From Agrobacterium tumefaciens (GTDB lineage Bacteria > Pseudomonadota > Alphaproteobacteria > Rhizobiales > Rhizobiaceae), in the NCBI GenBank assembly GCA_025560025.1, contig CP048487.1, forward strand, positions 322,413 to 386,412: a stretch of 64,000 nucleotides of DNA, in the 5' to 3' direction. Made by a program: the position numbers and the translations under genes. Below are positions 1-64,000 of the stretch, piece after piece; within the stretch, counting starts at the first letter, position 1; every line of letters begins with the position of its first letter. The notes beneath the pieces are model-generated. The model worked only from the letters and a program-made list of their open reading frames with translations. It did not search any database and was not told where the DNA came from.

Positions 1-361
1 CATGCAGCGCGAAGTCGATCTGAAGCGTGCCGGCGACCGGATCGTGATGGCGTGGCGTAAAATCCCGCACCGCGGGGTGGGCTTGGCCTGCGGGAAAAGA
101 CACGCCTCTCTCGCTGAGTTCAGGCCGTGGCGGGGCTTCCTCGCCCGGCGCCGGAATGAACAGCTTGATATGATCGTCGAAGCCCGGACTTTCAAAGCCG
201 GCTAGGTCTTCGCCGCCAAGCGTGATCCGCACCATGTGCTGGGTCAGCATCTCTGTCCGCTGCACCTCAAGCAGCCGGAAACGGAGTTGGTGACGCACGC
301 GGCGCGGACGCCGGTCTTCGGTCAAATCTCTATCGGGAACGTGGTGATGGCCGCCGCGCAT
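1..361 (-). CDS. Siderophore-interacting protein (ferric-siderophore reductase), N-terminal part
   Basis: The gene runs off the left edge, so only about the first 120 residues are visible. Reading the reverse strand from the ATG at 361 gives a start of the FAD-binding ferredoxin-reductase fold, with a segment like MVRITLGGEDLAGF and later RDFTPRHHDPVAGTLQIDF, which matches the siderophore-interacting (ViuB/YqjH) family. Members use NAD(P)H and FAD to reduce iron in imported ferric siderophores in the cytoplasm. It lies 19 bp after the heme-binding protein gene on the same strand, so it is probably the third gene of a marR-hbpS-sip operon. The start is supported by a GGAG about 11 bases upstream. 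Family assignment is fairly firm; the siderophore is unknown. Confidence 0.75.
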   Translation of the reverse strand, partial: MRGGHHHVPDRDLTEDRRPRRVRHQLRFRLLEVQRTEMLTQHMVRITLGGEDLAGFESPGFDDHIKLFIPAPGEEAPPRPELSERGVSFPAGQAHPAVRDFTPRHHDPVAGTLQIDFALH

Positions 362-380
362 GCAATACTCCGTTTTTCTT

Positions 381-926
381 CTAAAGTTGCGCAAAGGATT
401 CGGCGATCAACGCCGCCGCCGCCTGGTCGTTGTCGCCAGACGAGCCGCTCACGCCGACCGCTCCGACCACCTCGCCCTCATGCACGATCGGCATGCCGCC
501 CTGCAGCGGCAGCAGTCCCGGCACGGTCGCCATGGACGGCTTGCCCGAATTGATCATGTCCTCGAACAGCTTCGACGGCGCCTTGAGGAAGGCGGCCGTG
601 CGCGCCTTGCCGACCGCGACATCGACCGTGACGATCGAGGCGCCATCCATTCGGGCGAAGGCAAGAAGGTTGCCGGCCCGATCGACAACGGAGATCGCAA
701 GCCGCATGTCGTTCTTCGCCGCATGATCGAGGCCGTTCGCCAGGAGCTTCTGCGCCGCGACAAGCGACAGGTCGCGCACGGTGGTGGTGAGTTCTGTCTG
801 CATTCTCGTGTCTCCTGCCGCCTTGCTTGTTTGTGCGAACGCGTCATGTGCAGGCAAAGCGCTACCAATTGCGAGCGCCGCGCCAATGCAGGCCACCCGT
901 TGCACCGTTCTGAAAATCCGCCTCAC
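381..926 (-). CDS. Secreted heme-binding protein, GlcG/HbpS family
   Basis: The protein is about 181 residues long. An N-terminal signal peptide ends near residue 31 (hydrophobic stretch IGAALAIGSALPAH, then AFAQ). The rest is one GlcG/HbpS (DUF336) domain with the typical AISVVDRAGNLLAFARMDGA and GGMPIVHEGEVVGAVGVSG segments. Members bind heme or other small ligands outside the cytoplasmic membrane. The start is a GTG at 926 with AGGAAG about 9 bases upstream; an ATG just upstream is out of frame. It lies between a MarR gene and a siderophore-interacting protein gene on the same strand, which suggests a heme/iron or redox role. Confidence 0.8.
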   Translation of the reverse strand: MRRIFRTVQRVACIGAALAIGSALPAHDAFAQTSKAAGDTRMQTELTTTVRDLSLVAAQKLLANGLDHAAKNDMRLAISVVDRAGNLLAFARMDGASIVTVDVAVGKARTAAFLKAPSKLFEDMINSGKPSMATVPGLLPLQGGMPIVHEGEVVGAVGVSGSSGDNDQAAAALIAESFAQL

Positions 927-946
927 GTCTCATCTTCCTTTCAGGT

Positions 947-1483
947 TCAGGTCGTATCGCCGCTGGACGGACAGAGGTTGCAATCGGGGTCCCTGTCGCC
1001 GCGGGCCGCCTGCCCGTTGGCAACCACGCGGTCGAGGTAAGTCATGAACTGCTCGATCTCCTCGGGCGCGAAGCCCTGGAGATGTTCGTCGATCACCTCG
1101 ATGGCGATGGGCCGAAGCCGTGGATAAAGCGCCTCTCCCGCCGGTGTCAGCGAAAGGGCGGCAACCCGCCCGTCCCGCGGCGAGGGCGCACGCCGCACCA
1201 GGCCGAGCCTAACCAGACGGTCGAGCATGCGGGTCATCGCGCCGCTGTCATAGCCAAGGCTTCGGCAGAGCTCTGTCGCGGTATTGCCGATGCCGCCACC
1301 GATCCTGATCAGCACAACCCATTGCGGGCCGGTGATGCCGATCTCCTGTGCGCGGCGGTCAACAGCCCGCGTCATCAGCGACGCAGCGTCGATCAGCGCC
1401 CGGCCGACATTATGGACTGGATTGTAAGCTCGCTCGGAAACCAGGGGGAGCCACGTTTCGCCAATCGACATTAATATCGACAT
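947..1483 (-). CDS. MarR family transcriptional regulator
   Basis: The protein is about 178 residues long with a MarR winged helix: TATELCRSLGYDSGAMTRMLDRL as recognition region and RAPSPRDGRVAALSLTPAG as the wing. It probably represses its own operon, which includes the heme-binding and siderophore-interacting genes downstream. A perfect 16-bp palindrome at 1500-1515, 17 bases before the start, is the obvious operator candidate. Two in-frame ATGs (1483 and 1471) are possible starts. The C-terminal tail has two cysteines close together (CNLC) that could act in sensing, but that is only a guess. Confidence 0.85.
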   Translation of the reverse strand: MSILMSIGETWLPLVSERAYNPVHNVGRALIDAASLMTRAVDRRAQEIGITGPQWVVLIRIGGGIGNTATELCRSLGYDSGAMTRMLDRLVRLGLVRRAPSPRDGRVAALSLTPAGEALYPRLRPIAIEVIDEHLQGFAPEEIEQFMTYLDRVVANGQAARGDRDPDCNLCPSSGDTT

Positions 1484-1499
1484 CCTCTTGCTGCATATA

Positions 1500-1515
1500 A
1501 TCTGCCTAGGCAGAT
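1500..1515. promoter_or_regulatory. 16-bp perfect palindrome, probable MarR operator
   Basis: The sequence ATCTGCCTAGGCAGAT equals its own reverse complement. It sits in the promoter region of the marR gene starting at 1483, where MarR proteins usually bind. The palindrome is seen directly; the binding is inferred. Confidence 0.6.
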
Positions 1516-1689
1516 AAATATGTATTTGCTAGGATAGCGTCAAGGTGCCTGGCCCAGGTGCTCGCCTTTTGAATGCTCGGAAATCGCATCAAATAAACAC
1601 GGGTCAGCATGCGTTTAGAGAAGCCTCTGGCAAGGAAACTGACCGTATGAAGATTGAGTTGCGCCACCCTCGTTATGTCACCGTTGCCG

Positions 1690-1824
1690 CCGAGCACGGA
1701 AACTGTTGGCGGCATCCTGAACAATGAGATGTATATCGGCAAGCTGACCTGGAATCGACCGCGCTCCACAGGCAAGCGCCACGCGCGGCCGAACCCGCAA
1801 TGCGCGCCTTGTTCTGGGCAATGA
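1690..1824 (+). pseudogene. Remnant of a site-specific serine recombinase
   Basis: The frame 1690-1824 reads GGILNNEMYIGKLTWNRPR and then TGKRHARPNP. This matches the segment GIL-N-P-Y-G-x-x-W-N-R ... GKR-x-RPNP found in the recombinase domain of large serine recombinases. Only about 40 residues remain: there is no catalytic N-terminal domain, and the frame ends in a stop. It marks a former mobile element at the left border of the debris region. Confidence 0.6.
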
Positions 1825-1906
1825 AGCTTGAGGGGAATCGACATCCGTAAGGGCCACGCGTTGGTCGAACATGTCGGAATCAGAGCAGGAAGGAAGGTAG
1901 TCGAAG

Positions 1907-2741
1907 ATGAGAAACCGCCATCTACGGTATTTCCTAGCCGTGGCAGAAGAACAGAGTTTTTCCCGCGCCGCCGCCAAATTACATATTGACGCCTCTCCTC
2001 TTGCACGCGCAATCGGAGACCTGGAAGCGCAGCTTGGTACTCAGCTTCTAATCCGAGAAAAGGGACATATCCGCCTCACCAATTCAGGAGAGGTGTTTCG
2101 TGAAGAAGCTCGCCGCATCCTCACATCCATCGAAAACGCCAAAATTCGTGTCCGATCGGCGACAAACGGATATCGCGGCCAGTTGCGTGTCGGTCTCGCC
2201 GACAGCCTCGCTCAACCACAACTGACAGTCAATGATATGATTCTGGCGATCAGACACGGGGAAATCGATGTAGGTTTCACGATGGACGGGGAATTTTCAG
2301 AAGGGCTCTTCAAGTCAGCGCTTTGGCGCGAGCGCGCTGTCGTAGCCATGCCAACCCGCCACCCTTTTCTCGCGTTAGACAGAGTTTCCCTCGCTGAAGC
2401 CCTTCGCTACCCTCTGGTCATGTCCCACCCCGATCAATGCAGCTGTGGGCATAAAGCAATACAGCAATGGCTTAACGACCAGCGTCTCCCGCCCCCGGAC
2501 CGTTGCCGAATATATTTCAGCACATGTGCCAATGATGATGCTCGTTGGGGCAGGATACGGAACAGGAATTGGGCTTGAATCCCAGTTGGCTTTTTATAGC
2601 CATCCTAATATTGTCGTTCGGGTGATGATGATGGATGAAGTACCGCCGGTTGCCACATATATTGTCAAGCCAATCGATCGCTCCAGAGCGATTTATAAAC
2701 CAAGCAAGACAGATCGGAGACATCATCATAAATGCCTGTGA
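1907..2741 (+). pseudogene. LysR family regulator, frameshifted and internally deleted
   Basis: The first frame starts at 1907 with a normal LysR helix-turn-helix (FLAVAEEQSFSRAAAKLHI) and runs into the effector domain. Near residue 104 the text jumps from the start of the effector domain (GLADSLAQPQL) to TVNDMILAI, which indicates loss of roughly 25 codons. Around 2490-2510 the frame shifts: the natural continuation (AEYISAHVPMMMLVGAGYGTG) is in another frame and ends at 2741. The product is unlikely to work as a regulator. Intact relatives are LysR proteins often found on alphaproteobacterial accessory replicons. Confidence 0.7.
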
Positions 2742-3640
2742 CGGTCCATAACCGATGATGGTCGAGTAGCTATGCCATGCGGCTTCGCCGTCACAGATCC
2801 GGGCGGACGGATTTCCCGCACCAGCCTCTTCCCGAGAGTAATCCGCTTCATGTCCTGGCATGCGCCCAAGTTCGAGTAATACGTGGGACCGGCAGCGCGA
2901 ACCGTGCGGTCACCGTTTCGTCCGAGGACTACGCACGCGGCCGCAGCTACGACAAGGCTATGGACTGGCGAAGGACGCGGGCTATGAAAGACCCTTCGCC
3001 TGCTTCGATGACATTGAGCACAAGGCCATTCGGTCGGCAGCCGCCGAACTCAATCTCATCCCGCGCGTCGTGGCAGGGGTTTTACCGACGGACAGGTTCA
3101 CTCGGTTCGTTGCGATGCCGGTGACATCAAGGTCATCTGCTACGAGGAATCCGAAACGAAGGAATATATCGTCGGACTTCCCGTTGCGAAGGCGGCGAGA
3201 CCGTCAAGTGCCAGGCACATATCCAGATCGCCGACGTCGATCCCGGCCTGAAGAAGCCGTGTGACTTGCCTCAAACATGAACTTCAGCGGCCCTTCGGGT
3301 TCGACTTCGTTCACGCAACAGAATTCTGGCAGACCGATAACTTCCAATCGCTCTACGAAACGGTCTCGCGATCCATTTTGCGCGCTTCGCTAGAAGCGAG
3401 ACCGCCGCATCATCAATGACTGCTCCGCTTCGTAATGCGCGATGAGATGATGCATCCCAACTATGCTCGCGCCCAATATCAGTATCTGCTGGTGACAATA
3501 CACCATAAAAACTTCACATCTCGCAGCTTTCACAAGAAAGTTCGCCCCTTCTTGGTGGTAGCATCAACTGCCGGAAGCCCTGTTTTGAGTGAGGTTTTTC
3601 AGGGGAGATAGGAAGCTCGCAAAGTCATTTCTATAGTCTG
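2742..3640. other. Decayed stretch with fragments of unrecognised coding sequence
   Basis: No intact gene was found. On the plus strand three short pieces read like natural protein but lie in different frames: about 2950-3110 (YGLAKDAGYERPFACFDDIE), 3114-3190 (GDIKVICYEESETKEYIVGL) and 3194-3260 (GETVKCQAHIQIADVDPG). A further piece begins near 3262 (LQRPFGFDFVHATEFWQTDN). This pattern suggests one or two genes broken by frameshifts. I do not recognise the families. Confidence 0.4.
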
Positions 3641-3651
3641 CAAAATCTATA

Positions 3652-3670
3652 GATTATAAAATATATAATT
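3652..3670. promoter_or_regulatory. Island operator copy A (AT-rich palindrome), before the dipeptide-type ABC operon
   Basis: The segment holds ATTATA and TATAAT arms around a 5-base centre, about 85-100 bases before the start at 3755. Its reverse complement matches copy E (24047-24065) at 13 of the first 15 positions. It shares TATAAAATATATAA with the reverse complement of copy B. It is inferred to be a binding site of the GntR regulator at 19517-20242. Confidence 0.5.
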
Positions 3671-3754
3671 GCATTAGAGCCGCCCTATTTCCCTCTCCCC
3701 TGCAGGAGAACCCCCGTTCGGTGTCTTTTGAAACTCTAACAGCAGAGCAGATAT

Positions 3755-5341
3755 ATGAAAATCGGTACCTCTCCCCTTCTCTTAGCTGGCGCTCTGTTGG
3801 CGCTCGCTCCGGCTGTACTCGCACAATCCTCGAGTACCCCGGTTTTCGGCGGCACCCTCAAGATCGCTGTCTATGAGGCTCCGGTCTGCGTGGACCCGAT
3901 CCAGATTACGAATTTCACGCCGCTCAACATAGCGCGCAACTTCGCGATCTCTCTGACCGATCAGGATCCCGTGACCGGCGCGGTCAAGCCATGGGCGGCG
4001 GAAAGCTGGGAAATCAATGCTGACGCCACGGAATATACCTATCATCTGCGCAAGGACATCACCTATGCGGATGGACAGAAGCTCGATGCAAAATCGGTCA
4101 AGGCCAACCTTGAGAACATTCGCAACAAAATCGGCCCGAAAGCGAACAGACCCTATAATTATCTGACCTATTACGCCGGCAGCGACATTGTCGACGATTA
4201 TACGATCAGGATAAAATTCTCGCATCCGTCCGGCCATTTCCTGACCGCCGCGTCCTCGGCATGGCTTGCGCTTTATTCCGATGCGACGCTTGCGAAAACC
4301 GCCGAAGAGCGCTGCGCGGGCGCGCTGATCAGCGCCGGTCCCTTCAATCTGACGAAATGGTCGCAGCTTGAAGGCGCGACGCTGGAACGGCGCGAGGATT
4401 ACACATGGGCCTCGCCAAGTTCCAAAAATCCCGGCAAGCCCTATCTCGAAAAGATCGAATTCGTCATCGCGCCGGAGGACAATGTCCGCACCGGACTGCT
4501 GGAATCCGGCGAGGTCCAGCTCATCACCAATGTCAACGTCTCCGATCAACCAACGCTGGAAGCCGCAGGCTTCACGCTCGACGTGGGCCGCAACCCCGGC
4601 ACACCGTTCGGGCCTCAGTTCAACGTCAAGACGCCGATCCTGAGCGACGTGAAGGTACGGCAGGCATTGCTGCACGCCGTCGACCGTCAGGAAATGATCG
4701 CCGCTATCGAAAGCCCCAAGGCGGTTCCCGCGACCGGCGTGCTCGTCAACTCGGTTCCGGGCGCAATCGACCAGAGCGCGGACATCGCCTATGATCCCGA
4801 TCTCGCCAACAAGCTGCTCGACGAGGCGGGCTGGACGGAACTCGACGCCAACGGCGTCCGCGTCAAGGACGGCAAACCGCTGCGCATCGTCCTGAGCGGC
4901 TATGGCCAGTATCGCAGCCAGGCTGAATACATCCAGCAGGCCGCGAAGAAGATCGGCGTCGATCTGGCGCTTGAACTGATCCCGGATGGCAGCGACATCG
5001 TCACCAATATCCTCAATCCGCACAAGTTTGAGATCATCTTCGGCAACGCCACCGAGGCCGACCCGGACGTCCTGCGTTCCTACTACGGGCCGGAACAGCG
5101 CAATGTCCCCAATTCGGACGACGAATGGCTGAAGAAAGCCGTCATCGAGCAGCTTGCGCTCAGCAAGCCGGAAGACCGCTTCGCCAAGATCGCCGAGATA
5201 CAGCGTCATATCGTCGATCAAGCCTATGCCAATCCGCTATATCCGGTCACGCAGGTCTTCGCCCGTGACGCCAAGCTGAAGGGCGCGCTGCCGGATGTTC
5301 TGGTCCGCCTGCGCCTCGAAGCGGCATGGCTGGAACAATGA
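3755..5341 (+). CDS. ABC transporter substrate-binding protein, peptide/nickel family (SBP_bac_5)
   Basis: The protein is 528 residues long with a clear signal peptide (LLLAGALLALAPAVLAQ, cut near residue 23). The family hallmarks follow: early AAESWEINADATEYTYHLRKD, then FGPQFNVKTPILSDVKVRQALLHAVDR, and near the end a Tyr/Asp-rich segment. It binds the cargo in the periplasm and hands it to the permeases encoded just downstream; the stop overlaps the next start. Relatives carry oligopeptides, glutathione, opines, nickel and, in aminopolycarboxylate degraders, metal-EDTA-type ligands, so the cargo is open. It is the first gene of a four-gene importer operon preceded by operator copy A. Confidence 0.9.
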   Translation: MKIGTSPLLLAGALLALAPAVLAQSSSTPVFGGTLKIAVYEAPVCVDPIQITNFTPLNIARNFAISLTDQDPVTGAVKPWAAESWEINADATEYTYHLRKDITYADGQKLDAKSVKANLENIRNKIGPKANRPYNYLTYYAGSDIVDDYTIRIKFSHPSGHFLTAASSAWLALYSDATLAKTAEERCAGALISAGPFNLTKWSQLEGATLERREDYTWASPSSKNPGKPYLEKIEFVIAPEDNVRTGLLESGEVQLITNVNVSDQPTLEAAGFTLDVGRNPGTPFGPQFNVKTPILSDVKVRQALLHAVDRQEMIAAIESPKAVPATGVLVNSVPGAIDQSADIAYDPDLANKLLDEAGWTELDANGVRVKDGKPLRIVLSGYGQYRSQAEYIQQAAKKIGVDLALELIPDGSDIVTNILNPHKFEIIFGNATEADPDVLRSYYGPEQRNVPNSDDEWLKKAVIEQLALSKPEDRFAKIAEIQRHIVDQAYANPLYPVTQVFARDAKLKGALPDVLVRLRLEAAWLEQ

Positions 5342-6324
5342 GCATCGCCGAGACATCTCCCGCCAGGCCCTCATCGTCATCGATGCGGGCAAGCGGCATA
5401 TTGCCTTATATTGTCCTGCGCCGGCTGCTTCAGGCTATTTTCGTTGCATGGGCAAGCTTCACGCTCGCCTTCGCCATCCTCTACTGGCTACCGGGCGATC
5501 CGGTGGCAATCATGATCGGGCCAGACGCGCATCTCGACGCGACGGAACTGGCGAAGCTGCGCGCGCAATACGGTTTCGACCGTCCCTTGATCGTGCAATA
5601 TTTGGACGCGCTCTGGCGCGCCGTTCATCTCGATTTCGGCACATCGCTGGTGACAGGCAAAGATGTGACTGCAAGCATCGCGGCGGCCGCCCCGGTAACG
5701 GCGGGACTCGCCCTTGTCAGCCTGACGCTGGCCATCGCTTTCGGCACGCTGTTCGCGGTTCTGTCGCTGGACCTGCCCGGCTTTCCGCGTCTCGGCTTCA
5801 TCGTCTCCAAATTTCCCGCCGTCTTCGTAGCGATACCAACCTTCGTGGTCGGCCTGCTGCTGTTGCAGATATTTGCCTTCAAGCTGCACTGGCTGCCCGC
5901 GACAGGCAGCAAATCATGGTCCACGCTTGTTCTGCCCGCGATTACGCTGGCGGTGCCCGGCTCGGGGATTCTGGGACAGGTTCTCGCCAAGAGCCTGCGG
6001 CGGGCCTATGCGGAAAGCGTCGTGCGAACCTTGCGCGCGCGCGGCTATTCCGAGTTGCGGATACTCCGCCACGCGCTGCGTCAGGCGTCATTACCCGCCT
6101 TCACTATGGCGGGCCTGATCGTCGGCGGCACCATCGCCAGTTCTGTCGTGACGGAAACGGTCTTTTCACGTCAGGGCATAGGGCGGCTGATGCAAATGGG
6201 CGTGACGAACAAGGACATCAATCTGGTCTGCGGGCTGATCGTCTTCTCCGCGCTCGTCTATGTCGTCATCAATCTTGTCGTGGACCTGCTCTATCCCGTT
6301 CTCGACCCAAGGGTGAAATCATGA
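5338..6324 (+). CDS. ABC transporter permease, DppB-like
   Basis: The protein is about 328 residues long. It has an N-terminal membrane segment after VLRRLLQAIFVAWASFTLAF, the LPGDP motif that follows the first segment in DppB permeases, and the EAA-type loop (RTLRARGYSELRILRHALR). The chosen start is the ATG at 5338, which overlaps the stop of the binding-protein gene as ATGA and implies translational coupling. An ATG at 5326 is the alternative. It forms half of the membrane channel with the DppC-like protein encoded next. Confidence 0.9.
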   Translation: MSIAETSPARPSSSSMRASGILPYIVLRRLLQAIFVAWASFTLAFAILYWLPGDPVAIMIGPDAHLDATELAKLRAQYGFDRPLIVQYLDALWRAVHLDFGTSLVTGKDVTASIAAAAPVTAGLALVSLTLAIAFGTLFAVLSLDLPGFPRLGFIVSKFPAVFVAIPTFVVGLLLLQIFAFKLHWLPATGSKSWSTLVLPAITLAVPGSGILGQVLAKSLRRAYAESVVRTLRARGYSELRILRHALRQASLPAFTMAGLIVGGTIASSVVTETVFSRQGIGRLMQMGVTNKDINLVCGLIVFSALVYVVINLVVDLLYPVLDPRVKS

Positions 6325-7184
6325 GCGACATTTCCCCGGAAGCCGCCTTCTTCGAAGCCCGCGATGTGGGCGCGGCCATCGTCCGAAGACACTGGGCGGC
6401 CATTCTCGCATTCGCCTATCTTGCCGTCCTGGCCCTATGGGTGGCATTTCCGTCGGCATTCACCATCCACGATCCACTTGGCGTCGCTGTTACCTCGAAG
6501 CTGCTGCCACCCTCCGCGGAACATTGGTTCGGCACCGATCATCTCGGACGCGACGTGCTGACGCGCATCATTTTCGGAACGCAGAATTCGCTGATGGCGA
6601 CGCTTATCGCCGTGCTGATCGGTCTTGTCGTCGGCTCCGCCGTCGGGCTGATCTCGGGCTTCGGGCCGGAACGCCTCGATGCCGCGATCATGCGTGTGGT
6701 CGATGTGCTGCTCGCCATTCCCAACCTGCTGCTCAGCCTCGCCATCGTCACCGCCCTCGGTTTCGGGCTGGTTCCCGTGGCGATAGCCGTCGGCATCGGC
6801 TCCGTGGGAAGCTTCGCCCGCATCATGCGCTCGGAGGTAATCCGGGTGAAAAAGCTGCCTTTCGTCGAATCCGCGCGCCTGCTTGGTGCGTCCCCCGCCG
6901 ATGTGGCGATACGCCATGTGCTTCCGCACTCATGGGGGCCGGTGGTGGCGCTTTCCGCCATCGAATTCGGCGCGGCCGTGCTTTCCGTCTCAGCCTTGAG
7001 CTTTCTCGGTTTCGGCGCGCCCCCGCCCGAAATCGAATGGGGCCTGCTCGTCTCCGAGGGCCGAAAATTCATCAGCGCCGCATGGTGGCTGATCGCATTT
7101 CCAAGCCTTTTCATTGTTCTGACCGTCGTGGCGGCCAATGTTGTCGGGCAATTCCTGGAGGAACGACTTGGACAGGCATATTGA
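6321..7184 (+). CDS. ABC transporter permease, DppC-like
   Basis: The protein is about 287 residues long. It has the HWFGTDHLGRDVLTRIIFGTQ segment that marks DppC/OppC permeases, several hydrophobic segments, the EAA loop (FVESARLLGASPADVAIRHVLPH) and the terminal LSFLGFGAPPPEIEWG motif. It begins with an ATGA overlap with the preceding permease gene and pairs with it in the inner membrane. Its end overlaps the start of the ATPase gene. Confidence 0.9.
   Translation: MSDISPEAAFFEARDVGAAIVRRHWAAILAFAYLAVLALWVAFPSAFTIHDPLGVAVTSKLLPPSAEHWFGTDHLGRDVLTRIIFGTQNSLMATLIAVLIGLVVGSAVGLISGFGPERLDAAIMRVVDVLLAIPNLLLSLAIVTALGFGLVPVAIAVGIGSVGSFARIMRSEVIRVKKLPFVESARLLGASPADVAIRHVLPHSWGPVVALSAIEFGAAVLSVSALSFLGFGAPPPEIEWGLLVSEGRKFISAAWWLIAFPSLFIVLTVVAANVVGQFLEERLGQAY
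7156..7163 (+). promoter_or_regulatory. Ribosome binding site that fixes a TTG start
   Basis: TGGAGGAA lies 4 bases before the TTG at 7168 and inside the end of the upstream permease gene. No suitable ATG is nearby in that frame with a comparable site, so the ATPase probably begins with TTG. Confidence 0.6.
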
Positions 7185-8913
7185 TTTCCCCGGTGCCGAA
7201 ACGGATCGCGGCATCCTGCTCGACATCGACAGGCTGTCGTTCTGGTATGGCGACGCGGGCCAGAAAGCGCCGACCTTGGACGCGGTTTCGCTGAAAGTGC
7301 TCAAAGGAGAAGTCGTCGCGCTGGTCGGCGAATCCGGCTCGGGCAAATCGACCCTCATCAATTGCGTGATCGGACTTCACGCCGGCCACGATACGCGCGT
7401 CGAAGCGGAGGCGCTGCGCTTTCAGCAAACGGATTTGCGAGACCTCTCCGAGCGCGAATGGCGCAGGCTGCGTGGGCGGCATATCGCCTATGTCTCGCAA
7501 GACCCAACGGGATCGCTCAACCCGCTTACGACGGTCGGCGACCAGCTTCAGGAAGCCCTGCGTTTCTTCCACCCCAACCTTGGACGCGCGGAAGCGAAAC
7601 GCGAGGCGCTGGAACTGATGCGCAAAGTGGGCTTCGCCGAACCGCAGAATATTTATGGCCGCTATCCACACCAGCTTTCAGGTGGCATGAACCAGCGCAT
7701 CTCCATCGCCGCCGCCCTGTGCGGCGAGCCGGAATTGCTTCTTGCCGACGAACCCACCAGCGCGCTCGACGTTTCCGTGCAGAAGCAGGTGCTGGACCAT
7801 CTGGAAAAGCTGGTCGTCGAAACCGGAACCGCCATGCTTTTCATCACCCACGATCTCGCCGTCGCGGCGGATCGGGCCGAACGCATCGTGGTGCTGCAAC
7901 ATGGGCATGTCCGGGAGGAAGGCCCCGTCGAAACGGTTCTGGCCTCGCCCCGGCATGGCTATACACGGCAATTGCTGGCGGCCGCACCGTTTCTCCAAGA
8001 TATCGGCGAACCCGAAAAGGACGTAGGCAACCAAGCACCGGAGAAGACGGATAGTGCGACCGGCGAGAATCGCCTCCTTAATATCGAGGGACTCGAGAAG
8101 CATTTCGGCGACCACGACGGCAGCCGCTTCACCGCCGTCGGCGGCATCAACCTGCATGTCGACCGGCAGGAAACGGTTTGTGTCGTCGGTGAGTCCGGCT
8201 CTGGCAAGACCACGCTGGCGCGACTGATACTCAAGCTGACGGCAGCCGATGCTGGCAATGTCCACTTCAATGGATATGACGTACGCCATCTGTCCGGCGC
8301 GGCGCTCAAGCAATACAGGCGCGAGGCGCAGATGGTTTACCAGAACCCGTTCGCCTCGCTCGATCTGCGCTATAATGTCCGAGAAATTCTTTGCGAACCG
8401 CTCAGGATTCACGGCATCGGAAGCCGGAGCGAACGGCGCGGCGAAGCAAGCCGCATGCTCGATCTGGTCGGCCTTCCTGAAAAATTCCTGGAACGACGAC
8501 CGGGCGAATTGTCCGGCGGGCAAAGGCAGCGCGTTGCAATTGCCCGCGCGCTCATCACTTCGCCAAAACTGTTGATCCTGGACGAAGCCGTGTCCGCGCT
8601 GGACGTATCGGTGCAGGAGCGCATTCTGGAACTGCTGCGCTCGATCCAGCAGGAACTGGGGCTGGCCTACCTGTTCATCACCCATGACTTGTCGGTGGTC
8701 CACAATTTCTCCGACCGCGTCTATGTCATGAAGCGCGGTGAAGTCGTCGAATCCGGCAGCACGGCATCCGTCTTCGACGCGCCGCAACACGATTATACGC
8801 GGCTCCTTCTGGCGTCCGCCCCCGGACAGTTGGCGCGCGGCAAAGTCGAGAACAGCGCAGCGGTTGAACCAGAACGTCCCTATGGACCGGCCCCCATCGT
8901 GGTGGCGCGATGA
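7168..8913 (+). CDS. Double-domain ABC transporter ATPase (DppD-DppF fusion, GsiA-like)
   Basis: The protein is about 581 residues long with two complete nucleotide-binding domains in one chain. The first has Walker A GESGSGKST near residue 54, a signature LSGGMNQR (Met where Gln is usual) and Walker B LLLADEPTSALD. The second has Walker A GESGSGKTT near residue 343, signature LSGGQRQR and Walker B LLILDEAVSALD. It powers import through the two permeases encoded upstream. The TTG start is supported by a strong ribosome binding site and gives a 17-base overlap with the DppC-like gene. It is the last gene of the importer operon. Confidence 0.92.
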   Translation: MDRHIDFPGAETDRGILLDIDRLSFWYGDAGQKAPTLDAVSLKVLKGEVVALVGESGSGKSTLINCVIGLHAGHDTRVEAEALRFQQTDLRDLSEREWRRLRGRHIAYVSQDPTGSLNPLTTVGDQLQEALRFFHPNLGRAEAKREALELMRKVGFAEPQNIYGRYPHQLSGGMNQRISIAAALCGEPELLLADEPTSALDVSVQKQVLDHLEKLVVETGTAMLFITHDLAVAADRAERIVVLQHGHVREEGPVETVLASPRHGYTRQLLAAAPFLQDIGEPEKDVGNQAPEKTDSATGENRLLNIEGLEKHFGDHDGSRFTAVGGINLHVDRQETVCVVGESGSGKTTLARLILKLTAADAGNVHFNGYDVRHLSGAALKQYRREAQMVYQNPFASLDLRYNVREILCEPLRIHGIGSRSERRGEASRMLDLVGLPEKFLERRPGELSGGQRQRVAIARALITSPKLLILDEAVSALDVSVQERILELLRSIQQELGLAYLFITHDLSVVHNFSDRVYVMKRGEVVESGSTASVFDAPQHDYTRLLLASAPGQLARGKVENSAAVEPERPYGPAPIVVAR

Positions 8914-9047
8914 CTGGCGCGGGCGTTTCGTCGCGCTGTCAGTTGCGCGCCGGAAGGCCGGAATTTTTGCAGCAAAACGTTCATGGACCGGCCTCTTCGG
9001 GCATTCGATTTTCCCGTCCACGGCATCTTCGAAAACCTGTTTCTTCA

Positions 9048-9067
9048 TTTTATATATTTTATAGAAT
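9048..9067. promoter_or_regulatory. Island operator copy B, before the luciferase-like monooxygenase pair
   Basis: The sequence is TTTTATATATTTTATAGAAT. From the second base it matches copy E at 17 of 19 positions. It lies 75 bases before the GTG start at 9142. It is inferred to be a GntR operator overlapping the promoter. Confidence 0.55.
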
Positions 9068-9141
9068 ATAGAATTCTACAGAACGAATAGGCTTGTCCGC
9101 GTCCGTTCAGTCGCAGTCCGTTTCTATTTCAGGATATTGCC

Positions 9142-10065
9142 GTGTCGTCCACGTCCCAAATTCCGCGCCCAAACACAGATTTAGTCGTAGGCCCAGTCGT
9201 CGGTTTGAGTATCGACGCTGAAGAGGCGCTGCGCCAGCTGTCGGCGCTGCAAACGCGTGATGCGAAGCTCCCGCGTCCTGCCGCCGACTTTCTTCTGATC
9301 CGCGACCACCCTGCGGGCGGGAACGGCGAGGATGTGCAGGCGCAGCTTGTCGCCTCGTTTGCTGCCGGGCGGCTGGACGGCATCGGCATCGTGCCCGAAA
9401 TCGACGTCTTTCGCGGTGACCCCTATCTGGTCGCGCGCGCCATCGCCAGCCTCGACATATTGTCGAAAGGACGCGCCGGTTTCATTCCCCTCACCGCACC
9501 TGTTGATTTGCTCGACATAGGCTATGCCAGGACCGCCTCGGACGCGGAATATGTCGCCGAATTCGTCGCCGTCGTCGATAGTCTCTGGAATAACTGGCAG
9601 CCGGGCGCTCTGGCGCGTGACTGGAAAAACAACCGCTATATCGACCGCAATCGCATTCGCGAAGCCAATCATGAAGGGCCGTATTTCTTGGTCAAGGGAC
9701 CGTTGCCGACGCCAACCGCGGTGCAGGACACCCCGCCGGTGATCGCGCGCCGCCATCCGGCCCATGCCGGGATCGCAGACAGAGCGTCTGCCTTGATCCA
9801 TGACGGGGCGGCAACCGCCGGTCAGGGCGAAAGCCCTGCGCTTCTGGAAATATTGCTCGATTCCCCGTCTCTCCCTGACTCCTTCGCCGCCCACATGGGC
9901 GTTGTCCTGCGCGCCGAAGGCGGGTTTGCCGACTGGGCGGAGCTTGTCGATCGCACCCACCGGGCGCATGCGCGGCTCGACCTTAAATGGCGGCCATCTG
10001 ACGGCACCCTCGCGGATATTCTTGCCCGCCCTGCAACATCGATTTCGGAAATATCCCATGTCTGA
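9142..10065 (+). CDS. Short luciferase-like protein (LLM class, divergent)
   Basis: The protein is 307 residues long, shorter than typical flavin-dependent LLM monooxygenases. It keeps the family pattern of an N-terminal strand set, a DGIGIVPEIDVFRGDPYLVARAIASLDILSKGRAGF region matching the core barrel, and a WNNWQPGALARDW segment common near the flavin site. Much of the substrate lid and C-terminal barrel is missing or unusual. It starts with GTG after AGGA and overlaps the next, full-length LLM gene by 8 bases, so the two are likely made together. It could be a partner or non-catalytic subunit; I cannot tell whether it binds FMN. Confidence 0.65.
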   Translation: MSSTSQIPRPNTDLVVGPVVGLSIDAEEALRQLSALQTRDAKLPRPAADFLLIRDHPAGGNGEDVQAQLVASFAAGRLDGIGIVPEIDVFRGDPYLVARAIASLDILSKGRAGFIPLTAPVDLLDIGYARTASDAEYVAEFVAVVDSLWNNWQPGALARDWKNNRYIDRNRIREANHEGPYFLVKGPLPTPTAVQDTPPVIARRHPAHAGIADRASALIHDGAATAGQGESPALLEILLDSPSLPDSFAAHMGVVLRAEGGFADWAELVDRTHRAHARLDLKWRPSDGTLADILARPATSISEISHV

Positions 10066-11347
10066 CAAACGCCGCGTCCGCATCGCCGCCCAGTACAATG
10101 CCGAAGACCCTTTTGAAATCTGGCACCCCGATCTCGCCGCCGAACTGAACACGGAAGTCTCCTTCCGTCATGCCGCCACCACATACCACGAAGGACTGTT
10201 CGATTTCTATTTTCAGGCGGAAACCGCCGCCCTGCCCTCGGGCGAGAACGGCATTCCCGACGCGAAGGTCATCGGCCGGCTCGACAATCTGACGACGCAA
10301 TCATGGCTGGCCGCGCTCTATCCCGATCTCGGCTTCGTCGCCACGATCAACACCGGCAACAACGTGCCTTACGATCTGGCGCGCAAGCTGCACAGCTTCG
10401 ATCTCATCACCAACGGGCGCTCCGGCTGGAATGTCGTCCTTGGCGGCAATCCCAAGGCGCATCTCAACCACCGCGCCAAGGCGGTGCCGGAACAATCCGT
10501 CGATCGCTATGAACTCGGGCGCGAGATCGTGGACAGCGTCATCGAGTCACTGACCGGACAAAGGCCAGCCGGTTCTCAACCGCAGCATTTTCCAGCACCC
10601 GCCGGTCGTCTTCTGCCGCCAACCCGACAGGGCGCGCCCTTCACCATTCAGGCGGGAGATTCCGGTCGCAGCCGCGATCTCGCCGCCTCCTATGCCGACG
10701 GTCTCTACACGCATTATGCCGACGAGATCAACGGCCGCGCCTTCCGCAGTGACCTGCATGAACGCCTGCGTGCCAAGGGACGTGACCCGGAACAATTCAA
10801 GATCTACTCACGTTTAGCCGTGCTTGTCGGCGAAAACGACGCGGATGCGCGCGATCGCCACAAGGCGTTGTTGCCCTATCAGCTTCATGAAAAGCTCGTG
10901 GTGGAGTATGTCACAGAAATTTGGGGCAAAAGCTTCACCGAACTGGATATCGATGGGCCACTACCCAACGACGCCCCCACTAAGGGCCATACGGTCAATC
11001 TCGGTCTCTCCTACGGTCTCTATCTCGACGGACCGGCCGACAAGGCGGTCGAGCGGCTACGCCGCATTTCGGCGGAACATGGCGGCGCGGGCTTGCGCGA
11101 GACGTTGGTGCTCGCGGCCGGAACCCATTACATCCACGGCGGGCCTGTGACTGTGGCCGGAGAACTGCGTCGCCTGGTCGAAGCGGGCGCGACAGACGGC
11201 TTCGTCATCGCACCCCATTCCGCGCCCGATTGGCTGAAGGATTTCGTCAATCGCGTGGTTCCGGTTCTGCAGGACTGGGGCGTTTACGCTACGGAATATC
11301 ACGATGAAACGCTGCGGGAACGCGTGTTACGTGAGGTCGCGGCGTAA
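10058..11347 (+). CDS. FMN-dependent monooxygenase, NtaA/SnaA/DszA family
   Basis: The protein is about 429 residues long and belongs to the bacterial luciferase superfamily branch that includes nitrilotriacetate and EDTA monooxygenases. Typical segments are HEGLFDFYFQAE, the central NVPYDLARKLHSFDLITNGRSGWNVV and TGATDGF-like text near the end (VEAGATDGFVIAP). Such enzymes use FMNH2 from a separate reductase and O2 to cleave C-N or C-S bonds in the cytoplasm. No flavin reductase lies in this operon; two FMN reductases occur elsewhere in the window. The gene overlaps the short LLM gene, and both sit just after the dipeptide-type importer. Confidence 0.85.
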   Translation: MSDKRRVRIAAQYNAEDPFEIWHPDLAAELNTEVSFRHAATTYHEGLFDFYFQAETAALPSGENGIPDAKVIGRLDNLTTQSWLAALYPDLGFVATINTGNNVPYDLARKLHSFDLITNGRSGWNVVLGGNPKAHLNHRAKAVPEQSVDRYELGREIVDSVIESLTGQRPAGSQPQHFPAPAGRLLPPTRQGAPFTIQAGDSGRSRDLAASYADGLYTHYADEINGRAFRSDLHERLRAKGRDPEQFKIYSRLAVLVGENDADARDRHKALLPYQLHEKLVVEYVTEIWGKSFTELDIDGPLPNDAPTKGHTVNLGLSYGLYLDGPADKAVERLRRISAEHGGAGLRETLVLAAGTHYIHGGPVTVAGELRRLVEAGATDGFVIAPHSAPDWLKDFVNRVVPVLQDWGVYATEYHDETLRERVLREVAA

Positions 11348-11481
11348 GAGAGCACCCTCATCCGCCCGTGCCTCAGCAGCGGACCAAGAGTCGGTCACTT
11401 CGCAAGCAGGTGCACATGCCAATGCTTTTCCTCAGCCTGAAACACTCCCGTCTACGTGCGACTTCAGACCAAATTACCAAG

Positions 11482-11523
11482 CAGGCTCTTCCGGCAGGGC
11501 TTTGTCGAAAGAGGCCTGTTTCT
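11482..11523 (+). terminator. Possible transcription terminator after the monooxygenase pair
   Basis: CAGGCTCTT (11482-11490) can pair with AAGAGGCCTG (11509-11518), with one bulge, and TTTCT follows. The position suits the end of the monooxygenase operon. The stem is imperfect and the T run is short. Confidence 0.3.
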
Positions 11524-11586
11524 AGATATTGTTTTCATAGCCTGCCTTACAGACGCAACTTTCTCCCTTCAACATAAACCTGATTA

Positions 11587-11609
11587 ATTTTATATATTAT
11601 ATATAAAAT
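11587..11609. promoter_or_regulatory. Island operator copy C, before the amino-acid ABC operon
   Basis: This is a perfect 23-bp palindrome: arms ATTTTATATAT and ATATATAAAAT around a single central T. Within it, 11589-11607 matches copy E at 18 of 19 positions. It lies about 130 bases before the start at 11738. It is the best copy of the set. Confidence 0.6.
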
Positions 11610-11737
11610 GGAGCTTCATCATTGGATCGCACAACGTTCCGGGTGCTTCCGTTTTGTGACATCATCCAATGGGCCAACCGGCAACGAAAGCATCCGGCAG
11701 GCATGCAGTCAGACCTCCATTTTCAAGGGATTATAGA

Positions 11738-12592
11738 ATGGGCAACATACAGAACGGCCGCAATCGACCATCGAAAATCAGAACGCTTTCCGCCGCGTTC
11801 CTTCTTCTGAGCGGAGCAACCGCTTTTGCCAGCGATGTCGCAACGATTGCGGATTCTCCCTATCAGGGAAAGAAACTCATCATCTCGATGCAGTATGATT
11901 GGGAACCTCTGTCTTTCAAGGACGATAGCGGCAATCCGACAGGCTACTTCTACGATATTGCGACCGAGGCAGCGAAGCGTTTGGGGGCAACGGTCGAGAT
12001 CACGTCGGGCGATTTTGCCGCCGTCATCCCCGCCATTCAGTCCGGCAAATTCGATACCGCTGTAGGCCTCGATGCGACCGTCGCGCGCCAGGAAGTTGTC
12101 GATGTCGTTTCACATGTGATCGCCGGTTATCGTCTGCTGGTCCCGGCCAAGAGCACTACTCCGGACACGCAAGATCTCACCGCCTTCTGCGGCCTGACCA
12201 TCGCGCTTCTGGCAAGCCACCCGGCGCAGGGCACATTCGAGGAAACGTCGAAGAAGTGCGAGGCGGAAGGCAAGAAGCCGATCACGGTCAGCCTCTATCC
12301 GGATCGTGCCGCAACATTCCTCGCCGTCAAGTCCGTCCGCGCTGACGGCACCGCCGGCTACACCGGCGAGAACGGCTGGCTTCTGCGCAAGGATCCAGAT
12401 CTCAAGGTTATCGGTCCGATCTTCGATACGACCTATGCCGGCGTTCCGCTTAAAAAGGGTTCTGAAGGCGCTGTCTTCTGGCAGAAGGCGATCAACTCGC
12501 TCATCGCCGACGGAACCTACGCGAAAATCCTCACCAAGTATGGCGTTGAGGATGTTGCCATTCCGGAATCCCTCATCAATCCGGCAAAATGA
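11738..12592 (+). CDS. Polar amino-acid ABC transporter substrate-binding protein (SBP family 3)
   Basis: The protein is about 284 residues long. A signal peptide (TLSAAFLLLSGATAFA) is followed by a family 3 binding-protein fold, with GNPTGYFYDIATEAAKRLGATVEI near the ligand site and KGSEGAVFWQKAINSLIADG near the end. The start at 11738 is chosen because AAGGGA lies upstream; an earlier ATG at 11669 has no such site. It binds an amino-acid-like ligand in the periplasm and feeds the permease and ATPase encoded downstream. Its operon continues into GMC, aldehyde dehydrogenase, dipeptidase and AhpD genes, so it serves the same catabolic pathway. Confidence 0.9.
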   Translation: MGNIQNGRNRPSKIRTLSAAFLLLSGATAFASDVATIADSPYQGKKLIISMQYDWEPLSFKDDSGNPTGYFYDIATEAAKRLGATVEITSGDFAAVIPAIQSGKFDTAVGLDATVARQEVVDVVSHVIAGYRLLVPAKSTTPDTQDLTAFCGLTIALLASHPAQGTFEETSKKCEAEGKKPITVSLYPDRAATFLAVKSVRADGTAGYTGENGWLLRKDPDLKVIGPIFDTTYAGVPLKKGSEGAVFWQKAINSLIADGTYAKILTKYGVEDVAIPESLINPAK

Positions 12593-12605
12593 GAACCCTT
12601 TCTCC

Positions 12606-13583
12606 ATGAACAGCGAACTTGCAAAAGCGAGCGGGCAGCCGGTTATCCACCGACGCCATCCCGCGCGCCTGGTGACTGCGGCGTTGGCTCTTCTCCTCGT
12701 CGTCTGGTTTATCGATGTGCTGTTGCGCAATCCCGCTTTCGAGTGGGCAATCGTGATCCGCTACATCTTTGAGCCGAGCATCATGCGCGGGCTGGTTACC
12801 ACCCTGTGGCTGACGGGAGCCGTAACTTTGCTGAGCGTATTGTTCGGCACCCTGATTGCTGCGGCCCGGCTTTCCCCCAATTTCGTGCTGCAAATCGGAG
12901 CGTGGGGATATGTCTGGATTTTCCGCTCGACGCCTCTTCTTGTGCAATTGCTGTTCTGGTTCAATATCGGCTATCTCTTTCCGAAAATCGGTTTCGGATT
13001 GCCGTGGCTGACGCCCTTTATCGAGATCGACTCCAGGGATCTCATCAGCCCGATTGCTTCTGCGCTTCTCGGCCTGACCTTGCACATGACATCCTATGCC
13101 TCGGAAATTATCCGTGGCGGCATCATGGCGGTTCCTTCCGGGCAGATCGAGGCTGCTGAGGTTCTGGGGCTTTCCCCGACCCGCATCTTCACGCGGATCA
13201 TTCTGCCGCAATCGATGCGCAGTATCATCCCCTCCATCGGCAATCTGCTGATCGATACGTTGAAAAGCACATCCGTCATCAGCGTTCTTGCCGTTCCGGA
13301 CCTGCTTTATTCCGTGCAGCTCATCTACAACAAGACCTACAAGGTCGTGCCGCTGCTGATGGTGGCAACGCTCTGGTACATCACCGTCACCACTATCCTT
13401 TCATCGCTGCAATATTACATCGAGCGCTATTTTGCCCGCGGTTCGGCGCGCGAGCTTCCCCCGACACCGCTCCAGCGCGCAAGGGGAATGGCCGCCGATT
13501 TCTTCAGAAGGCTCCGGGACAAGCCCGCCGCCACCCAACCGGAACACAAGCGAGACCACGATGCTGTCATTGGTCGTTCCTGA
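12606..13583 (+). CDS. Amino-acid ABC transporter permease (HisM/ArtQ-like)
   Basis: The protein is about 325 residues long. It has several hydrophobic segments and the conserved FRSTPLLVQLLFW and EIIRGGIMAVPSGQIEAAEVLGL segments of polar amino-acid permeases, the latter being the loop that contacts the ATPase. The start ATG is 13 bases after the binding-protein stop. Its end overlaps the start of the ATPase gene by 23 bases. One permease gene is present, so the channel is probably a homodimer. Confidence 0.9.
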   Translation: MNSELAKASGQPVIHRRHPARLVTAALALLLVVWFIDVLLRNPAFEWAIVIRYIFEPSIMRGLVTTLWLTGAVTLLSVLFGTLIAAARLSPNFVLQIGAWGYVWIFRSTPLLVQLLFWFNIGYLFPKIGFGLPWLTPFIEIDSRDLISPIASALLGLTLHMTSYASEIIRGGIMAVPSGQIEAAEVLGLSPTRIFTRIILPQSMRSIIPSIGNLLIDTLKSTSVISVLAVPDLLYSVQLIYNKTYKVVPLLMVATLWYITVTTILSSLQYYIERYFARGSARELPPTPLQRARGMAADFFRRLRDKPAATQPEHKRDHDAVIGRS

Positions 13584-14361
13584 AGCCGAAAGGCCGCAGG
13601 CCATCCTGCATGTCATGGGCCTTAGAAAGAACTACGCGAGCCTCGAAGTCCTGAAAGGCATAGACCTGTCGGTGAACAAGGGCGAAGTGCTGTGCCTGAT
13701 AGGTCCGTCCGGTTCCGGCAAGAGCACCATCCTGCGCTGCGTTGCCCTGCTTGAAAAATACGACAGTGGATTGATCACGCTGGACGACCAGCCGCTGGGG
13801 GTTGATTTTCACAAGGGGCGCCTGCGTGAAACCTCGCCGAAAAATCTGCGCAGACAGCGCATTCGCATGGGCATGGTGTTCCAGCACTTCAACCTGTTCG
13901 GCCACATGACCGTTCTCAGCAACATCATCGAAGCGCCCATGAGCGTAAAGGGGATGTCATGGGACGCCGCGGTGGCGCTGGCCCGCAGCCTGCTTGAGCG
14001 CGTGGGGTTGAAGGACAAGGAAAACAGCTATCCGAACCAGCTTTCCGGTGGGCAGCAGCAACGTGTCGCGATTGCAAGGGCCATGGCGATGCAGCCGGAT
14101 GTCCTGCTGTTCGATGAGCCGACCAGCGCACTCGATCCGGAACTGGTCGGTGAAGTGCTGACCGTGCTGACCGACCTTGCCCGCTCCGGCGTGACGATGA
14201 TCGTCGCGACCCATGAAATGAGCTTCGCCCGCGATGTCGCCGATAATGTCGCCTTTCTCCAGGACGGCACCATCGTCGAATACGGCAATGCGAAGCAGGT
14301 GATTACCGCGCCGGCACATGCGCGGACGCAAGCTTTTCTCAAACGGGTTCTCGCCTCGTGA
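13561..14361 (+). CDS. Amino-acid ABC transporter ATPase (GlnQ-like)
   Basis: The protein is about 266 residues long with Walker A GPSGSGKST near residue 50, signature LSGGQQQR and Walker B LLFDEPTSALDPE. It also has the ATHEMSFARDVADNVAFL switch region typical of the GlnQ/HisP group. It completes the three-part amino-acid importer (binding protein, permease, ATPase) and overlaps the permease gene. The GMC oxidoreductase gene follows after 40 bases, so it is probably transcribed with the enzymes. Confidence 0.92.
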   Translation: MLSLVVPEAERPQAILHVMGLRKNYASLEVLKGIDLSVNKGEVLCLIGPSGSGKSTILRCVALLEKYDSGLITLDDQPLGVDFHKGRLRETSPKNLRRQRIRMGMVFQHFNLFGHMTVLSNIIEAPMSVKGMSWDAAVALARSLLERVGLKDKENSYPNQLSGGQQQRVAIARAMAMQPDVLLFDEPTSALDPELVGEVLTVLTDLARSGVTMIVATHEMSFARDVADNVAFLQDGTIVEYGNAKQVITAPAHARTQAFLKRVLAS

Positions 14362-14401
14362 GGTACGCCATCATGAGACAACCCTAATGCAGGTGTAGAC
14401 A

Positions 14402-16108
14402 ATGAATCTGGAATGCGATTTCGTCATCGTCGGGGCCGGATCGGCAGGCTGTGTCCTTGCTAACCGGCTTTCCGCCGATAAAAGGCACAGGGTCATCCTG
14501 ATCGAGGCGGGGCGCGACATGCATCCCGACATGGTGGAACCCGCCATTCTCGACAGCTATCCCCGCATCGCCTATTTCAACCCGAAGAACCTTTGGCCGA
14601 ATCTTCGCGTGTTTTTCGAACGCGTGCCGCACAATGCACCGGAGACGGCAACACCCCGCCGCTACGAGCAGGGTCGCCTCATTGGTGGCAATTCCAGCCT
14701 CAACGATATGCAGGCCTATCGGGGGCTTCCCGGCGATTTTGAGGAATGGGAAACGCTTGGCGCGACGGGATGGGGCTGGAGCGATGTTCTGCCCTATTAT
14801 ATCCGGCTGGAGCGCGATATGGATTTCGACGGACCGCTGCACGGCAAAAGCGGCCCTATTCCCATCCGCCGCATTTCGCCGAAGGTCTGGCCCGGCTTTT
14901 CGAAAGCGACTGCCGAAGCGCTGGCGCTGGCGGGTTACACGAGGCTGCAGGACCAGAACGCACAGTTCGAGGATGGCTTCTTCCCCCTCGCCATTTCCAA
15001 TATCTACGACCGCCGCGTTTCAAGTGCGATCGGTTATCTCGACAATTCGACGCGCGATCGCGAAAACCTGACCATACTGTCGCAGACCACCGTCAGGTCG
15101 CTGCGTATCGAGAACGGCGTTGTCAAGGGGCTGGAAGCGCATGGGCCGCAAGGCGCCGTATCGATTTCGGCGCGGGAGGTCATCCTGTCGTCGGGAACCT
15201 TGCATTCGCCGGCGCATCTGCTGCGCGCCGGCATCGGTCCCGCCGCGCATCTGCGCTCGCTCGGCATCGATGTCGTCGCCAACCGCCCCGGCGTCGGCGG
15301 CAATCTCTACGATCACCCGACAATTTCCGTATCGTGCTATCTGCCGGAAGAAGCACGGCTGCCATCGACACTGAGACGCCACATCCATCTGGCCATGCGT
15401 TACTCTTCCGGCGTGGAAGGCTGCCCGCAGGGCGATATGAATTTCGTGGCGATCTGCAAGTCGGGCTGGCATCCGGTGGGAGAGCGGATCGGCTCGCTGC
15501 AAACCACGCTCAACAAGACTTTCTCCACCGGCCATGTGCGGCTCTCCTCGTCGTCGCCGGAAATAGAGCCGCGCGTCGAGTTCAATCTTTTGTCCGACCA
15601 GCGCGATGTCGAGCGTCTCAAGAAAGCCGTGCGATTGATGGCGGGGCTTTATGAATCGGAACCGCTGAAGCGGATCGCCCGCGATCCGTTTGCCACCAGC
15701 TACAGCGAACGCATCCGCGAGCTCGGCGTCATCAACCGCAAGAACCTCGTTCTGACAACCATTCTTGCCAAGCTCATCGACGGCCCCGACTGGTTGCGGC
15801 GTACCCTGATTGAAAAGCTGATGACAGAAGATCAGCCGCTCAATGTGCTTCTCGCAAACGACGATCTTCTGGAATCCTTCGTGCGCCGCTGCGCGCATGG
15901 CGTATGGCATGCATCCGGAACCTGCCGCATGGGGGCCGAAACCGATATCGATGCCGTGACCACGCCCGGTGGCAAGGTGATCGGCGTCGAGGGTCTGCGT
16001 GTCGCCGACGCCTCGATCATGCCGACAGTTCCGCGCGCGAACACCAACCTGCCGACCATCATGATCGGCGAGAAGATCAGCGATCATATTCTGGCGGACT
16101 ATCGATGA
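14402..16108 (+). CDS. GMC family FAD-dependent oxidoreductase (choline dehydrogenase-like)
   Basis: The protein is 568 residues long. It begins with the FAD-binding motif VGAGSAGCVLANRLS, carries the GMC signature region around RYEQGRLIGGNSSLNDMQAYRG, and ends with GVWHASGTCRMG, whose His is the usual active-site base. GMC enzymes oxidise alcohols, including choline and other amino alcohols, to aldehydes. The aldehyde dehydrogenase encoded directly downstream could take the product on to an acid. It is cotranscribed with the amino-acid importer. The true substrate is not evident. Confidence 0.9.
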   Translation: MNLECDFVIVGAGSAGCVLANRLSADKRHRVILIEAGRDMHPDMVEPAILDSYPRIAYFNPKNLWPNLRVFFERVPHNAPETATPRRYEQGRLIGGNSSLNDMQAYRGLPGDFEEWETLGATGWGWSDVLPYYIRLERDMDFDGPLHGKSGPIPIRRISPKVWPGFSKATAEALALAGYTRLQDQNAQFEDGFFPLAISNIYDRRVSSAIGYLDNSTRDRENLTILSQTTVRSLRIENGVVKGLEAHGPQGAVSISAREVILSSGTLHSPAHLLRAGIGPAAHLRSLGIDVVANRPGVGGNLYDHPTISVSCYLPEEARLPSTLRRHIHLAMRYSSGVEGCPQGDMNFVAICKSGWHPVGERIGSLQTTLNKTFSTGHVRLSSSSPEIEPRVEFNLLSDQRDVERLKKAVRLMAGLYESEPLKRIARDPFATSYSERIRELGVINRKNLVLTTILAKLIDGPDWLRRTLIEKLMTEDQPLNVLLANDDLLESFVRRCAHGVWHASGTCRMGAETDIDAVTTPGGKVIGVEGLRVADASIMPTVPRANTNLPTIMIGEKISDHILADYR

Positions 16109-16153
16109 CGGTGCGCCAGTTTCGCGACAGGACGATTGACGGGAATCCGAACA

Positions 16154-17605
16154 ATGTATGACGAACTGTATCTCTATATCGATGGAACATGGATCGACGG
16201 CGGCGGACGCCATCAGGAAGCCGTTCTCGACCCGGCCACCAACCGTACGTTAGGCCACCTGCCACGTGCCACGACGGACGATCTGGACCGGGCGGTGGAG
16301 GCCGCGCATCGTGCTTTTCTCGCCTGGCGGGATGTCTCCCCTCTCGAACGCAGCAATGTGCTGCGCCGGGCCGCAACGCTGCTTCGCGAACGCAACGCGG
16401 AAATCGACAGGCAGATCACGCTCGATCAGGGCAAACCGCTCGCGGAGGCGATCGGGGAAGTGAATGCCGCTGCCGATTCTCTCGCCTGGCACGCGGAAGA
16501 AGGACGGCGCGTTTACGGCCGCATCGTGCCCGCCCGCAATCCGTTCGTGCGGCAAACCATTCTGCGTCAGCCAGTCGGCGTCTGCGCGGCTTTCACACCG
16601 TGGAATTTTCCGATCATGCAGGCCGTCCAGAAGGTGGCTGCGGCGCTGACGACCGGCTGCACCGTCGTGCTCAAGGGGCCGGAGGACTCTCCTTCCGGCG
16701 TGGTCGCGCTCGCACGCGCATTGCATGATGCTGGTCTTCCCCATGGCTGCCTCAATCTTGTCTGGGGCGTACCGGGCAAAGTGTCGGAATATCTCGTGCC
16801 GCATCCGCTGGTCAGGAAAATCTCCTTCACCGGCTCCGTTGCAGTCGGCAAACAGCTTGCATCCCTTGCTGGCCTGCACATGAAGCGCAGCACGATGGAA
16901 CTGGGCGGGCATGCACCCGTGCTGATCTTCGATGACTGCAATCTGGAGCATGCGGTTGCCCTGCTGGCCGACAGAAAGATCCGTAATGCCGGGCAGGCCT
17001 GCGGCGCACCGACACGCTTTTATGTGCAGGACAAGGTCTTCGAACAGTTTTCCGAGCTTTTCACCCGCCGCCTGCAGGCAATCAGGGTTGGTGCCGGAAC
17101 CGTGCCGGAAACCGAAATGGGGCCTCTCTGCCACGGGCGCAGGCTCGATGCCATGAAGGCTTTCGTGGCCGATGCGAAATCATCCGGCGCGGACATTCTT
17201 CTGGGTGGTGAACAGAGCGGCAAGGAAGGCAATTTCTTCCAGCCCACCGTTATCGCCAACCCATCGGCTTCCTCGCGCATCATGACGGAAGAGCCTTTTG
17301 GCCCTGTCGCCACCCTCCTGCCGTTTAACACCTTCGATGAGGTGATCGAACGGGCGAACTCGCTTCCCTATGGCCTGTCTTCCTTCGTGTTCACCGGATC
17401 GGCGGATATTGCGCAGGAAGCGGGCCGCCAGCTGGAAGCGGGCGCGGTCAACATCAATCACATCGGCGTCGGCCTGCCGGAAATCCCCTTCGGCGGTGTC
17501 AAGGACAGCGGCTATGGCAGCGAAGGCGGGCAGGAATCCCTCGATGGATATCTGACCACCAAGGTGCTGACGCAACTGGCCGTATCGGACCACCTCCGGC
17601 GCTGA
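16154..17605 (+). CDS. NAD(P)-dependent aldehyde dehydrogenase
   Basis: The protein is about 483 residues long, a normal length for the family. It shows FTPWNFPIMQAVQKVAAAL in the cofactor domain, MELGGHAPVLIFDD containing the general-base Glu, and NAGQACGAPTRFYV with the catalytic Cys. The EEPFGPVA segment follows near residue 380. It most resembles succinate-semialdehyde and related dehydrogenases. It probably oxidises the aldehyde made by the neighbouring GMC enzyme. The chosen start is the ATG at 16154. Confidence 0.9.
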   Translation: MYDELYLYIDGTWIDGGGRHQEAVLDPATNRTLGHLPRATTDDLDRAVEAAHRAFLAWRDVSPLERSNVLRRAATLLRERNAEIDRQITLDQGKPLAEAIGEVNAAADSLAWHAEEGRRVYGRIVPARNPFVRQTILRQPVGVCAAFTPWNFPIMQAVQKVAAALTTGCTVVLKGPEDSPSGVVALARALHDAGLPHGCLNLVWGVPGKVSEYLVPHPLVRKISFTGSVAVGKQLASLAGLHMKRSTMELGGHAPVLIFDDCNLEHAVALLADRKIRNAGQACGAPTRFYVQDKVFEQFSELFTRRLQAIRVGAGTVPETEMGPLCHGRRLDAMKAFVADAKSSGADILLGGEQSGKEGNFFQPTVIANPSASSRIMTEEPFGPVATLLPFNTFDEVIERANSLPYGLSSFVFTGSADIAQEAGRQLEAGAVNINHIGVGLPEIPFGGVKDSGYGSEGGQESLDGYLTTKVLTQLAVSDHLRR

Positions 17606-17650
17606 TCGGCGCGACCAGAGCAATTTTCCAGAAGAGAAGGAGCAATCCTG

Positions 17651-18853
17651 GTGTCACACAACGTTGAACATCTGCATGATATCCTCGGTGAAGACATCGT
17701 CGACAAGGTTCATGCCAAAACCCTGAGTATCGATGTGCATATCGATGTGCGGGACGGGTTCAATACACCCGATAACGATGCAAGCGGTGAAACTGCGGGA
17801 CAGTTCGATCTGCCGAAATTCCTGCGCGGCGGCCTCAAGGTCGCGGTACTGGCTACAGCGGCCGATCCGTCACCCAATACGGAAGAAGGCCGCAAGCGCG
17901 CAAGACAGCAGGTCGAGACCAAATACGATGCCATCCGCAGACTGGTGGAAGCCCATCCCGACAAGATCGCATTCGCGAAAAGCACCAAGGATATTCAGGC
18001 AATCGTCGAAAGCGGCAGGCAGGCGATTCTGTTGAGCTTCCTGAATGCCGTAGCTCTTGGCGAAGACGTTTCCGCCATCGCACAATTGCATGAAAGAGGC
18101 GTCCGCCTGCTCGGTCTGGCGCATATCGGCAATAACAGCTTTGCTGATTCCTCGCGTCCCAATGCGGCTTTTGGCGATGCGTCCTCACCGGCAGGCGGCT
18201 TAACCCCGCTTGGCAGACAGGCAATCGCCGAGCTTAATCGCCTTGGAATCGTCATCGATGTCAGCCAGTTGACGCCTGAGGGCGTTGCCCAATCCATCGC
18301 CTTGAGCAAGACGCCGGTTATCGCCTCGCATTCCGCCATTCGCGCCCGCGTGGATTCGCCCCGCAATCTCAACAATGCCGAGCTGCACGCCATCGCCAGA
18401 TCGGGCGGCGTTGTCCATATCGTCGCCTTCGCGGCCTATATTCGCGACCGGGACGGCAGTCACGAAGCTTTCGTCAAGGAGGTATTCGAGCCGTTCGGCC
18501 TGAAACAGGGCATCGATGAACCGCGTGAGGTGCTTTCGGCAGAAGATTTTGAGCGTTTCCAGGTGGGCTATCGCAAGTTCTCCGCCAAGAGACTGCAATT
18601 TGCCAGCCTTGTCGATTATCTCGACGCCGTCGATTACGCTGTCCGGCTGATCGGCATCGAGCATGTCGGCATAGGTTCGGATTTCAACAATGGCGGCGGC
18701 GTTTTGGGTTATGCCCATGTCGGTGAAGCACGCAACCTCACGCGTGAACTGCTGCGTCGCGGTTACGATGAAGCATCGATAGCGAAGCTCTGGGGCGGAA
18801 ATTTCCTGCGTGTCCTGGAACAGGCAGAGAAATACACCACGGCAAACTCCTGA
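17651..18853 (+). CDS. Membrane dipeptidase family protein (peptidase M19)
   Basis: The protein is 400 residues long. It keeps the M19 layout: a metal-binding motif near residue 29 (DVHIDVRDG, where DGHND is usual), LSFLNAVALGEDVSAIAQLHERGVRLLGLAH, the GNNSFADS region, GIVIDVSQL, PVIASHSAIRA and the final IGIEHVGIGSDFNNGGG. M19 enzymes hydrolyse dipeptides or related amide bonds with two zinc ions. No signal peptide is seen, so it probably acts in the cytoplasm on imported material. It starts with GTG after AAGGAG. The altered first metal motif may reflect an unusual substrate. Confidence 0.85.
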   Translation: MSHNVEHLHDILGEDIVDKVHAKTLSIDVHIDVRDGFNTPDNDASGETAGQFDLPKFLRGGLKVAVLATAADPSPNTEEGRKRARQQVETKYDAIRRLVEAHPDKIAFAKSTKDIQAIVESGRQAILLSFLNAVALGEDVSAIAQLHERGVRLLGLAHIGNNSFADSSRPNAAFGDASSPAGGLTPLGRQAIAELNRLGIVIDVSQLTPEGVAQSIALSKTPVIASHSAIRARVDSPRNLNNAELHAIARSGGVVHIVAFAAYIRDRDGSHEAFVKEVFEPFGLKQGIDEPREVLSAEDFERFQVGYRKFSAKRLQFASLVDYLDAVDYAVRLIGIEHVGIGSDFNNGGGVLGYAHVGEARNLTRELLRRGYDEASIAKLWGGNFLRVLEQAEKYTTANS

Positions 18854-18883
18854 AATCAAGAACCTTTGGAAAGGAAACACCAC

Positions 18884-19486
18884 ATGACAAACACTCTCCT
18901 CTCCGGCAGCCAGGGCCTTTCCTGGCTAGAACTGCAGTCGATCACACCGGAACCTGCTGTGCAGGAGATTTTCGTGCGGACAAAGGAACGCTTCGGCCAT
19001 ATCCGTAACGCGCAGCGCATCGTGGCACACCGGTCGGCGCTCGCACTGGCCCAGGACCGGCTGAGCCGGGCAGTTCAAAATGCACCGGACAGCGGCATCA
19101 CTCCCTTCGAACGAGAACTGATAGCCCTCGTGGTCAGCGTCGAGAACAGATGCGAACCCTGCGTCTTCGCTCACGCCGCCATTCTGCGAGAGATTTCTCA
19201 GGATCCCGCCCTTGTCGGCAAAATCGAAGTGAACTATCGCCATGTTGATCTGACGGAGCGCCAGCGAGCTCTTGCGAACTACGCCGTCAAGGTAAGCCTT
19301 TCTCCATCATTGATAGAGGAATCGGATATCGGGAAACTCAGGGACGCGGGTCTGGGCGAGTACGAAATTCTCGATGCAGCGGCGATCATCGCCTACTTCA
19401 ACTTCAGCAACAGGCTGAACAGCGCACTCGGCATCAAGCCGAATGACGAAGCCTACGAAGCCAACAGAACCTTTTCGAAAGAATAA
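18884..19486 (+). CDS. AhpD/carboxymuconolactone decarboxylase-like protein (peroxidase-related)
   Basis: The protein is about 200 residues long. It has the AhpD-type CEPCVFAH sequence (C-x2-C-x3-H), the redox-active site of alkylhydroperoxidase D-like proteins, inside a helical domain, followed by FNFSNRLNSALG as in peroxidase-related enzymes. Such proteins remove peroxides or act as small-molecule redox enzymes. Here it may protect against peroxide released by the flavin enzymes of the island, which is inference. GAAAGGAAA supports the ATG at 18884. It is the last gene of the amino-acid-importer operon. Confidence 0.85.
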   Translation: MTNTLLSGSQGLSWLELQSITPEPAVQEIFVRTKERFGHIRNAQRIVAHRSALALAQDRLSRAVQNAPDSGITPFERELIALVVSVENRCEPCVFAHAAILREISQDPALVGKIEVNYRHVDLTERQRALANYAVKVSLSPSLIEESDIGKLRDAGLGEYEILDAAAIIAYFNFSNRLNSALGIKPNDEAYEANRTFSKE

Positions 19487-19516
19487 GTCTGTACTGCGCT
19501 GTCATCATCGCGCGCT

Positions 19517-20242
19517 TTACGTCGCGATCGCATCTGCTTGTGGAATATCAACGGGATCGGCTTCCCTCAACGGTTCCGCCGATCTCCTCAATCCCTGCCA
19601 CGCACCCTTGAAATGCACTTTGAGGAGATCGGCCGCACGTTCGGCGTCATGCTTCTCCACCGCATCGACGATTTCCGTGTGTTCCAGTGCCACTTTTTTC
19701 CAATCTTCCGAGTTGTGCTCGCGCATGCCGCGGAAGCGAGTGCTGTAGAGCCGTGCATTCAGATTGTCGTGGAGCTCGATCAACGTGGGATTACGGGATA
19801 TTCTGACCAGCGTGGAGTGAAACTCCTGATTGGTATGGAAATAGGTGATCTGGTCGTTGTTCTCCACGGCCTTGATCATCTTCGCCACCAAGGCCCGGAG
19901 CCGGGCGACGTCTTCCTTAACGGCGTTTAGCGCCGCAAGTTCACCGCCGAGCATATCCAGGCGGGAATAAACGGTCAGCATCTGGGACGCCTCGTCCGCT
20001 CCCAGTTTGGCCACCACCACACCGCGATTAGGCACCATGTCGACAAGACCCAACGCCGCCAGCGTCTTGAATGCTTCCCGAACCGGCGTCATCGAGACAT
20101 TCAGTTCCTCGGCTATCGACTGGATAGTGAGCTTCTGGCCGGGCTTGAAAACTTCTTCGCCAATCCTGTCGCGGACATAGTCAACAATTTGTTCCGCCAA
20201 GGTCTGACGGGTGACGCCCGCCCTTTCCGTTCGCTTACGCAT
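19517..20242 (-). CDS. GntR family regulator, FCD (FadR-like) subfamily; proposed island regulator
   Basis: The protein is about 241 residues long. The N-terminal winged helix has QTLAEQIVDYVRDRIGEEVF and the recognition part IQSIAEELNVSMTPVREAFKTLAALGLVDMVPNRG. The C-terminal FCD domain has the metal/ligand-binding His/Asp residues spread over HTNQEFHSTL and later segments. FCD regulators often bind the substrate or an intermediate of the pathway they control. The start at 20242 is preferred over 20323 because the operator-like copy D at 20297-20315 would otherwise lie inside the gene. Related sites at four other island promoters suggest that it governs the whole 3.6-25.3 kb block. Confidence 0.88.
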   Translation of the reverse strand: MRKRTERAGVTRQTLAEQIVDYVRDRIGEEVFKPGQKLTIQSIAEELNVSMTPVREAFKTLAALGLVDMVPNRGVVVAKLGADEASQMLTVYSRLDMLGGELAALNAVKEDVARLRALVAKMIKAVENNDQITYFHTNQEFHSTLVRISRNPTLIELHDNLNARLYSTRFRGMREHNSEDWKKVALEHTEIVDAVEKHDAERAADLLKVHFKGAWQGLRRSAEPLREADPVDIPQADAIAT

Positions 20243-20296
20243 ACTGTTCCTTATCTGCTTCGCGCTGATTCGATTACCATCGCCAATGAAATTTGC

Positions 20297-20315
20297 TTTT
20301 TTATATTCTATCAGA
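20297..20315. promoter_or_regulatory. Island operator copy D, before gntR (autoregulation)
   Basis: TTTTTATATTCTAT (20298-20311) matches copy E at 12 of 14 positions. It lies 55-73 bases upstream of the proposed gntR start. This is the weakest copy of the set. Confidence 0.4.
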
Positions 20316-20369
20316 TCGCGCAAGAACTTTCGCTATTCCGGGCCGGATTATGGAAGCCTATCACCTATG

Positions 20370-21791
20370 CTACAGGTCGAGCCCCGCAATCTCGCTCAGC
20401 GATATCGGGAAAACCGGCGGTCGAAGCCGATAGTAGCCTGTAACGTCCATGCTTGCATTCAAGTGGTCGGCGATGCTCTCGCTGACGGCAAGTCCGCATT
20501 GCCGCCCCTGGCATGGTCCCATGCCGCATCTCAGAAAGGCCTTCAACTGGTTCGGCCCACGGACGGGTAGCTGGGAAAGCGTATCGCGCAACTGATCGGC
20601 TGTGATTTCCTCACAGCGGCACAGGATTGTCGCGCCATCACCCTGACGCTGCCGCGGCGTTGGGAGATAGAGCCGATCGAGCAAAGCTCGACCTCTCCTG
20701 GCAGCGTGTCGCCCTCGGCGATGTGGGCGGCCGAGTTGGTCGCGGGTTTTGCTGTCAATACAGCCCAGCCTATGGCAAGCTTCGAGAGCCGCCAATGCAC
20801 CGGCATGCCGTGCGGATTTCGCCCCGGCGACCGCGGCCCCGTCTCCGACGACGGATATAGCTTCCAGGTTGCTGACACCCCAGGCATCGAGCGCCGGTTC
20901 GAAAACGGCACGCTTACTGCTCCACGCATGGCGCACACCCGCTGCAGCGGCAAGTTGGATATCCGGCACGAGACCCTGATGCAGGAACAGGTAGTCAAAG
21001 TCCGTCTCGAAACTCCGATTGCCCCTGCGATATCGCAAAACGCGGCGTTCATTCTCCGCCTTGATGGAGAGCAGTTCGGCAGCACGGACTACCGGGACGG
21101 CGCAATGGACTCGGGCGATTAGAGAAAGTCCCTTTCCGGCGAATTGCGACAGGAGGAAGCCAGGCAGGAGCATCAGAGCGCGCAGCAGGTTTCCTCGCGC
21201 TGTCGTGTCGACAACCAGCGCCGGCGGATGACCAGCAGCAATGTACTGGCTTGCGACAAGCCAGAGCAGTGGGCCGCATCCGGCCAACACGACACGCCCG
21301 TCGGCAACGACGCCGTGGCCCTTGAGCAGTATCTGGGCTGCGCCAACGGTCATGACTCCTGGCAGGGTCCATCCGCTGACAGGCATAGGCCGTTCCATGG
21401 CGCCAGTCGCAAGAATGACGTGACGACAGGAAACCATGCGGCTTTCACCTGCGGCCGAAAGACCGATCTGCGGAGTGCCGTCGAGGAACCAGACGGTGGC
21501 GTTCGGCAGATAGTCGCACGGAGTTTCACGAAACTCGGCGGCGAGCCCGGCTCCCTTTTCGTAGTCAGATCCGAGCAGCCGCGCCCTGTTTTTCGGCACG
21601 GTGGCCACACCCCGGTAGATTTGCCCGCCTTCTTCGCGCGACCGGTCGGCGACCAGTACGGAAAGGCCATGCCCTGCTGCCATAATCGCGGCACTCATGC
21701 CAGCCGGTCCTGCGCCGATGATAACAAGATCATACCGCGCCTCGATCGCCCCCACGGCATCCAATCGGCGGATACCTGTTCCTGCCGTCAT
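20370..21791 (-). CDS. FAD-dependent oxidoreductase, large subunit (HcnB/OoxA/D-hydroxyproline dehydrogenase type)
   Basis: The protein is about 473 residues long. It has VIIGAGPAGMSAA near residue 24 (FAD), a second nucleotide-binding motif (VVLAGCGPLLW) near residue 170, and a C-terminal [2Fe-2S] cluster module with Cys 391, 393, 422 and 427. This layout is shared by HcnB of hydrogen cyanide synthase, opine oxidase subunits and D-hydroxyproline dehydrogenase, all of which oxidise a C-N bond of an amino acid to an imine. The start codon overlaps the stop of the small ferredoxin-like subunit (ATGA). Sequence alone does not separate the possible substrates. Confidence 0.85.
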   Translation of the reverse strand: MTAGTGIRRLDAVGAIEARYDLVIIGAGPAGMSAAIMAAGHGLSVLVADRSREEGGQIYRGVATVPKNRARLLGSDYEKGAGLAAEFRETPCDYLPNATVWFLDGTPQIGLSAAGESRMVSCRHVILATGAMERPMPVSGWTLPGVMTVGAAQILLKGHGVVADGRVVLAGCGPLLWLVASQYIAAGHPPALVVDTTARGNLLRALMLLPGFLLSQFAGKGLSLIARVHCAVPVVRAAELLSIKAENERRVLRYRRGNRSFETDFDYLFLHQGLVPDIQLAAAAGVRHAWSSKRAVFEPALDAWGVSNLEAISVVGDGAAVAGAKSARHAGALAALEACHRLGCIDSKTRDQLGRPHRRGRHAARRGRALLDRLYLPTPRQRQGDGATILCRCEEITADQLRDTLSQLPVRGPNQLKAFLRCGMGPCQGRQCGLAVSESIADHLNASMDVTGYYRLRPPVFPISLSEIAGLDL

Positions 21792-22087
21792 GGCGCGGTC
21801 TCCGTAGCGATAGTGACGATGCCACGAACATCCACGCCCTCCCGTACCGGCGTCATGCAGGCTTGCACCGGCGCATCCCCGTTCACGCTGATCAGACAGT
21901 CGAAGCAGACGCCCATCATGCAATAAGGTCCGCGGGGCGTCCCGGATACGGGCGTCTTCCTGAAGACGTTGCGCCCGGCAGTCAGGAGCGCCGCGGCAAT
22001 GCTATCGGTTGCCCGCGCGGAGATGCTTTCGCCCTCGAAGCTGAACGTGACCTCCGGCGCCTCGGTTTCGTCCAGACGTTTGAACAT
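21788..22087 (-). CDS. (2Fe-2S)-binding small subunit (HcnA-like)
   Basis: The protein is 99 residues long with four cysteines at 56, 61, 64 and 77, arranged as C-x4-C-x2-C-x12-C in PYCMMGVCFDCLISV and VQAC. This is the Fer2_4-type domain of the small subunit of HcnABC-like dehydrogenases. It relays electrons between the flavin subunits. It is encoded between the DAO-type subunit and the large subunit on one transcript and is translationally coupled to the latter. Confidence 0.88.
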   Translation of the reverse strand: MFKRLDETEAPEVTFSFEGESISARATDSIAAALLTAGRNVFRKTPVSGTPRGPYCMMGVCFDCLISVNGDAPVQACMTPVREGVDVRGIVTIATETAP

Positions 22088-22099
22088 TTCCCCACCCTT

Positions 22100-23257
22100 T
22101 CAATGGCTGGTTATATGCGATGTGTTTCCCACGGTGAAACGCGCAGGCGAAAAAGGTGCAAGCACATCCGGAATCTCATCGTCCAGGATGGCCTTCGGCA
22201 GATATTCGCAATGAACCGGGGCGAGCGTAACGCCGCTATGCACGGTCGCAAGCCATGCTCCCGGATGCGTAGGCGAGCGAGCATAGAGCGGCAGGCCATC
22301 CGGCGACATGATCCTGAGTGCTCCCCAACTCCGGACAAGGCTGGCGTGGCCGAGTGATGGAAAGACCCTGAGCGCGCGGTTCGCCAGCACGGACATGGAG
22401 GCCGTCAGCACACTATCATCGAAGCCGACCTCTTCCATCGTGTCCCCGATCAGACAGGTTCCTTCCGGCATCTGTCGCATGATGTTCGAGACATACGGCA
22501 TGAAGGGTGCAAGCCTGTTGGTAACGAGAATCTGACCCCTTACCGGCCGTACCGGCGCCTCCAGCCCCACTTGCGGCGCAAGTTCGCGATTGCCGAGTCC
22601 CGCGGCCAGCAGAACGCGCGCCGCGCCGATTTTCCCCTCATCCGTCGAGATCGAATAACCGAAGCCGTCGCCGGCGATGTTGCGCACCTTCCCGCCTGCG
22701 ATCAAGGTCGCCCCACTCTTGGCGAGCACGCTTTGAAGCGCGCGCAAAAGATTGAGCGGATTGGCGCCACCATCGTGAGGACAATAGACCGCCCCGGCGA
22801 TTTCACCACCAATCCAGGGGAGAAGCCCCGCGACTCCACCACGGTTCAGCATCTCGAACTTGAAAAGTTCCTCCGTCTGCTCCGCGAGACGCGTCATTGC
22901 GCTTCGCTTCGCTTCGAATTCCTCCTGAGTCAGACAAAAGCCAAGACCACCCGGTCTTGAGAAACCGGTGTCGATGCCGGTCTCCTCGAAAAGAAAGCGG
23001 GAGAAATCCGCCCATCCATCCGATGCACGTCGCGTCAAGCGGGCATAGGCCGGGAAGTCGAGCCCCTTTCCCTGTACCCAGACCATTCCGAAATTACCCC
23101 TCGATGCTCGGAAGGCCCGGTCCGCCTCATCAAGAATGGCCACGCGCGCGCCGAGCCTCACAAGCCCCAAGGCCACCGAGCAGCCAACGATGCCGCCGCC
23201 TACAATAGCCACGTCGAAGCTCGCACCGCCATCGGAAGGAAGAGGAAGAGCTACCAT
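22100..23257 (-). CDS. FAD-dependent amine oxidoreductase, DAO family (HcnC/glycine-oxidase-like)
   Basis: The protein is about 385 residues long. The dinucleotide-binding motif VGGGIVGCSVALGLVRLG lies near residue 17, and the DAO fold continues with PVRGQILVTNRLAPF and a C-terminal WGALRIMSPDGLPLYARSP flavin-contact region. It probably forms the catalytic subunit of a three-part dehydrogenase with the two following genes, taking electrons from an amino or imino acid. The gene starts 6 bases after the racemase-family gene stop. Relatives include HcnC, OoxB/NoxB and iminodiacetate oxidase. Confidence 0.87.
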   Translation of the reverse strand: MVALPLPSDGGASFDVAIVGGGIVGCSVALGLVRLGARVAILDEADRAFRASRGNFGMVWVQGKGLDFPAYARLTRRASDGWADFSRFLFEETGIDTGFSRPGGLGFCLTQEEFEAKRSAMTRLAEQTEELFKFEMLNRGGVAGLLPWIGGEIAGAVYCPHDGGANPLNLLRALQSVLAKSGATLIAGGKVRNIAGDGFGYSISTDEGKIGAARVLLAAGLGNRELAPQVGLEAPVRPVRGQILVTNRLAPFMPYVSNIMRQMPEGTCLIGDTMEEVGFDDSVLTASMSVLANRALRVFPSLGHASLVRSWGALRIMSPDGLPLYARSPTHPGAWLATVHSGVTLAPVHCEYLPKAILDDEIPDVLAPFSPARFTVGNTSHITSH

Positions 23258-23263
23258 CGCGCG

Positions 23264-24004
23264 TTATCGCGGCCGATAGTGTTTCGGGCGCAGACCCGAG
23301 TGGAACCAATGCACAAGACTGACGCTGTCATAGACGGGAATGTTAAAACGATCGGAAATCGCCGCAGAAAATGGTGTCATGTTGGTGCATTCGCAAACGA
23401 TCGCGCCAATATCGGGGTATTGCTTTAGGAAACCCGCCGTCGCATCGAGAATTTCCCGTTCCCACACCTCGTAGGGAACCGACGGATCGCCGTCGCGGAT
23501 TGAGCGGCAAAATTCCGAAGCCGGCGGCATGCCGTAGACCGGTGTGCCCGGATCGACGCCGACGGCCTCAAGGTAGGCACTGGTCAGGTTGTCGCTGGAA
23601 TAGGTGAGAATCCCTACCCGTTTACCCTTGGGAAGAAGGCGTTCCATAAGCGGAGCCTGGAGAAGGGCGCTGGTCGCGACCGGAACGGAGCAGGCTTCCG
23701 CCAGTTCTCTCTGGTAATAGGAAAGAAAGCCGCAAGTGGTGGTGATCCCGTCCACTCCGCCATCGATCAGTTCCTGGGCGGCCTTCTTGAAAGGCTCCAG
23801 CAAATCGCAATTCTGGAGGTTGCCCATCATTGAGGGCAAGGCTCCACGCACAATCTTGTACTGCACCGGAAAGGGCCAGGTTTCGGCATTGCCTATGTCG
23901 CCGACAAACCGTCGGAAATAGGTCTCCACCATCAATATTCCGATGGTGACGCCATAGAACGATTTCTTTCCCTTTGGAGGACTGCCTCCTGGCTCTCCCG
24001 CCAT
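23264..24004 (-). CDS. Aspartate/glutamate racemase family protein
   Basis: The protein is about 246 residues long. Two cysteines in the right places for this two-base family are seen: one in ITTTCGFLSYYQ and one in IVCECTNMTPF. The family covers amino-acid and hydantoin racemases, maleate isomerase and decarboxylases. The ATG at 24004 follows GTGGAG; upstream in-frame codons would read through operator copy E and are rejected. It is the first gene of the operon that encodes the three-subunit dehydrogenase, so it may set the stereochemistry of the substrate or product. Confidence 0.82.
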   Translation of the reverse strand: MAGEPGGSPPKGKKSFYGVTIGILMVETYFRRFVGDIGNAETWPFPVQYKIVRGALPSMMGNLQNCDLLEPFKKAAQELIDGGVDGITTTCGFLSYYQRELAEACSVPVATSALLQAPLMERLLPKGKRVGILTYSSDNLTSAYLEAVGVDPGTPVYGMPPASEFCRSIRDGDPSVPYEVWEREILDATAGFLKQYPDIGAIVCECTNMTPFSAAISDRFNIPVYDSVSLVHWFHSGLRPKHYRPR

Positions 24005-24046
24005 CTCCACACTCCAACTAATTGACAATAAATAAATTAAGTGCAG

Positions 24047-24065
24047 TTTATATATTATATAGAAA
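24047..24065. promoter_or_regulatory. Island operator copy E, divergent promoter
   Basis: The sequence is TTTATATATTATATAGAAA, a near-palindrome. It lies between the racemase operon (start 24004, minus) and the aspartate dehydrogenase operon (start 24106, plus), so one site could control both. It matches copies B and C at 17 and 18 of 19 positions. Confidence 0.6.
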
Positions 24066-24105
24066 TTATAGTCAAAGATCGAAAGCGGGATGGAAGAGGC
24101 GAATC

Positions 24106-24843
24106 GTGAAAAAAATAGGCTTGATCGGGGCAGGCAGGATCGCCCGTGAACTGCTCGCCTCCATGAACACCGATGACCGAGATGAATGGCAGGTCGTGAT
24201 TGCCCTCGCACGCGAGCCAGGGCAAAGGGATGGTTTCGATTGTCCGATAACGAATGACATCGAAGTTCTGCTCGCGCAACATCTGGATCTAGTCATCGAA
24301 ACAGGCGGGCCGGCGGCGCTGGTGCAACACGGAGAAGCCGTGATTGCGGTTTCAGATCTCTGGTCCGTCAGCGCAGCCGCGCTCGCCGACGAAGCGTTTC
24401 GCAAGAGATTGGAGGATGCGGGCAGAAGAAGCGGTCATCGTCTCCGGCTTGTCAGCGGAGCAATCGGCGGGCTGGACGGTCTTGCCGCAATGGCGGTTCA
24501 TCCGGAAAGTCGCATTCATTTCACGGCAGGTGTCGCCGGCAATTCGCCGCCACCGGACTGGCTGTTTTCTGGGACAGTTCGCGAAGCCGCCTTGCGCTTC
24601 CATGGGATAAATGTTCTTGCCGCCGCTGCTTTGGCATCAAGCGGTCTGGATGCCGCTACCGTCGATTACGCGTCGCTGCCACAAGGCGCCTCGCGCCGCT
24701 TCGAACTGGAGGCGAGCGGGCCGCGTGGCCGCTTGCGCATCATTGCCGAACCTGCTCCCGTCCCAGTGCGAGGCACGCCGCTCGTCGCAGCCTCCATTCT
24801 CGCGGCGCTGAGAAAGGAAGGCGCGACGATACAGGTTGGCTAG
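24106..24843 (+). CDS. Aspartate dehydrogenase family protein (NadX/DUF108)
   Basis: The protein is about 245 residues long. The N-terminus KKIGLIGAGRIAREL is an NAD(P)-binding motif, and the C-terminal catalytic domain has RFHGINVLAAAALAS, matching the N-V-A-A-x-x-A-L-A segment of aspartate dehydrogenases. Such enzymes interconvert aspartate and iminoaspartate/oxaloacetate with NAD(P). The GTG start follows GGAAGAGG. It is divergently placed from the racemase/dehydrogenase operon and followed by RidA, which hydrolyses imines. Together they suggest disposal of an aspartate-like or imino product. Confidence 0.82.
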   Translation: MKKIGLIGAGRIARELLASMNTDDRDEWQVVIALAREPGQRDGFDCPITNDIEVLLAQHLDLVIETGGPAALVQHGEAVIAVSDLWSVSAAALADEAFRKRLEDAGRRSGHRLRLVSGAIGGLDGLAAMAVHPESRIHFTAGVAGNSPPPDWLFSGTVREAALRFHGINVLAAAALASSGLDAATVDYASLPQGASRRFELEASGPRGRLRIIAEPAPVPVRGTPLVAASILAALRKEGATIQVG

Positions 24844-24948
24844 CACCACCGCGCTCGAGAGCAGGTACCATTATCTCCAAACCCATTTAGCATTCAGGAT
24901 GAACAATGTTGCCCGGCAGTAAGGTAATCCAAATTGCAAGGAACTGAT

Positions 24949-25299
24949 ATGACGCTCGTGAGATACGACAAGAATCATCGGCGTAGTCGCGCCATTGTCC
25001 ACGACAAGACCGTTTATTTTGCCGGTCAGGTTGCAGATGATTTCAAGGCGGACATTGCTACACAGACAGCGCAAGCGCTGGCAAAAATCGACAAACTTCT
25101 TGCCGATGTGGGAGGCGATCGCAAGAACGTTGTCGCGGCAACCATCTGGCTACGTGACATCGCGGATTTCGATGCAATGAACGCCATCTGGGACGAGTGG
25201 GTGGATTCTGAAAATCCGCCAACACGTTGCTGCGGCCAAGTGATCATGGCCGACCCCGACCTCAGGGTGGAAATCATTCCTATTACAGCCCTAGATTGA
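24949..25299 (+). CDS. RidA family imine/enamine deaminase
   Basis: The protein is 116 residues long and covers the whole YjgF/YER057c/UK114 domain: FAGQVADD, then ALAKIDKLLADVG, and PPTRCCGQVIMADPDLRVEIIPI, which contains the conserved Arg of the active site. RidA proteins release ammonia from reactive imines or enamines. Here it could clear imines made by the flavodehydrogenase or aspartate dehydrogenase. AAGGAA precedes the ATG at 24949. It probably shares a transcript with the aspartate dehydrogenase gene 105 bases upstream. Confidence 0.88.
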   Translation: MTLVRYDKNHRRSRAIVHDKTVYFAGQVADDFKADIATQTAQALAKIDKLLADVGGDRKNVVAATIWLRDIADFDAMNAIWDEWVDSENPPTRCCGQVIMADPDLRVEIIPITALD

Positions 25300-25434
25300 A
25301 AATTACTCTTGCAGACGTCGCTAAAACATTAAGTGATCAATTGCCATAGCAAAGACGGCACATTGATGATCGGTGGAAGCTGGGAAAAGGTCGGATTTGA
25401 TCTGAGTGGGGTAGCGAGGGAATCTCTGCAGTAT

Positions 25435-25780
25435 TGTACGCTCTCACGCAGCAACCGCGCGAGCGTGACGGCGTCTCGCCTATCGTTCTTGATCCGGTCA
25501 CCTGGCTTCTTCGGCATCATTGACGGAGCGATCACATCGCAAGAAGCGCCGAGTTGTCGAAGTTGCCGGTAGATCCCGTACCCGCATCCGCCAGCCTCAT
25601 AGCAAAAGTGGAGTTCGACTTCGGGGAGGTGGAGCCTGTCAAAGAGGCGTCGGATAGATTCGGCTGTATTTGGGATGGTGCCGTAAAAGCGTACCTCGCC
25701 GTTGCGGGTCGCATCGGCAATAGCGACCGCGACTGTTTCCTTATGAAGAGGCCAATGAACTTCATCTGCGTCATCGTCAC
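25435..25780 (-). pseudogene. IS110-type transposase fragment
   Basis: The reverse strand begins at an ATG (25780) with TQMKFIGLFIRKQ, then shifts frame to ETVAVAIADATRNGEVRFYG and continues with ELHFCYEAGGCGYGIYRQL and KKPGDRIKNDRRDAVTLARLL. This is the DEDD-type N-terminal domain of IS110 transposases. A frameshift lies near 25740 and the rest of the transposase is missing. It marks the right border of the catabolic island. Confidence 0.75.
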
Positions 25781-25966
25781 TCTCCTGGTTGGTGATACGG
25801 ACAGCGCCTATGCTATCCACCAACCTCCAAAACAGGGAGGGAATGACGATCATTGGGTCTAAGCGAGTTTGTCCCCTGTGGCGGGCATAACGTCGAGTTA
25901 GAGCGGTTTTCGACCTTTCTGAATCGTTATGGGATTCCAGATTGAACTAAGCCGCTATCGCGGCGA

Positions 25967-26461
25967 ATGGCGCTGACTTTAATCGGAGCTGCCGCTTATC
26001 TTTCGATGTTCGCAGTCGCCCGCCCACCGCTGCCAGCCCTCTACGGCACGCCGATCATCCTCGTCCTCGCCATTCTAGCGGACCAGATGCCTTTCGCCTC
26101 GCGGGCGGGCATTTCCTCGATGATGCAGCTCGGCCGGGTGCCAGAGGAAGCGGGCCAGGTCGCCGGCGCCGGCTGGTTCCGCCGCATGCGCTCCATCGTC
26201 CTGCCGATCCAGCGCAGCGCGCTCGTTTCGGCGATACTCTTACCATTTATTTCCGGGATCAAGGGACTCAGCCTCGTCGTCGTCCTTGCCGTTCCCGGCA
26301 CGGACCTCCTCACGACCTACGCAATCCGCCTTGTCGACTACGGCTACAGCCAGGCTGCCAACGCCGTGGTCGTGATGCTCTGCGTCGTCGCCTTCACCGG
26401 CACGATGCTCGTCCAGAAGATCGGCAAGGCCAACCTCTCAGACGGCATGGGAAGCAAATAA
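25967..26461 (+). pseudogene. C-terminal remnant of an iron-type ABC permease (FbpB-like)
   Basis: About 164 residues remain, where FbpB-type permeases usually exceed 500. The EAA-like loop is visible (PEEAGQVAGAGWFRRMRSIVLPI) along with hydrophobic segments (FISGIKGLSLVVVLAVPGTD). The N-terminal part is gone, probably lost with the IS110 insertion just upstream. The stop overlaps the start of the ATPase pseudogene, as in an intact fbp-type operon. Confidence 0.65.
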
Positions 26462-27398
26462 TGTCCAACATCACCTTGGAAAACATCCGCAAGAGCTATG
26501 GTCGCAATGGCCCGGCCGCCATCGGCAACCTCAGCATGGAAATCGGTGCCTCGGAATTCCTCTGCCTGCTCGGCCCGTCCGGGTGCGGCAAGACGACGAC
26601 GCTGCGCATGATCGCCGGGCTCGAACACCCGACCGACGGCCGCATCCTCGTTGATGGCAAGCCGATCGTTTCCGTCGCGGACGGCGTCTTCACCGTGCCG
26701 GAGAAGCGCAATATGGGCCTGGTCTTCCAGAACTACGCGCTCTGCCGCACATGACGATCTGCGACAACGTCGCCTTCGGACTGACGTTGCGCAAGACGTC
26801 GGCCGCCGAGCGCGACGCCAAGCTGAGGCTCGAAATGCGCGCCGAACTGAAGCGCATCCATGCCGAAGCAGGCTCGACCATCGTCTTCGTCACCCACGAT
26901 CAGTGGGGGGCAATGACGCTCGCCACCATCATCGCCGTGATGAGCGAGGGCGAGTTGCAGCAGGTCGGCACGCCCGACGACATCTACGAACGTCCCGCCA
27001 ACCGCTTCGTTGCGGAATCCGTCGGTAGCCTTCCCATCAACATCATCGAGCGGGCCGAGGGCCAGTCCGGCCCGTTGCATGACTGGCTCGATCGTCCGAT
27101 CGTGCATTTCGGCGTCGATGGCGCCATCGTCGCCTCTGCCGGCATCCGGCCGGAAGCCGTGCGGCTGGGGCAGATTTCCGACGAGGAAGCCGCCCGGCAT
27201 GCGGCGGAGCAAGGCACCATCATCGACATCGTCCCGACAGGCGGCAGCTGGATCGTCGAGCTCGACGTCAAGGGCAACCGCTTCTTCGCCATCGCAACCG
27301 AGAACCCACGCATCGGCGCGGGCGAACGCAGCCATTTCTGGATCGAAAGGCAGCATCTGCACCTCTTCGACCGGGAGAAGAAACGCATCGCTCTTTGA
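26461..27398 (+). pseudogene. Iron-type ABC ATPase (FbpC-like), frameshifted with core deletion
   Basis: The first frame (26461-26754) has Walker A GPSGCGKTT and the NYAL Q-loop region, then shifts frame at about 26745. The second frame (26751-27398) resumes with MTICDNVAFGLTLRK but jumps from AAERDAK to LRLEMRAELKRIH. This removes the signature LSGGQ and Walker B and fuses the flanking text. The switch His remains (VFVTHDQWGAM). The protein cannot work as an ATPase. The C-terminal TOBE-like part is intact. Confidence 0.75.
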
Positions 27399-27432
27399 CG
27401 GGCATGCGCAACCAGAGGCAATGAAGGAAAAC

Positions 27433-28407
27433 ATGCCTAAGACATCGATCTGCATGCTGACGGGCGTTTCCGTTCTGGCAATCGGCCTTGCAAGCGCGTC
27501 GGCGCAAGAAGCCAAGGAAATCGGCATTCCGGACAGCGAATATTCGCTGGAGGCGCTGATCGAGGCGGCCAAGAAGGAAAGTCCGATCACCGTCATCGAC
27601 GCCACCGGCAAGATCGTCTCGATGGCCGAGAACTTCTCGAAGAAATACGGGCTTCAAGCCGCCGGCGTGAAGATGAGCGGCCAGGACCAGGAGCAGGTCA
27701 TCGCCCGTGAAGCTGCGGCCGGCAACGTGCGCACCGACGTCTTCAACATGAGCAACCTGCCATCGGTCACGAGCCAGATACTGCCGCAGGGCTTCGGCAT
27801 CTCCTGGCTTGCACCCGATCTCAAGGACAAGATCCCGGCCGAATACCAGAGCCCGGCGATCACCAGCAACAATCCCTGGGTCTTCGCCTACAACACGGAT
27901 GTCAACGGCGAGACCTGTCCCGTCGACAATCTCTGGGCGCTCACGACCGAGGAGTGGAAGGGCCGCGTCGCCATACCCGACCCACTGCTGCGCAACGAGA
28001 CCATGTTCTGGTTCAACCAGCTTGCGGTGCACGGGGATGCGGCAATGCGCGAGGCCTACAAGGCGCAGTTCGGCGAGGAGCTGAAGACGGACGAGGCGAG
28101 CGCCACGGCCGAATGGGTCAAGCGCCTTGCCCAGAACAAGCCGAAGGTCACCAAGAGCGACAGCGACGCTGGACCGATCGTCGGCGCGAAGGAGGAGAAG
28201 CCACCGATCGGCTTCCTCAGTGCGGCCATCTTCCGCGACGCGAAGAAGGACGGCTATGGCATGGGCATCTGCAAGGAGATGAAGCCCTGGATCGGCCAGC
28301 TGACCCCGCGCCGCGAAGCGTGGGGCGACAACCAAAATGGTCATCTGTATAAGCTCTTGATTGGGTTCGAACCGACTACCCAGTTATTTGGCTACGGCGC
28401 CATTTAG
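27433..28407 (+). pseudogene. ABC substrate-binding protein (SBP family 1), C-terminus replaced
   Basis: A signal peptide (MLTGVSVLAIGLASASAQ) and a good family 1 binding-protein body are present, with SLEALIEAAKKESPITV, WVFAYNTDVNGETCPVDNLW and AEWVKRLAQNKPKV. After about residue 298 (MKPWIGQLTP) the text turns into unrelated sequence and stops at 28407, so the last part of the fold seems lost. AAGGAAAAC supports the ATG at 27433. With the preceding permease and ATPase remnants, it forms a dead iron-type importer. Confidence 0.6.
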
Positions 28408-28491
28408 AAATTAAACCACAGTCTGATAGAGGGAGTATAAGGCAAGCGTCACCAGATGAACAAGCCGTCGTCTGCAAAAGGCCGATGGGTG

Positions 28492-29569
28492 TCACTGGAC
28501 GAAATTGAGCCTCTCAAGGCCATCGGCAAGGATCTCGAGTCCGCGGATCGTGCGAACCGTGGGATCCATGAACTGAACCTTCATCTCGACAATCCGCCCC
28601 TGCCGCGCGGCATCCATGACACTCGCAACCGGGTCGGTCTTGAGGAAGTCGAGCTTTACTGCAAGAGCATCGCTTTCGAAACGCCGGCGCGACATGTCAC
28701 CCGCGACGATCAAGGTCGGATTTGCCTTGGCGATCGCTTCCCAGCCAACGGCCGGCCATTCCTCGTTGCTGTCGACCACGTTCCGAATGCCGAGCTCCGA
28801 CATGAGATAGGCCGGAACACCACCTTCCCCCACCACGTAAGGATCCGCATTGAGCTTGGCGCTGGAATACCACAAAACCGCGGACACATCCCCCTTCAAT
28901 GCCGAAATCCGCGCCTTCGCTGCCTGCTCGCGGGCTTTCATCGCGGAGATCACCTCAGCACCTCGAGCGGAAACGTTGAAGATGCGAGCAACTTCCTCGA
29001 TTTCCTGGTAGATCAGATCCATCGAGAACTTCGGCGGTTCGGTCCGCTCCGCCTTCTTGCCTTTCAAGTGGCAATCAGCCGGCGCCGTATAGACCGGAAT
29101 CCCCAACTCCTCGAACTGTTCGACCGTGGCGACCACGCCCTCCGGACCGATCTGCCATTGGAGTGGCTATAAAATCCGGTTTCGTTGCCAGGATGCCTTC
29201 GAAACTCGGATCGAGTTCGGCAATGCGCGGAACGCGGGCATCCACCTCCTCGAAGCCCTCGAGTACCGGGCCGATCCAGAGCGCCGAACCGACAACCTTG
29301 TCCCCGAGGCCAAGCAGATAGAAAACCTCCGCAGAGTTCTGGCCGTCGGCAACGGCCCGCGACGGCGTCTTGCCAAATGTCAGGGTTCGGCCGTGCTCAT
29401 GCATGGAAACCACGGTGCCGACGTCAAGGTTGGCATGGTCCATCACGCTGAACGGTCCGAATGCGGGATCGGCGTTTCGTCCGAGGATTGCCCCCGGCCG
29501 GATGCGCCTGATCTTGAATGGGCCTTGCGCGAAAGAACTCGATTCCGAGGAGCGTAGGATCTGGAGCAT
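28492..29569 (-). pseudogene. Chimera: pirin N-terminal fragment joined to a FecB-like binding protein, frameshifted
   Basis: From 29569 to about 29396 the text is a pirin start (FGPFSVMDHANLDVGTVVSMHEH). It then changes into a periplasmic iron-siderophore binding protein without its signal peptide (TLTFGKTPSRAVADGQNSAE). A frameshift near 29155 splits this second part: the natural sequence PEGVVATVEQFEELGIPVYTA continues in another frame to 28492. The junction suggests a deletion that fused two operons. No working product is expected. Confidence 0.65.
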
Positions 29570-29592
29570 AGTCTTCCCTTTTGGTTGCCGCG

Positions 29593-30319
29593 TTATCGGG
29601 CGATGTCGTCCGGCAGGCCCAGCCGGCCAAGAGGCAATGCCTGGCCGTATTTGACGAGCGCTTCACGGACGGCATCACCCTCAGCGCGCTTGCTCTCGGC
29701 GCCGGGCGTTTCTGTCAGGGTCGGGGCAACGCCGACGGCTCTGATTCCCTTCGATCCAAGCTCGACTGCAAGGCTCTTCGTCAGCCCGGGCGACCGCGTG
29801 CTTGGAGCCGACGTAGTGAGCCGGATTGGCACCGTTGCTGGCGTTGTAGGCTGCGGTGGAGACGATGTTCACGATAACGCCGCGATTGGGCCTCATGCGG
29901 AGTGCCGCCTCCCGCGCGCCGAAGAATGTGCCGCGAAGGTTGAGATCGATCACACGCTCCCACTCGACATCCGTGATGTCGAGCAGCGAACACGAAGGAT
30001 AGATCCCGGCATTGTTGACCCAGATATCCAGACTTCCGGTTTCATTGACCGCTTTGTCCGCAAGTTCCGTAACGGAGGCATGATCGTTGACGTCCAGCTT
30101 CGCGCTGACATGCTTGCCGCCGAATGATGCAAATTCTTCTACGGTCTCCTTTGCCTTCGCTTCGTCAAGATCGCCGATGATGAGGTTCGCGCCGGCCTCG
30201 GCCAGCCTCTTGCTGATGGCTTTGCCAATGCCCGCAGCACCTCCCGTCACCACGGCGGTACGGCCGCGAAGGGAAATAAGGTCGCTAATGGATTTGGTAG
30301 AAACATCGATATAAGTCAT
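29593..30319 (-). pseudogene. SDR family oxidoreductase, frameshifted and C-terminally truncated
   Basis: It starts at 30319 with AGGAGG 5 bases upstream. The Rossmann motif TGGAAGIGKAI, NNAGIYPS and catalytic YVGSK are present. Around 29800 the frame shifts from YVGSKHAVARADEE to the natural continuation GLTKSLAVELGSKGIRAVGV. The second frame ends at DDIAR and a stop at 29593, about 40 residues before the usual end. It was probably the fifth gene of the TetR-controlled redox operon. Confidence 0.7.
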
Positions 30320-30461
30320 ATGCTCCTCCTTGAGCGTAATTGGTAACTGGGCTGTAGCCTTGGGCGGCGTCGCGGACGTTACCGGGTACGGCGCGGCGCG
30401 CATTCAAGCGTCTCGCCAGCCGCACCGGCCACGATCGAACTGGCCGCTTCGGATCAACGTA

Positions 30462-31280
30462 TCAGGCTTTTTTGGTTTTGGCGGCCAGCCGGGCCGTCTC
30501 CGCGTCATCGCGCCAACCGGCCGTGGCACCGCCGTCGACAACGAAATTCTGGCCTGTCACCCAACTTGCCTCGTCAGAGGCCAGGTATAGAGCGGTATAG
30601 GCGATGTCTTCGGCACGTCCGGGACGGCGGATCAGCGCATTGCCGACCTGCCAGGCTTTGCCTTCCGGATCGACGGCCTTGTCGGTGGCCGGGGTGCTGA
30701 TGAAACCCGGAGAGATGCTGTTAGCCCGCACGCCATGGCTTGCACCTTCGGCCGCCAGCGCACGGGTCATCGAGATGACACCACCCTTGGCCGTTGCGTG
30801 CGCGACTTGCGCAAGCGGCTCGATTCCTCGCAGGGCCGAGTAGGAGCCAATATTGATCAGTGACCCGCCACCATCCAGCAGATGGGGCCAGGCAGCCTTT
30901 GTCGTGTGGAAAACCAGGTGCAGTTCGACATTGATGACATGGTTCCAGAGATCGAACGTCATGTCGGTGAACGGAGCAAAACCGAAGCCGGAGGCGTTGT
31001 TGTAGAGAACATCGACTCCGCCCATGCGCTCCGCACCCTTCTGCACCCACGCTGTCGCCTGTTCGGCATTGGTCAGGTCGACTGTCTCGGCCCATACGTC
31101 ATAGCCTTCGTCGCGAAGCTGCTTCGCAACAGCCTCGGCCGTGCCTTCCTTGAGGTCGCAGCCGACGACGGTCGCCCCTTCCGCGGCGAACAGCCTCAGC
31201 GCCGTTTCACCTTGTCCACCGCCGGTCCCGGTGATGAGAACGCGCTTGCCCTGCAGCCGCCCTTGTTTTTCCTTCGACAT
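30462..31280 (-). CDS. SDR family oxidoreductase with His in place of the catalytic Tyr
   Basis: The protein is 272 residues long. It has the cofactor motif TGTGGGQG from residue 17, NNAS at 94-97, Ser 146/148 in NIGSYSA, and a C-terminal TGQNFVVDGGATAGW. Where short-chain dehydrogenases carry Tyr-x3-Lys, this protein reads HATAK with His 161 and Lys 165. That replaces the acid Tyr and suggests an altered or lost reductase activity. It lies in a same-strand run of tetR, FMN reductase, isochorismatase-family and SDR genes. The substrate is unknown. Confidence 0.85.
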   Translation of the reverse strand: MSKEKQGRLQGKRVLITGTGGGQGETALRLFAAEGATVVGCDLKEGTAEAVAKQLRDEGYDVWAETVDLTNAEQATAWVQKGAERMGGVDVLYNNASGFGFAPFTDMTFDLWNHVINVELHLVFHTTKAAWPHLLDGGGSLINIGSYSALRGIEPLAQVAHATAKGGVISMTRALAAEGASHGVRANSISPGFISTPATDKAVDPEGKAWQVGNALIRRPGRAEDIAYTALYLASDEASWVTGQNFVVDGGATAGWRDDAETARLAAKTKKA

Positions 31281-31363
31281 TTGTCTTCCCTTCGTCCTTT
31301 TGATGAGTTTGTGAGTGGAGCCGAGGTACGGACTTGGCCGTCCCCGGCTATGGAGAGGCCTGC

Positions 31364-31981
31364 TCAGGCCTTGGCCGCGACGAAGCTGCTGATCAGATTG
31401 CCGTAGAAGGGCAGGTTCTCGCCCATGACCTGTGCAAGCTGCTCGCCAGTGGGTTTGCGCCAGTCAGCCTGGATTTCCGCACCGACAGCGACCCAGGTGA
31501 TCGGCTGGACGCCGGCCTGAACCATGCGAGCGATGGCGACCTCCTGAACCAGCTTGTTCCATGTGCCGGATGCATCGATCACGGCATAGACGTCATATCC
31601 ATCCTTGATGGCGGACAGGGCGACGAAGGCGACGCATACTTCGGTCGAGACGCCGGCCACGATCAGCTTCTTGCGGCCGGTCTTCTTCACTGCATCGACG
31701 AAGGCGGCATTGTCCCACGCATTGATTTCACCGGGTCGCTGGACCACCGTGGCGTCGGGAAGCGTCTGCGTGATCACGGGAAGCACCGGTCCGTTGGGAC
31801 CGTCGGCGGCGCTCGTGGTGACGACGGTCGGCAGACCGAAGGCCTTGGCGAATTTCACGAGACCGGTCACGGCGGCGAGATATTCCGGGACGCTCTGATC
31901 CTGGATACCATTCGATAATCCGGTCTGATGATCGACCAGCAGAAGTGCCGCATTATCGGCAGTCAGTCTATCGTAGCTCAT
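31364..31981 (-). CDS. Isochorismatase family cysteine hydrolase (YcaC-like)
   Basis: The protein is about 205 residues long. The catalytic triad fits: Asp17 in LLVDHQTG, a Lys near 105 in GRKKLIVAG, and Cys116 in STEVCVAFVALSA. The C-terminal part (WNKLVQEVAIARMVQAG) matches the YcaC subgroup of uncharacterised hydrolases that is often encoded with SDR and flavin reductases under TetR control. The start at 31981 is chosen because the family begins there; an upstream in-frame ATG at 32029 has no support. Confidence 0.85.
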   Translation of the reverse strand: MSYDRLTADNAALLLVDHQTGLSNGIQDQSVPEYLAAVTGLVKFAKAFGLPTVVTTSAADGPNGPVLPVITQTLPDATVVQRPGEINAWDNAAFVDAVKKTGRKKLIVAGVSTEVCVAFVALSAIKDGYDVYAVIDASGTWNKLVQEVAIARMVQAGVQPITWVAVGAEIQADWRKPTGEQLAQVMGENLPFYGNLISSFVAAKA

Positions 31982-32047
31982 TTCAGTTCTCCTTGGGTTG
32001 ACTTGAAGGCGAGTAATTGGCCGGAACAAACCGGCCGGTCTGCGAAC

Positions 32048-32620
32048 TCAGTTCGAGGCCGCGGATACGAGTTCAGGCACGAGGCGATCGAGCATCTGCT
32101 TCGGGAAAGGGGGCTTCAGATCGCCCAATTCGTCGAAAGCTTCGTGTGCGGTGCCGACGGACACCATGGTCGGCAGCACGCGAGCGCCGAGCTGCAACTC
32201 GAGCGTATTGCGAAGCGACATCAGGCCGCGATAGCCGCCGAAGCCGCCCGGCGAGGCGCTGCCCAACGCGAACACCGGTTTTCCGAACGCGGCACCGATC
32301 CCGCCATGCTCACCGACGCGCGATACCCATGCCAGGACGTTGAGGAGCAGTGGCGAAACGTTGGCATTGAGTTCCGGGCTGGCGATGAAGATGCCGCCGT
32401 GACTGCGGAACTTTTCATGCAGCCGATGTGCGGCCTCCGGAACGCCGTCGCGGGCTTCCAGATCGCCGTCGTAGATCGGGAGAGCGTAATCGGCGAGATC
32501 GATCGCTTCAACCAGTCCGCCCCGTGCCTCGATCCGCTTTGTAACGAGATGGGCGAGCTTCCTGTTGAAGGATTGACTGCGGGTCGATGCCGCGAGGGTC
32601 AGGATCTTGGGCTGTGTCAT
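32048..32620 (-). CDS. NAD(P)H-dependent FMN reductase
   Basis: The protein is about 190 residues long and has the flavodoxin-like fold of the NADPH-dependent FMN reductase family. Evidence is LAASTRSQSFNRKLA at the phosphate loop, FIASPELNANVSPLLLNVLAWVSR, and GSASPGGFGGYRGL. It supplies reduced flavin or reduces quinones. It could in principle feed the FMN monooxygenases at 9-11 kb, but it belongs to a separate TetR-linked operon. The start at 32620 is preferred over 32650. Confidence 0.85.
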   Translation of the reverse strand: MTQPKILTLAASTRSQSFNRKLAHLVTKRIEARGGLVEAIDLADYALPIYDGDLEARDGVPEAAHRLHEKFRSHGGIFIASPELNANVSPLLLNVLAWVSRVGEHGGIGAAFGKPVFALGSASPGGFGGYRGLMSLRNTLELQLGARVLPTMVSVGTAHEAFDELGDLKPPFPKQMLDRLVPELVSAASN

Positions 32621-32672
32621 ATTTTCCTCATATTGGAGTGAACGGTCCATAATTGATAAATTGCAAAGGGCC

Positions 32673-33251
32673 TCAATCGAAGTGTGCCATCAGCAGATCG
32701 AGGGCGTCATTCAGGCGGGTCCGGTCGCCACCGGCCCGGACCATGACCTGGAAGCCGGGAAAGGCGACGACGAGGAGATGGGCCATCTTGCGAGCATCGA
32801 CGCTGCCTCTGATCGAGCCTTCGCCCTGACCCCGTTCGATGGTGCGGGCGAGCGCATCCTCTATCAGTTTGAAATCCGTTTCGACGCGATGGCGGACAAC
32901 GGCATCGTGGGGAGCAAGCTCCACGGCCTGATTGGTGCTCATGCAGCCATTGGAGAACTCGAACTTGGCGGCGTCTTCGATGATCTGGCGAAAGAAGCTC
33001 TCGATCGCCTGCCGCGCGGAGCCATTGTTCAGCAACGCATCCATCTGGTGCGCGCGCTCTTCGCGATAGGCGTCGTATGCCGCGAGGAAGAACTCGCGTT
33101 TGTCGCCGAAGCTCCCGTACAGGCTGCTTTTGCTCAGGCCCGTCGCTTGCAGGATATCGGTCAGGCTCGTCGCCTCATACCCCTTGTTCCAGAACAGCTC
33201 CATCGCTCTGTTCAGCACGTTGTGTCTATCGAATTCCTGCGGTCGAGCCAT
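32673..33251 (-). CDS. TetR family transcriptional regulator
   Basis: The protein is about 192 residues long. The helix-turn-helix is ATSLTDILQATGLSKSSLYGSFGDKREFF near residue 28, and the ligand domain (TetR_C, FSNGCMSTNQAVELAP) follows. A Cys and acidic residues lie in the effector domain, as in redox- or quinone-sensing relatives. It is the first gene of the operon with FMN reductase, isochorismatase-family and SDR genes. The palindrome at 33283-33311 just upstream is the likely operator. Confidence 0.88.
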   Translation of the reverse strand: MARPQEFDRHNVLNRAMELFWNKGYEATSLTDILQATGLSKSSLYGSFGDKREFFLAAYDAYREERAHQMDALLNNGSARQAIESFFRQIIEDAAKFEFSNGCMSTNQAVELAPHDAVVRHRVETDFKLIEDALARTIERGQGEGSIRGSVDARKMAHLLVVAFPGFQVMVRAGGDRTRLNDALDLLMAHFD

Positions 33252-33282
33252 CTGGCTTACTCACTCCGTTTCGGACCATTCA

Positions 33283-33311
33283 GTTCATAATTTGACTTAG
33301 TCATTATGAAC
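33283..33311. promoter_or_regulatory. TetR operator candidate (inverted repeat)
   Basis: GTTCATAAT and ATTATGAAC are perfect 9-base arms separated by 11 bases, which themselves contain most of TGACTTAGTCA. The site begins 32 bases upstream of the tetR start. The repeat is seen directly; the binding partner is inferred. Confidence 0.55.
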
Positions 33312-33465
33312 CGAAAAGTCCAGAACAATTTTGAAATTGGCTTCTTGCGCTTGACGGTCTCAGTTTCACGGTTCAACCAGCCATCCCGTTGGCTCCGTAA
33401 CACGCTTGCTGCGCAGACCTTGGAAGAGCTCAGTGCTCACCAGTAGCACCGAGTTCCATACCTTC

Positions 33466-34224
33466 TCACGAATAATATGCCGCAATTCTGTTGCCGCCCA
33501 TCTCATGAACCGAGAAATCGAAGTCGTAGATCCGCTTCAGTTCCTCCGGGCGGATAATCTCCGCTGGAGGCCCTTGCAGTAAAACTTTGCCGTCGCGCAT
33601 TGCGATGATGTAATCGGAATAGCAGGATGCGAAATTGATGTCGTGGAGCACAATCACCGCGGTCTTGGCAAAATCGGTCGCGGCGCGTCGCACGAGCTTC
33701 ATCATCGACACGGCATGACGGATGTCGAGATTGTTGAGGGGTTCATCGAACAGCATGTAGTCCGTGTCCTGGCAGATGATCATGGCTACAAAAGCGCGCT
33801 GTCGTTGACCTCCTGACAACTCGTCGAGGAACCTGTCCCCGAGATCCTCAAGACCGAGATAGGACAGCGCGCGAGTGATATGAGCGCCGTCTTCGATGGT
33901 CAGTCGACCTTTGCTGTAGGGATAGCGACCGAAGGAAACGAGATCGCGGACCGTCAATCGCGCCGTCATGTGATTGTCCTGGCGCAGGATCGACAGTCGC
34001 TTTGCCAGGACTTCGCCCGACGTATTGCTGATGTCCAGGCCATCGACCTGGATCGCGCCGGAGTCCGCAGGTATCAATCTGGCGATCATCGAAAGGAATG
34101 TTGATTTGCCGGCGCCGTTCGGTCCGATTATCGAGGTGACACCCCCTCTTGGCAGCGTCAGCGACACACCTTTAACGACAGTTGTTTCACCGTATGACTT
34201 CGTTACATCCCTGATTTCAATCAT
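33466..34224 (-). CDS. Iron-siderophore ABC transporter ATPase (FecE/FatE-like)
   Basis: The protein is 252 residues long. It has Walker A GPNGAGKST, signature LSGGQRQR and Walker B MLFDEPLNNLD, and the LRQDNHMTARLTVRDLVSFGRYPYSKGR region found in iron-siderophore ATPases of the petrobactin/vibriobactin type. Its ATG overlaps the stop of the second permease gene. It drives ferric-siderophore import through the two permeases encoded upstream. Confidence 0.9.
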   Translation of the reverse strand: MIEIRDVTKSYGETTVVKGVSLTLPRGGVTSIIGPNGAGKSTFLSMIARLIPADSGAIQVDGLDISNTSGEVLAKRLSILRQDNHMTARLTVRDLVSFGRYPYSKGRLTIEDGAHITRALSYLGLEDLGDRFLDELSGGQRQRAFVAMIICQDTDYMLFDEPLNNLDIRHAVSMMKLVRRAATDFAKTAVIVLHDINFASCYSDYIIAMRDGKVLLQGPPAEIIRPEELKRIYDFDFSVHEMGGNRIAAYYS

Positions 34225-35189
34225 CGGACAGAGCCTCTCATGACAAACAGAATGAAGAAAAGGCCGCCCGTGAATTCAATGACGATCGATAGCGCCGTAT
34301 CGAAGGCGAGCAGTCGCTCAAGGATCGTCTGGCCGCCGACGAGGCAGATGACCGCAATCAGCACGGCTGCCGGCAGGAGGTAGCGGTGCTTGCCCGACGG
34401 GACGATCAAATAGGCGAGATTGGCAACGAGCAGACCGAAAAACGTCACCGGCCCGACAAGAGCCGTCGACACCGAGACGAGAACGGCGACAAGCCCAAGG
34501 ATCGTCCTCGTCACGCGCTGATGGTCGACACCCAGCGCGATCGCCGTTTCCCGTCCGAGCGACATGACGTCAAAGGTGTGAAACATTCGACTGGCAGCGA
34601 AGGAAGCAAGGCTAATCAGAAGTGCGGAAACGCCGAGCAGATTGCCGTCGACAACATTAAAGCTTGCGAACAGCCGATCCTGCAGCACCACGAAGTCGTT
34701 CGGATCGATGATCCGCTGCAGGAATCCCGATAAGCTGCGGAACAGGACGCCAAAAATGATGCCGATCAGCATCATCAGGTGAAGTCCACGCACCGAACCG
34801 GAAAAGAGGAATCGATAAAGGAACAGCGAGAAACCAACCATGACCGCGACGTCGATGACGAACATCAGTCTTGAATCGATGGATGATACCGTTGCTGCTC
34901 CCAGCATGAACACAAGCATGCTCTGGAGTAGAACGTAGAGCGCGTCAAAGCCCATGATAGATGGCGTCAGGATACGGTTGTTGGTGATCGTCTGAAACAG
35001 TACCGTTGAGACGGCGATGGCGTAGGCCACGAGAACCAGCGTGGCTAACTTTGTGCCGCGAAACTGCAGGATGAAATACCAGTCGCCTCTCGCGCCCAGC
35101 GTCATGAATGCGGCGATTGCCACGAGCGTCAAACAGGAGAGCAGGAAAAGGGCGATGAAGGTCTGGCGGCGGGCGGCGTCATGCTGCAC
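34221..35189 (-). CDS. Iron-siderophore ABC transporter permease 2 (FecCD family)
   Basis: The protein is about 322 residues long, with many hydrophobic segments and the FecCD motif SLGRETAIALGVDHQRVTR that contacts the ATPase. GTG at 35189 is taken as start, giving an 11-base overlap with the preceding permease gene; further upstream codons read basic text unlike the family. It pairs with permease 1 in the inner membrane. Confidence 0.87.
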   Translation of the reverse strand: MQHDAARRQTFIALFLLSCLTLVAIAAFMTLGARGDWYFILQFRGTKLATLVLVAYAIAVSTVLFQTITNNRILTPSIMGFDALYVLLQSMLVFMLGAATVSSIDSRLMFVIDVAVMVGFSLFLYRFLFSGSVRGLHLMMLIGIIFGVLFRSLSGFLQRIIDPNDFVVLQDRLFASFNVVDGNLLGVSALLISLASFAASRMFHTFDVMSLGRETAIALGVDHQRVTRTILGLVAVLVSVSTALVGPVTFFGLLVANLAYLIVPSGKHRYLLPAAVLIAVICLVGGQTILERLLAFDTALSIVIEFTGGLFFILFVMRGSVR

Positions 35190-36141
35190 GGGAGCGTCTT
35201 CCAAGAAGCAGGTAGAGGAAGAAGAGACCACCAACGACGCCGAGCACCGAGCCGACGGGGATCTCGAACGGTGCATTGACTACACGGCCAACGATATCGC
35301 ACACGAGCACGAGCACAGCCCCGCACAGCGCGATCCAGGGAAGCGTACGACGCAAGCTGTCGCCCGCGATCATACTCACGACATTCGGCACGATCAATCC
35401 AACGAAAGGCACGATCCCGGCCGTTACGACGACAGAGGCCGTGACCAGGGAAACGATGACGAGACCGAGAGTGACGACACGGCGGTAGTTGAGGCCAAGA
35501 TTGGCCGAGAATTCCTCTCCCATACCTGCGAGCGTGAAACGATCGGCGGCGATATAGGCGACGACCGTCAGCGCGAAGGCGACCCAGAGGATCTCGTAGC
35601 GCCCGCGCAATACAGCGGAAAAATCACCGCTGGTCCACGCACCCATAGTCTGCATCATGTCGAAACGGTAGGCGAAGAAGGCAGTGACGGCACTGATCAC
35701 GCCACCGAGCATGATGCCGACAAGCGGCACCATCAGAACAGATCGCAAGGGGATCTGTCGGAGGATCGCCAGAAACAATGCCGTTCCGAACAGCGCGAAG
35801 ACTGCTGCAACCAGCATCTTCGCAATAACCGGAAGGTCGGGCGCAATCAGGAGCACGGCAAGCATGCCGAGGGATGCCGATTCCACCGTGCCGGCGGTAG
35901 AGGGTTCGACGAATTTGTTGCGGGCAAGCATCTGCATGATGGTTCCAGCAACCGCCATGCCGGCGCCTGCCAGTATGAGTGCGATCGTGCGCGGCAGGCG
36001 GCTTGCGGCAAGGATCATGAGTGTCCGGTCATCCGTCTGGCCGGACAGAACAGCCAGAGGCGATATACTGCTGACGCCGACGAATAGGCTGATGACCGCA
36101 AACAGAAGGGTCACTAAAATGACGGACACTAGGTGTTTCAC
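35179..36141 (-). CDS. Iron-siderophore ABC transporter permease 1 (FecCD family)
   Basis: The protein is about 320 residues long. It carries LAASRLPRTIALILAGAGMAVAGTIMQ (the first conserved FecCD segment), AGMGEEFSANLGLNYRRVV (ATPase contact) and VPFVGLIVPNVV. GTG at 36141 or the upstream ATG at 36210 could start it; the GTG gives the usual length. It follows the binding-protein gene by 75 bases on the same strand. Confidence 0.87.
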   Translation of the reverse strand: MKHLVSVILVTLLFAVISLFVGVSSISPLAVLSGQTDDRTLMILAASRLPRTIALILAGAGMAVAGTIMQMLARNKFVEPSTAGTVESASLGMLAVLLIAPDLPVIAKMLVAAVFALFGTALFLAILRQIPLRSVLMVPLVGIMLGGVISAVTAFFAYRFDMMQTMGAWTSGDFSAVLRGRYEILWVAFALTVVAYIAADRFTLAGMGEEFSANLGLNYRRVVTLGLVIVSLVTASVVVTAGIVPFVGLIVPNVVSMIAGDSLRRTLPWIALCGAVLVLVCDIVGRVVNAPFEIPVGSVLGVVGGLFFLYLLLGRRSRAA

Positions 36142-36216
36142 GGTTGTTCCAGCTTCAAATGCAGAAGCAACCGCGGGGCTATGCGGTTGCTGGAATGGCG
36201 TCGGGCGCACGGCGAT

Positions 36217-37146
36217 TTACGTCTTGTCGAAGGCTTCCGTCAGTTGGTTCACAGTGCTTTGCATCGAGGTCAAGCCACCGCCCACCAGATACCAGGCTGC
36301 CGCGTCCAGATAGACCACCTGATTTGCCTTCCACGCGGTCGTCTGGACCACGATCTCGTTGTCGAGAAGCTTACTTGCAGCATCACCTTCCCGACCGATA
36401 GCGGCATCGCGGTCGATCACGAAAATCCAGTCAGGGTTCGTCTCAAGAATGTATTCAAACGAGGTCGGCTGACCATGCATGCCTACTTTGATGTTCTCAT
36501 CAGCAACCTTTACTCCGTAGTCGGAAAACAGAGAACCGAAACGTGAGCCGACACCGAATGTACTCATCTTTCCGCCAGTCGTCAGGATGAGCATCCCCTT
36601 GCCTGCGTGAGCTGCCTTCTCCTTCAGTGCTGCTGTTGATGCGTCGAATTTTTTCAGCAGGGTCTCTGCCTCCCCCTGCTTGCCGAAGATTGTCGCCAGG
36701 GTACGAATGTTTTTCTTTGAACTGTCTATGAAGTGCTTCGAATCCGTCGTTAGGTCGATCGTCGGCGCGATTTTCAACAAATCGGCATATTTGGCCGAGG
36801 AACGGCCTGCAACGATAATCAGATCAGGTTTCTCGGCATTAATGGCCTCGTAGTCAGGCTCGAAGAGTGTTCCAATTTTCGCAACATCGCTGGCCTCGTA
36901 TTGAGAAAGGTAGGCCGGTTTACGCCCGCCGGGCACTCCGGCAACCTCGACACCAAGCGCAGTCAGCGTATCGAGGCTCGCCAGATCAAATACAAAGACC
37001 TTTTTGGGTACGGCAGACAGCGAGATTTCGCCCTTCGTATGCTGAATTGTGACGTCCGCTTGAGCTGTGCTGGCCAGTGCAATTGCACTCAGAAAAAGGC
37101 CGGTTATGGCTGCGACAAAACGTAAGAGATTGCCTGATCGTTTCAT
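36217..37146 (-). CDS. Iron-siderophore ABC transporter periplasmic binding protein (FatB-like)
   Basis: The protein is about 309 residues long. The signal peptide is FVAAITGLFLSAIALASTAQ. The body reads VTIQHTKGEISLSAVPKKVFVFDLASLDTLTALG, which fits the FatB/YclQ/VctP group that binds catecholate-type ferric siderophores such as petrobactin. ATG 37146 is the start used. It is the first gene of the four-gene importer operon and lies near a TonB receptor gene that would bring the same ferric siderophore across the outer membrane. Confidence 0.9.
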   Translation of the reverse strand: MKRSGNLLRFVAAITGLFLSAIALASTAQADVTIQHTKGEISLSAVPKKVFVFDLASLDTLTALGVEVAGVPGGRKPAYLSQYEASDVAKIGTLFEPDYEAINAEKPDLIIVAGRSSAKYADLLKIAPTIDLTTDSKHFIDSSKKNIRTLATIFGKQGEAETLLKKFDASTAALKEKAAHAGKGMLILTTGGKMSTFGVGSRFGSLFSDYGVKVADENIKVGMHGQPTSFEYILETNPDWIFVIDRDAAIGREGDAASKLLDNEIVVQTTAWKANQVVYLDAAAWYLVGGGLTSMQSTVNQLTEAFDKT

Positions 37147-37240
37147 GTCAAGAACTCCGGGGGCAAGGCTCAGAATGCCTGCCAAAAGTGGGCTATGGTC
37201 TACTTATTGTGAGGTCTTCTGGTGGGTCAACACCGCTGAC

Positions 37241-37255
37241 TTCGAAGCCTTCTAA
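37241..37255. promoter_or_regulatory. Possible iron-response (ICE/Irr-like) site
   Basis: Read on the minus strand, the segment is TTAGAAGGCTTCGAA, partly like the TTAGAA-N3-TTCTAA iron control element of Irr in alphaproteobacteria. It is about 95 bases upstream of the binding-protein gene. The second half-site is imperfect, so confidence is low. Confidence 0.2.
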
Positions 37256-37296
37256 TTTCTCGATTCTGTCAAACATGGATGGCGGATAATTACCCG

Positions 37297-38745
37297 TCAA
37301 ACTGCAGGCGCGATGCAAAGCGGGCCGAACAAGCGCTCGTTTTCTGCCCGCTCCGCTGCTTCGACAGGATTTCGCGAAACCACAAAATTCATCATCATAC
37401 CATGATCCTCATGCTCGAGCTTGTGACAATGCAGGAGATATCGTCCTTCATACTGGTCGAAGGCGACGAGAACCTCGATCGACTCCTGTGCCCACATAAG
37501 AACGGTGTCTTTCCATCCGGTTTCCCACGGCATGATTTGGCCGCGACCGCCCTCTCGCGATTGGATCTGAAAATGTCCGCCGTGGACATGGATAGGATGA
37601 GGCGCTCCGCCCGAGCTTTCGAAGCGCCATCGCTCGACCTTCCCGAACGGCACGACGAAATCGGTTAGCGCCATATTATATTCCCGGCCGTTGATGCGTT
37701 GATCGTTCTCAAAACGAAAAACGCGATCAGGTGGCCCGGAATGGTGTAGACGGTTTATCCGCGAGAGCTGCGTGGGTGGCTGCCAAGGATCTTTTGCGGC
37801 CTCTACCACGTCTATTTGCAGAAGCCGCCAACGTGAGGCCTCACAATCGATTCCGATTGTTCGACCAGGAAGGATGTTGCGAAGATCCAGCAGAATATCC
37901 ACACGTTCTGCCGGACCGATCTCTATTACATCCACCGCGGTCGCCTGCTCCAGCAGCCCACCATCGTTGCCGATCAGGATCAGAGGTGCCTGAGAATGCA
38001 AGCGAAACACACGGGCGTTGGCAGCGTTCAAGATTCGCAGACGGTAGAACTGATTTCCCATACGTGCGCTTGGCCATGACACGCCGTTTATGACCGGGAA
38101 ATCGCCTTCGGCGCCAGCGAGCACATTCGGATAGAACAAGCTGCCATTTTGGTCGATCTGCGCATCCCGAATAGCAAGCAGAAGTTCGCGGTCGCCTTTC
38201 GGAAGACGCAATGCCTCCTCTTCGTCATCTTCAACGACAAAGAATCCTGCCAGTCCTCCCCAGGCCTGCGCGCCGGTGCTTTCATGCGGATGCGGATGAT
38301 ACCAGTTCAACGCCGCCCGCTGGATCACCGGAAAAGTGATCCGCTTTTCGACGCCGGGCCCTAATATATCGGCCGGATGGCCGTCAACATCTGACGGCAG
38401 AACGAGACCATGCCAATGTACTGTCGTGGGCACATCCAGATCATTTCTAATCGTCTTTTCGAACGTTTCTCCGCGGCGGATGCGAATGCTCGGCCCCGGA
38501 CTGGAACCGTTATAACCAAAAACTGGATGTCTTTGTCCGGAAACGAACTCGTGATCAAGGGGCGAAGGAATGAGATATTCATCCTGCCCGGCGGTCACCA
38601 TCACCTTTAAAAGCGGCCGCTCCGCCGGCTCAGGCAAAGACGAGGGGGCGGAGGAACGCGCACCATAGAGATAATATCCTCCTCCCATGGAAAAGGCTCC
38701 CGCACCTAAAAAACTTAGTGTTTGCCGCCGAGAAAAACTGCGCAT
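37297..38745 (-). CDS. Multicopper oxidase, Tat-exported (first copy)
   Basis: The protein is about 482 residues long. The N-terminus SFSRRQTLSFLGAGAF is a twin-arginine signal. All four copper-ligand motifs are present: HWHG, HPHPH, HPIHVHG and HCHKLEHEDHGMM. It should oxidise a small substrate, Cu(I) or Fe(II) in the periplasm with reduction of O2. A related copy is encoded at 52106-53542. It sits between the siderophore ABC operon and the LysR/TrpD2 fusion, so iron or copper handling is likely. ATG 38745 is used; 38811 would extend the protein before the Tat signal. Confidence 0.9.
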   Translation of the reverse strand: MRSFSRRQTLSFLGAGAFSMGGGYYLYGARSSAPSSLPEPAERPLLKVMVTAGQDEYLIPSPLDHEFVSGQRHPVFGYNGSSPGPSIRIRRGETFEKTIRNDLDVPTTVHWHGLVLPSDVDGHPADILGPGVEKRITFPVIQRAALNWYHPHPHESTGAQAWGGLAGFFVVEDDEEEALRLPKGDRELLLAIRDAQIDQNGSLFYPNVLAGAEGDFPVINGVSWPSARMGNQFYRLRILNAANARVFRLHSQAPLILIGNDGGLLEQATAVDVIEIGPAERVDILLDLRNILPGRTIGIDCEASRWRLLQIDVVEAAKDPWQPPTQLSRINRLHHSGPPDRVFRFENDQRINGREYNMALTDFVVPFGKVERWRFESSGGAPHPIHVHGGHFQIQSREGGRGQIMPWETGWKDTVLMWAQESIEVLVAFDQYEGRYLLHCHKLEHEDHGMMMNFVVSRNPVEAAERAENERLFGPLCIAPAV

Positions 38746-38917
38746 TCCCACCTGTTCCCGATTTTTGATTGCGCTAGCGGCAATGATAATTATAAGTTGA
38801 GTATTGGACACAAGTTATGTGTTGAAGATGACGGGGTCAACGACCGTCACTTAGAGAAGCTCCAATTTACGAAAATTGATAAGTCCCCATCCAGATGGAA
38901 GAAGTGTGACTAAGAAC

Positions 38918-40375
38918 ATGGGAGACATGAAAGCGGTAAAAAGACCGCATGGCGGGCTTATCCATCTTAACCGGGTCAAGCTGCTATTCATCCTTGATAC
39001 GTTGCTAAGAGAGGGGAGTGTAGGTGCGGCCGCCAAAAGCATGGGAGTTCAGATTTCTGCGATGAGCCGCATGTTATCGGAGCTGCGAGAGCACTACGGC
39101 GATGCGATATTCGACCGTACTGGTCGAGGTATGCGACCGACGGAGTTTGCGGAATCGTTACGCCTGAGGGTCCGTGGACTGGCTGAGGAAGCCGAGGATC
39201 TTCTTCTCCGTCGGATATCTCAGGAGGAAGCCGTCAGTGCCACCAAACAGGCGGGTCGAGAGTGGCTGCAGCAAGCCGTAATATCTGCCCCTCCTCTCGC
39301 CGTTACACATGGCGAGCGGCTTGAAGCGACGCCGTCTCCGCGCGGTACGGCCCGTCGATTGGCAACGATTGGTCACAATGCGGAACCGCACCGGCGTCTG
39401 GCGAAGTACATCGCTACCACAGCCCCTGGACCTGGCCGAAGCCGACCACTTGGAATAAAAGAAGCGGAGGATGCGCTTGGAATAATTTTGCGAGGTGAGG
39501 CCGATCCGATACAGATTGGCGCGCTTCTCATGACGATGCAGTATAGAGGCCTCACGGCTTCGGAGCTTGCGGGTTTTGTTCGAGCCATTCGCCACCAAAT
39601 AGTCATCCGTGTTCCCGGACGCCTTCAGCCCCACCTGGACTGGCCAGCCTATCTCTCCCCGAAATGGCGAGAGCCGCTATGGTTCATGCATTCCGTTCGT
39701 CTCGTTGCGATGGCAGGATATCGGGTTGTGATCCATGGAAACTTTGGAAGCGGTAGCGAGGGCGGCAAACTGGAAGCCGCAGCCAGAGATGCAGGTATTT
39801 CTGTTTGCCTGACGTCGAAGGATGCAGTTGAAGCATTCACTGAAGGTAACCTTGCCTATGTGCCACTGGGTGCTCTGGCCTACCAGGTTCAGGCGCAACT
39901 TGCTCTCTACCCTTTACTCGAAATGCGCACGCCACTTCATAGTGCTGTACACCTGATGAACCCGCTGAATGCAAAAACGACGCTGGTTGGAGCTGCCGAC
40001 AATGCCAGTCGTGATCTTTATCGGCAAGTGGCGCACCTCCTGGACATGGAAAGGGTGTCGGTTATCGGTTCGACCCGCGATTTCGCACAGGTTCCGCCGG
40101 GGCGGGCGACGCAAATTTTCCGCCTCGTCCACGGGCGTGATGTTGATGTCCGTATTGAGGCGCGTCGAACGACCAGATCTGGCTCCGCCAAACTGCTGAC
40201 ACAAAGGGAATATTGGGCGGCAGTTTGGTCAGGTGGCGCTCGAGATCAGGAAGCGGAGGACTGCATTCTTCACACCGCGGCGGTCGCCCTTATGAGCTTG
40301 TCCGACGATCCCCACTCCAGCTTCATCGACGCTCTCGAACAGGCTAGGTCGCTCTGGGTTCGGCGCACCGGCTGA
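38918..40375 (+). CDS. Fusion of LysR-type helix-turn-helix and TrpD2/YbiB-like phosphoribosyltransferase fold
   Basis: The protein is about 485 residues long. Residues from about 15 to 100 are a LysR-style winged helix: HLNRVKLLFILDTLLREGS, then VGAAAKSMGVQISAMSRMLSEL and FDRTGRGMRPTEFAESL. From about residue 155 the text changes to a glycosyltransferase family 3 N-terminal domain (LGIKEAEDALGIILRGEADP, RGLTASELAGFVRAIR) and then a nucleoside/anthranilate phosphoribosyltransferase-like body (VIHGNFGSGSEGGKLE). No LysR effector domain is present. YbiB/TrpD2 proteins bind nucleic acid, so this may be a sensor-regulator of the nearby iron/copper genes. Starts at 38906 or 38876 are possible. Confidence 0.75.
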   Translation: MGDMKAVKRPHGGLIHLNRVKLLFILDTLLREGSVGAAAKSMGVQISAMSRMLSELREHYGDAIFDRTGRGMRPTEFAESLRLRVRGLAEEAEDLLLRRISQEEAVSATKQAGREWLQQAVISAPPLAVTHGERLEATPSPRGTARRLATIGHNAEPHRRLAKYIATTAPGPGRSRPLGIKEAEDALGIILRGEADPIQIGALLMTMQYRGLTASELAGFVRAIRHQIVIRVPGRLQPHLDWPAYLSPKWREPLWFMHSVRLVAMAGYRVVIHGNFGSGSEGGKLEAAARDAGISVCLTSKDAVEAFTEGNLAYVPLGALAYQVQAQLALYPLLEMRTPLHSAVHLMNPLNAKTTLVGAADNASRDLYRQVAHLLDMERVSVIGSTRDFAQVPPGRATQIFRLVHGRDVDVRIEARRTTRSGSAKLLTQREYWAAVWSGGARDQEAEDCILHTAAVALMSLSDDPHSSFIDALEQARSLWVRRTG

Positions 40376-40492
40376 CACGGCTTGTGTTGCGACGAATTCG
40401 CCAGCTGAGCAAAAGGAATTGCACCGTACCGGCAAGACGGAAACGGTGCAACGAGCGACTGGAGCGGACTGAACTCGTCTCTATGAGAGCCG

Positions 40493-42568
40493 TCAGAACT
40501 TGCTTGTCAACGAGACAAAATAGGTCCGGCCATTTTCCTTATAGTTCGATGAGCTCTCGGGCTGGGAGTCGAAGATATTGTTGACGCCAGCCTTCATCGT
40601 GAAATTGTCATTGATGTCATATTTTGTGGAAAAGTTGACGTTGGAATAGGGCTTGACGTTCTGTGCGGTCAAGGTTTCCGTTACCTCCACATAGTCAACC
40701 TGTTTGCCATACCAGTCCAACGACGCGGTAAAGCTAAGATTTTCGCGTGCCTGCCACGTCATCTCCGTATGGATCGCGTATTCAGGATCCGCCGACAGGG
40801 GCATTCCTGTTTCCAGGTTCTTTGACTCCAGCAGGTACGTGAAAGCGTTCGTCCACGTCCAGTCAGGATGGATCGGTATTGTCAGGCTGCCCTCTATCCC
40901 TTGAGAGCGGGCACGGTCTACGTTGATCTGCTGAACGTATTTCGTGCCGTCACCGAGGATGAGAGAAGCAACCCGCGCGGACGTGATCTTGTTCTTGACG
41001 TCGTTGAAGAAGTAGGTGGCGCTCGCCTGCCAGGCACCGTCGTCATAATAGAAGCCGGCCTCGAAACTGTTGCTCGTTTCTGGTTCAAGATCGGGGTTGC
41101 CGACCATTTCGCATGGCCCACCGACCGCTCCACAACCGCGGCCGCGGGAGGTCGTAACCCAGTTGGGATCGAGTTGCCTCAGATTGGGAGCCTTGAACGC
41201 TTGCGCCCAGCCCGTCTTGAAGGTCAAGGCATCTGTCAGGTCATAAGTAAAGTAAGTTCTCGGACTGAAATGCGAACCAAACTGCTCGTGATAGTCGTAG
41301 CGCAGCCCGGCGGTCATCCGGAAGGCCTCGGTAAACTCGATTTCGTCCTCGGCGAAGAGTGCACCGGTGAAAACACTTGCGAGTGCTTCCCCGCTTGAAC
41401 CGGTCAACGAGTTCTCCTTGCCAAGATTGACCGGATCATCAAGCTCTTCATACCGGAACTCTCCACCGACAATCACGTTATGCGTCCAGAAATAATCGAA
41501 CGGTGTCAGCGCGAGCTTGCTGTCGAATGTATAGTTACGTGACGTAATCTCTTCGCTCGACACGCGATTGTTATTTGTGGCCTGTTCAAAAAAGCCAGTC
41601 GTTGTCGATGTGCCAATGTCCCACTCCCCGACATGACGAAGAGAGGCCGTCGTTCGCTCGATTTCGGTTTTACTGGTGTCGGTCACACCTTCTGCAAGAT
41701 AAGGCTTGTAGCGTTCTCGACCATGGCCGAGTTCCAGATCGAATGTTTGGTCGGCAGAAGGCGTGAAGGTGAGACGTCCAGTCAGGTCGAAGTTATCGCT
41801 CCCATCCGGCACGGCGATGTCGTCGGCTGCTGCGCCATTATCAGAGTTCTTCTTGCTGATGTTTCCAAAGGCCGTAAAGCCCAGCACGTCATCGATGATC
41901 GGACCGCTGATATAGCCATTCAGTCGCCGTGTCTTACCGGTAGCGCTGCTGTCGGGAAGAAGGAACTCCGTCGTCAACGATCCTGTCCAATGATCGCTGC
42001 CTTTTTTCGTGATAATATTGATGACACCCCCAAGCGCATCAGAACCATAGAGCGTTGACATTGGACCCCGAACGACTTCAATCCTCTCGATCGCTTCGAT
42101 CGGCACCCAATCGAGATCACCATTGTAGTGGCGCAGCGTGGTGGCGCTGGCGTTGACGCGCTTGCCATCGATCAAGATCAGTGTGTACCCATCCCCTAGA
42201 CCGCGCATGCTGATCCCCCGCGTGCCGCCGCTACTGAAGCCGACATTAACCCCGGGCACTGTACGAATTGCTTCCGAGATGTCAGCGATTGCTTTCTTCT
42301 TTAATTGATCTTCACTGATTACGGAGACGCTCGCGGGCGCGCGCTTTATGTCCTGCTCATAACCACCTGCCGTAATGACGATCGTTTCAAGCACGGTCGA
42401 GGTATCGTCCGCCGTTCGATCCTGAGCAAAGAGTGTCGAATGAATCGGGGTGCACGACAAGAATGTTAGAATCGTCAATCGTCGCGAGAGTCTGAACCAC
42501 TTTAAATTTGGCCGTCCGGCGACGCCGCCGTATCCGGTTGCAAAGTAGTTCGATCGCCCCATTTTCAT
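40493..42568 (-). CDS. TonB-dependent siderophore receptor (FepA/CirA-like)
   Basis: The protein is 691 residues long. After a signal region it has a TonB-box-like segment (VLETIVITAGG), a plug domain (RAPASVSVISEDQLKKKAIAD ... IEVVRGPMSTLYGSDALGGVINIIT) and a beta-barrel ending in YFVSLTSKF with the terminal Phe typical of outer-membrane proteins. It would import a ferric siderophore, probably the same one handled by the ABC operon at 33466-37146. A strong inverted repeat lies directly before the start. It faces the LysR/TrpD2 fusion gene tail to tail. Confidence 0.92.
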   Translation of the reverse strand: MKMGRSNYFATGYGGVAGRPNLKWFRLSRRLTILTFLSCTPIHSTLFAQDRTADDTSTVLETIVITAGGYEQDIKRAPASVSVISEDQLKKKAIADISEAIRTVPGVNVGFSSGGTRGISMRGLGDGYTLILIDGKRVNASATTLRHYNGDLDWVPIEAIERIEVVRGPMSTLYGSDALGGVINIITKKGSDHWTGSLTTEFLLPDSSATGKTRRLNGYISGPIIDDVLGFTAFGNISKKNSDNGAAADDIAVPDGSDNFDLTGRLTFTPSADQTFDLELGHGRERYKPYLAEGVTDTSKTEIERTTASLRHVGEWDIGTSTTTGFFEQATNNNRVSSEEITSRNYTFDSKLALTPFDYFWTHNVIVGGEFRYEELDDPVNLGKENSLTGSSGEALASVFTGALFAEDEIEFTEAFRMTAGLRYDYHEQFGSHFSPRTYFTYDLTDALTFKTGWAQAFKAPNLRQLDPNWVTTSRGRGCGAVGGPCEMVGNPDLEPETSNSFEAGFYYDDGAWQASATYFFNDVKNKITSARVASLILGDGTKYVQQINVDRARSQGIEGSLTIPIHPDWTWTNAFTYLLESKNLETGMPLSADPEYAIHTEMTWQARENLSFTASLDWYGKQVDYVEVTETLTAQNVKPYSNVNFSTKYDINDNFTMKAGVNNIFDSQPESSSNYKENGRTYFVSLTSKF

Positions 42569-42579
42569 AACCGTAATCC

Positions 42580-42612
42580 CCGATAACTTGACTGTAATTG
42601 TCGAGTTATCGG
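42580..42612. promoter_or_regulatory. Long inverted repeat before the TonB receptor gene
   Basis: CCGATAACTTGAC (42580-42592) and GTCGAGTTATCGG (42600-42612) are 13-base arms with one mismatch and a 7-base centre. It begins 11 bases upstream of the receptor start, so binding there, or a hairpin in the mRNA, would block expression. It is not a classical Fur box. Confidence 0.55.
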
Positions 42613-42832
42613 ACCGGGAAAGAGCACGTCAACGACGATGTTTTTGAACCATTCCAAGTTAATGAAAATGAAACGGTAACCGCTACCGCGTGCGTTCCTT
42701 TCATCAAGACACCCTGTGTCAAAACCGTTGTGCCCACCGGTGCCACGCGATTGGCGTCGGTCGCCACCGATGTGACGCCTTCCTCCATACCGCCGCGAAG
42801 CCTCATCCCCGCCCACGCTGGAAGGGCAGATC

Positions 42833-43387
42833 TCAGATTCTCGCCTTCACACCGTTCAGGAAGAGGTCCACCGCCGAGCCGGCGGCCCGGGCGATTTCCT
42901 CGGGGTCCAGAGGCTTTCTCAAACCGAGGACGATCTCCATGTAGAGATTTCCGCGTAGGATTCCGATAAACTGCTGCGCGGCGGACTTGGGATCATCGAC
43001 GTGGATCTCACCGCGGCCCTGAGCCTCTTTCAGGATGTCGGCAACCCAGTCGGCGCCGCGGTCGGGGCCGTTCCTGTAAAAGTTGGCCGCAAGATCGGGC
43101 AGGCGCGAGGCTTCGCTGACGACCACGCGATAGACGCCGATCATCCTGCGGGACATGAAGATGTTCAGAAGCCGCGTCGCGAAATCCGTCAGCGTTTCCT
43201 CCAGCCCCTTGCGCACCGGCCCCGCGGTCAGCAGGGGGCCGAATATCTGTTCCGCGTTCTCCGAGACCAAAGCGGTGAACAGCCCCTCCTTGCTGCCGAA
43301 CGTGGTGTAAATGTTCCGCTTCGAGCCACCGATGCGTTCGATTACCGCGTCGATGCTGGCCGCGGCATAGCCGTGCTCGAAAAACAC
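42833..43387 (-). CDS. TetR family regulator, N-terminally truncated
   Basis: The protein is about 184 residues long. It begins inside helix 1 of the DNA-binding domain (VFFEHGYAAASIDAVIERIGGSKRNIYTTF), where related regulators carry 15-20 more residues with basic character. A stop codon in the same frame lies about 20 bases upstream, so a longer start is impossible in this sequence. The effector domain is complete. It abuts, head to head, a broken MFS gene, and the junction probably results from a deletion. It may be non-functional in DNA binding. Confidence 0.65.
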   Translation of the reverse strand: MFFEHGYAAASIDAVIERIGGSKRNIYTTFGSKEGLFTALVSENAEQIFGPLLTAGPVRKGLEETLTDFATRLLNIFMSRRMIGVYRVVVSEASRLPDLAANFYRNGPDRGADWVADILKEAQGRGEIHVDDPKSAAQQFIGILRGNLYMEIVLGLRKPLDPEEIARAAGSAVDLFLNGVKARI

Positions 43388-43430
43388 CGCGGCCGCCGCA
43401 TCCTTCTATTCGGCGGGCGAGCTTCTCGCC

Positions 43431-44580
43431 ATGCCGTTCACGACATGGTTCGCGATCACGTTCAGCGTGCGGCGGTTCCATCTCTCCATGCTGGCCCTGT
43501 CGGCGGCGATCGCGGCCGTGCTTCCCCTCACCGTCGACCTGAACCTGCTTCTGGCGCTGCGCCTCGTTCAGGGGGTGAGCGCCGGCGCGCTCATCCCCAT
43601 CCTGATGATGATGGCGCTGAGGACGCTTCCGCCCTCGATCCGCCTGCACGGCCTCGCGCTTTACGCGATGACCGTCACCTTCGCGCCGAATGTGGCGATC
43701 TGGATCGTCGGGACAATGGACCGATGTGGTCGCGGACTGGCGTTGGCTCTACTGGCAGTTCGTTCCGGTGGCGGTAGTGTCGGGCGCGCTCGTCGCCTGG
43801 GCCCTGCCGCGCGAGCCGATCATCTGGAAGCGGTTCTCCTCCATCAACTGGATGGGCCTCCTGACCGGCATTCCCGGGCTGCTCCTGCTCGCCGTGTCTC
43901 TCGATCAGGGCAACCGGCTCGACTGGTTCAATTCACCGCTGATCTGCAGCGCCATGGCGGTCGGCTGCATCTGTCTGGTCGCCTATGCCGTCGTGGAGTG
44001 GTCGCATCCGGCGCCCTTCGTCAAGTTCCAGCTCCTGGCGCGCCGCAACCTTCATCTCGGCTTCACGATCTTCATCTTCATACTGATCGCGCTCATCTCC
44101 GGCGCAGTGCTGCCCTCTTCTTTCCTGGCGTCGAACTGAGGCTACCGGGCGCTGCAAAGCGCCCCGATCGGGCTGCTTGTTGGACTGCCGCAACTCGTCG
44201 CCGGCTCGCTGGTGGCGCTGCTGCTTTACAGGAAATGGGTGGACGCGCGCCATGTGTTCGCCGCCGGTCTGGCGCTGATCGGCCTTTCCTGTTTCCGGGG
44301 CGCGCAGGTCGATGCCAGCTGGATGTGGGAGCAGTTCGTGCCCATCCAAATCATGCAGGCGATCGGGCAGCCCATGGCGGTGGTGTCGATGCTGTTCCTT
44401 GCGACCAGTGTCGTCCAGCCGATGGAAGGCCCCTATGTCTCCGGCTTCGTCAACACCTTGCGCGCCCTCAGCACGCTTCTCGGCGGGGCGCTGGTCAATC
44501 CGTCGCCTCCGACCTGTCATTCATCACCTGCGCACCATATTGCGGGACCAACACAAAGGCCGGGCGTCCGACCTGATCGC
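43431..44580 (+). pseudogene. MFS drug transporter (EmrB/DHA2 type), broken
   Basis: The N-terminal part is missing. The first frame reads TLPPSIRLHGLALYAMTVTF until about 43715, then the frame shifts to LYWQFVPVAVVSGALVAWAL. A TGA at 44137-44139 interrupts an otherwise open frame that continues with GYRALQSAPIGLLVGLPQ. A final shift occurs near 44500. The segments match the fourteen-segment drug transporter family. The neighbouring truncated TetR gene may have been its regulator. Confidence 0.7.
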
Positions 44581-44637
44581 CGGAACCGGCGAAGGAGATG
44601 ACGCCAGGCATCTGGAGCAGAGTCGGACCTATGAAGC

Positions 44638-45081
44638 TCAATCGTCTGTGTCGAAGTCGATCAGTCGGCCGTCGGCGGCGAATTCGGCATCGAATTCGCG
44701 CCCGTCGTCAAGGTGGCCCTCGATCTCGATGCGTCCGCCACGCTCGAATTCAACCTTCTCCAGCGTGGCGTCGGCGGGCCAGGAGGAATTGGCGAGAACG
44801 GCCGCAGGTATCAGCGAGCGAACGGTCTCCGCCGGGAAGCGCCCGCGCCCACGGGCCTCGATCTCTTCGATCTCTCCGTTCCGATCCAACTCGACCTCGA
44901 CCCGGGTGCCGCCCGGCAGCGTGCCATGTACGTTCCGGCCGTATTCGGCACGCGGCTTTTCGCGAATCTCGATGTCGGTCAGGCCGAGGGCCGTGACGGC
45001 CGCCGGCAGGTCCTGTGCGGCGAGAAGCCCGGGGGCTGTAAGGGCCGCGGCGAAAACGGCGGTCGGCAAAATGCGTTTCAT
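44638..45081 (-). CDS. Small secreted PepSY-like protein
   Basis: The protein is about 147 residues long. It starts with the signal peptide RILPTAVFAAALTAPGLLA and is otherwise acidic, with two repeats of a PepSY-like pattern (RVEVELDRNGEIEEIEARG and IEIEGHLDDGREFDAEFAADG). PepSY domains occur in periplasmic proteins and often bind or inhibit other proteins. ATG 45081 is the start because it begins the signal peptide. The stop of the methyltransferase gene lies 38 bases upstream on the same strand, so it may be the last gene of the padR operon. Confidence 0.65.
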   Translation of the reverse strand: MKRILPTAVFAAALTAPGLLAAQDLPAAVTALGLTDIEIREKPRAEYGRNVHGTLPGGTRVEVELDRNGEIEEIEARGRGRFPAETVRSLIPAAVLANSSWPADATLEKVEFERGGRIEIEGHLDDGREFDAEFAADGRLIDFDTDD

Positions 45082-45119
45082 GATCTTCACTTTCTTTCGG
45101 TTCAAGCGGGAGGGATGGC

Positions 45120-46079
45120 TCATTCCGTCGATAAACGGCTGATCTCAAGGCCGGTTCCGATCGGAAGAAGCACGCTGGACATGCCCAGCACGGCGCGGAC
45201 GGCCTCGGCATAGCGGCGGATCTCCGGCCCGCCCGGACGGATCATGTTGTCGGCGACGATCATCGCGCCGGGGGCGAGCTTCGGCAGGAGGGCCTGAAGG
45301 CAGGGCGCATAGAGATCCTTCCAGCAGTCCAGAAAGACCATGTCGGGCCGTTCTTGCATGGCGCCGATGAGTTCCAGCGCATCGCCCACGCGGAAATCGA
45401 CATGTCCGGAAAGCCCGGCGCGTTCCGACATCTCCTGCGCATGGGCGGATTTGTAGGCGTGAAGCTCCATGGTGACCAGCCGCCCGCCCGAGGCGCTGGC
45501 CGCCTCGGCCAGCCAGATGCCGGAATAGCCGAAGGAGGTGCCGATCTCCAGGATCACCGGCGCGGGCAAGCTGCGTGCCAGCGTGTTGAGGAAGCGCCCG
45601 GTATCAGGGCCGATGGCACGCATGCGCCGGTCCTGTCCGCCGTCGCGGCCGCCCGGCGCTTCGCGGGCCAGGCCACGTTCTTCCGTCATCCGGGCGTGGT
45701 AGAGGTCCAGCACCGTGCGAACCTTGTCGTCCAGGTGATGTTCCGCGATCGGGCCGGTCGGTCGGGGTTCGTGCCAGTCGATGACCAGTTCCTCGCGGAA
45801 GGCGAAACGGACGAGGTGACGCGCCACCACATCCTGCAACCTTTCGATATCGTCGGGGATCGTGGCCTCGACGTCGATCCGCAAGGCACCGTCCGCCGCC
45901 ATCAGCCGGCAATCGCCGATGCTGAAGCCGATTCGCCCCTGCCGTTCGTCGAATTCGACCGGCAGCTTGTGGCCGAAATGCTTGCAGAGCTGCTGGAGGT
46001 AACGGCTGGCATGTCCGGTACGGACGACGGCCACGCGGCGGGCCGGGGTTCCTGCATGGTCATGGCTCTGATCGGTCAT
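45120..46079 (-). CDS. Fusion of DUF2218 and class I O-methyltransferase
   Basis: The protein is 319 residues long. Residues about 15-105 match DUF2218 (TGHASRYLQQLCKHFGHKLPVEF, RIDVEATIPDDIERLQDVV), a small domain usually found alone and near siderophore-interacting reductases. From about residue 150 the text is an O-methyltransferase of the caffeoyl-CoA/catechol type (VILEIGTSFGYSGIWLAEAA for SAM binding, MVFLDCWKDLYAPCL for the metal site). A catechol-modifying role linked to siderophores is conceivable but inferred. Its start overlaps the padR stop. Confidence 0.75.
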   Translation of the reverse strand: MTDQSHDHAGTPARRVAVVRTGHASRYLQQLCKHFGHKLPVEFDERQGRIGFSIGDCRLMAADGALRIDVEATIPDDIERLQDVVARHLVRFAFREELVIDWHEPRPTGPIAEHHLDDKVRTVLDLYHARMTEERGLAREAPGGRDGGQDRRMRAIGPDTGRFLNTLARSLPAPVILEIGTSFGYSGIWLAEAASASGGRLVTMELHAYKSAHAQEMSERAGLSGHVDFRVGDALELIGAMQERPDMVFLDCWKDLYAPCLQALLPKLAPGAMIVADNMIRPGGPEIRRYAEAVRAVLGMSSVLLPIGTGLEISRLSTE

Positions 46080-46642
46080 CAGCTGCGTTCCACATCTTGC
46101 GCGGCCGCATCCAGCGCGGCGGCGATCTTGTCGGCTGTGGCCCCGCCGACGGGCCCGCTCCGCAACCTGAGCCGCAAGGCGAGCTTGAGGTTCTCCATGC
46201 CGCGCAAGATCGGGGCGGGTATCTCGCCGCGTCCGGGGGTGCCGGTGCGGTTCAGGAGGTCGTCCACCGCCGGCCGGTTCTCTTCGAGGAAAGCCTCGCC
46301 TTCAGCCGTGATGCGATAGGTCTTGCGGCCCGAGGGGGCCGGCTCGACCGTCGCGTAGCCCACATCGTCCAGCCATGAGAGTATCGGGTAGATCACGCCG
46401 GGACTGGGGCTGTAGCTGCCGCCGAGACGTTCCTCGATCGCCTTGATCAGTTCATAGCCGTGACGGGGCTGGTCGGCGATCAGCGCCAGTATCAACAGGC
46501 GCAGCTCGCCATAATCGAAGGGGCGGCCATGGCGGCGATGTCCGCCACGATGGCCCTTGTCGTGGCCGCGATGACGCGGATATCCGGTTTCGGAATCCGG
46601 GGGTGCCGGGCGGTCAGGATTGTGTTCGTTTCTGTGTTTCAT
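46079..46642 (-). CDS. PadR family regulator with His-rich N-terminus (YqjI-like)
   Basis: The protein is about 187 residues long. The first 40 residues are rich in His (positions near 3, 7, 24, 27, 31, 35 and 38), the pattern seen in YqjI, which senses metals such as nickel and controls a ferric reductase. A PadR winged helix follows (GELRLLILALIADQPRHGYELI, PSPGVIYPILSWLDDVGY). It probably represses its own operon and the divergent gene at 46797 through the palindrome at 46660-46671. It overlaps the DUF2218-methyltransferase gene by one base. Confidence 0.85.
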   Translation of the reverse strand: MKHRNEHNPDRPAPPDSETGYPRHRGHDKGHRGGHRRHGRPFDYGELRLLILALIADQPRHGYELIKAIEERLGGSYSPSPGVIYPILSWLDDVGYATVEPAPSGRKTYRITAEGEAFLEENRPAVDDLLNRTGTPGRGEIPAPILRGMENLKLALRLRLRSGPVGGATADKIAAALDAAAQDVERS

Positions 46643-46659
46643 ACCGCATCAGATATGTC

Positions 46660-46671
46660 TCGATATATCGA
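46660..46671. promoter_or_regulatory. Palindrome TCGATATATCGA, probable PadR operator
   Basis: A perfect 12-bp palindrome lies 18 bases before the padR start and 126 bases before the divergent gene. PadR-type regulators often bind AT-rich palindromes of this kind. The binding is inferred. Confidence 0.4.
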
Positions 46672-46796
46672 AATCAAGAGAGGGCGCAGAATTTTCCACA
46701 CCGGCCGCGTCCTGCAAAGATCCATTTTTCCGGGTTTGAAACCACACCTACGCGGCGCTATGGTCGCCACATCTTTTGCAGACGGGAAACGAACGG

Positions 46797-48386
46797 ATGA
46801 CGAAACGAAGGGATGTGCTGAAGATCGGGCTTGGCGCGGGACTGGCGACGGGGCTTTCCGGCCTCGCGCGCCATGGCGTCGCGCAGGCGCAGGATGCGCT
46901 GGCCTTCGATCCCGCGGCCTTTACGGAACTGACAAAGGTGATCGAGACCGCGACCGGCAGCCATGACGTCGCCTACCGGTTCTGGAAGGCTGTCCCCTAT
47001 GTCGCCCGGCCGGTGGATGCAGCCTATCAGAGCCTCAACATCAGCCAGCCGATCCGCATCGACGGGCGGGAGATCGACGCCTCCGGCGCGCCGATCCTGC
47101 TGGCGAACGCGGTCGGCGGCTACATGCCGTCATCCGTGGCCGATGCCGAGGGAATCGGCGGCGGCGGGATGCGCGGGCGCGGCGGTCCGGGAGGCGGCAT
47201 GCGCGGCGGACACGGCGAACGGCCGCCGGGGGTGAACGGCCCGATGGAGGCCCCTACCGGCAGCAACGCCATGCTCGATCACGGCCGGCGGGTGAGCAAC
47301 GCCGAACTGGCGCTGGCGGCGGGCTATGTCGTGGTCGAAGCCGGCGCGCGCGGGCGCACGCTGACCGACGCGGCCGGCAATCACTACGGCGTGGCGCCGG
47401 CGGCCATCGTCGACCTGAAGGCCGCGGTGCGCTACCTGCGCCACAATGCGGGCCGGCTGCCGGGCAATACCGGCTGGATCGTCTCCTCCGGCACCAGCGC
47501 GGGCGGCGCGCTGTCGGCGCTGCTGGGCGCCTCGGGCGACAGCCCGCTTTATGGCCCCTATCTGGAGGAAATCGGCGCGGCCGAGGCCAGCGACGCGATC
47601 TTCGCCACCGGCGCGTGGTGCCCGATCGCCGATCTCGAACATGCCGACATGGCCTATGAATGGAACTGGGGAGGCAATCCGCTGGCCTCGGGCACCGTGG
47701 TCGATGCGACGGTGTCCGGGGAGTTGCGCGCGGCCTTTGCGGACTACCAGCTCTCGCTCGGCCTGCGGCAGGGCGCGGGCGAGCGGCCTCGCCTGACTGC
47801 CGAAAACCTTGGCGACCACATCGCCGAAACCTATCTGCGCCCGGCGGCGACCCGTTTCCTCGCCGCCCTGCCCGATGCCGACCGCGCCGCCTATATGGCC
47901 GCGAACCCCGTCATCGGCTGGGAAAATGGCGAGGCGCGGTTCGGCTGGGCGGAATTCCTTGCCCATGCCGGCGCCCGGAAGAAGGACGTCCCGGCCTTCG
48001 ACGCCTTCGATCTGTCGACGGGCGAGAACAACCTGTTCGGCCTGGGGCAGACCGCGGCGCGGCATTTCACCCGCTACAGCCTGCGCCATGCGAGCGGCGA
48101 CCCGGCGGCGGAGCTGGACGCCGATATTCCCGGCAAACTCGCGTTGATGAACCCAATGCATTTCCTGTCCGGGGAGAACCCCGGCCGGGCGCGGCACTGG
48201 TGGCTGAGGGTCGGCGCGAAGGACAGCGATACCTCGCTGAGCGTGGTGGCAAACCTTGCCGCCTCGCTGGAAAAACGAGGCAACGCGGTCGATACCCGGA
48301 TGTACTGGGACGCCGGCCACGGCGCCAACGAGGATGCAGCGGAGTTCATGGCATGGATCGGCCGGGTGACGGGTTACGCCGGATAG
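46797..48386 (+). CDS. Tat-exported alpha/beta hydrolase (tannase-like)
   Basis: The protein is about 529 residues long. The N-terminus KRRDVLKIGLGAGLATGLSG is a Tat signal. The nucleophile elbow GTSAGG lies near residue 231, with Asp/His candidates in YWDAGHGANED near the C-terminus. A Gly-rich insert (GGGMRGRGGPGGGMRGG) lies near residues 120-135, which is unusual. Such proteins hydrolyse ester bonds of phenolic compounds in the periplasm, although tannases proper carry further features. The start at 46797 is chosen to match the Tat signal. It is divergent from the PadR/methyltransferase operon. Confidence 0.75.
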   Translation: MTKRRDVLKIGLGAGLATGLSGLARHGVAQAQDALAFDPAAFTELTKVIETATGSHDVAYRFWKAVPYVARPVDAAYQSLNISQPIRIDGREIDASGAPILLANAVGGYMPSSVADAEGIGGGGMRGRGGPGGGMRGGHGERPPGVNGPMEAPTGSNAMLDHGRRVSNAELALAAGYVVVEAGARGRTLTDAAGNHYGVAPAAIVDLKAAVRYLRHNAGRLPGNTGWIVSSGTSAGGALSALLGASGDSPLYGPYLEEIGAAEASDAIFATGAWCPIADLEHADMAYEWNWGGNPLASGTVVDATVSGELRAAFADYQLSLGLRQGAGERPRLTAENLGDHIAETYLRPAATRFLAALPDADRAAYMAANPVIGWENGEARFGWAEFLAHAGARKKDVPAFDAFDLSTGENNLFGLGQTAARHFTRYSLRHASGDPAAELDADIPGKLALMNPMHFLSGENPGRARHWWLRVGAKDSDTSLSVVANLAASLEKRGNAVDTRMYWDAGHGANEDAAEFMAWIGRVTGYAG

Positions 48387-48479
48387 CGCGGCAAGGCGAG
48401 ACGGGCCTGGCCTGGCTCCGGCGCCGTCCCCAATCTCCTGTTCTTCGTTTCACCCTTCGCAAGCCAGCCATGGATTGAA

Positions 48480-48780
48480 TCGTTCGGCTTCGCCACGACG
48501 TTCAAGGATGCCGGCAGCTGCGCGCGCCTCGATTGGCCCAGTACGCCAGTCGCGATCGCAACGATAGCCGCCGCGGCAAGCAGGATCAATAATCCGCGTA
48601 CCGTTTCCATACGGGCGTTGCGGATGCGCGAAGGGTTGCCGTGGCGATCCCTGGTAGCGAAGGTGCAATCGTTGCACCCGCCATGATGGTGAGCGTGGCA
48701 AGAAAAAGCAACGTCACCCTCCGCGCGAGCGGATTGCGGGGTTGAGGCGGCGCCACTCTTTCCACAGCGTAAATCGTCAT
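48480..48780 (-). pseudogene. N-terminal fragment of an MFS transporter
   Basis: The reverse strand from 48780 reads MTIYAVERVAPPQPR followed by TLLFLATLTIMAGATIAPSL, a first membrane segment typical of DHA1 transporters. It soon meets a stop, and an overlapping frame carries another hydrophobic stretch (GLLILLAAAAIVAIATGVLG). The rest of the transporter is absent. I cannot exclude small membrane proteins of unknown role. Confidence 0.4.
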
Positions 48781-48946
48781 TCTCAGCCAGCCTTCCGGGT
48801 TTCGCGCCCGCACGTTGTTAGTGAGCTGGCCGCCGCATTTTCAAGGCCCGGACCAGTCGATGACCTTCCCGATCATCGTATCGAGAGCACTTCCAAGATC
48901 TCAGGCAAGCCGATCATAGTATCCCGGCGAGACGCAGACATGGAGA

Positions 48947-49408
48947 TCAGGCGTGCGGTGATATGACGGCCAGCTCCCCAAAAACGGGAGGGATGTCCGC
49001 TGAGTGAACGATACGGCTCGCGAGATCAGCAAAGCGTGCCTCGTCACGCGTCGACAGAAATCCCACAACTGCGATCAGCCGCTCAGTCACTTCGGCGTGG
49101 AAAGCTTCAGCCAGAGGAAGCCCCACTTCGGTCAGCGCCACCACCGTCACCCGCCGGTCATCCCCTTCGGCGCGCCGATAAAGCAGGCCACGCTGCTCCG
49201 CACGGTCCACGAGACCGGACAGGCTCGATTTCTCCAGGCGGAGCAACGAGGCGAGTTCCGACATGCTTCTCGGCATATCCTTGATGACGCAGGTCAATTG
49301 CGCCTGGGCCACCGTCAGTCCGTGCTTTTCCGCCACCTCCGCATAGATGGACTGCACCAGAAATGACAGCCGCACCAAGGCTGCGGCAGGGCTCAAGCGA
49401 TCCGACAT
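48947..49408 (-). CDS. MarR family transcriptional regulator
   Basis: The protein is about 153 residues long. The winged helix has MSELASLLRLEKSSLSGLVDRAEQRGLLYRRAEGDDRRVT, normal for MarR. It is divergent from the NmrA-like and FMN reductase genes, and a clear inverted repeat at 49466-49484 lies between them. ATG 49408 is preferred over 49456 because the family begins near it. It probably represses both directions. Confidence 0.87.
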   Translation of the reverse strand: MSDRLSPAAALVRLSFLVQSIYAEVAEKHGLTVAQAQLTCVIKDMPRSMSELASLLRLEKSSLSGLVDRAEQRGLLYRRAEGDDRRVTVVALTEVGLPLAEAFHAEVTERLIAVVGFLSTRDEARFADLASRIVHSADIPPVFGELAVISPHA

Positions 49409-49465
49409 CGAGCTGGATTCTTCTTTCTCTGAGTGGCTTGCAATGGTTCGTGCCACGAATTAAAC

Positions 49466-49484
49466 AGGTTCGCAATACGAACCT
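49466..49484. promoter_or_regulatory. MarR operator candidate
   Basis: AGGTTCG and CGAACCT are perfect 7-base arms around CAATA. The site lies between the divergent marR (49408) and NmrA-like (49590) genes. Confidence 0.6.
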
Positions 49485-49589
49485 TTAAAGACCGTGTTCG
49501 TCGATCTTGTATCAGGCATGGATCGCAGCGCCAAGGTGAGGTACAGCCCTACGCCGAAAGCTGCCGTCCTCCTGAGGAAGGAAAAAGAA

Positions 49590-50504
49590 ATGGATCGGAA
49601 AATCGTTGTGCTGGCTGGCGCCACAGGCCATCTCGGCAATCTTGTCGCCCGGGCCCTGGCGGACAAGAACGATACTGTCGTGCGGGCCCTGGTTCGGCCC
49701 GGAAGTGCGGCGAAGGCCGCCGGTCTTGCCGGGCTGGGCGTCGAGGTCGTTGAAACGGCGATTGACGGGTCGGGCGATCAAGGCGCGCTCGACAAGGCGA
49801 TGGAGGGAGCTTTCTCCGTCGTTTCCGCGCTGCAGGGCGGCCCGGACGTCATCGTCGGCGTCCAGTCGCATCTGCTGGAAGCGGCAGCTCGCGCCGGCGC
49901 CTCCCGGTTCATTCCCTCGGATTTTTCCATGAACATGTTCGGGCTTGCCGAGGGCGAGAATATCAACCTCGATATCCGTCGCGCCTTCGCCCGCCAGGCC
50001 GACGGGATCAGGGGCGGCGTGAGCGTCGTCCACGTTCTGAACGGCTGCTTCATCGATACGAGGGTTCTGTTCGGCTTTCTGGGAGCGATCAACCTGGAGC
50101 GGGGCGAGGCCTATCTCTGGGGCGAGGGAAATCAGCCGATGGACTTCACCACCTTTGCCGATACGGCGCGCTTTACGGCCGAGGCGGCAACCGACCCGAA
50201 CCCGGTGCCGACGATCTTCAACGTCGCGGGCGACACATTAAACTTCCACGACCTCGTGAAAGCCTATGAGGAAGGCTCCGGCAAGTCCCTGACAGTGGTC
50301 AGGATGGGCTCGCTGGCGGACATGGATGCCGAGATCGCGAAGCGGCAGCGGGCCGATCCGCAGAACATGTATGCCTACATACCGCTGATGTACTGGCGCG
50401 GAATGCTCGACGGCAAGGGCAAGCTCGGCGAGTTGGTCAATGACCGCTACCCCATAGGCAACCTTACAACTGTTAAGGATTACGTCCGGAACGAGGGCCT
50501 CTGA
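49590..50504 (+). CDS. NmrA/isoflavone-reductase-like NAD(P)-binding protein
   Basis: The protein is about 304 residues long. The motif LAGATGHLGNLVARAL is a Rossmann cofactor site near the N-terminus. VSALQGGPDVIVGVQ and FIPSDFSMNMFGLAEG fit the NmrA/isoflavone reductase branch of atypical SDRs. ATG 49590 follows GAGGAAGG; the longer frame from 49494 lacks support. It is cotranscribed with an FMN reductase and lies next to a MarR gene, which suggests a redox or quinone stress role. Confidence 0.85.
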   Translation: MDRKIVVLAGATGHLGNLVARALADKNDTVVRALVRPGSAAKAAGLAGLGVEVVETAIDGSGDQGALDKAMEGAFSVVSALQGGPDVIVGVQSHLLEAAARAGASRFIPSDFSMNMFGLAEGENINLDIRRAFARQADGIRGGVSVVHVLNGCFIDTRVLFGFLGAINLERGEAYLWGEGNQPMDFTTFADTARFTAEAATDPNPVPTIFNVAGDTLNFHDLVKAYEEGSGKSLTVVRMGSLADMDAEIAKRQRADPQNMYAYIPLMYWRGMLDGKGKLGELVNDRYPIGNLTTVKDYVRNEGL

Positions 50505-50583
50505 CCTGGCAAAGGATCGTTCCGCTTTCCGTCCAGATCGGGGTCGGCAGGTCGATCACGTTTCATCGCAGCAGGAGACCAGC

Positions 50584-51195
50584 ATGACGAAACTCAAGAT
50601 AGCGGTAATCATCAGCAGCACACGCGACACCCGTTTCGGGCCAATCCCGGCGAAATGGATTGCCGACGTTGCCGCTCAGCGCGACGATATGGACATCGAG
50701 ATCGTCGATCTCAAGATTTTCGATCTACCGTTCTTCAACGAAGCGATGTCGAGTGCATGGGGTCCCAGTCAAGATCCCGCGGCGGTCGCCTGGCAGAACA
50801 AGATCGGCGAGTTCGACGGCTATATCGTAGTTGCGGCTGAATACAACCGTGCCCTTACCGGGGCGATGAAGAACGCCTTCGACCAGGCGTACAAGGAATG
50901 GAACAACAAGCCGATCGCATTCTTGGGGTATGGAGCCGTCGGCGGCAGCCGCGCGGTCGACAACGGCCGCACCGTGGCGATTGAATTGCAGATGGTGCCG
51001 GTTCGCTCGGCTGTCCACATCGGCGGTAGCGAATACGTTCGCGTCGTCCACCAACGCCAGCCGATCACCGAGATCGAAGACGCAATCCTGCCGAGCGCCA
51101 ATACCATGCTCGACCAGCTCGCCTGGTGGGGATGGACAACAAAGGCGGCCCGCGACGGGCTTGTTCCGCAACTGGCCAAGGCCGCAAAGGCCTGA
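50584..51195 (+). CDS. NADPH-dependent FMN reductase
   Basis: The protein is about 203 residues long. IISSTRDTRFGPIPAKWI is the flavin phosphate loop, and VAAEYNRALTGAMKNAFDQAYKEW is the flavin-facing segment of the family. A second flavin reductase, at 32048-32620, belongs to another operon. It may supply FMNH2 or protect against quinones. It follows the NmrA-like gene after 79 bases. Confidence 0.88.
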   Translation: MTKLKIAVIISSTRDTRFGPIPAKWIADVAAQRDDMDIEIVDLKIFDLPFFNEAMSSAWGPSQDPAAVAWQNKIGEFDGYIVVAAEYNRALTGAMKNAFDQAYKEWNNKPIAFLGYGAVGGSRAVDNGRTVAIELQMVPVRSAVHIGGSEYVRVVHQRQPITEIEDAILPSANTMLDQLAWWGWTTKAARDGLVPQLAKAAKA

Positions 51196-51238
51196 GACCG
51201 GCAGGTCCGTGACGTCGCGCGAACCCCCTCGGTTCGGC

Positions 51239-51605
51239 ATGCGTACCGCGGTCGTCACGCTCTCGGCAAACGAAGGGATCGTCTTACCCCTGACAGACGT
51301 CGTCGTCTTCGGCGCCAACGGCCGCACCGGCCGCATCATCGTCGAAAAGCTGCTGGACCGCAGGCACAACGTCACCGCCGCAATGCGAAATCCCGCTGCC
51401 TTCTCCGATTTTCGGGATGACGCGCGGCATCCGCAACGCCTTCGGACCGCCAGCGTCGACGTCGAGGATCCCGCATCCGTTCTGGCATCCGTGGACGGGC
51501 AGACGGCGTCGACGGGCGCACCCCGGTTTCTCTGCGTCTCGTCAGGCGGCGCAAACCGGTACGATCCGAACCTCGGCTTCTGGTTCCGCAGGATCGTCAT
51601 CCCGC
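51239..51605 (+). pseudogene. NmrA-like/SDR fragment with internal deletion
   Basis: The text starts DVVVFGANGRTGRIIVEKLL, a Rossmann motif, and runs about 90 residues. It then jumps from SVLASVDGQ to FLCVSSGGANRYDPNLGFW, which belongs much later in the fold, and merges into an unrelated hydrolase at about 51605. It is a deletion remnant. Confidence 0.55.
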
Positions 51606-51945
51606 TGGCCGGAAGTCCGGAAGCGCTTCCCGCTTCTGCGCGGGATTTCTACATCGAACTCCTGCGTCGCACGCCTGGCGCACTGAAGGCCAGTTTCGAC
51701 TATTATCGGGCGATCGACGTATCCATTCCCCAATACCGGCGCCGCGTCGCGCGAGGAAAGCTGACCATGCCCGTGCTTGCATTTTCCGGTGCATTGGCAT
51801 GCGAAAGCTGTGGAAAACGAGTTGCGAACCCTTGCGGACGATGTCTTCTCGGTCATCATCCCCGATTGCGGCATTATCCCGCGGAGGAAAAGCCGCAGAC
51901 GCTGCTGGAGGCGCTTGACGCATTCCTCGCCGCCTACGCCGGATA
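51606..51945 (+). pseudogene. C-terminal fragment of an alpha/beta hydrolase
   Basis: The frame reads ARDFYIELLRRTPGALKASF and later RGKLTMPVLAFSGA, typical of epoxide-hydrolase-like enzymes. A frameshift near 51800 moves the natural sequence VENELRTLADDVFSV to another frame, and the end HYPAEEKPQTLLEAL is again in the first frame with its His lost. Only the last 110 or so residues remain. Confidence 0.55.
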
Positions 51946-52105
51946 ATCCGGGAGCCGCAGGAGCCCCGAATTCAACCCGCGGGCTCGCCGCAATTCCTGA
52001 GGACCCCTGGCCTCGACAGGAAACCTTCGATGTGAGACAGCATCGAAGTTTGTCCAGCTTTGGACGCTATCAGAAACCCCGCGACACTATCACACACCAC
52101 TCATA

Positions 52106-53542
52106 CTATCCTGAAGACGTGCAGATCGGGCCATAGAGCAGTTCAAGTTCGGCTTTGCGCATGGCCTCTTCGGGGTTACGGCCCACCACGAAGTTCATCA
52201 TCATACCGTGATCCTCGTGCTCCAGCTTGTGGCAATGCAGAAGGTAGCGTCCCTCGTAGGCGTCGAAGCGAACCAGTACGTCCACCGTTTCATGTGTACG
52301 TACAAGAACTGTATCTTTCCAGCCACGTTCCCATGGATAGACCGGGCGAACGCGGTCATCGGGGGCCGTACCCTCTTGCACCTGGAAATGCGTACCATGC
52401 ACATGCACTGGATGGGGAGCACCGCGCGCACTGGCAAAACGCCAGCGCTCGACGCGACCGAAGGGAACCGCAAAGTCTATCCGCTTCATGTCGAAGACTG
52501 TGTCGTTGATCTTTTCGTTGTCCTGAAAGACGAAGGTCCTGTCCGGTTCTCCGGTGTGGCTGAGGGTTTCGATTTCGGACAGGCGCTCGGGAATCTCCCA
52601 GTCGCTATAGGGTGCTTCCGTTACCTGGATCTCCAGCACACGCCAACCGGCGGCGTTGCAGGTCAACCCGACTTTCGTACCAGGCGTGAAACCACGCAGG
52701 TCCATGATCACATCGACCCTCTCGGCGGGTCCCACTTCGATTTCGTCGACCGGCTGCGGTGTGTCGATCAGCCCGCCGTCATTGCCGATGACCGTGAGCG
52801 GCGCCTCGGAGCCCAACCGAAATACCCGGGCGTTAGCGCCGTTCAGAATGCGCAGGCGAGCGAACCCGCGCGGCAACGCCGTGCGGGGCCAGGCGGCGCC
52901 GTTGACAAACGGCACGCCGCCCTGCGTTCCGGCGATGTCGGCAATATAGCCGAAGACACCGCCGGCATCGACCTGCGCGTCGCGCAGCACGAGAAACAGT
53001 TCGCTATCGCCCGATGGCAGCCCCAGAGCGGCCTCTTCGTCATCCTCGACCACGAGTAACCCGGCCAGCCCATGCCACGCCTGGATGGCAGCAGCACCGT
53101 GGGGATGCGGATGATACCAGTTCAGCCCCGCCCGCTGCACAATCGGAAAACTATACTCCCGAACCGTACCCGCGGCGATCTCATCATGCGGTTGTCCATC
53201 CATATCCGTTGGAGCCAGCAACCCGTGCCAATGCACGGTGGTCGGTTGATCCATCAGGTTTTCAACCCGACGGGTGAAGGTCTCCCCGCGCCGGATCCGG
53301 ATTGTCGGTCCGGGAATGCCGCCATTGTAGCCAAAGCCATCATGTCCATCGGGAAAGACGGTCTTCCCGGCTCGCAACGGTTCGTTCGCGGTCAGAAGCC
53401 GGGGACGGGGCAGGATTTGCCGCTGCCCAGGCGCGGTTATGGCTTCCGTTCCGCCTCTCGACATGCCGTAAGCCAGAAAGCCGGTCAGCAGCGCCGTACC
53501 GCCCATCAGGCCCATAGCCTCTCTTCTCGTTATCCGCCTCAT
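52106..53542 (-). CDS. Multicopper oxidase, Tat-exported (second copy)
   Basis: The protein is about 478 residues long. The signal RRITRREAMGLMGG is a twin-arginine type. All copper motifs are seen: HWHG, HPHPHG, HPVHVHG and HCHKLEHEDHGMM. It is clearly related along its length to the enzyme at 37297-38745 but not near-identical, so this is not a recent duplication. ATG 53542 is chosen to begin the Tat signal. The upstream neighbour is a ceramidase-family gene on the same strand 42 bases away. Confidence 0.9.
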   Translation of the reverse strand: MRRITRREAMGLMGGTALLTGFLAYGMSRGGTEAITAPGQRQILPRPRLLTANEPLRAGKTVFPDGHDGFGYNGGIPGPTIRIRRGETFTRRVENLMDQPTTVHWHGLLAPTDMDGQPHDEIAAGTVREYSFPIVQRAGLNWYHPHPHGAAAIQAWHGLAGLLVVEDDEEAALGLPSGDSELFLVLRDAQVDAGGVFGYIADIAGTQGGVPFVNGAAWPRTALPRGFARLRILNGANARVFRLGSEAPLTVIGNDGGLIDTPQPVDEIEVGPAERVDVIMDLRGFTPGTKVGLTCNAAGWRVLEIQVTEAPYSDWEIPERLSEIETLSHTGEPDRTFVFQDNEKINDTVFDMKRIDFAVPFGRVERWRFASARGAPHPVHVHGTHFQVQEGTAPDDRVRPVYPWERGWKDTVLVRTHETVDVLVRFDAYEGRYLLHCHKLEHEDHGMMMNFVVGRNPEEAMRKAELELLYGPICTSSG

Positions 53543-53584
53543 CTCGACCTCGCTCGCTTCTGCCTGTCCCGGGATCTGCCGCAC

Positions 53585-54922
53585 TCAGGATGACGATCGG
53601 ATCATCTCGACAATGCCGTTGACGATGTTTTCTTCAGCGCAACCACGAGCGACGGGACTTCCATTCACCGCGAATACCGGAGCGTCGAACATGTCGTCGC
53701 TCGGGATGTAGCCGATGCGGTCGTTCGCAATCGACACAAGTACGGTGTCTTTGAGCGGTGATAAATTCCTCAGTCGCTCATAGATGGTCGTTACGACCTC
53801 TCCGTTCACTCCGGCAAACGCGATGTCCCCGATCCGAAGCAGACCCAGACGAATATCGACCGCCTCGACCTTCTCCTGCTTCATGGAGTCCATGACGTTC
53901 GCCCCGGCCTTCGCAGGGCACGCAAGAACCCTTTCGCTTGCGCTGATCTTTGCATGGCTCACCATGGCGGGAATGTTCTGTGCGACGCGGACAGCCTCTG
54001 AGCCGATGACGAAGCCCTGCGCGTTCATGGCCTCATAGGCGTAGGAGCGATCGGCCTCGACGTCGCCGCTTTGTGGCTGCTTGAAGTATTTCGGGGCCTG
54101 GTCGCCCAGGGCTCCCGGAGTGAAGAGCGCGACCGTGTCCCCGCCCAGGCCCGTTTCGACCCGCCGGGCTGCCGCCCCGGCAAGATCGTCGGTTATCTCG
54201 TTGATGCCGATGGTGACAGTCGAATGGACGGCGTAATTGAACAGGACGGCGATCGGCTTTCCGTCCGGGGTCTCGAACCTGGTGACCCTCAGCGTCTTGT
54301 CCGACGGGCCGTCGACATTGCTGCCGAGCGTCCATCCGTCCGCAGTATAGAGGTGACGGTTCACGTTGACATCCACCGAGCCGTTGCCGTGGCCGACGCG
54401 TGCCGGTTGCGCCTTCTCGTCCGCCTGCTTCAAGGCCTCGATCATGCGATCGAAGACAAACTGCGTATAGGCATCGGATTCGGGGCCGCCTGCATGAGCC
54501 AGCGCGCCTGGAGAGACCTTCCCTATGCGCGGGGCGCTATGATTGTGCGTGGCGGTGATCATGATATGATTGAAAGCGATCCCGAGTTCCGTTTCGATGC
54601 GACGCCGGATTGGTGTCATGTCCCCGGCCTCGATCAGATCCCCCACCAGGAAAGCGATCTTCGTGTCGGAGTTGCGAACAACGAGGGCCCGTACATAGAT
54701 TGGATCCTGCACGCCCGTGAACTCGCCCGGCATCGGGTTGAGGCCATTCAAGGTGCGCGGCGTGATCTCGATCTTCGCTGCGCCTACGTTCAACGGTGAA
54801 GGCTCCGCTGCCCTGGCCGATGTCATCAGGCCGATAGACATCATACCGCCCACGAGAGCGAGAGCGAGAGTTCGTATCGATAGCTTCTCCCGAAGCACCG
54901 GAAAGTTATCCGACTGACGCAT
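53585..54922 (-). CDS. Neutral/alkaline ceramidase family hydrolase, secreted
   Basis: The protein is about 445 residues long. A signal region (TLALALVGGMMSIGLMTSARA) is followed by NVGAAKIEITPRTLNGLNPMPGEFTG, the hallmark start of non-lysosomal ceramidase-like proteins. The zinc-site motif TATHNHSAP lies near residue 125, and AVLFNYAVHSTV near 225. It is shorter than classic ceramidases (over 600), so it may act on another amide. The gene follows the esterase gene by 32 bases. Confidence 0.75.
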   Translation of the reverse strand: MRQSDNFPVLREKLSIRTLALALVGGMMSIGLMTSARAAEPSPLNVGAAKIEITPRTLNGLNPMPGEFTGVQDPIYVRALVVRNSDTKIAFLVGDLIEAGDMTPIRRRIETELGIAFNHIMITATHNHSAPRIGKVSPGALAHAGGPESDAYTQFVFDRMIEALKQADEKAQPARVGHGNGSVDVNVNRHLYTADGWTLGSNVDGPSDKTLRVTRFETPDGKPIAVLFNYAVHSTVTIGINEITDDLAGAAARRVETGLGGDTVALFTPGALGDQAPKYFKQPQSGDVEADRSYAYEAMNAQGFVIGSEAVRVAQNIPAMVSHAKISASERVLACPAKAGANVMDSMKQEKVEAVDIRLGLLRIGDIAFAGVNGEVVTTIYERLRNLSPLKDTVLVSIANDRIGYIPSDDMFDAPVFAVNGSPVARGCAEENIVNGIVEMIRSSS

Positions 54923-54954
54923 CTTTCCTGCCTTCCTTTCCAAAAAACATGGCC

Positions 54955-56220
54955 TCAGGCCTTCGACTGGCGGAACAGCCAGTCTCGAACACCCTCGATG
55001 TCGTAGGCGATACGCCATGTATTGACATGGTTGGCGCCGGGGCTGTCCTCCTGGCCGTCAGGGACGACCGTGCCCTTCCGGAGAGCGACATAGTTGATCG
55101 GCGCGCCCTCCGCTTCCAGCGAGATGACAGCGGCACCGAACTGTTCCGGCGTCGAGGTGCCCGGCCAGACGGCACGGGCGACCTTCGCCCCCTCCGCCTC
55201 CAAGACCTCCATGATGGTGTTTTGGCCCGGATATGCCTTGGCGTCGCCTTGCGAAACCACCACCCACATCTTTTGCGAGGTCAAAGGCCGCACCTTGTCC
55301 GCGCCCCACTGGCAGGCGACCAGATAGGCAGCGGCAAAAAACTTCGGATACTTGATCATGATCGCGATCGACAGCATGCCGCCGCCCGACTGCCCTGTGG
55401 TATAGAGGCGGTTCGTGTCGATGCTGAATTCCTGTGACAGCTCCCGGATCAGGTCGACAACAACGTCGAGATAGCCCGCTTCCTCGTCGCTGTCGTTGAC
55501 GAACTGTTCGGGGAACTGCGGTGCGATGACGAAAGCCTCGTGCTTCGCCTGTTGTGTCGGCTCGGCCCAGATCACCGCGCCGTTGCCCTGCACCAGCGTC
55601 CGCATCGGATCGGAGCCTGTGACACCCGCATCGTGCATGAAATTGACCAGCGGATAGCGCTTCGCCGGATCGTAGCCCTTCGGCACGAAGAGATTGTAGG
55701 TCAGGCTCCTGCCCGACGCATGCTCGTAGGTACGCTGGACGAAATCGTCGACGACCAGGTTCTTCACCGCCGTATTGGCGATAGGCGCGGAACCGCCGGC
55801 GATCTCGCCACCCTCAGCCGTGATCGGCTCTGCTTGCGCCACCGTGATTTCAGCCGCCCTGATCATGATGTCGCGGCCCTTCTGAACGTAGAGCGCGGCT
55901 CCTGCATCACCGGGCGACAGTTCGATGACGGCAAAGGGACCGTCGTGTCCCGCTTCGGCCAAATCGGCCGAGGTGTTGGCATAAACCCGCGTGATCGTGC
56001 GTCCCTCGACGGCGAAGTCATCGGGCTCCAGCGCGGAGGAAACCAGGTTGCGGTCGTACTCCACCGCAACAGCGACCAGCCGCTGACCGCCGCCATAGAC
56101 GCGCGTGATCGCGGTGACGCCCCTCACATGCCCGGCGCTGTCCTGCGCATGAACCTTGATGCCTGATGTCATCAGCACAGTTGCACAGACTCCCACCAGA
56201 AATTCCCGTCGCGACGGCAT
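54955..56220 (-). CDS. Secreted alpha/beta hydrolase/esterase (PHB-depolymerase-like)
   Basis: The protein is 421 residues long. A signal peptide (EFLVGVCATVLMTSGIKVHA) precedes an N-terminal domain of unknown role and then an esterase domain. The nucleophile is in TTGQSGGGMLS, and HDAGVTGSD forms the oxyanion region. GANHVNTWRIAYD near the end may hold the catalytic His. It is probably cotranscribed with the ceramidase-like and multicopper oxidase genes. It is divergent from a tetR gene. Confidence 0.78.
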   Translation of the reverse strand: MPSRREFLVGVCATVLMTSGIKVHAQDSAGHVRGVTAITRVYGGGQRLVAVAVEYDRNLVSSALEPDDFAVEGRTITRVYANTSADLAEAGHDGPFAVIELSPGDAGAALYVQKGRDIMIRAAEITVAQAEPITAEGGEIAGGSAPIANTAVKNLVVDDFVQRTYEHASGRSLTYNLFVPKGYDPAKRYPLVNFMHDAGVTGSDPMRTLVQGNGAVIWAEPTQQAKHEAFVIAPQFPEQFVNDSDEEAGYLDVVVDLIRELSQEFSIDTNRLYTTGQSGGGMLSIAIMIKYPKFFAAAYLVACQWGADKVRPLTSQKMWVVVSQGDAKAYPGQNTIMEVLEAEGAKVARAVWPGTSTPEQFGAAVISLEAEGAPINYVALRKGTVVPDGQEDSPGANHVNTWRIAYDIEGVRDWLFRQSKA

Positions 56221-56438
56221 CCCATGTCTCCTGAAGTTTTTCTGCTGCCACAGCCAGCTCGGTAACGCTGAGCGCCATTTCGGTTACGCGCTTGATTGGC
56301 ACCGTGGGCGAATGATCAAATTTCCAAAGGCCTGCCGCAAGCGATCGGGCTTGAGTTTTCGATACCATCCAAGTACCATTATTATACGAAAGAACTTGTT
56401 GTCAACGACAGCCAGCATGGAGCGAACGCAAAGCGAAA

Positions 56439-57068
56439 ATGAACGCTGAGAGACAGAGAGGCCGGCCAAGGACGGCCACCGATGCGGAACGCCGCAAGTC
56501 GATCTTGAAGGCGGCCCACGCGGCTTTCGTGGAACTCGGCTTTGCTCGCACGACAACGGCCGTCGTCGCGGCAAAGGCGAATATCTCGAAACGCACGATC
56601 TACGCGATATTCGACGACAAGACTGCGCTGTTCGCCGCTGTCATCCGGGAGCATCGTCACTTGATTCTCGACCTGCCCCGGCCAGCCGGCGATGATTTGC
56701 CGGTTTTCGAAACGATGGTTCGGATTTTTCGGCTGGATATCGACGAAACGGCCGAGCGCGAACGCGAGGCCATCCTAAATCTGATCGTGCGCGAATCCGC
56801 CCGGTTTCCCGAGCTTTCCGATTACCTTTACGAAAATAATATCCTGCGCTCCCGCGAGGAATTGATCGAGTGGCTGAACGAACAGACCCGGTGTGGGCGC
56901 ATGACTGTCGAAGACCCTGCGATGTGCGCCGGAATGCTGATGGATATTGTTTTTGGAGCGCTGTTGCCGCGCAGAAGGATCAAAAAGGGAGCCGACCGGA
57001 CCCGCAGGGTAGAAGACATCAAGAAGCGGCTCAAGATTTTCCTGCGCGGTACAGGCACGCAGAAATAA
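56439..57068 (+). CDS. TetR family transcriptional regulator
   Basis: The protein is about 209 residues long. The winged part is not present, as usual for TetR: helix-turn-helix TTTAVVAAKANISKRTIYAIFDDKTALFAAV near residue 38, then an all-helical ligand domain. It is divergent from the esterase/ceramidase/multicopper oxidase genes at 52106-56220 and probably controls them. The 218-base gap between them must hold both promoters; I see no strong operator in it. Confidence 0.85.
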   Translation: MNAERQRGRPRTATDAERRKSILKAAHAAFVELGFARTTTAVVAAKANISKRTIYAIFDDKTALFAAVIREHRHLILDLPRPAGDDLPVFETMVRIFRLDIDETAEREREAILNLIVRESARFPELSDYLYENNILRSREELIEWLNEQTRCGRMTVEDPAMCAGMLMDIVFGALLPRRRIKKGADRTRRVEDIKKRLKIFLRGTGTQK

Positions 57069-57570
57069 GAGGCCTGGCCTCAATTACTGGCGCAAACTGT
57101 TGTCCCGCTGCTGCGCTGGCGCTGGCACATTGATGGTCGAAAAGAAGCCTTCCTTCGCCTGTCGCATGATAGCGGGGGGCTTCCCGGCCGCAACAACGAC
57201 GCGGTGCACCGAAGTTTTCAGATTAAGCGCAGGCAAGTCTGGAAGGTACTTTTGGCATGGGGGGCCATAGAATGGAGGCCGTGCGTCAAGGGTCTTTCCT
57301 CAAATCGGACGCTAATCGATGGACATGTACCGGGTCTGGCTCTCTCAGAGAAGGAGGCGGCCGCGCTGAACTGGCAGGGATTAATGACGCTTGCGGGTGC
57401 CGTCGAAATCTGGAGGCTTTGATGCTGTATCGAAAAGCGACCAAATGGCGCGGTCGGAAACAGGAGCCTGCTCGCGCTGATGATATCGGCGCGCGCCATC
57501 GCTCTGACCGAAACCGGAAAACTCCGCCTTTGGTGGTCCAACGTACGGGTGCGTGGATCAGGCCTTCTGA
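57069..57570. other. Gap without a recognisable gene
   Basis: Several short frames cover this stretch, but none has a recognisable family, ribosome binding site or coherent length. A small GATCAG/CTGATC inverted repeat near 57557-57573 could form a hairpin after the methyltransferase gene. Nothing else was seen. Confidence 0.3.
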
Positions 57571-58401
57571 TCACGCTGTCCCGAGCCCTCCGGCGCCTCG
57601 CGGTGTTGCTTGTCGTTTCCGGGCGACGAACATCTGGAACCGGTAGCCGTAAGGTATCCGGCCGTCGGCTCCGGCAAGGCCGGCGCCGACCCTGACCAGC
57701 GCGGATTTGGTATCGGTCTCGCCCAGCCTGGAAACAACGGCCTTGGCGTGAGAAGAAGACAGCGCCAGGCCCACGAAGCCATCGACGTCGAGCGGCAGCG
57801 TGACCGTTCGCTTCAGGACCTCCACCACCTCAAGACCCGGGAGTGCCTCGAGCTCTGCAACATAGTCGGGCCGTTCATAAGCCTTTGGACCGCCCTCGCG
57901 CGCCAGGAAGCCCTCGATAGCCGCGGCAGCCGGAGAATTCTCGGTGTCTCTGACATATTCGATGATGGCGAGAATGCCCCCTTGTGCGAGGGCGCGTGTG
58001 GCCTCGGCATAAAAGATCGGCCTTTCAAACCAGTGTGCTGCGGTTGCGGCAATGATCGCGCGCGCCGCGCCATTCCCGACCGGAAGCGATTCCGCCGAAC
58101 CATCCAGAAACGCGATATTGAAGCCGTTCGTTTGCCCAATTGCGGCGTCGCGCATGTTTTCAGCCGGTTCGATGCCGAGAATGCGCATGCTGGGAGGAAG
58201 CGCTTTCGCCAGCTGGCGAGTGAATATACCGGTGCCACATCCGACGTCGAGCACAGGCGCATCGTCAGAGACCGGGACGTCCGTGATATGGGCCGCGAGG
58301 GAGGCTACCATCTCATCAGGATATTGCGGCCGAAAGCGTGCATAACCGCCGCTGAGCGTATTGAAACGATCACGAAATCCGGCCGGCGTGTCTGAAGACA
58401 T
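57571..58401 (-). CDS. SAM-dependent methyltransferase
   Basis: The protein is about 276 residues long. The SAM motif VLDVGCGTGIFTRQLAK lies near residue 45, and acidic post-motifs (LGIEPAENM, FLDGSAESLPV) follow. It is a class I methyltransferase of the type called methyltransferase domain 11. The substrate cannot be inferred. ATG 58401 is preferred over 58500 because the extra N-terminal text is unlike the family. It shows no clear operon partner. Confidence 0.82.
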   Translation of the reverse strand: MSSDTPAGFRDRFNTLSGGYARFRPQYPDEMVASLAAHITDVPVSDDAPVLDVGCGTGIFTRQLAKALPPSMRILGIEPAENMRDAAIGQTNGFNIAFLDGSAESLPVGNGAARAIIAATAAHWFERPIFYAEATRALAQGGILAIIEYVRDTENSPAAAAIEGFLAREGGPKAYERPDYVAELEALPGLEVVEVLKRTVTLPLDVDGFVGLALSSSHAKAVVSRLGETDTKSALVRVGAGLAGADGRIPYGYRFQMFVARKRQATPRGAGGLGTA

Positions 58402-58668
58402 TCCACTCTTCCTCGATACTGCGGTCCCTGGATTCGAAGGATTTACGCCGCCGAGAAAGCAGCCATTCGTATCGTACCGTATGATCGGAACACTTGACAT
58501 ATGCGTTCTACCGGGGCTTTCCCTGCCGTAGTCTGTCTGCAGTCTACGATGTGATCGCCGGATGCCTGCTGGCGTAGATGCTGCAATGGGGTGCCGGCTT
58601 CTTTGAGTTTAGCGACGATGAGATTTCTGCATGGGCAGGAATCAGAAATGCACAGCTGCCGTCAGGGG

Positions 58669-58980
58669 TTAGTTTCGGTCGTCACTTTGCCTCATGCACT
58701 CGCGCAGGAACTCGATGAATCTTTGCGTCTTGGCGGGCAGCAGGCGTGTTTCGGTGATCGCATAGACAGGAACAGGTGTAGCCTGCCACTGCGGCAGCAC
58801 GCGGCGCAACCGTCCGCCCGCCATATCCTCGGCGACAATTTCCTCCGCCAGTACGACGATGCCCAGATCGAACGCGGCGAGGCGACGCATCATCCCGATA
58901 CTGTTGAGCTGGAAGCGGCCGCCGACCGTGACCTCGACCGCTTCGTTTTCGGGATCGACCAGGCGGCGGTGGCAACGATC
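58669..58980 (-). pseudogene. C-terminal fragment of a LysR family regulator
   Basis: The reverse strand reads NSIGMMRRLAAFDLGIVVLA, then GRLRRVLPQWQATPVPVYAI and KTQRFIEFLREC, matching the end of a LysR effector domain. The helix-turn-helix and most of the effector domain are missing. It borders the plasmid-maintenance module. Confidence 0.6.
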
Positions 58981-59200
58981 GGCAATCGTATCAGCAGCAC
59001 AGAGGTACAAGATGCCGCCGAGGGGGTAGTGCGGCCCTTCCAGCAGGCCGTCGGTAGCGCCGCAGCTGCCTACCCCGAAAGTGCGTTGTTCGATCAGTTG
59101 CTGCTCTTCCCGATGAAGCTCGGCCTGTCGATCGCACTGGCCTCGACGGCGATGCTCGCCAGCCCGATCGCAATGACAAAGCGACTGCAGACGACCGGCA

Positions 59201-59905
59201 TCAGTCGATAAAGGACGCTTCTTCGTCCGTCTCGCCTTCGCCGCCTTCCGAGGCGGCGATTTCGTTTTGAACTGCATGTCGGCTGAGCAGGCCCGCATCA
59301 TCGAGCGCCTCGATGTTCGGCAGGTCGCGCAGCGTCTCCATGCCGAAGGCCGAGAGGAAGTGTGGCGTCGTCACATAGGTATAGGGTGCACCCGGCGTTG
59401 GGCTGCGCGGCCCGGAGCCGATGAATCCAGCGCCGCGCAGATTGCCAATGGTGTCGCGGCTAACCTCCTTGCCAAAGATCTTTGACAGCTCTCCACGGGT
59501 GACCGGCTGGAAATATCCCACCGCCATCAGCACCATCGCCTCGAACTCGGAGAGCGGCGTTGCCGCGCCGCGCGTTGGTGCAGCTAACGCTCGTATCGCG
59601 GCCGCATAACGCAAACGCGTTCGGTGCTGCCAGCCGCCGGCGACTGACACCAGCTCGTAGGGCCGTTCTCGCAACTCCTCGATGAGATCGTCGATTAGCA
59701 GATCAATACTGCAGTCTTTTCCCACCACGCGCGCCAAGGTCTCGCGGCTGACCGGCTCGGCCGAGGCAAAGATCACTGCCTCGACCCGCATCATCCATTC
59801 CCGCCAGCGCATATCCGCCGGCAGATCTTCTAGCTCACGATCAAACAGGACATCGCCCTGGGGATTCTTTTTTGCGTTCCGGCGTGGTTGCGATGCTGCG
59901 CTCAT
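59201..59905 (-). CDS. ScpB-like SMC-complex subunit (plasmid type)
   Basis: The protein is about 234 residues long. It has the tandem winged-helix fold of ScpB: VEAVIFASAEPVSRETLARV and LSEFEAMVLMAVGYFQPVTRGELSKIFGKEVSRDTIGNL. ScpB acts with SMC and ScpA in chromosome compaction, but plasmid copies next to DUF1403 genes are common in rhizobia and their role is unclear. ATG 59905 lies 10 bases after the DUF1403 stop, so the two are one unit. An acidic C-terminal tail follows. Confidence 0.85.
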   Translation of the reverse strand: MSAASQPRRNAKKNPQGDVLFDRELEDLPADMRWREWMMRVEAVIFASAEPVSRETLARVVGKDCSIDLLIDDLIEELRERPYELVSVAGGWQHRTRLRYAAAIRALAAPTRGAATPLSEFEAMVLMAVGYFQPVTRGELSKIFGKEVSRDTIGNLRGAGFIGSGPRSPTPGAPYTYVTTPHFLSAFGMETLRDLPNIEALDDAGLLSRHAVQNEIAASEGGEGETDEEASFID

Positions 59906-59915
59906 CCAACTCGCC

Positions 59916-60869
59916 TCACAACCCAAAGATCCGGAACGAGGATCGGTCGGACAATTCGCGCACTGCGTCGGAACTTTCGAGACGATCAAACAGCCGGTTC
60001 GCCGCCCAACGCGATAGAGCGCTTCCTGACGCCGACGCCGGAATAGCGTCTTCGGTCAGCAATCTGCGGATAACCGGCTCGGCGCCCTTCGTCCGCACTT
60101 GGGGCGCCACCGCCAGCAACCGTGCGGCACGGCGGTCGATTTCGGCGGCGGACCGCATGGCTCCCTCAACGCCGTCGATGAGTGCCAGGCAGATTGCTTT
60201 CGGGTAAGCCGGCTCGCCCGGACGGACACGGCCGCGGCCACCGATGGTGCGGAAGGCGGACCCGAAGCGCTCGGGCAGCAGCAGCGGCACGGGTTTGAGC
60301 CAGTTCAGTTTGTTCGCCAACACGACTTCGGCGACGCCAAGCGCCAGAACCTCCGCGTCCGGGCGAACGGCAGAGATCATCGTCAAAAAATCCGCCAGCA
60401 CGAAAGGGGCTGCTCGCCGAGACTGGATGGCAGAATCGACCATGTCGGGGATCGAGGCAAGGCCATCATCCCACCGAATCTCGAGGAGGCCGGCGAGCTC
60501 CTGAACGAAGGGGGTGGTGATCGTGCCGGATCGGCGCGCCAGCATTCGTGTGGCCAGAAACAACTTTCCGGCCGGGCCGGGATCGGCGTCGGCAGCCGCC
60601 AATAAAACCGCGTCACGGATCACAGTTTCTTCTTCGTTCCGACCGAGCATTTTGGCAGCGACGGCGGCCGATTTCAGGGCGAGGCGATCGCGCCAGCAGC
60701 CGAGCCACGGCGGCTCGGCACGCACCAGATCGTCGAGCGATTTCAGTGCGATACCGGCGGCGAAAGCGGCGTCGCATTCGGTCAGGTCGCGGCCGCGCGA
60801 CAACGCCCAGCCTGGCAGGCGGGGCGGCCAAGCGGGGGCCGTTGGAGCGGAGGGCGCGAGCGAATCCAT
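59916..60869 (-). CDS. DUF1403 family protein
   Basis: The protein is about 317 residues long. It fits the DUF1403 family, with WPPRLPGWALSRGRDLTECDAAFAAGIAL near the start and PYPKAICLALIDG-like text (EPAYPKAICLALIDGVEGAM) later, ending in DRLESSDAVRELS. The function is unknown; it is found on rhizobial plasmids beside ScpB-like proteins and recombinases. It starts at 60869 and shares a divergent 124-base promoter region with the tyrosine recombinase, which contains the dif-like site. Confidence 0.8.
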   Translation of the reverse strand: MDSLAPSAPTAPAWPPRLPGWALSRGRDLTECDAAFAAGIALKSLDDLVRAEPPWLGCWRDRLALKSAAVAAKMLGRNEEETVIRDAVLLAAADADPGPAGKLFLATRMLARRSGTITTPFVQELAGLLEIRWDDGLASIPDMVDSAIQSRRAAPFVLADFLTMISAVRPDAEVLALGVAEVVLANKLNWLKPVPLLLPERFGSAFRTIGGRGRVRPGEPAYPKAICLALIDGVEGAMRSAAEIDRRAARLLAVAPQVRTKGAEPVIRRLLTEDAIPASASGSALSRWAANRLFDRLESSDAVRELSDRSSFRIFGL

Positions 60870-60946
60870 GCGCCAGAGTGTAACTCATATGAGCGGTTTA
60901 AGCCAGAAATATTGCCTTAAACCGCACGCCTTGTCGCCAAAGAAGT

Positions 60947-60975
60947 ACGTCCGATAATCTTGCATTATCGGATGT
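60947..60975. other. dif-like recombination site candidate
   Basis: Two 11-base arms, ACGTCCGATAA (60947-60957) and TTATCGGATGT (60965-60975), flank a 7-base centre, TCTTGCA. The arms are inverted repeats with one mismatch, the same geometry as XerC/XerD dif sites (arm-spacer-arm, inner ends ATAA and TTAT). It lies 18 bases before the tyrosine recombinase start. The match to a known dif site has not been tested. Confidence 0.5.
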
Positions 60976-60993
60976 TTCTGTCATTATATAGAA

Positions 60994-62148
60994 ATGCCCC
61001 AAATCATCGAGCAAAACAGCGAAAATCACATCGAACGGAACTCTGCGCCGCCAGAGAGCACGGCGTCCGGCGACGCTATTTCCGCGCCGCGGGTGTCGGC
61101 CGATATCCCGGCCGACGCTGCCGGTCTCCCCTCCCCTGTTGCCGAGCCGAGCGCCCCGCTGCCGGCGCATCTCGAGCGCCTCGCCGATAAGGCCCGCACC
61201 TATGTCGAGGCCGCCAGCTCCGCCAACACCCGCAAGGCCTACGCCTCCGACTGGAAACATTTCACTGGGTGGTGCCGGCGCCAGGGCCTGGCGCACCTGC
61301 CACCCGATCCACACAACGTCGGCCTCTACATCACGGCGCTGGCCTCGGGCGGCGCCACAGCCGATCGCAAGCCCCATTCGGTGACGACGATCGAGCGTCG
61401 CCTGTCCGCCCTAACCTGGAGCTACGCCCAGCGCGGCACGCCGCTCGACCGCAAGGACCGCCATATCGCCACGGTGCTCGCCGGCATCCGCAACACCCAT
61501 GCTGCGCCGCCGCGCCAGAAGGAAGCGGTACTTCCCGAGCACCTGATCGCCATGCTCGAGACGCTCGACAGGGGAACCCTGCGCGGCATGCGGGATCGGG
61601 CGATGCTGCTGATCGGCTTTGCCGGCGGCCTGCGCCGCTCCGAGATCGTCGGGCTGGATTGCGGCCGCGACCAGACCGAAGACGGCCGCGGCTGGATCGA
61701 GATCCTCGACAAGGGCCTGCTCGTCACCCTGCGCGGCAAAACCGGCTGGCGCGAGGTTGAGATCGGCCGCGGCTCCTCCGACGCCACCTGCCCGGTCGTC
61801 GCCGTCGAGACCTGGATCAAGTTCGCGCGGATCGCAAAGGGTCCCCTCTTTCGTCGCGTCCGCAGGCAAGGCAAGGATGTTGGACCGGACCGATTGAACG
61901 ACCGGGAGGTGGCGCGGCTCGTGAAACGGGTCGCGATGGCGGCCGGCGTTCGCGGCGACCTCAGCGAGGGTGAGCGATCTGAAAAATTCTCGGGCCATTC
62001 GCTACGCGCCGGGCTCGCCTCCTCGGCCGCGGTCGACGAGCGCTATGTCCAGAAGCAGCTCGGCCACGCCTCGGCCGAAATGACCCGCAAATATCAGCGC
62101 CGACGCGATCGTTTCCTAGTCAATCTGACCAAAGCATCTGGGCTGTGA
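60994..62148 (+). CDS. Tyrosine recombinase/integrase
   Basis: The protein is about 384 residues long. A variable N-terminus precedes a core-binding domain (RTYVEAASSANTRKAYASDW). The catalytic residues follow: Arg in GFAGGLRRSEIVGL, His-x-x-Arg in SGHSLRAGLASS, His in QLGHASAEM and the nucleophile Tyr in TRKYQRRRDRF. Plasmid-borne copies beside DUF1403 and ScpB probably resolve multimers or integrate. The dif-like site lies directly upstream. No good ribosome binding site is seen. Confidence 0.88.
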   Translation: MPQIIEQNSENHIERNSAPPESTASGDAISAPRVSADIPADAAGLPSPVAEPSAPLPAHLERLADKARTYVEAASSANTRKAYASDWKHFTGWCRRQGLAHLPPDPHNVGLYITALASGGATADRKPHSVTTIERRLSALTWSYAQRGTPLDRKDRHIATVLAGIRNTHAAPPRQKEAVLPEHLIAMLETLDRGTLRGMRDRAMLLIGFAGGLRRSEIVGLDCGRDQTEDGRGWIEILDKGLLVTLRGKTGWREVEIGRGSSDATCPVVAVETWIKFARIAKGPLFRRVRRQGKDVGPDRLNDREVARLVKRVAMAAGVRGDLSEGERSEKFSGHSLRAGLASSAAVDERYVQKQLGHASAEMTRKYQRRRDRFLVNLTKASGL

Positions 62149-62288
62149 CGCCTTTCCCTGTTTGCCGTGACGCTTCCACGTCGAAATCGGGTCGCGATCT
62201 TTCAGCTCACCGCTTCGATCAAAATCGAGAAAAAAGGGCCACTTCTAGGAAACGCGCTGCTATAAGATCGAGACGCAACGAGGACGGA

Positions 62289-63050
62289 ATGCAATCTCCA
62301 ATGCACGATGATCAGAAGGAAACAATGGCGGCTGCCGACCCGCTGGATTTCCTTCAATGCCCGGAAACCCTGCATCCTGATCTGCAGCGACACTTCCGGG
62401 ATGGCCCAGTCGGAAAAATGCTTCACCACCCCTTTATCATCAATGTGATGACGCTTCCCGGTCATCACAAGGCCGACAATATGATGTACCTCCACCGCAA
62501 GGAGGAAGCAGAGCGATCCTGGCATCAGAAAAACTGGAGCCGCTATATCGCACTTCATGAGCGCCCCTATCGCGCAGAGGCGTTACAGCGCGTTCTGTTT
62601 GAGGGCGGCCTTCCTTTTGACCAGCCGGCCACTTGGCGACTGATAAAAGCGGTCTGGATAGACAGCGAGAACGTGGACGAACACGAGCAGTTTTGGAGCG
62701 CCACCTGGAATAAGGCCAAGTCCGAGTTGACGCTCGATATTGAGGAAAAGGTAGCCTTCGACGAGCTGCCAGATATGGTGCCGGTGTGGCACGGTTTGGA
62801 AAGGGAGGATAGCAGTACCCTCGGATTATCATGGACGACGGACAAGGGCGTCGCGGCCTGGTTCGCGCAACGGTTTGCTCGCCTCAATCGTCGACCGGCG
62901 TACATCGCGGCGGGGCTCGTACACAAAGAGCATGTTAAGGCCTTTCTCTTGAGCCGGGGAGAACACGAAATCATCGCCTTCCCCGATAAGGTCGATCAAG
63001 TCGCTGTCATGCCATGCGCAAGCAAAGGCGTTCATCCATCAGGATCATAG
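62289..63050 (+). CDS. Uncharacterised protein with ADP-ribosyltransferase-like features
   Basis: The protein is about 253 residues long. The C-terminal half has VPVWHGLEREDSSTLGLSWT, DKGVAAWFAQRFA and RGEHEIIAF, which match the order His-Gly, Ser-Trp-Thr and Glu-x-Glu expected of an ART-type NAD-binding fold. The N-terminal half (DPLDFLQCPETLHPDLQRHF) is unrecognised. ATG 62289 follows GAGG; a GTG overlapping the recombinase stop would extend it by 48 basic residues. It may be a toxin, a defence factor or a regulator; the activity is not established. Confidence 0.5.
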   Translation: MQSPMHDDQKETMAAADPLDFLQCPETLHPDLQRHFRDGPVGKMLHHPFIINVMTLPGHHKADNMMYLHRKEEAERSWHQKNWSRYIALHERPYRAEALQRVLFEGGLPFDQPATWRLIKAVWIDSENVDEHEQFWSATWNKAKSELTLDIEEKVAFDELPDMVPVWHGLEREDSSTLGLSWTTDKGVAAWFAQRFARLNRRPAYIAAGLVHKEHVKAFLLSRGEHEIIAFPDKVDQVAVMPCASKGVHPSGS

Positions 63051-63083
63051 GAGACCGGCCTCCTCGTGGTCGGCAACCTCACG

Positions 63084-63099
63084 AAGGCCTCGGGGCCTT
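63084..63099 (+). terminator. Hairpin, possible weak terminator
   Basis: AAGGCC, then TCGG, then GGCCTT forms a perfect 6-bp stem with a tetraloop 34 bases after the ART-like gene. No T run follows, so termination is uncertain. Confidence 0.25.
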
Positions 63100-63951
63100 G
63101 AACAGGGCCCCTCCCCTGCCGATGTGAAGCCGTTAAGTTAAACTTCGTGCGGGATTTTCAGCTTAGCGTTTCAATTGAAATCGGGAAGTAAAAGCCACAG
63201 CCGGCGTCAAAAGCCGGTCGCATCAAGGCATTCACGCTGATTTTCGAAGAATCGTAAGCCATTGAAATCATGGTAAATGATTTGCTAAAGGAACTCTATA
63301 TAAACATTGAGGTTCCTAACTGGGTATGATTGCCGGTTGGCTTCTAACCATCGATAAGTATCCCTTATGGGAAAGCATACGTCTTGACATTGAAGACACC
63401 TTGGCTGCAATGGCAAAACCTGTGTTTACGCTTGGCGAGAGGCTCTACTCAGCTTGATACACTTCTGCACTGCGATCGCAGGCTGCATGACACCTCCATC
63501 TAGAACGTCTCCCCGTTTCCGAATGATTGGGAATGGGAATACGAAAATGGCGAATTGGGCGACGTGAGCCCATCGACGCCGCCGCCAATCTTGTGATGAA
63601 AAAGAACGACTTCATCGTAGCGCCCCGGACGATGCATAACACGCCGCAACATGACAGAGGTGACTATTATTTAAGCCCCCGCAAAACTGCTCAGACAAAC
63701 TGAGCTACCTTGAGTCGCGTGCATCTGGACAAAGCTACAGCGCGCTGAACGTATTTCCGAAGATCGTTGTTCTGGATAATCAGCCCTCGGACAAACTGGT
63801 ATCGATTCCCTATAGAGTTATTCTCCAAATACATAAAAAACAAATGTTAAATTTCGATTTTGGCTAACCGAACCCTGTTTCAAAAGAGCGGTCTGTTAAG
63901 GCGTTGTTAACTCTAAACGACTGGACGTGCGGCAAGAATCGTGTTGTATCT

Positions 63952-63991
63952 TTGGCGGGCAACAGTCGGCAAACCGAAAGATGCCCGCCAA
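63952..63991. repeat. 10-bp perfect inverted repeat at the right edge
   Basis: TTGGCGGGCA (63952-63961) and TGCCCGCCAA (63982-63991) pair perfectly across 20 bases. The GC-rich stem stands out in an AT-rich stretch. It may be a terminator, antisense RNA stem or replication-control element. Confidence 0.4.
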
Positions 63992-64000
63992 GGGGGCAAT

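Follow-up and report, generated by a model that had tools for sequence, protein, structure and literature searches.

A predicted A/T-rich operator at five promoters of a catabolic island encoding a GntR/FCD regulator on an Agrobacterium plasmid

The 64-kb stretch of DNA analyzed here (the window) is part of plasmid pAt of Agrobacterium tumefaciens strain 186 and carries an uncharacterised catabolic island. The forward strand encodes a peptide/nickel-type ABC importer made up of a binding protein, two permeases and an ATPase (3755..8913), two LLM flavin-dependent oxidoreductases (9205..11347), an amino-acid-type ABC importer with a binding protein, a permease and an ATPase (11738..14361), and a group comprising a GMC oxidoreductase, an SSADH-like aldehyde dehydrogenase, an M19 dipeptidase and a CMD/peroxidase-related protein (14402..19486). 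On the reverse strand lie gntR, encoding a GntR/FCD regulator (19517..20242), and genes for an FAD oxidoreductase, a 2Fe-2S protein, a glycine-oxidase-like DAO protein and an Asp/Glu racemase family protein (20370..23932); an aspartate-dehydrogenase-like protein and a RidA family protein are encoded on the forward strand at 24106..25299. The regulator contains both a GntR helix-turn-helix (PF00392, 60.7 bits against a cut-off of 27) and an FCD domain (PF07729, 92.0 bits against a cut-off of 24.3). The database record starts gntR at 20323; we placed the start at the ATG at 20242, the residue equivalent to that at which the 90% identical homolog P0001 begins, and a second homolog (P0003, 75% identical) is longer.

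The enzymes and importers give some indication of what the island might degrade. The importer binding protein matched the TIGR04028 model with 316.9 bits, below the curated cut-off of 468.5, and the CMD protein matched the peroxidase-like model TIGR04030 (Avi_7169) with 59.2 bits, below the cut-off of 233.15; we take these two models to describe one LLM-linked gene neighbourhood. The ATPases matched the GsiA and TcyN models, also below cut-off, and the solved structures related to the second LLM protein include those of YtnJ, MoxC and the EDTA and NTA monooxygenases. Together with the M19 dipeptidase, the LLM relatives and ATPase models suggest, rather doubtfully, an S- or N-substituted peptide or amino acid as the substrate. 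The DAO protein, the 2Fe-2S and FAD subunits, the racemase and the RidA protein point weakly to an opine-like amino-acid conjugate; the FAD subunit had no solved relative at E<=1e-8.

A preliminary description of this DNA had proposed that five copies of one motif mark the promoters of the island, and all five sequences were found where it had placed them. The consensus, TTYTATATAWTATATARAA, is an odd 19-base palindrome composed almost entirely of A and T. Predicted operator B (9047..9067, centre 9057) precedes the two LLM genes and differs from the motif at one position; C (11587..11609) precedes the second importer and the dehydrogenases; and E (24045..24065), an exact match, lies, as described, in the divergent promoter between the racemase-side genes on the reverse strand and the aspartate-dehydrogenase-like gene on the forward strand. 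A hand count reproduced the reported identities of 17/19 positions between B and E and 18/19 between C and E. Leaving aside the central base, which has no partner in an odd palindrome, all 22 remaining positions of the 23-base site C pair, bearing out its description as perfect. Two sites needed qualification. Copy A, originally set at 3652-3670, moves to 3644..3664 (centre 3654), before the peptide/nickel-type importer, when the promoter is aligned with that of Agrobacterium sp. AGB01. Site D (20296..20316) stands 64 bases before the ATG at 20242 and would thus be the copy assigned to the gntR promoter, but it falls inside the gntR frame if the record start at 20323 is used.

We found the motif to be confined to the island. 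With up to three mismatches, TTTATATATTATATAGAA matched the window six times, always at B, C or E, in agreement with the earlier impression that nothing comparable lies elsewhere in it; 100 dinucleotide shuffles of the window gave none. In the 5.68-Mb genome, only B, C and E lie within one mismatch of the motif, and the next-best match beyond the reverse reading of C is intergenic and has two mismatches (G000:C1:779264). A reversed-pattern control allowing three mismatches across the whole genome returned two forward and two reverse matches. A profile built on sequence alone from 14 strings (seven sites and their reverse complements) and run over the strain's own genome recovered sites B, C, D and E but no other place at E<=10, with 150 of 286 candidates scored; site A was missed. 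Because it was trained on the same sites, this profile tells us no more than that it found no site of equal score elsewhere. Exact matches to TATATATTNTATAGAA occurred in 5 of 393 other genomes of the family, against 3 for the reversed control; neither a GntR nor an LLM cluster was recognised near these five, judging reading frames by their first residues, and they were treated as background.

The comparison with AGB01 is the strongest evidence that the sites are operators of GntR. This strain has orthologs of GntR (64% identity), the importer, the two LLM genes, the M19 peptidase and the CMD gene, and the motif recurs there in the promoter of the importer and in the interval separating the LLM genes from gntR; its upstream regions align poorly with those of the window outside the motif. 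When a matrix built from the two AGB01 sites alone was run across the window, its five top places were exactly the five promoters, with 20.4 (A), 30.0 (B), 27.8 (C), 19.0 (D) and 27.3 bits (E), followed by a next-best place at 11.3 bits, a gap of 7.7 bits below the weakest of the five. The scan, in which footprinting rests on one other species, thus turned up none of the equally good sites at random positions that would have spoken against the proposal. None of 2,000 column-permuted matrices reached either the summed score of 124.7 or the gap, the best permuted sum (123.9) being close to the real one. In the opposite direction, a matrix made from B, C and E returned both promoters of AGB01, along with a third site that is intergenic.

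These scores bear on the possibility that the copies are mere A/T-rich core promoter elements, alike in a replicon of 60% G+C and without a common regulator. When the 21-base stretches of the window are ranked by A/T content, A, B, C and E take the first four places and D the seventh, so composition accounts for part of the ranking, though not for the score; 75 of the 2,000 permuted matrices (14 of 500 in a smaller run) also placed all five sites above everything else. The TATATT of the motif at B and C scores as -10-like with an 18-base spacer, as core promoter elements would. Yet promoter-like matches numbered 8 where 5.5 were expected (sd 2.4), which is not above chance, and there was none at E. 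The dyad symmetry, the restriction of the motif across the whole genome at one mismatch, the cross-species score that no permutation attained and the co-occurrence with a GntR ortholog likewise speak against this explanation, which we regard as very improbable indeed.

A different concern is that only B, C and E act as operators in the window, with A and D as A/T-rich look-alikes and the peptide-type importer and gntR outside control. Sites A and D are clearly weaker with the AGB01 matrix, 7 to 11 bits below the other three, the genome profile did not retrieve A at E up to 10, and D would be internal to the gene if the record start of gntR were correct. The predicted operator at the regulator's own promoter is strong in AGB01, in the gap between gntR and the LLM genes, and weak in the window, where it hinges on the start of gntR. 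Against this, A aligns with a perfect palindrome at the orthologous AGB01 importer promoter, and both A and D still stand at least 7.7 bits above the rest of the window. We favor five operators, and consider restriction to three unlikely.

The motif also follows the regulator among genomes. Allowing at most one mismatch, two of the 39 Agrobacterium genomes contain it, and these are also the two with a GntR ortholog; the other 37 lack the motif. A protein search of the genus (39 genomes) returned the strain's own genome and one other (G220), and a search of 199 genomes of the family (E<=1e-30) gave 34 matches, the best of them outside the own genome being 40% identical. Searches of the class (385 genomes), order (397) and family (394) found GntR in the own genome only, at E limits of 1e-47 or 1e-48 with at most seven candidates scored per genome, settings under which orthologs may be missed. 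A contig collection yielded AGB01 and four loci of 22-31% identity in spirochaete assemblies; a plasmid collection (E limit 1e-40) contained 19 GntR records, all at least 99% identical; and no homolog was found in viral contigs. A further protein search found GntR homologs at 47-90% identity, among which AGB01 alone was compared as DNA; the others include proteins from Agrobacterium vitis, Salipiger sp. P9 and metagenomes.

This distribution weighs on a third alternative, namely that the palindrome is real and is read by another regulator, such as a BioR-like protein or the product of a gene beyond the island. BioR is a GntR-family regulator of a biotin gene set, and its A/T-rich site, quoted as TTATMKATAA in PMC4494728, occurs within site C; moreover, the tie between GntR and the sites is one of sequence comparison. 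However, that consensus is present in only one of the five sites, the motif tracks the GntR ortholog in both genomes that have it and is absent at one mismatch from the 37 others, and it precedes gntR in both species, if weakly in the window. We judge a different reader to be highly unlikely. By this comparison, the island's sites resemble that of BioR in being A/T-rich palindromes outside the usual consensus; they differ in that the BioR site is shorter and its gene set is another one.

If GntR is the reader, its recognition residue is also of interest. In Atu1419 of Agrobacterium fabrum, a GntR/FCD protein of the VanR group, Arg45 reads an operator guanine, a contact described as typical of the family (PMC7797058). 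We found the equivalent residue to be Met in the window protein (M51), as it is in all 21 close homologs, and Arg in each of 21 readable distant loci (8 of 29 having been dropped when the script did not locate the helix pattern). With Met in place of the guanine-reading Arg45 of related regulators, this clade would be expected to read A/T steps and not the usual GT/AC core. Neither sites A-E nor those of AGB01 contain a GT/AC core (TKGT/ACMA boxes). The helix sequence SMTPVREA also occurs in four distant FCD homologs (P0030, P0038, P0044 and P0045), and Met by itself may not imply an operator of this kind.

In other respects the island resembles known systems. Like the Atu1419 system (PMC7797058), it comes from Agrobacterium and combines an FCD regulator with an S-x-T-x-x-R helix, here a presumed repressor, with a cluster of catabolic genes and several palindromes at pathway promoters; the Atu1419 operator ATGTATACAT, in contrast, has 10 bases with the guanine, where the present sites have 19 bases without it and the protein has Met for Arg45. 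An Asn and three His hold a metal in Atu1419 (PMC7797058), and N138, H142, H188 and H210, invariant in 16 sequences and similar in sequence spacing to N137, H141, H192 and H214 of Atu1419, are candidate metal ligands. The FadR-subfamily regulators with TKGT/ACMA sites share with the island A/T-rich palindromes, including one in a divergent promoter, and likely autoregulation, but the conserved GT/AC core of their operators (PMC4494728) is missing from the sites of the island. The circuit would be an ordinary one with an unusual DNA code word. The original expectation of a GntR/FCD repressor acting on palindromes at its own and pathway promoters was thus supported, with the reservation that the operator is atypical.

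The best reading is a self-regulated GntR/FCD repressor regulon of probably about 20 genes, and we put at roughly 85% the probability that all five serve as operators for the regulator at 19517-20242, which would hold the island off until an effector binds. A GntR dimer would occupy each site, presumably overlapping the core promoter, and would keep the two importers, the LLM pair, the oxidoreductase modules and gntR itself silent; the imported substrate or a catabolite would then bind the FCD domain and release GntR from the DNA. An open-access literature search found no paper on the regulon. More tentatively, and at somewhat less than even odds, this FCD clade may have lost Arg45 and come to read an A/T-only 19-base operator mainly by DNA shape, with operator gain adding two modules to the regulon on pAt. 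These modules would be the second importer with the GMC and aldehyde dehydrogenases, and the aspartate-dehydrogenase, racemase and amine-oxidase-like genes, which seem to be without counterpart at the AGB01 locus. No GMC (E<=1e-60) or aspartate dehydrogenase (E<=1e-10) match was found in two genomes (G220 and G221), in a search run without a positive control, for which an empty result is no evidence of absence.

These findings provide a predicted operator and regulator, both of them testable, for the catabolic island of a conjugative Agrobacterium plasmid, and a known regulator would make the substrate findable. The island may also represent a natural case in which the specificity residue of a regulator and its DNA site changed together and, if the operator-gain reading is true, one in which the growth of a regulon by operator gain is visible.

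Each of the five A/T-rich motif copies (A to E) that the preliminary description reported at the promoters of the catabolic island is present as a string where it had been located, and for copy A a centre at 3654 fits the motif better than the claimed position. Site A lies upstream of a peptide/nickel-type ABC importer (3755-8913), site B upstream of two LLM flavin-dependent oxidoreductase genes (9205-11347), and site C upstream of an amino-acid-type importer and genes for a GMC oxidoreductase, an SSADH-like dehydrogenase, an M19 dipeptidase and a CMD protein (11738-19486). Site E is flanked on one side by an AspDH-like gene and then a RidA gene, and on the divergent side by racemase-family, glycine-oxidase-like, 2Fe-2S and FAD oxidoreductase genes. 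In total, 20 genes adjoin the sites, and from their spacing and strand we infer that the runs behind the sites are operons. Site D, the weakest copy, lies upstream of gntR, which encodes the island's GntR/FCD regulator, if that gene starts at the ATG at 20242; with the record's start at 20323 (gene 19517-20323), D would fall inside it. The first residue of P0001 (a 90% identical GntR) is the one encoded at 20242, and P0003 (75% identical) has a longer N-terminus than this start gives. The ATG at 20242 fits P0001 better than the record's start does. Using the record's start codons, gntR excepted, the distance from motif centre to start codon is 101 bases at A, 148 at B, 141 at C, 64 at D and 51 at E (123 on its other side).

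The sites had been read as one regulon, with equally good matrix sites at random positions named as one finding that would refute it. No such sites emerged: a matrix built from just two sites of Agrobacterium sp. AGB01, a second species, gave the five promoters as its five best places in the window (9057, 11597, 24055, 3654 and 20306; 30.0 to 19.0 bits), and the sixth-best scored 11.3 bits. Of 100 dinucleotide shuffles of the window, one had a place scoring as high as 19.0 bits and none had a place scoring 20.4 bits. All five promoters were the top five for 14 of 500 column-permuted matrices and stood above everything else for 75 of 2000; none of 2000 reached the summed score of 124.7 (best permuted, 123.9) or the 7.7-bit gap. 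When 21-base places of the window are ranked by A/T content, the top four are A, B, C and E, and D is seventh. Taken together, these ranks and the permutation controls indicate that composition contributes to the ranking and that the score depends on the order of the letters.

With up to three mismatches, TTTATATATTATATAGAA had six matches in the window, confined to B, C and E, and none in 100 shuffles; with at most one mismatch, B, C and E were the only places in the 5.68-Mb genome. The sole other two-mismatch match in this genome is intergenic, on the large contig C1 (G000:C1:779263-779281; L038, ~2272). Within site C, 11597-11606 is the window's only exact consensus (TTATMKATAA) for BioR, a GntR-family biotin regulator. 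Exact TATATATTCTATAGAA also occurs near the start of similar long ORFs in L040 and L041 (~3023-3066), which share the genus label g85; this is possibly an unrelated conserved site.

The AGB01 locus (L031), identical to genome G220 across the 3,648 bases compared, has clear counterparts of the peptide-type importer, LLM pair, M19, CMD and GntR. Identities to the window proteins are 64% for GntR, 85% for the binding protein, 78-79% for the permeases, 68% for the ATPase, 69% for M19, 66% for CMD, 79% for LLM2 and 47% for LLM1. The perfect palindrome TTCTATATAATATATAGAA lies upstream of the importer/M19/CMD genes, and the LLM/gntR intergenic region carries TTCTATATAATATATAAGG. A matrix from B, C and E recovered both promoters in L031, together with a third intergenic place (~1582-1604, near 1594; 25.7 bits) flanked by a further LLM gene and a gene for a periplasmic binding protein; the AGB01 regulon may extend to this place. 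Among 39 Agrobacterium genomes, a GntR match at E ≤1e-50 occurs in two, the window's own (G000) and G220. Allowing at most one mismatch, TTYTATATAWTATATARAA hits three places in G000, each of them inside the island, and one in G220; with exactly two mismatches it occurs once in each of 10 other genomes (reversed-pattern control, 6 genomes). The probability of finding the motif by chance in 2 of 2 GntR-bearing versus 0 of 37 other genomes is 1 in 741, calculated by hand and ignoring shared ancestry; the comparison is not a blind test, since the motif was partly defined from G000 and G220.

One report on Atu1419, a related Agrobacterium fabrum FCD repressor, states that Arg45 touches guanine 3 of ATGTATACAT and that swapping this G/C pair for A/T kills binding (PMC7797058). 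In the window GntR, the helix S-x-T-x-x-R reads S-M-T-P-V-R and M51 occupies the Arg45 place, as does Met in 21 of 21 close homologs (P0001-P0021). Of 29 distant loci 21 were readable, and all 21 have Arg there. The dyad TGTAT-N5-ATACA (at most one mismatch, without shuffle control) lies upstream at 11 of these 21 Arg-bearing loci and at neither Met locus (L001 and L037). For the FadR subfamily, Suvorova et al. report the consensus TKGT/ACMA; in the HTH, Arg at position 28 favours G/C, Pro at 40 disfavours it, and Asn at 59 tends to A/T without significance (PMC4494728). By eye, the window GntR lacks Arg at 28 and has Pro at position 40 and an Asn close to 59. That Arg and guanine are lost together is the best sequence-level tie between this GntR and its putative operator, a tie that we can only infer, since SMTPVREA also occurs in four distant FCD homologs, whose own sites may differ.

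By analogy with Atu1419, GntR would most likely keep the pathway genes and gntR itself repressed as long as no ligand occupies the FCD domain, in which Asn138, His142, His188 and His210, invariant in 16 sequences, are candidates for a metal site. The motif's TATATT at B and C could be a -10 box; such matches in the region number 8 versus 5.5 expected, not above chance, and none was found at site E.

The window spans positions 322413-386412 of contig C3. The 21.3-kb island is 100% identical throughout to pAt of A. tumefaciens strain 186 (source Juglans regia, walnut), a conjugative plasmid of 386,412 bases. At least 80% of the island lies in one place in 18 plasmid records, every one A. tumefaciens; in a nineteenth the best place covers 66% of it, and the remaining plasmid matches, among those listed of 63 records, have at most 2% query coverage. 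Upstream of the island, a LysR-family gene (1907-2578) encodes 223 aa, which seems short for the family.

The DAO (glycine-oxidase-like) protein of the AGB01 locus is just 27% identical to that of the window and, ATPase cross-matches aside, the locus has no specific counterparts of the second importer, GMC, SSADH, racemase, AspDH or RidA, which suggests that the operator may have gained control of additional modules. The five-site finding is real, and the regulon interpretation is supported by the matrix test that could have refuted it: the island carries a local regulon, known in kind, whose predicted operator is unusual.
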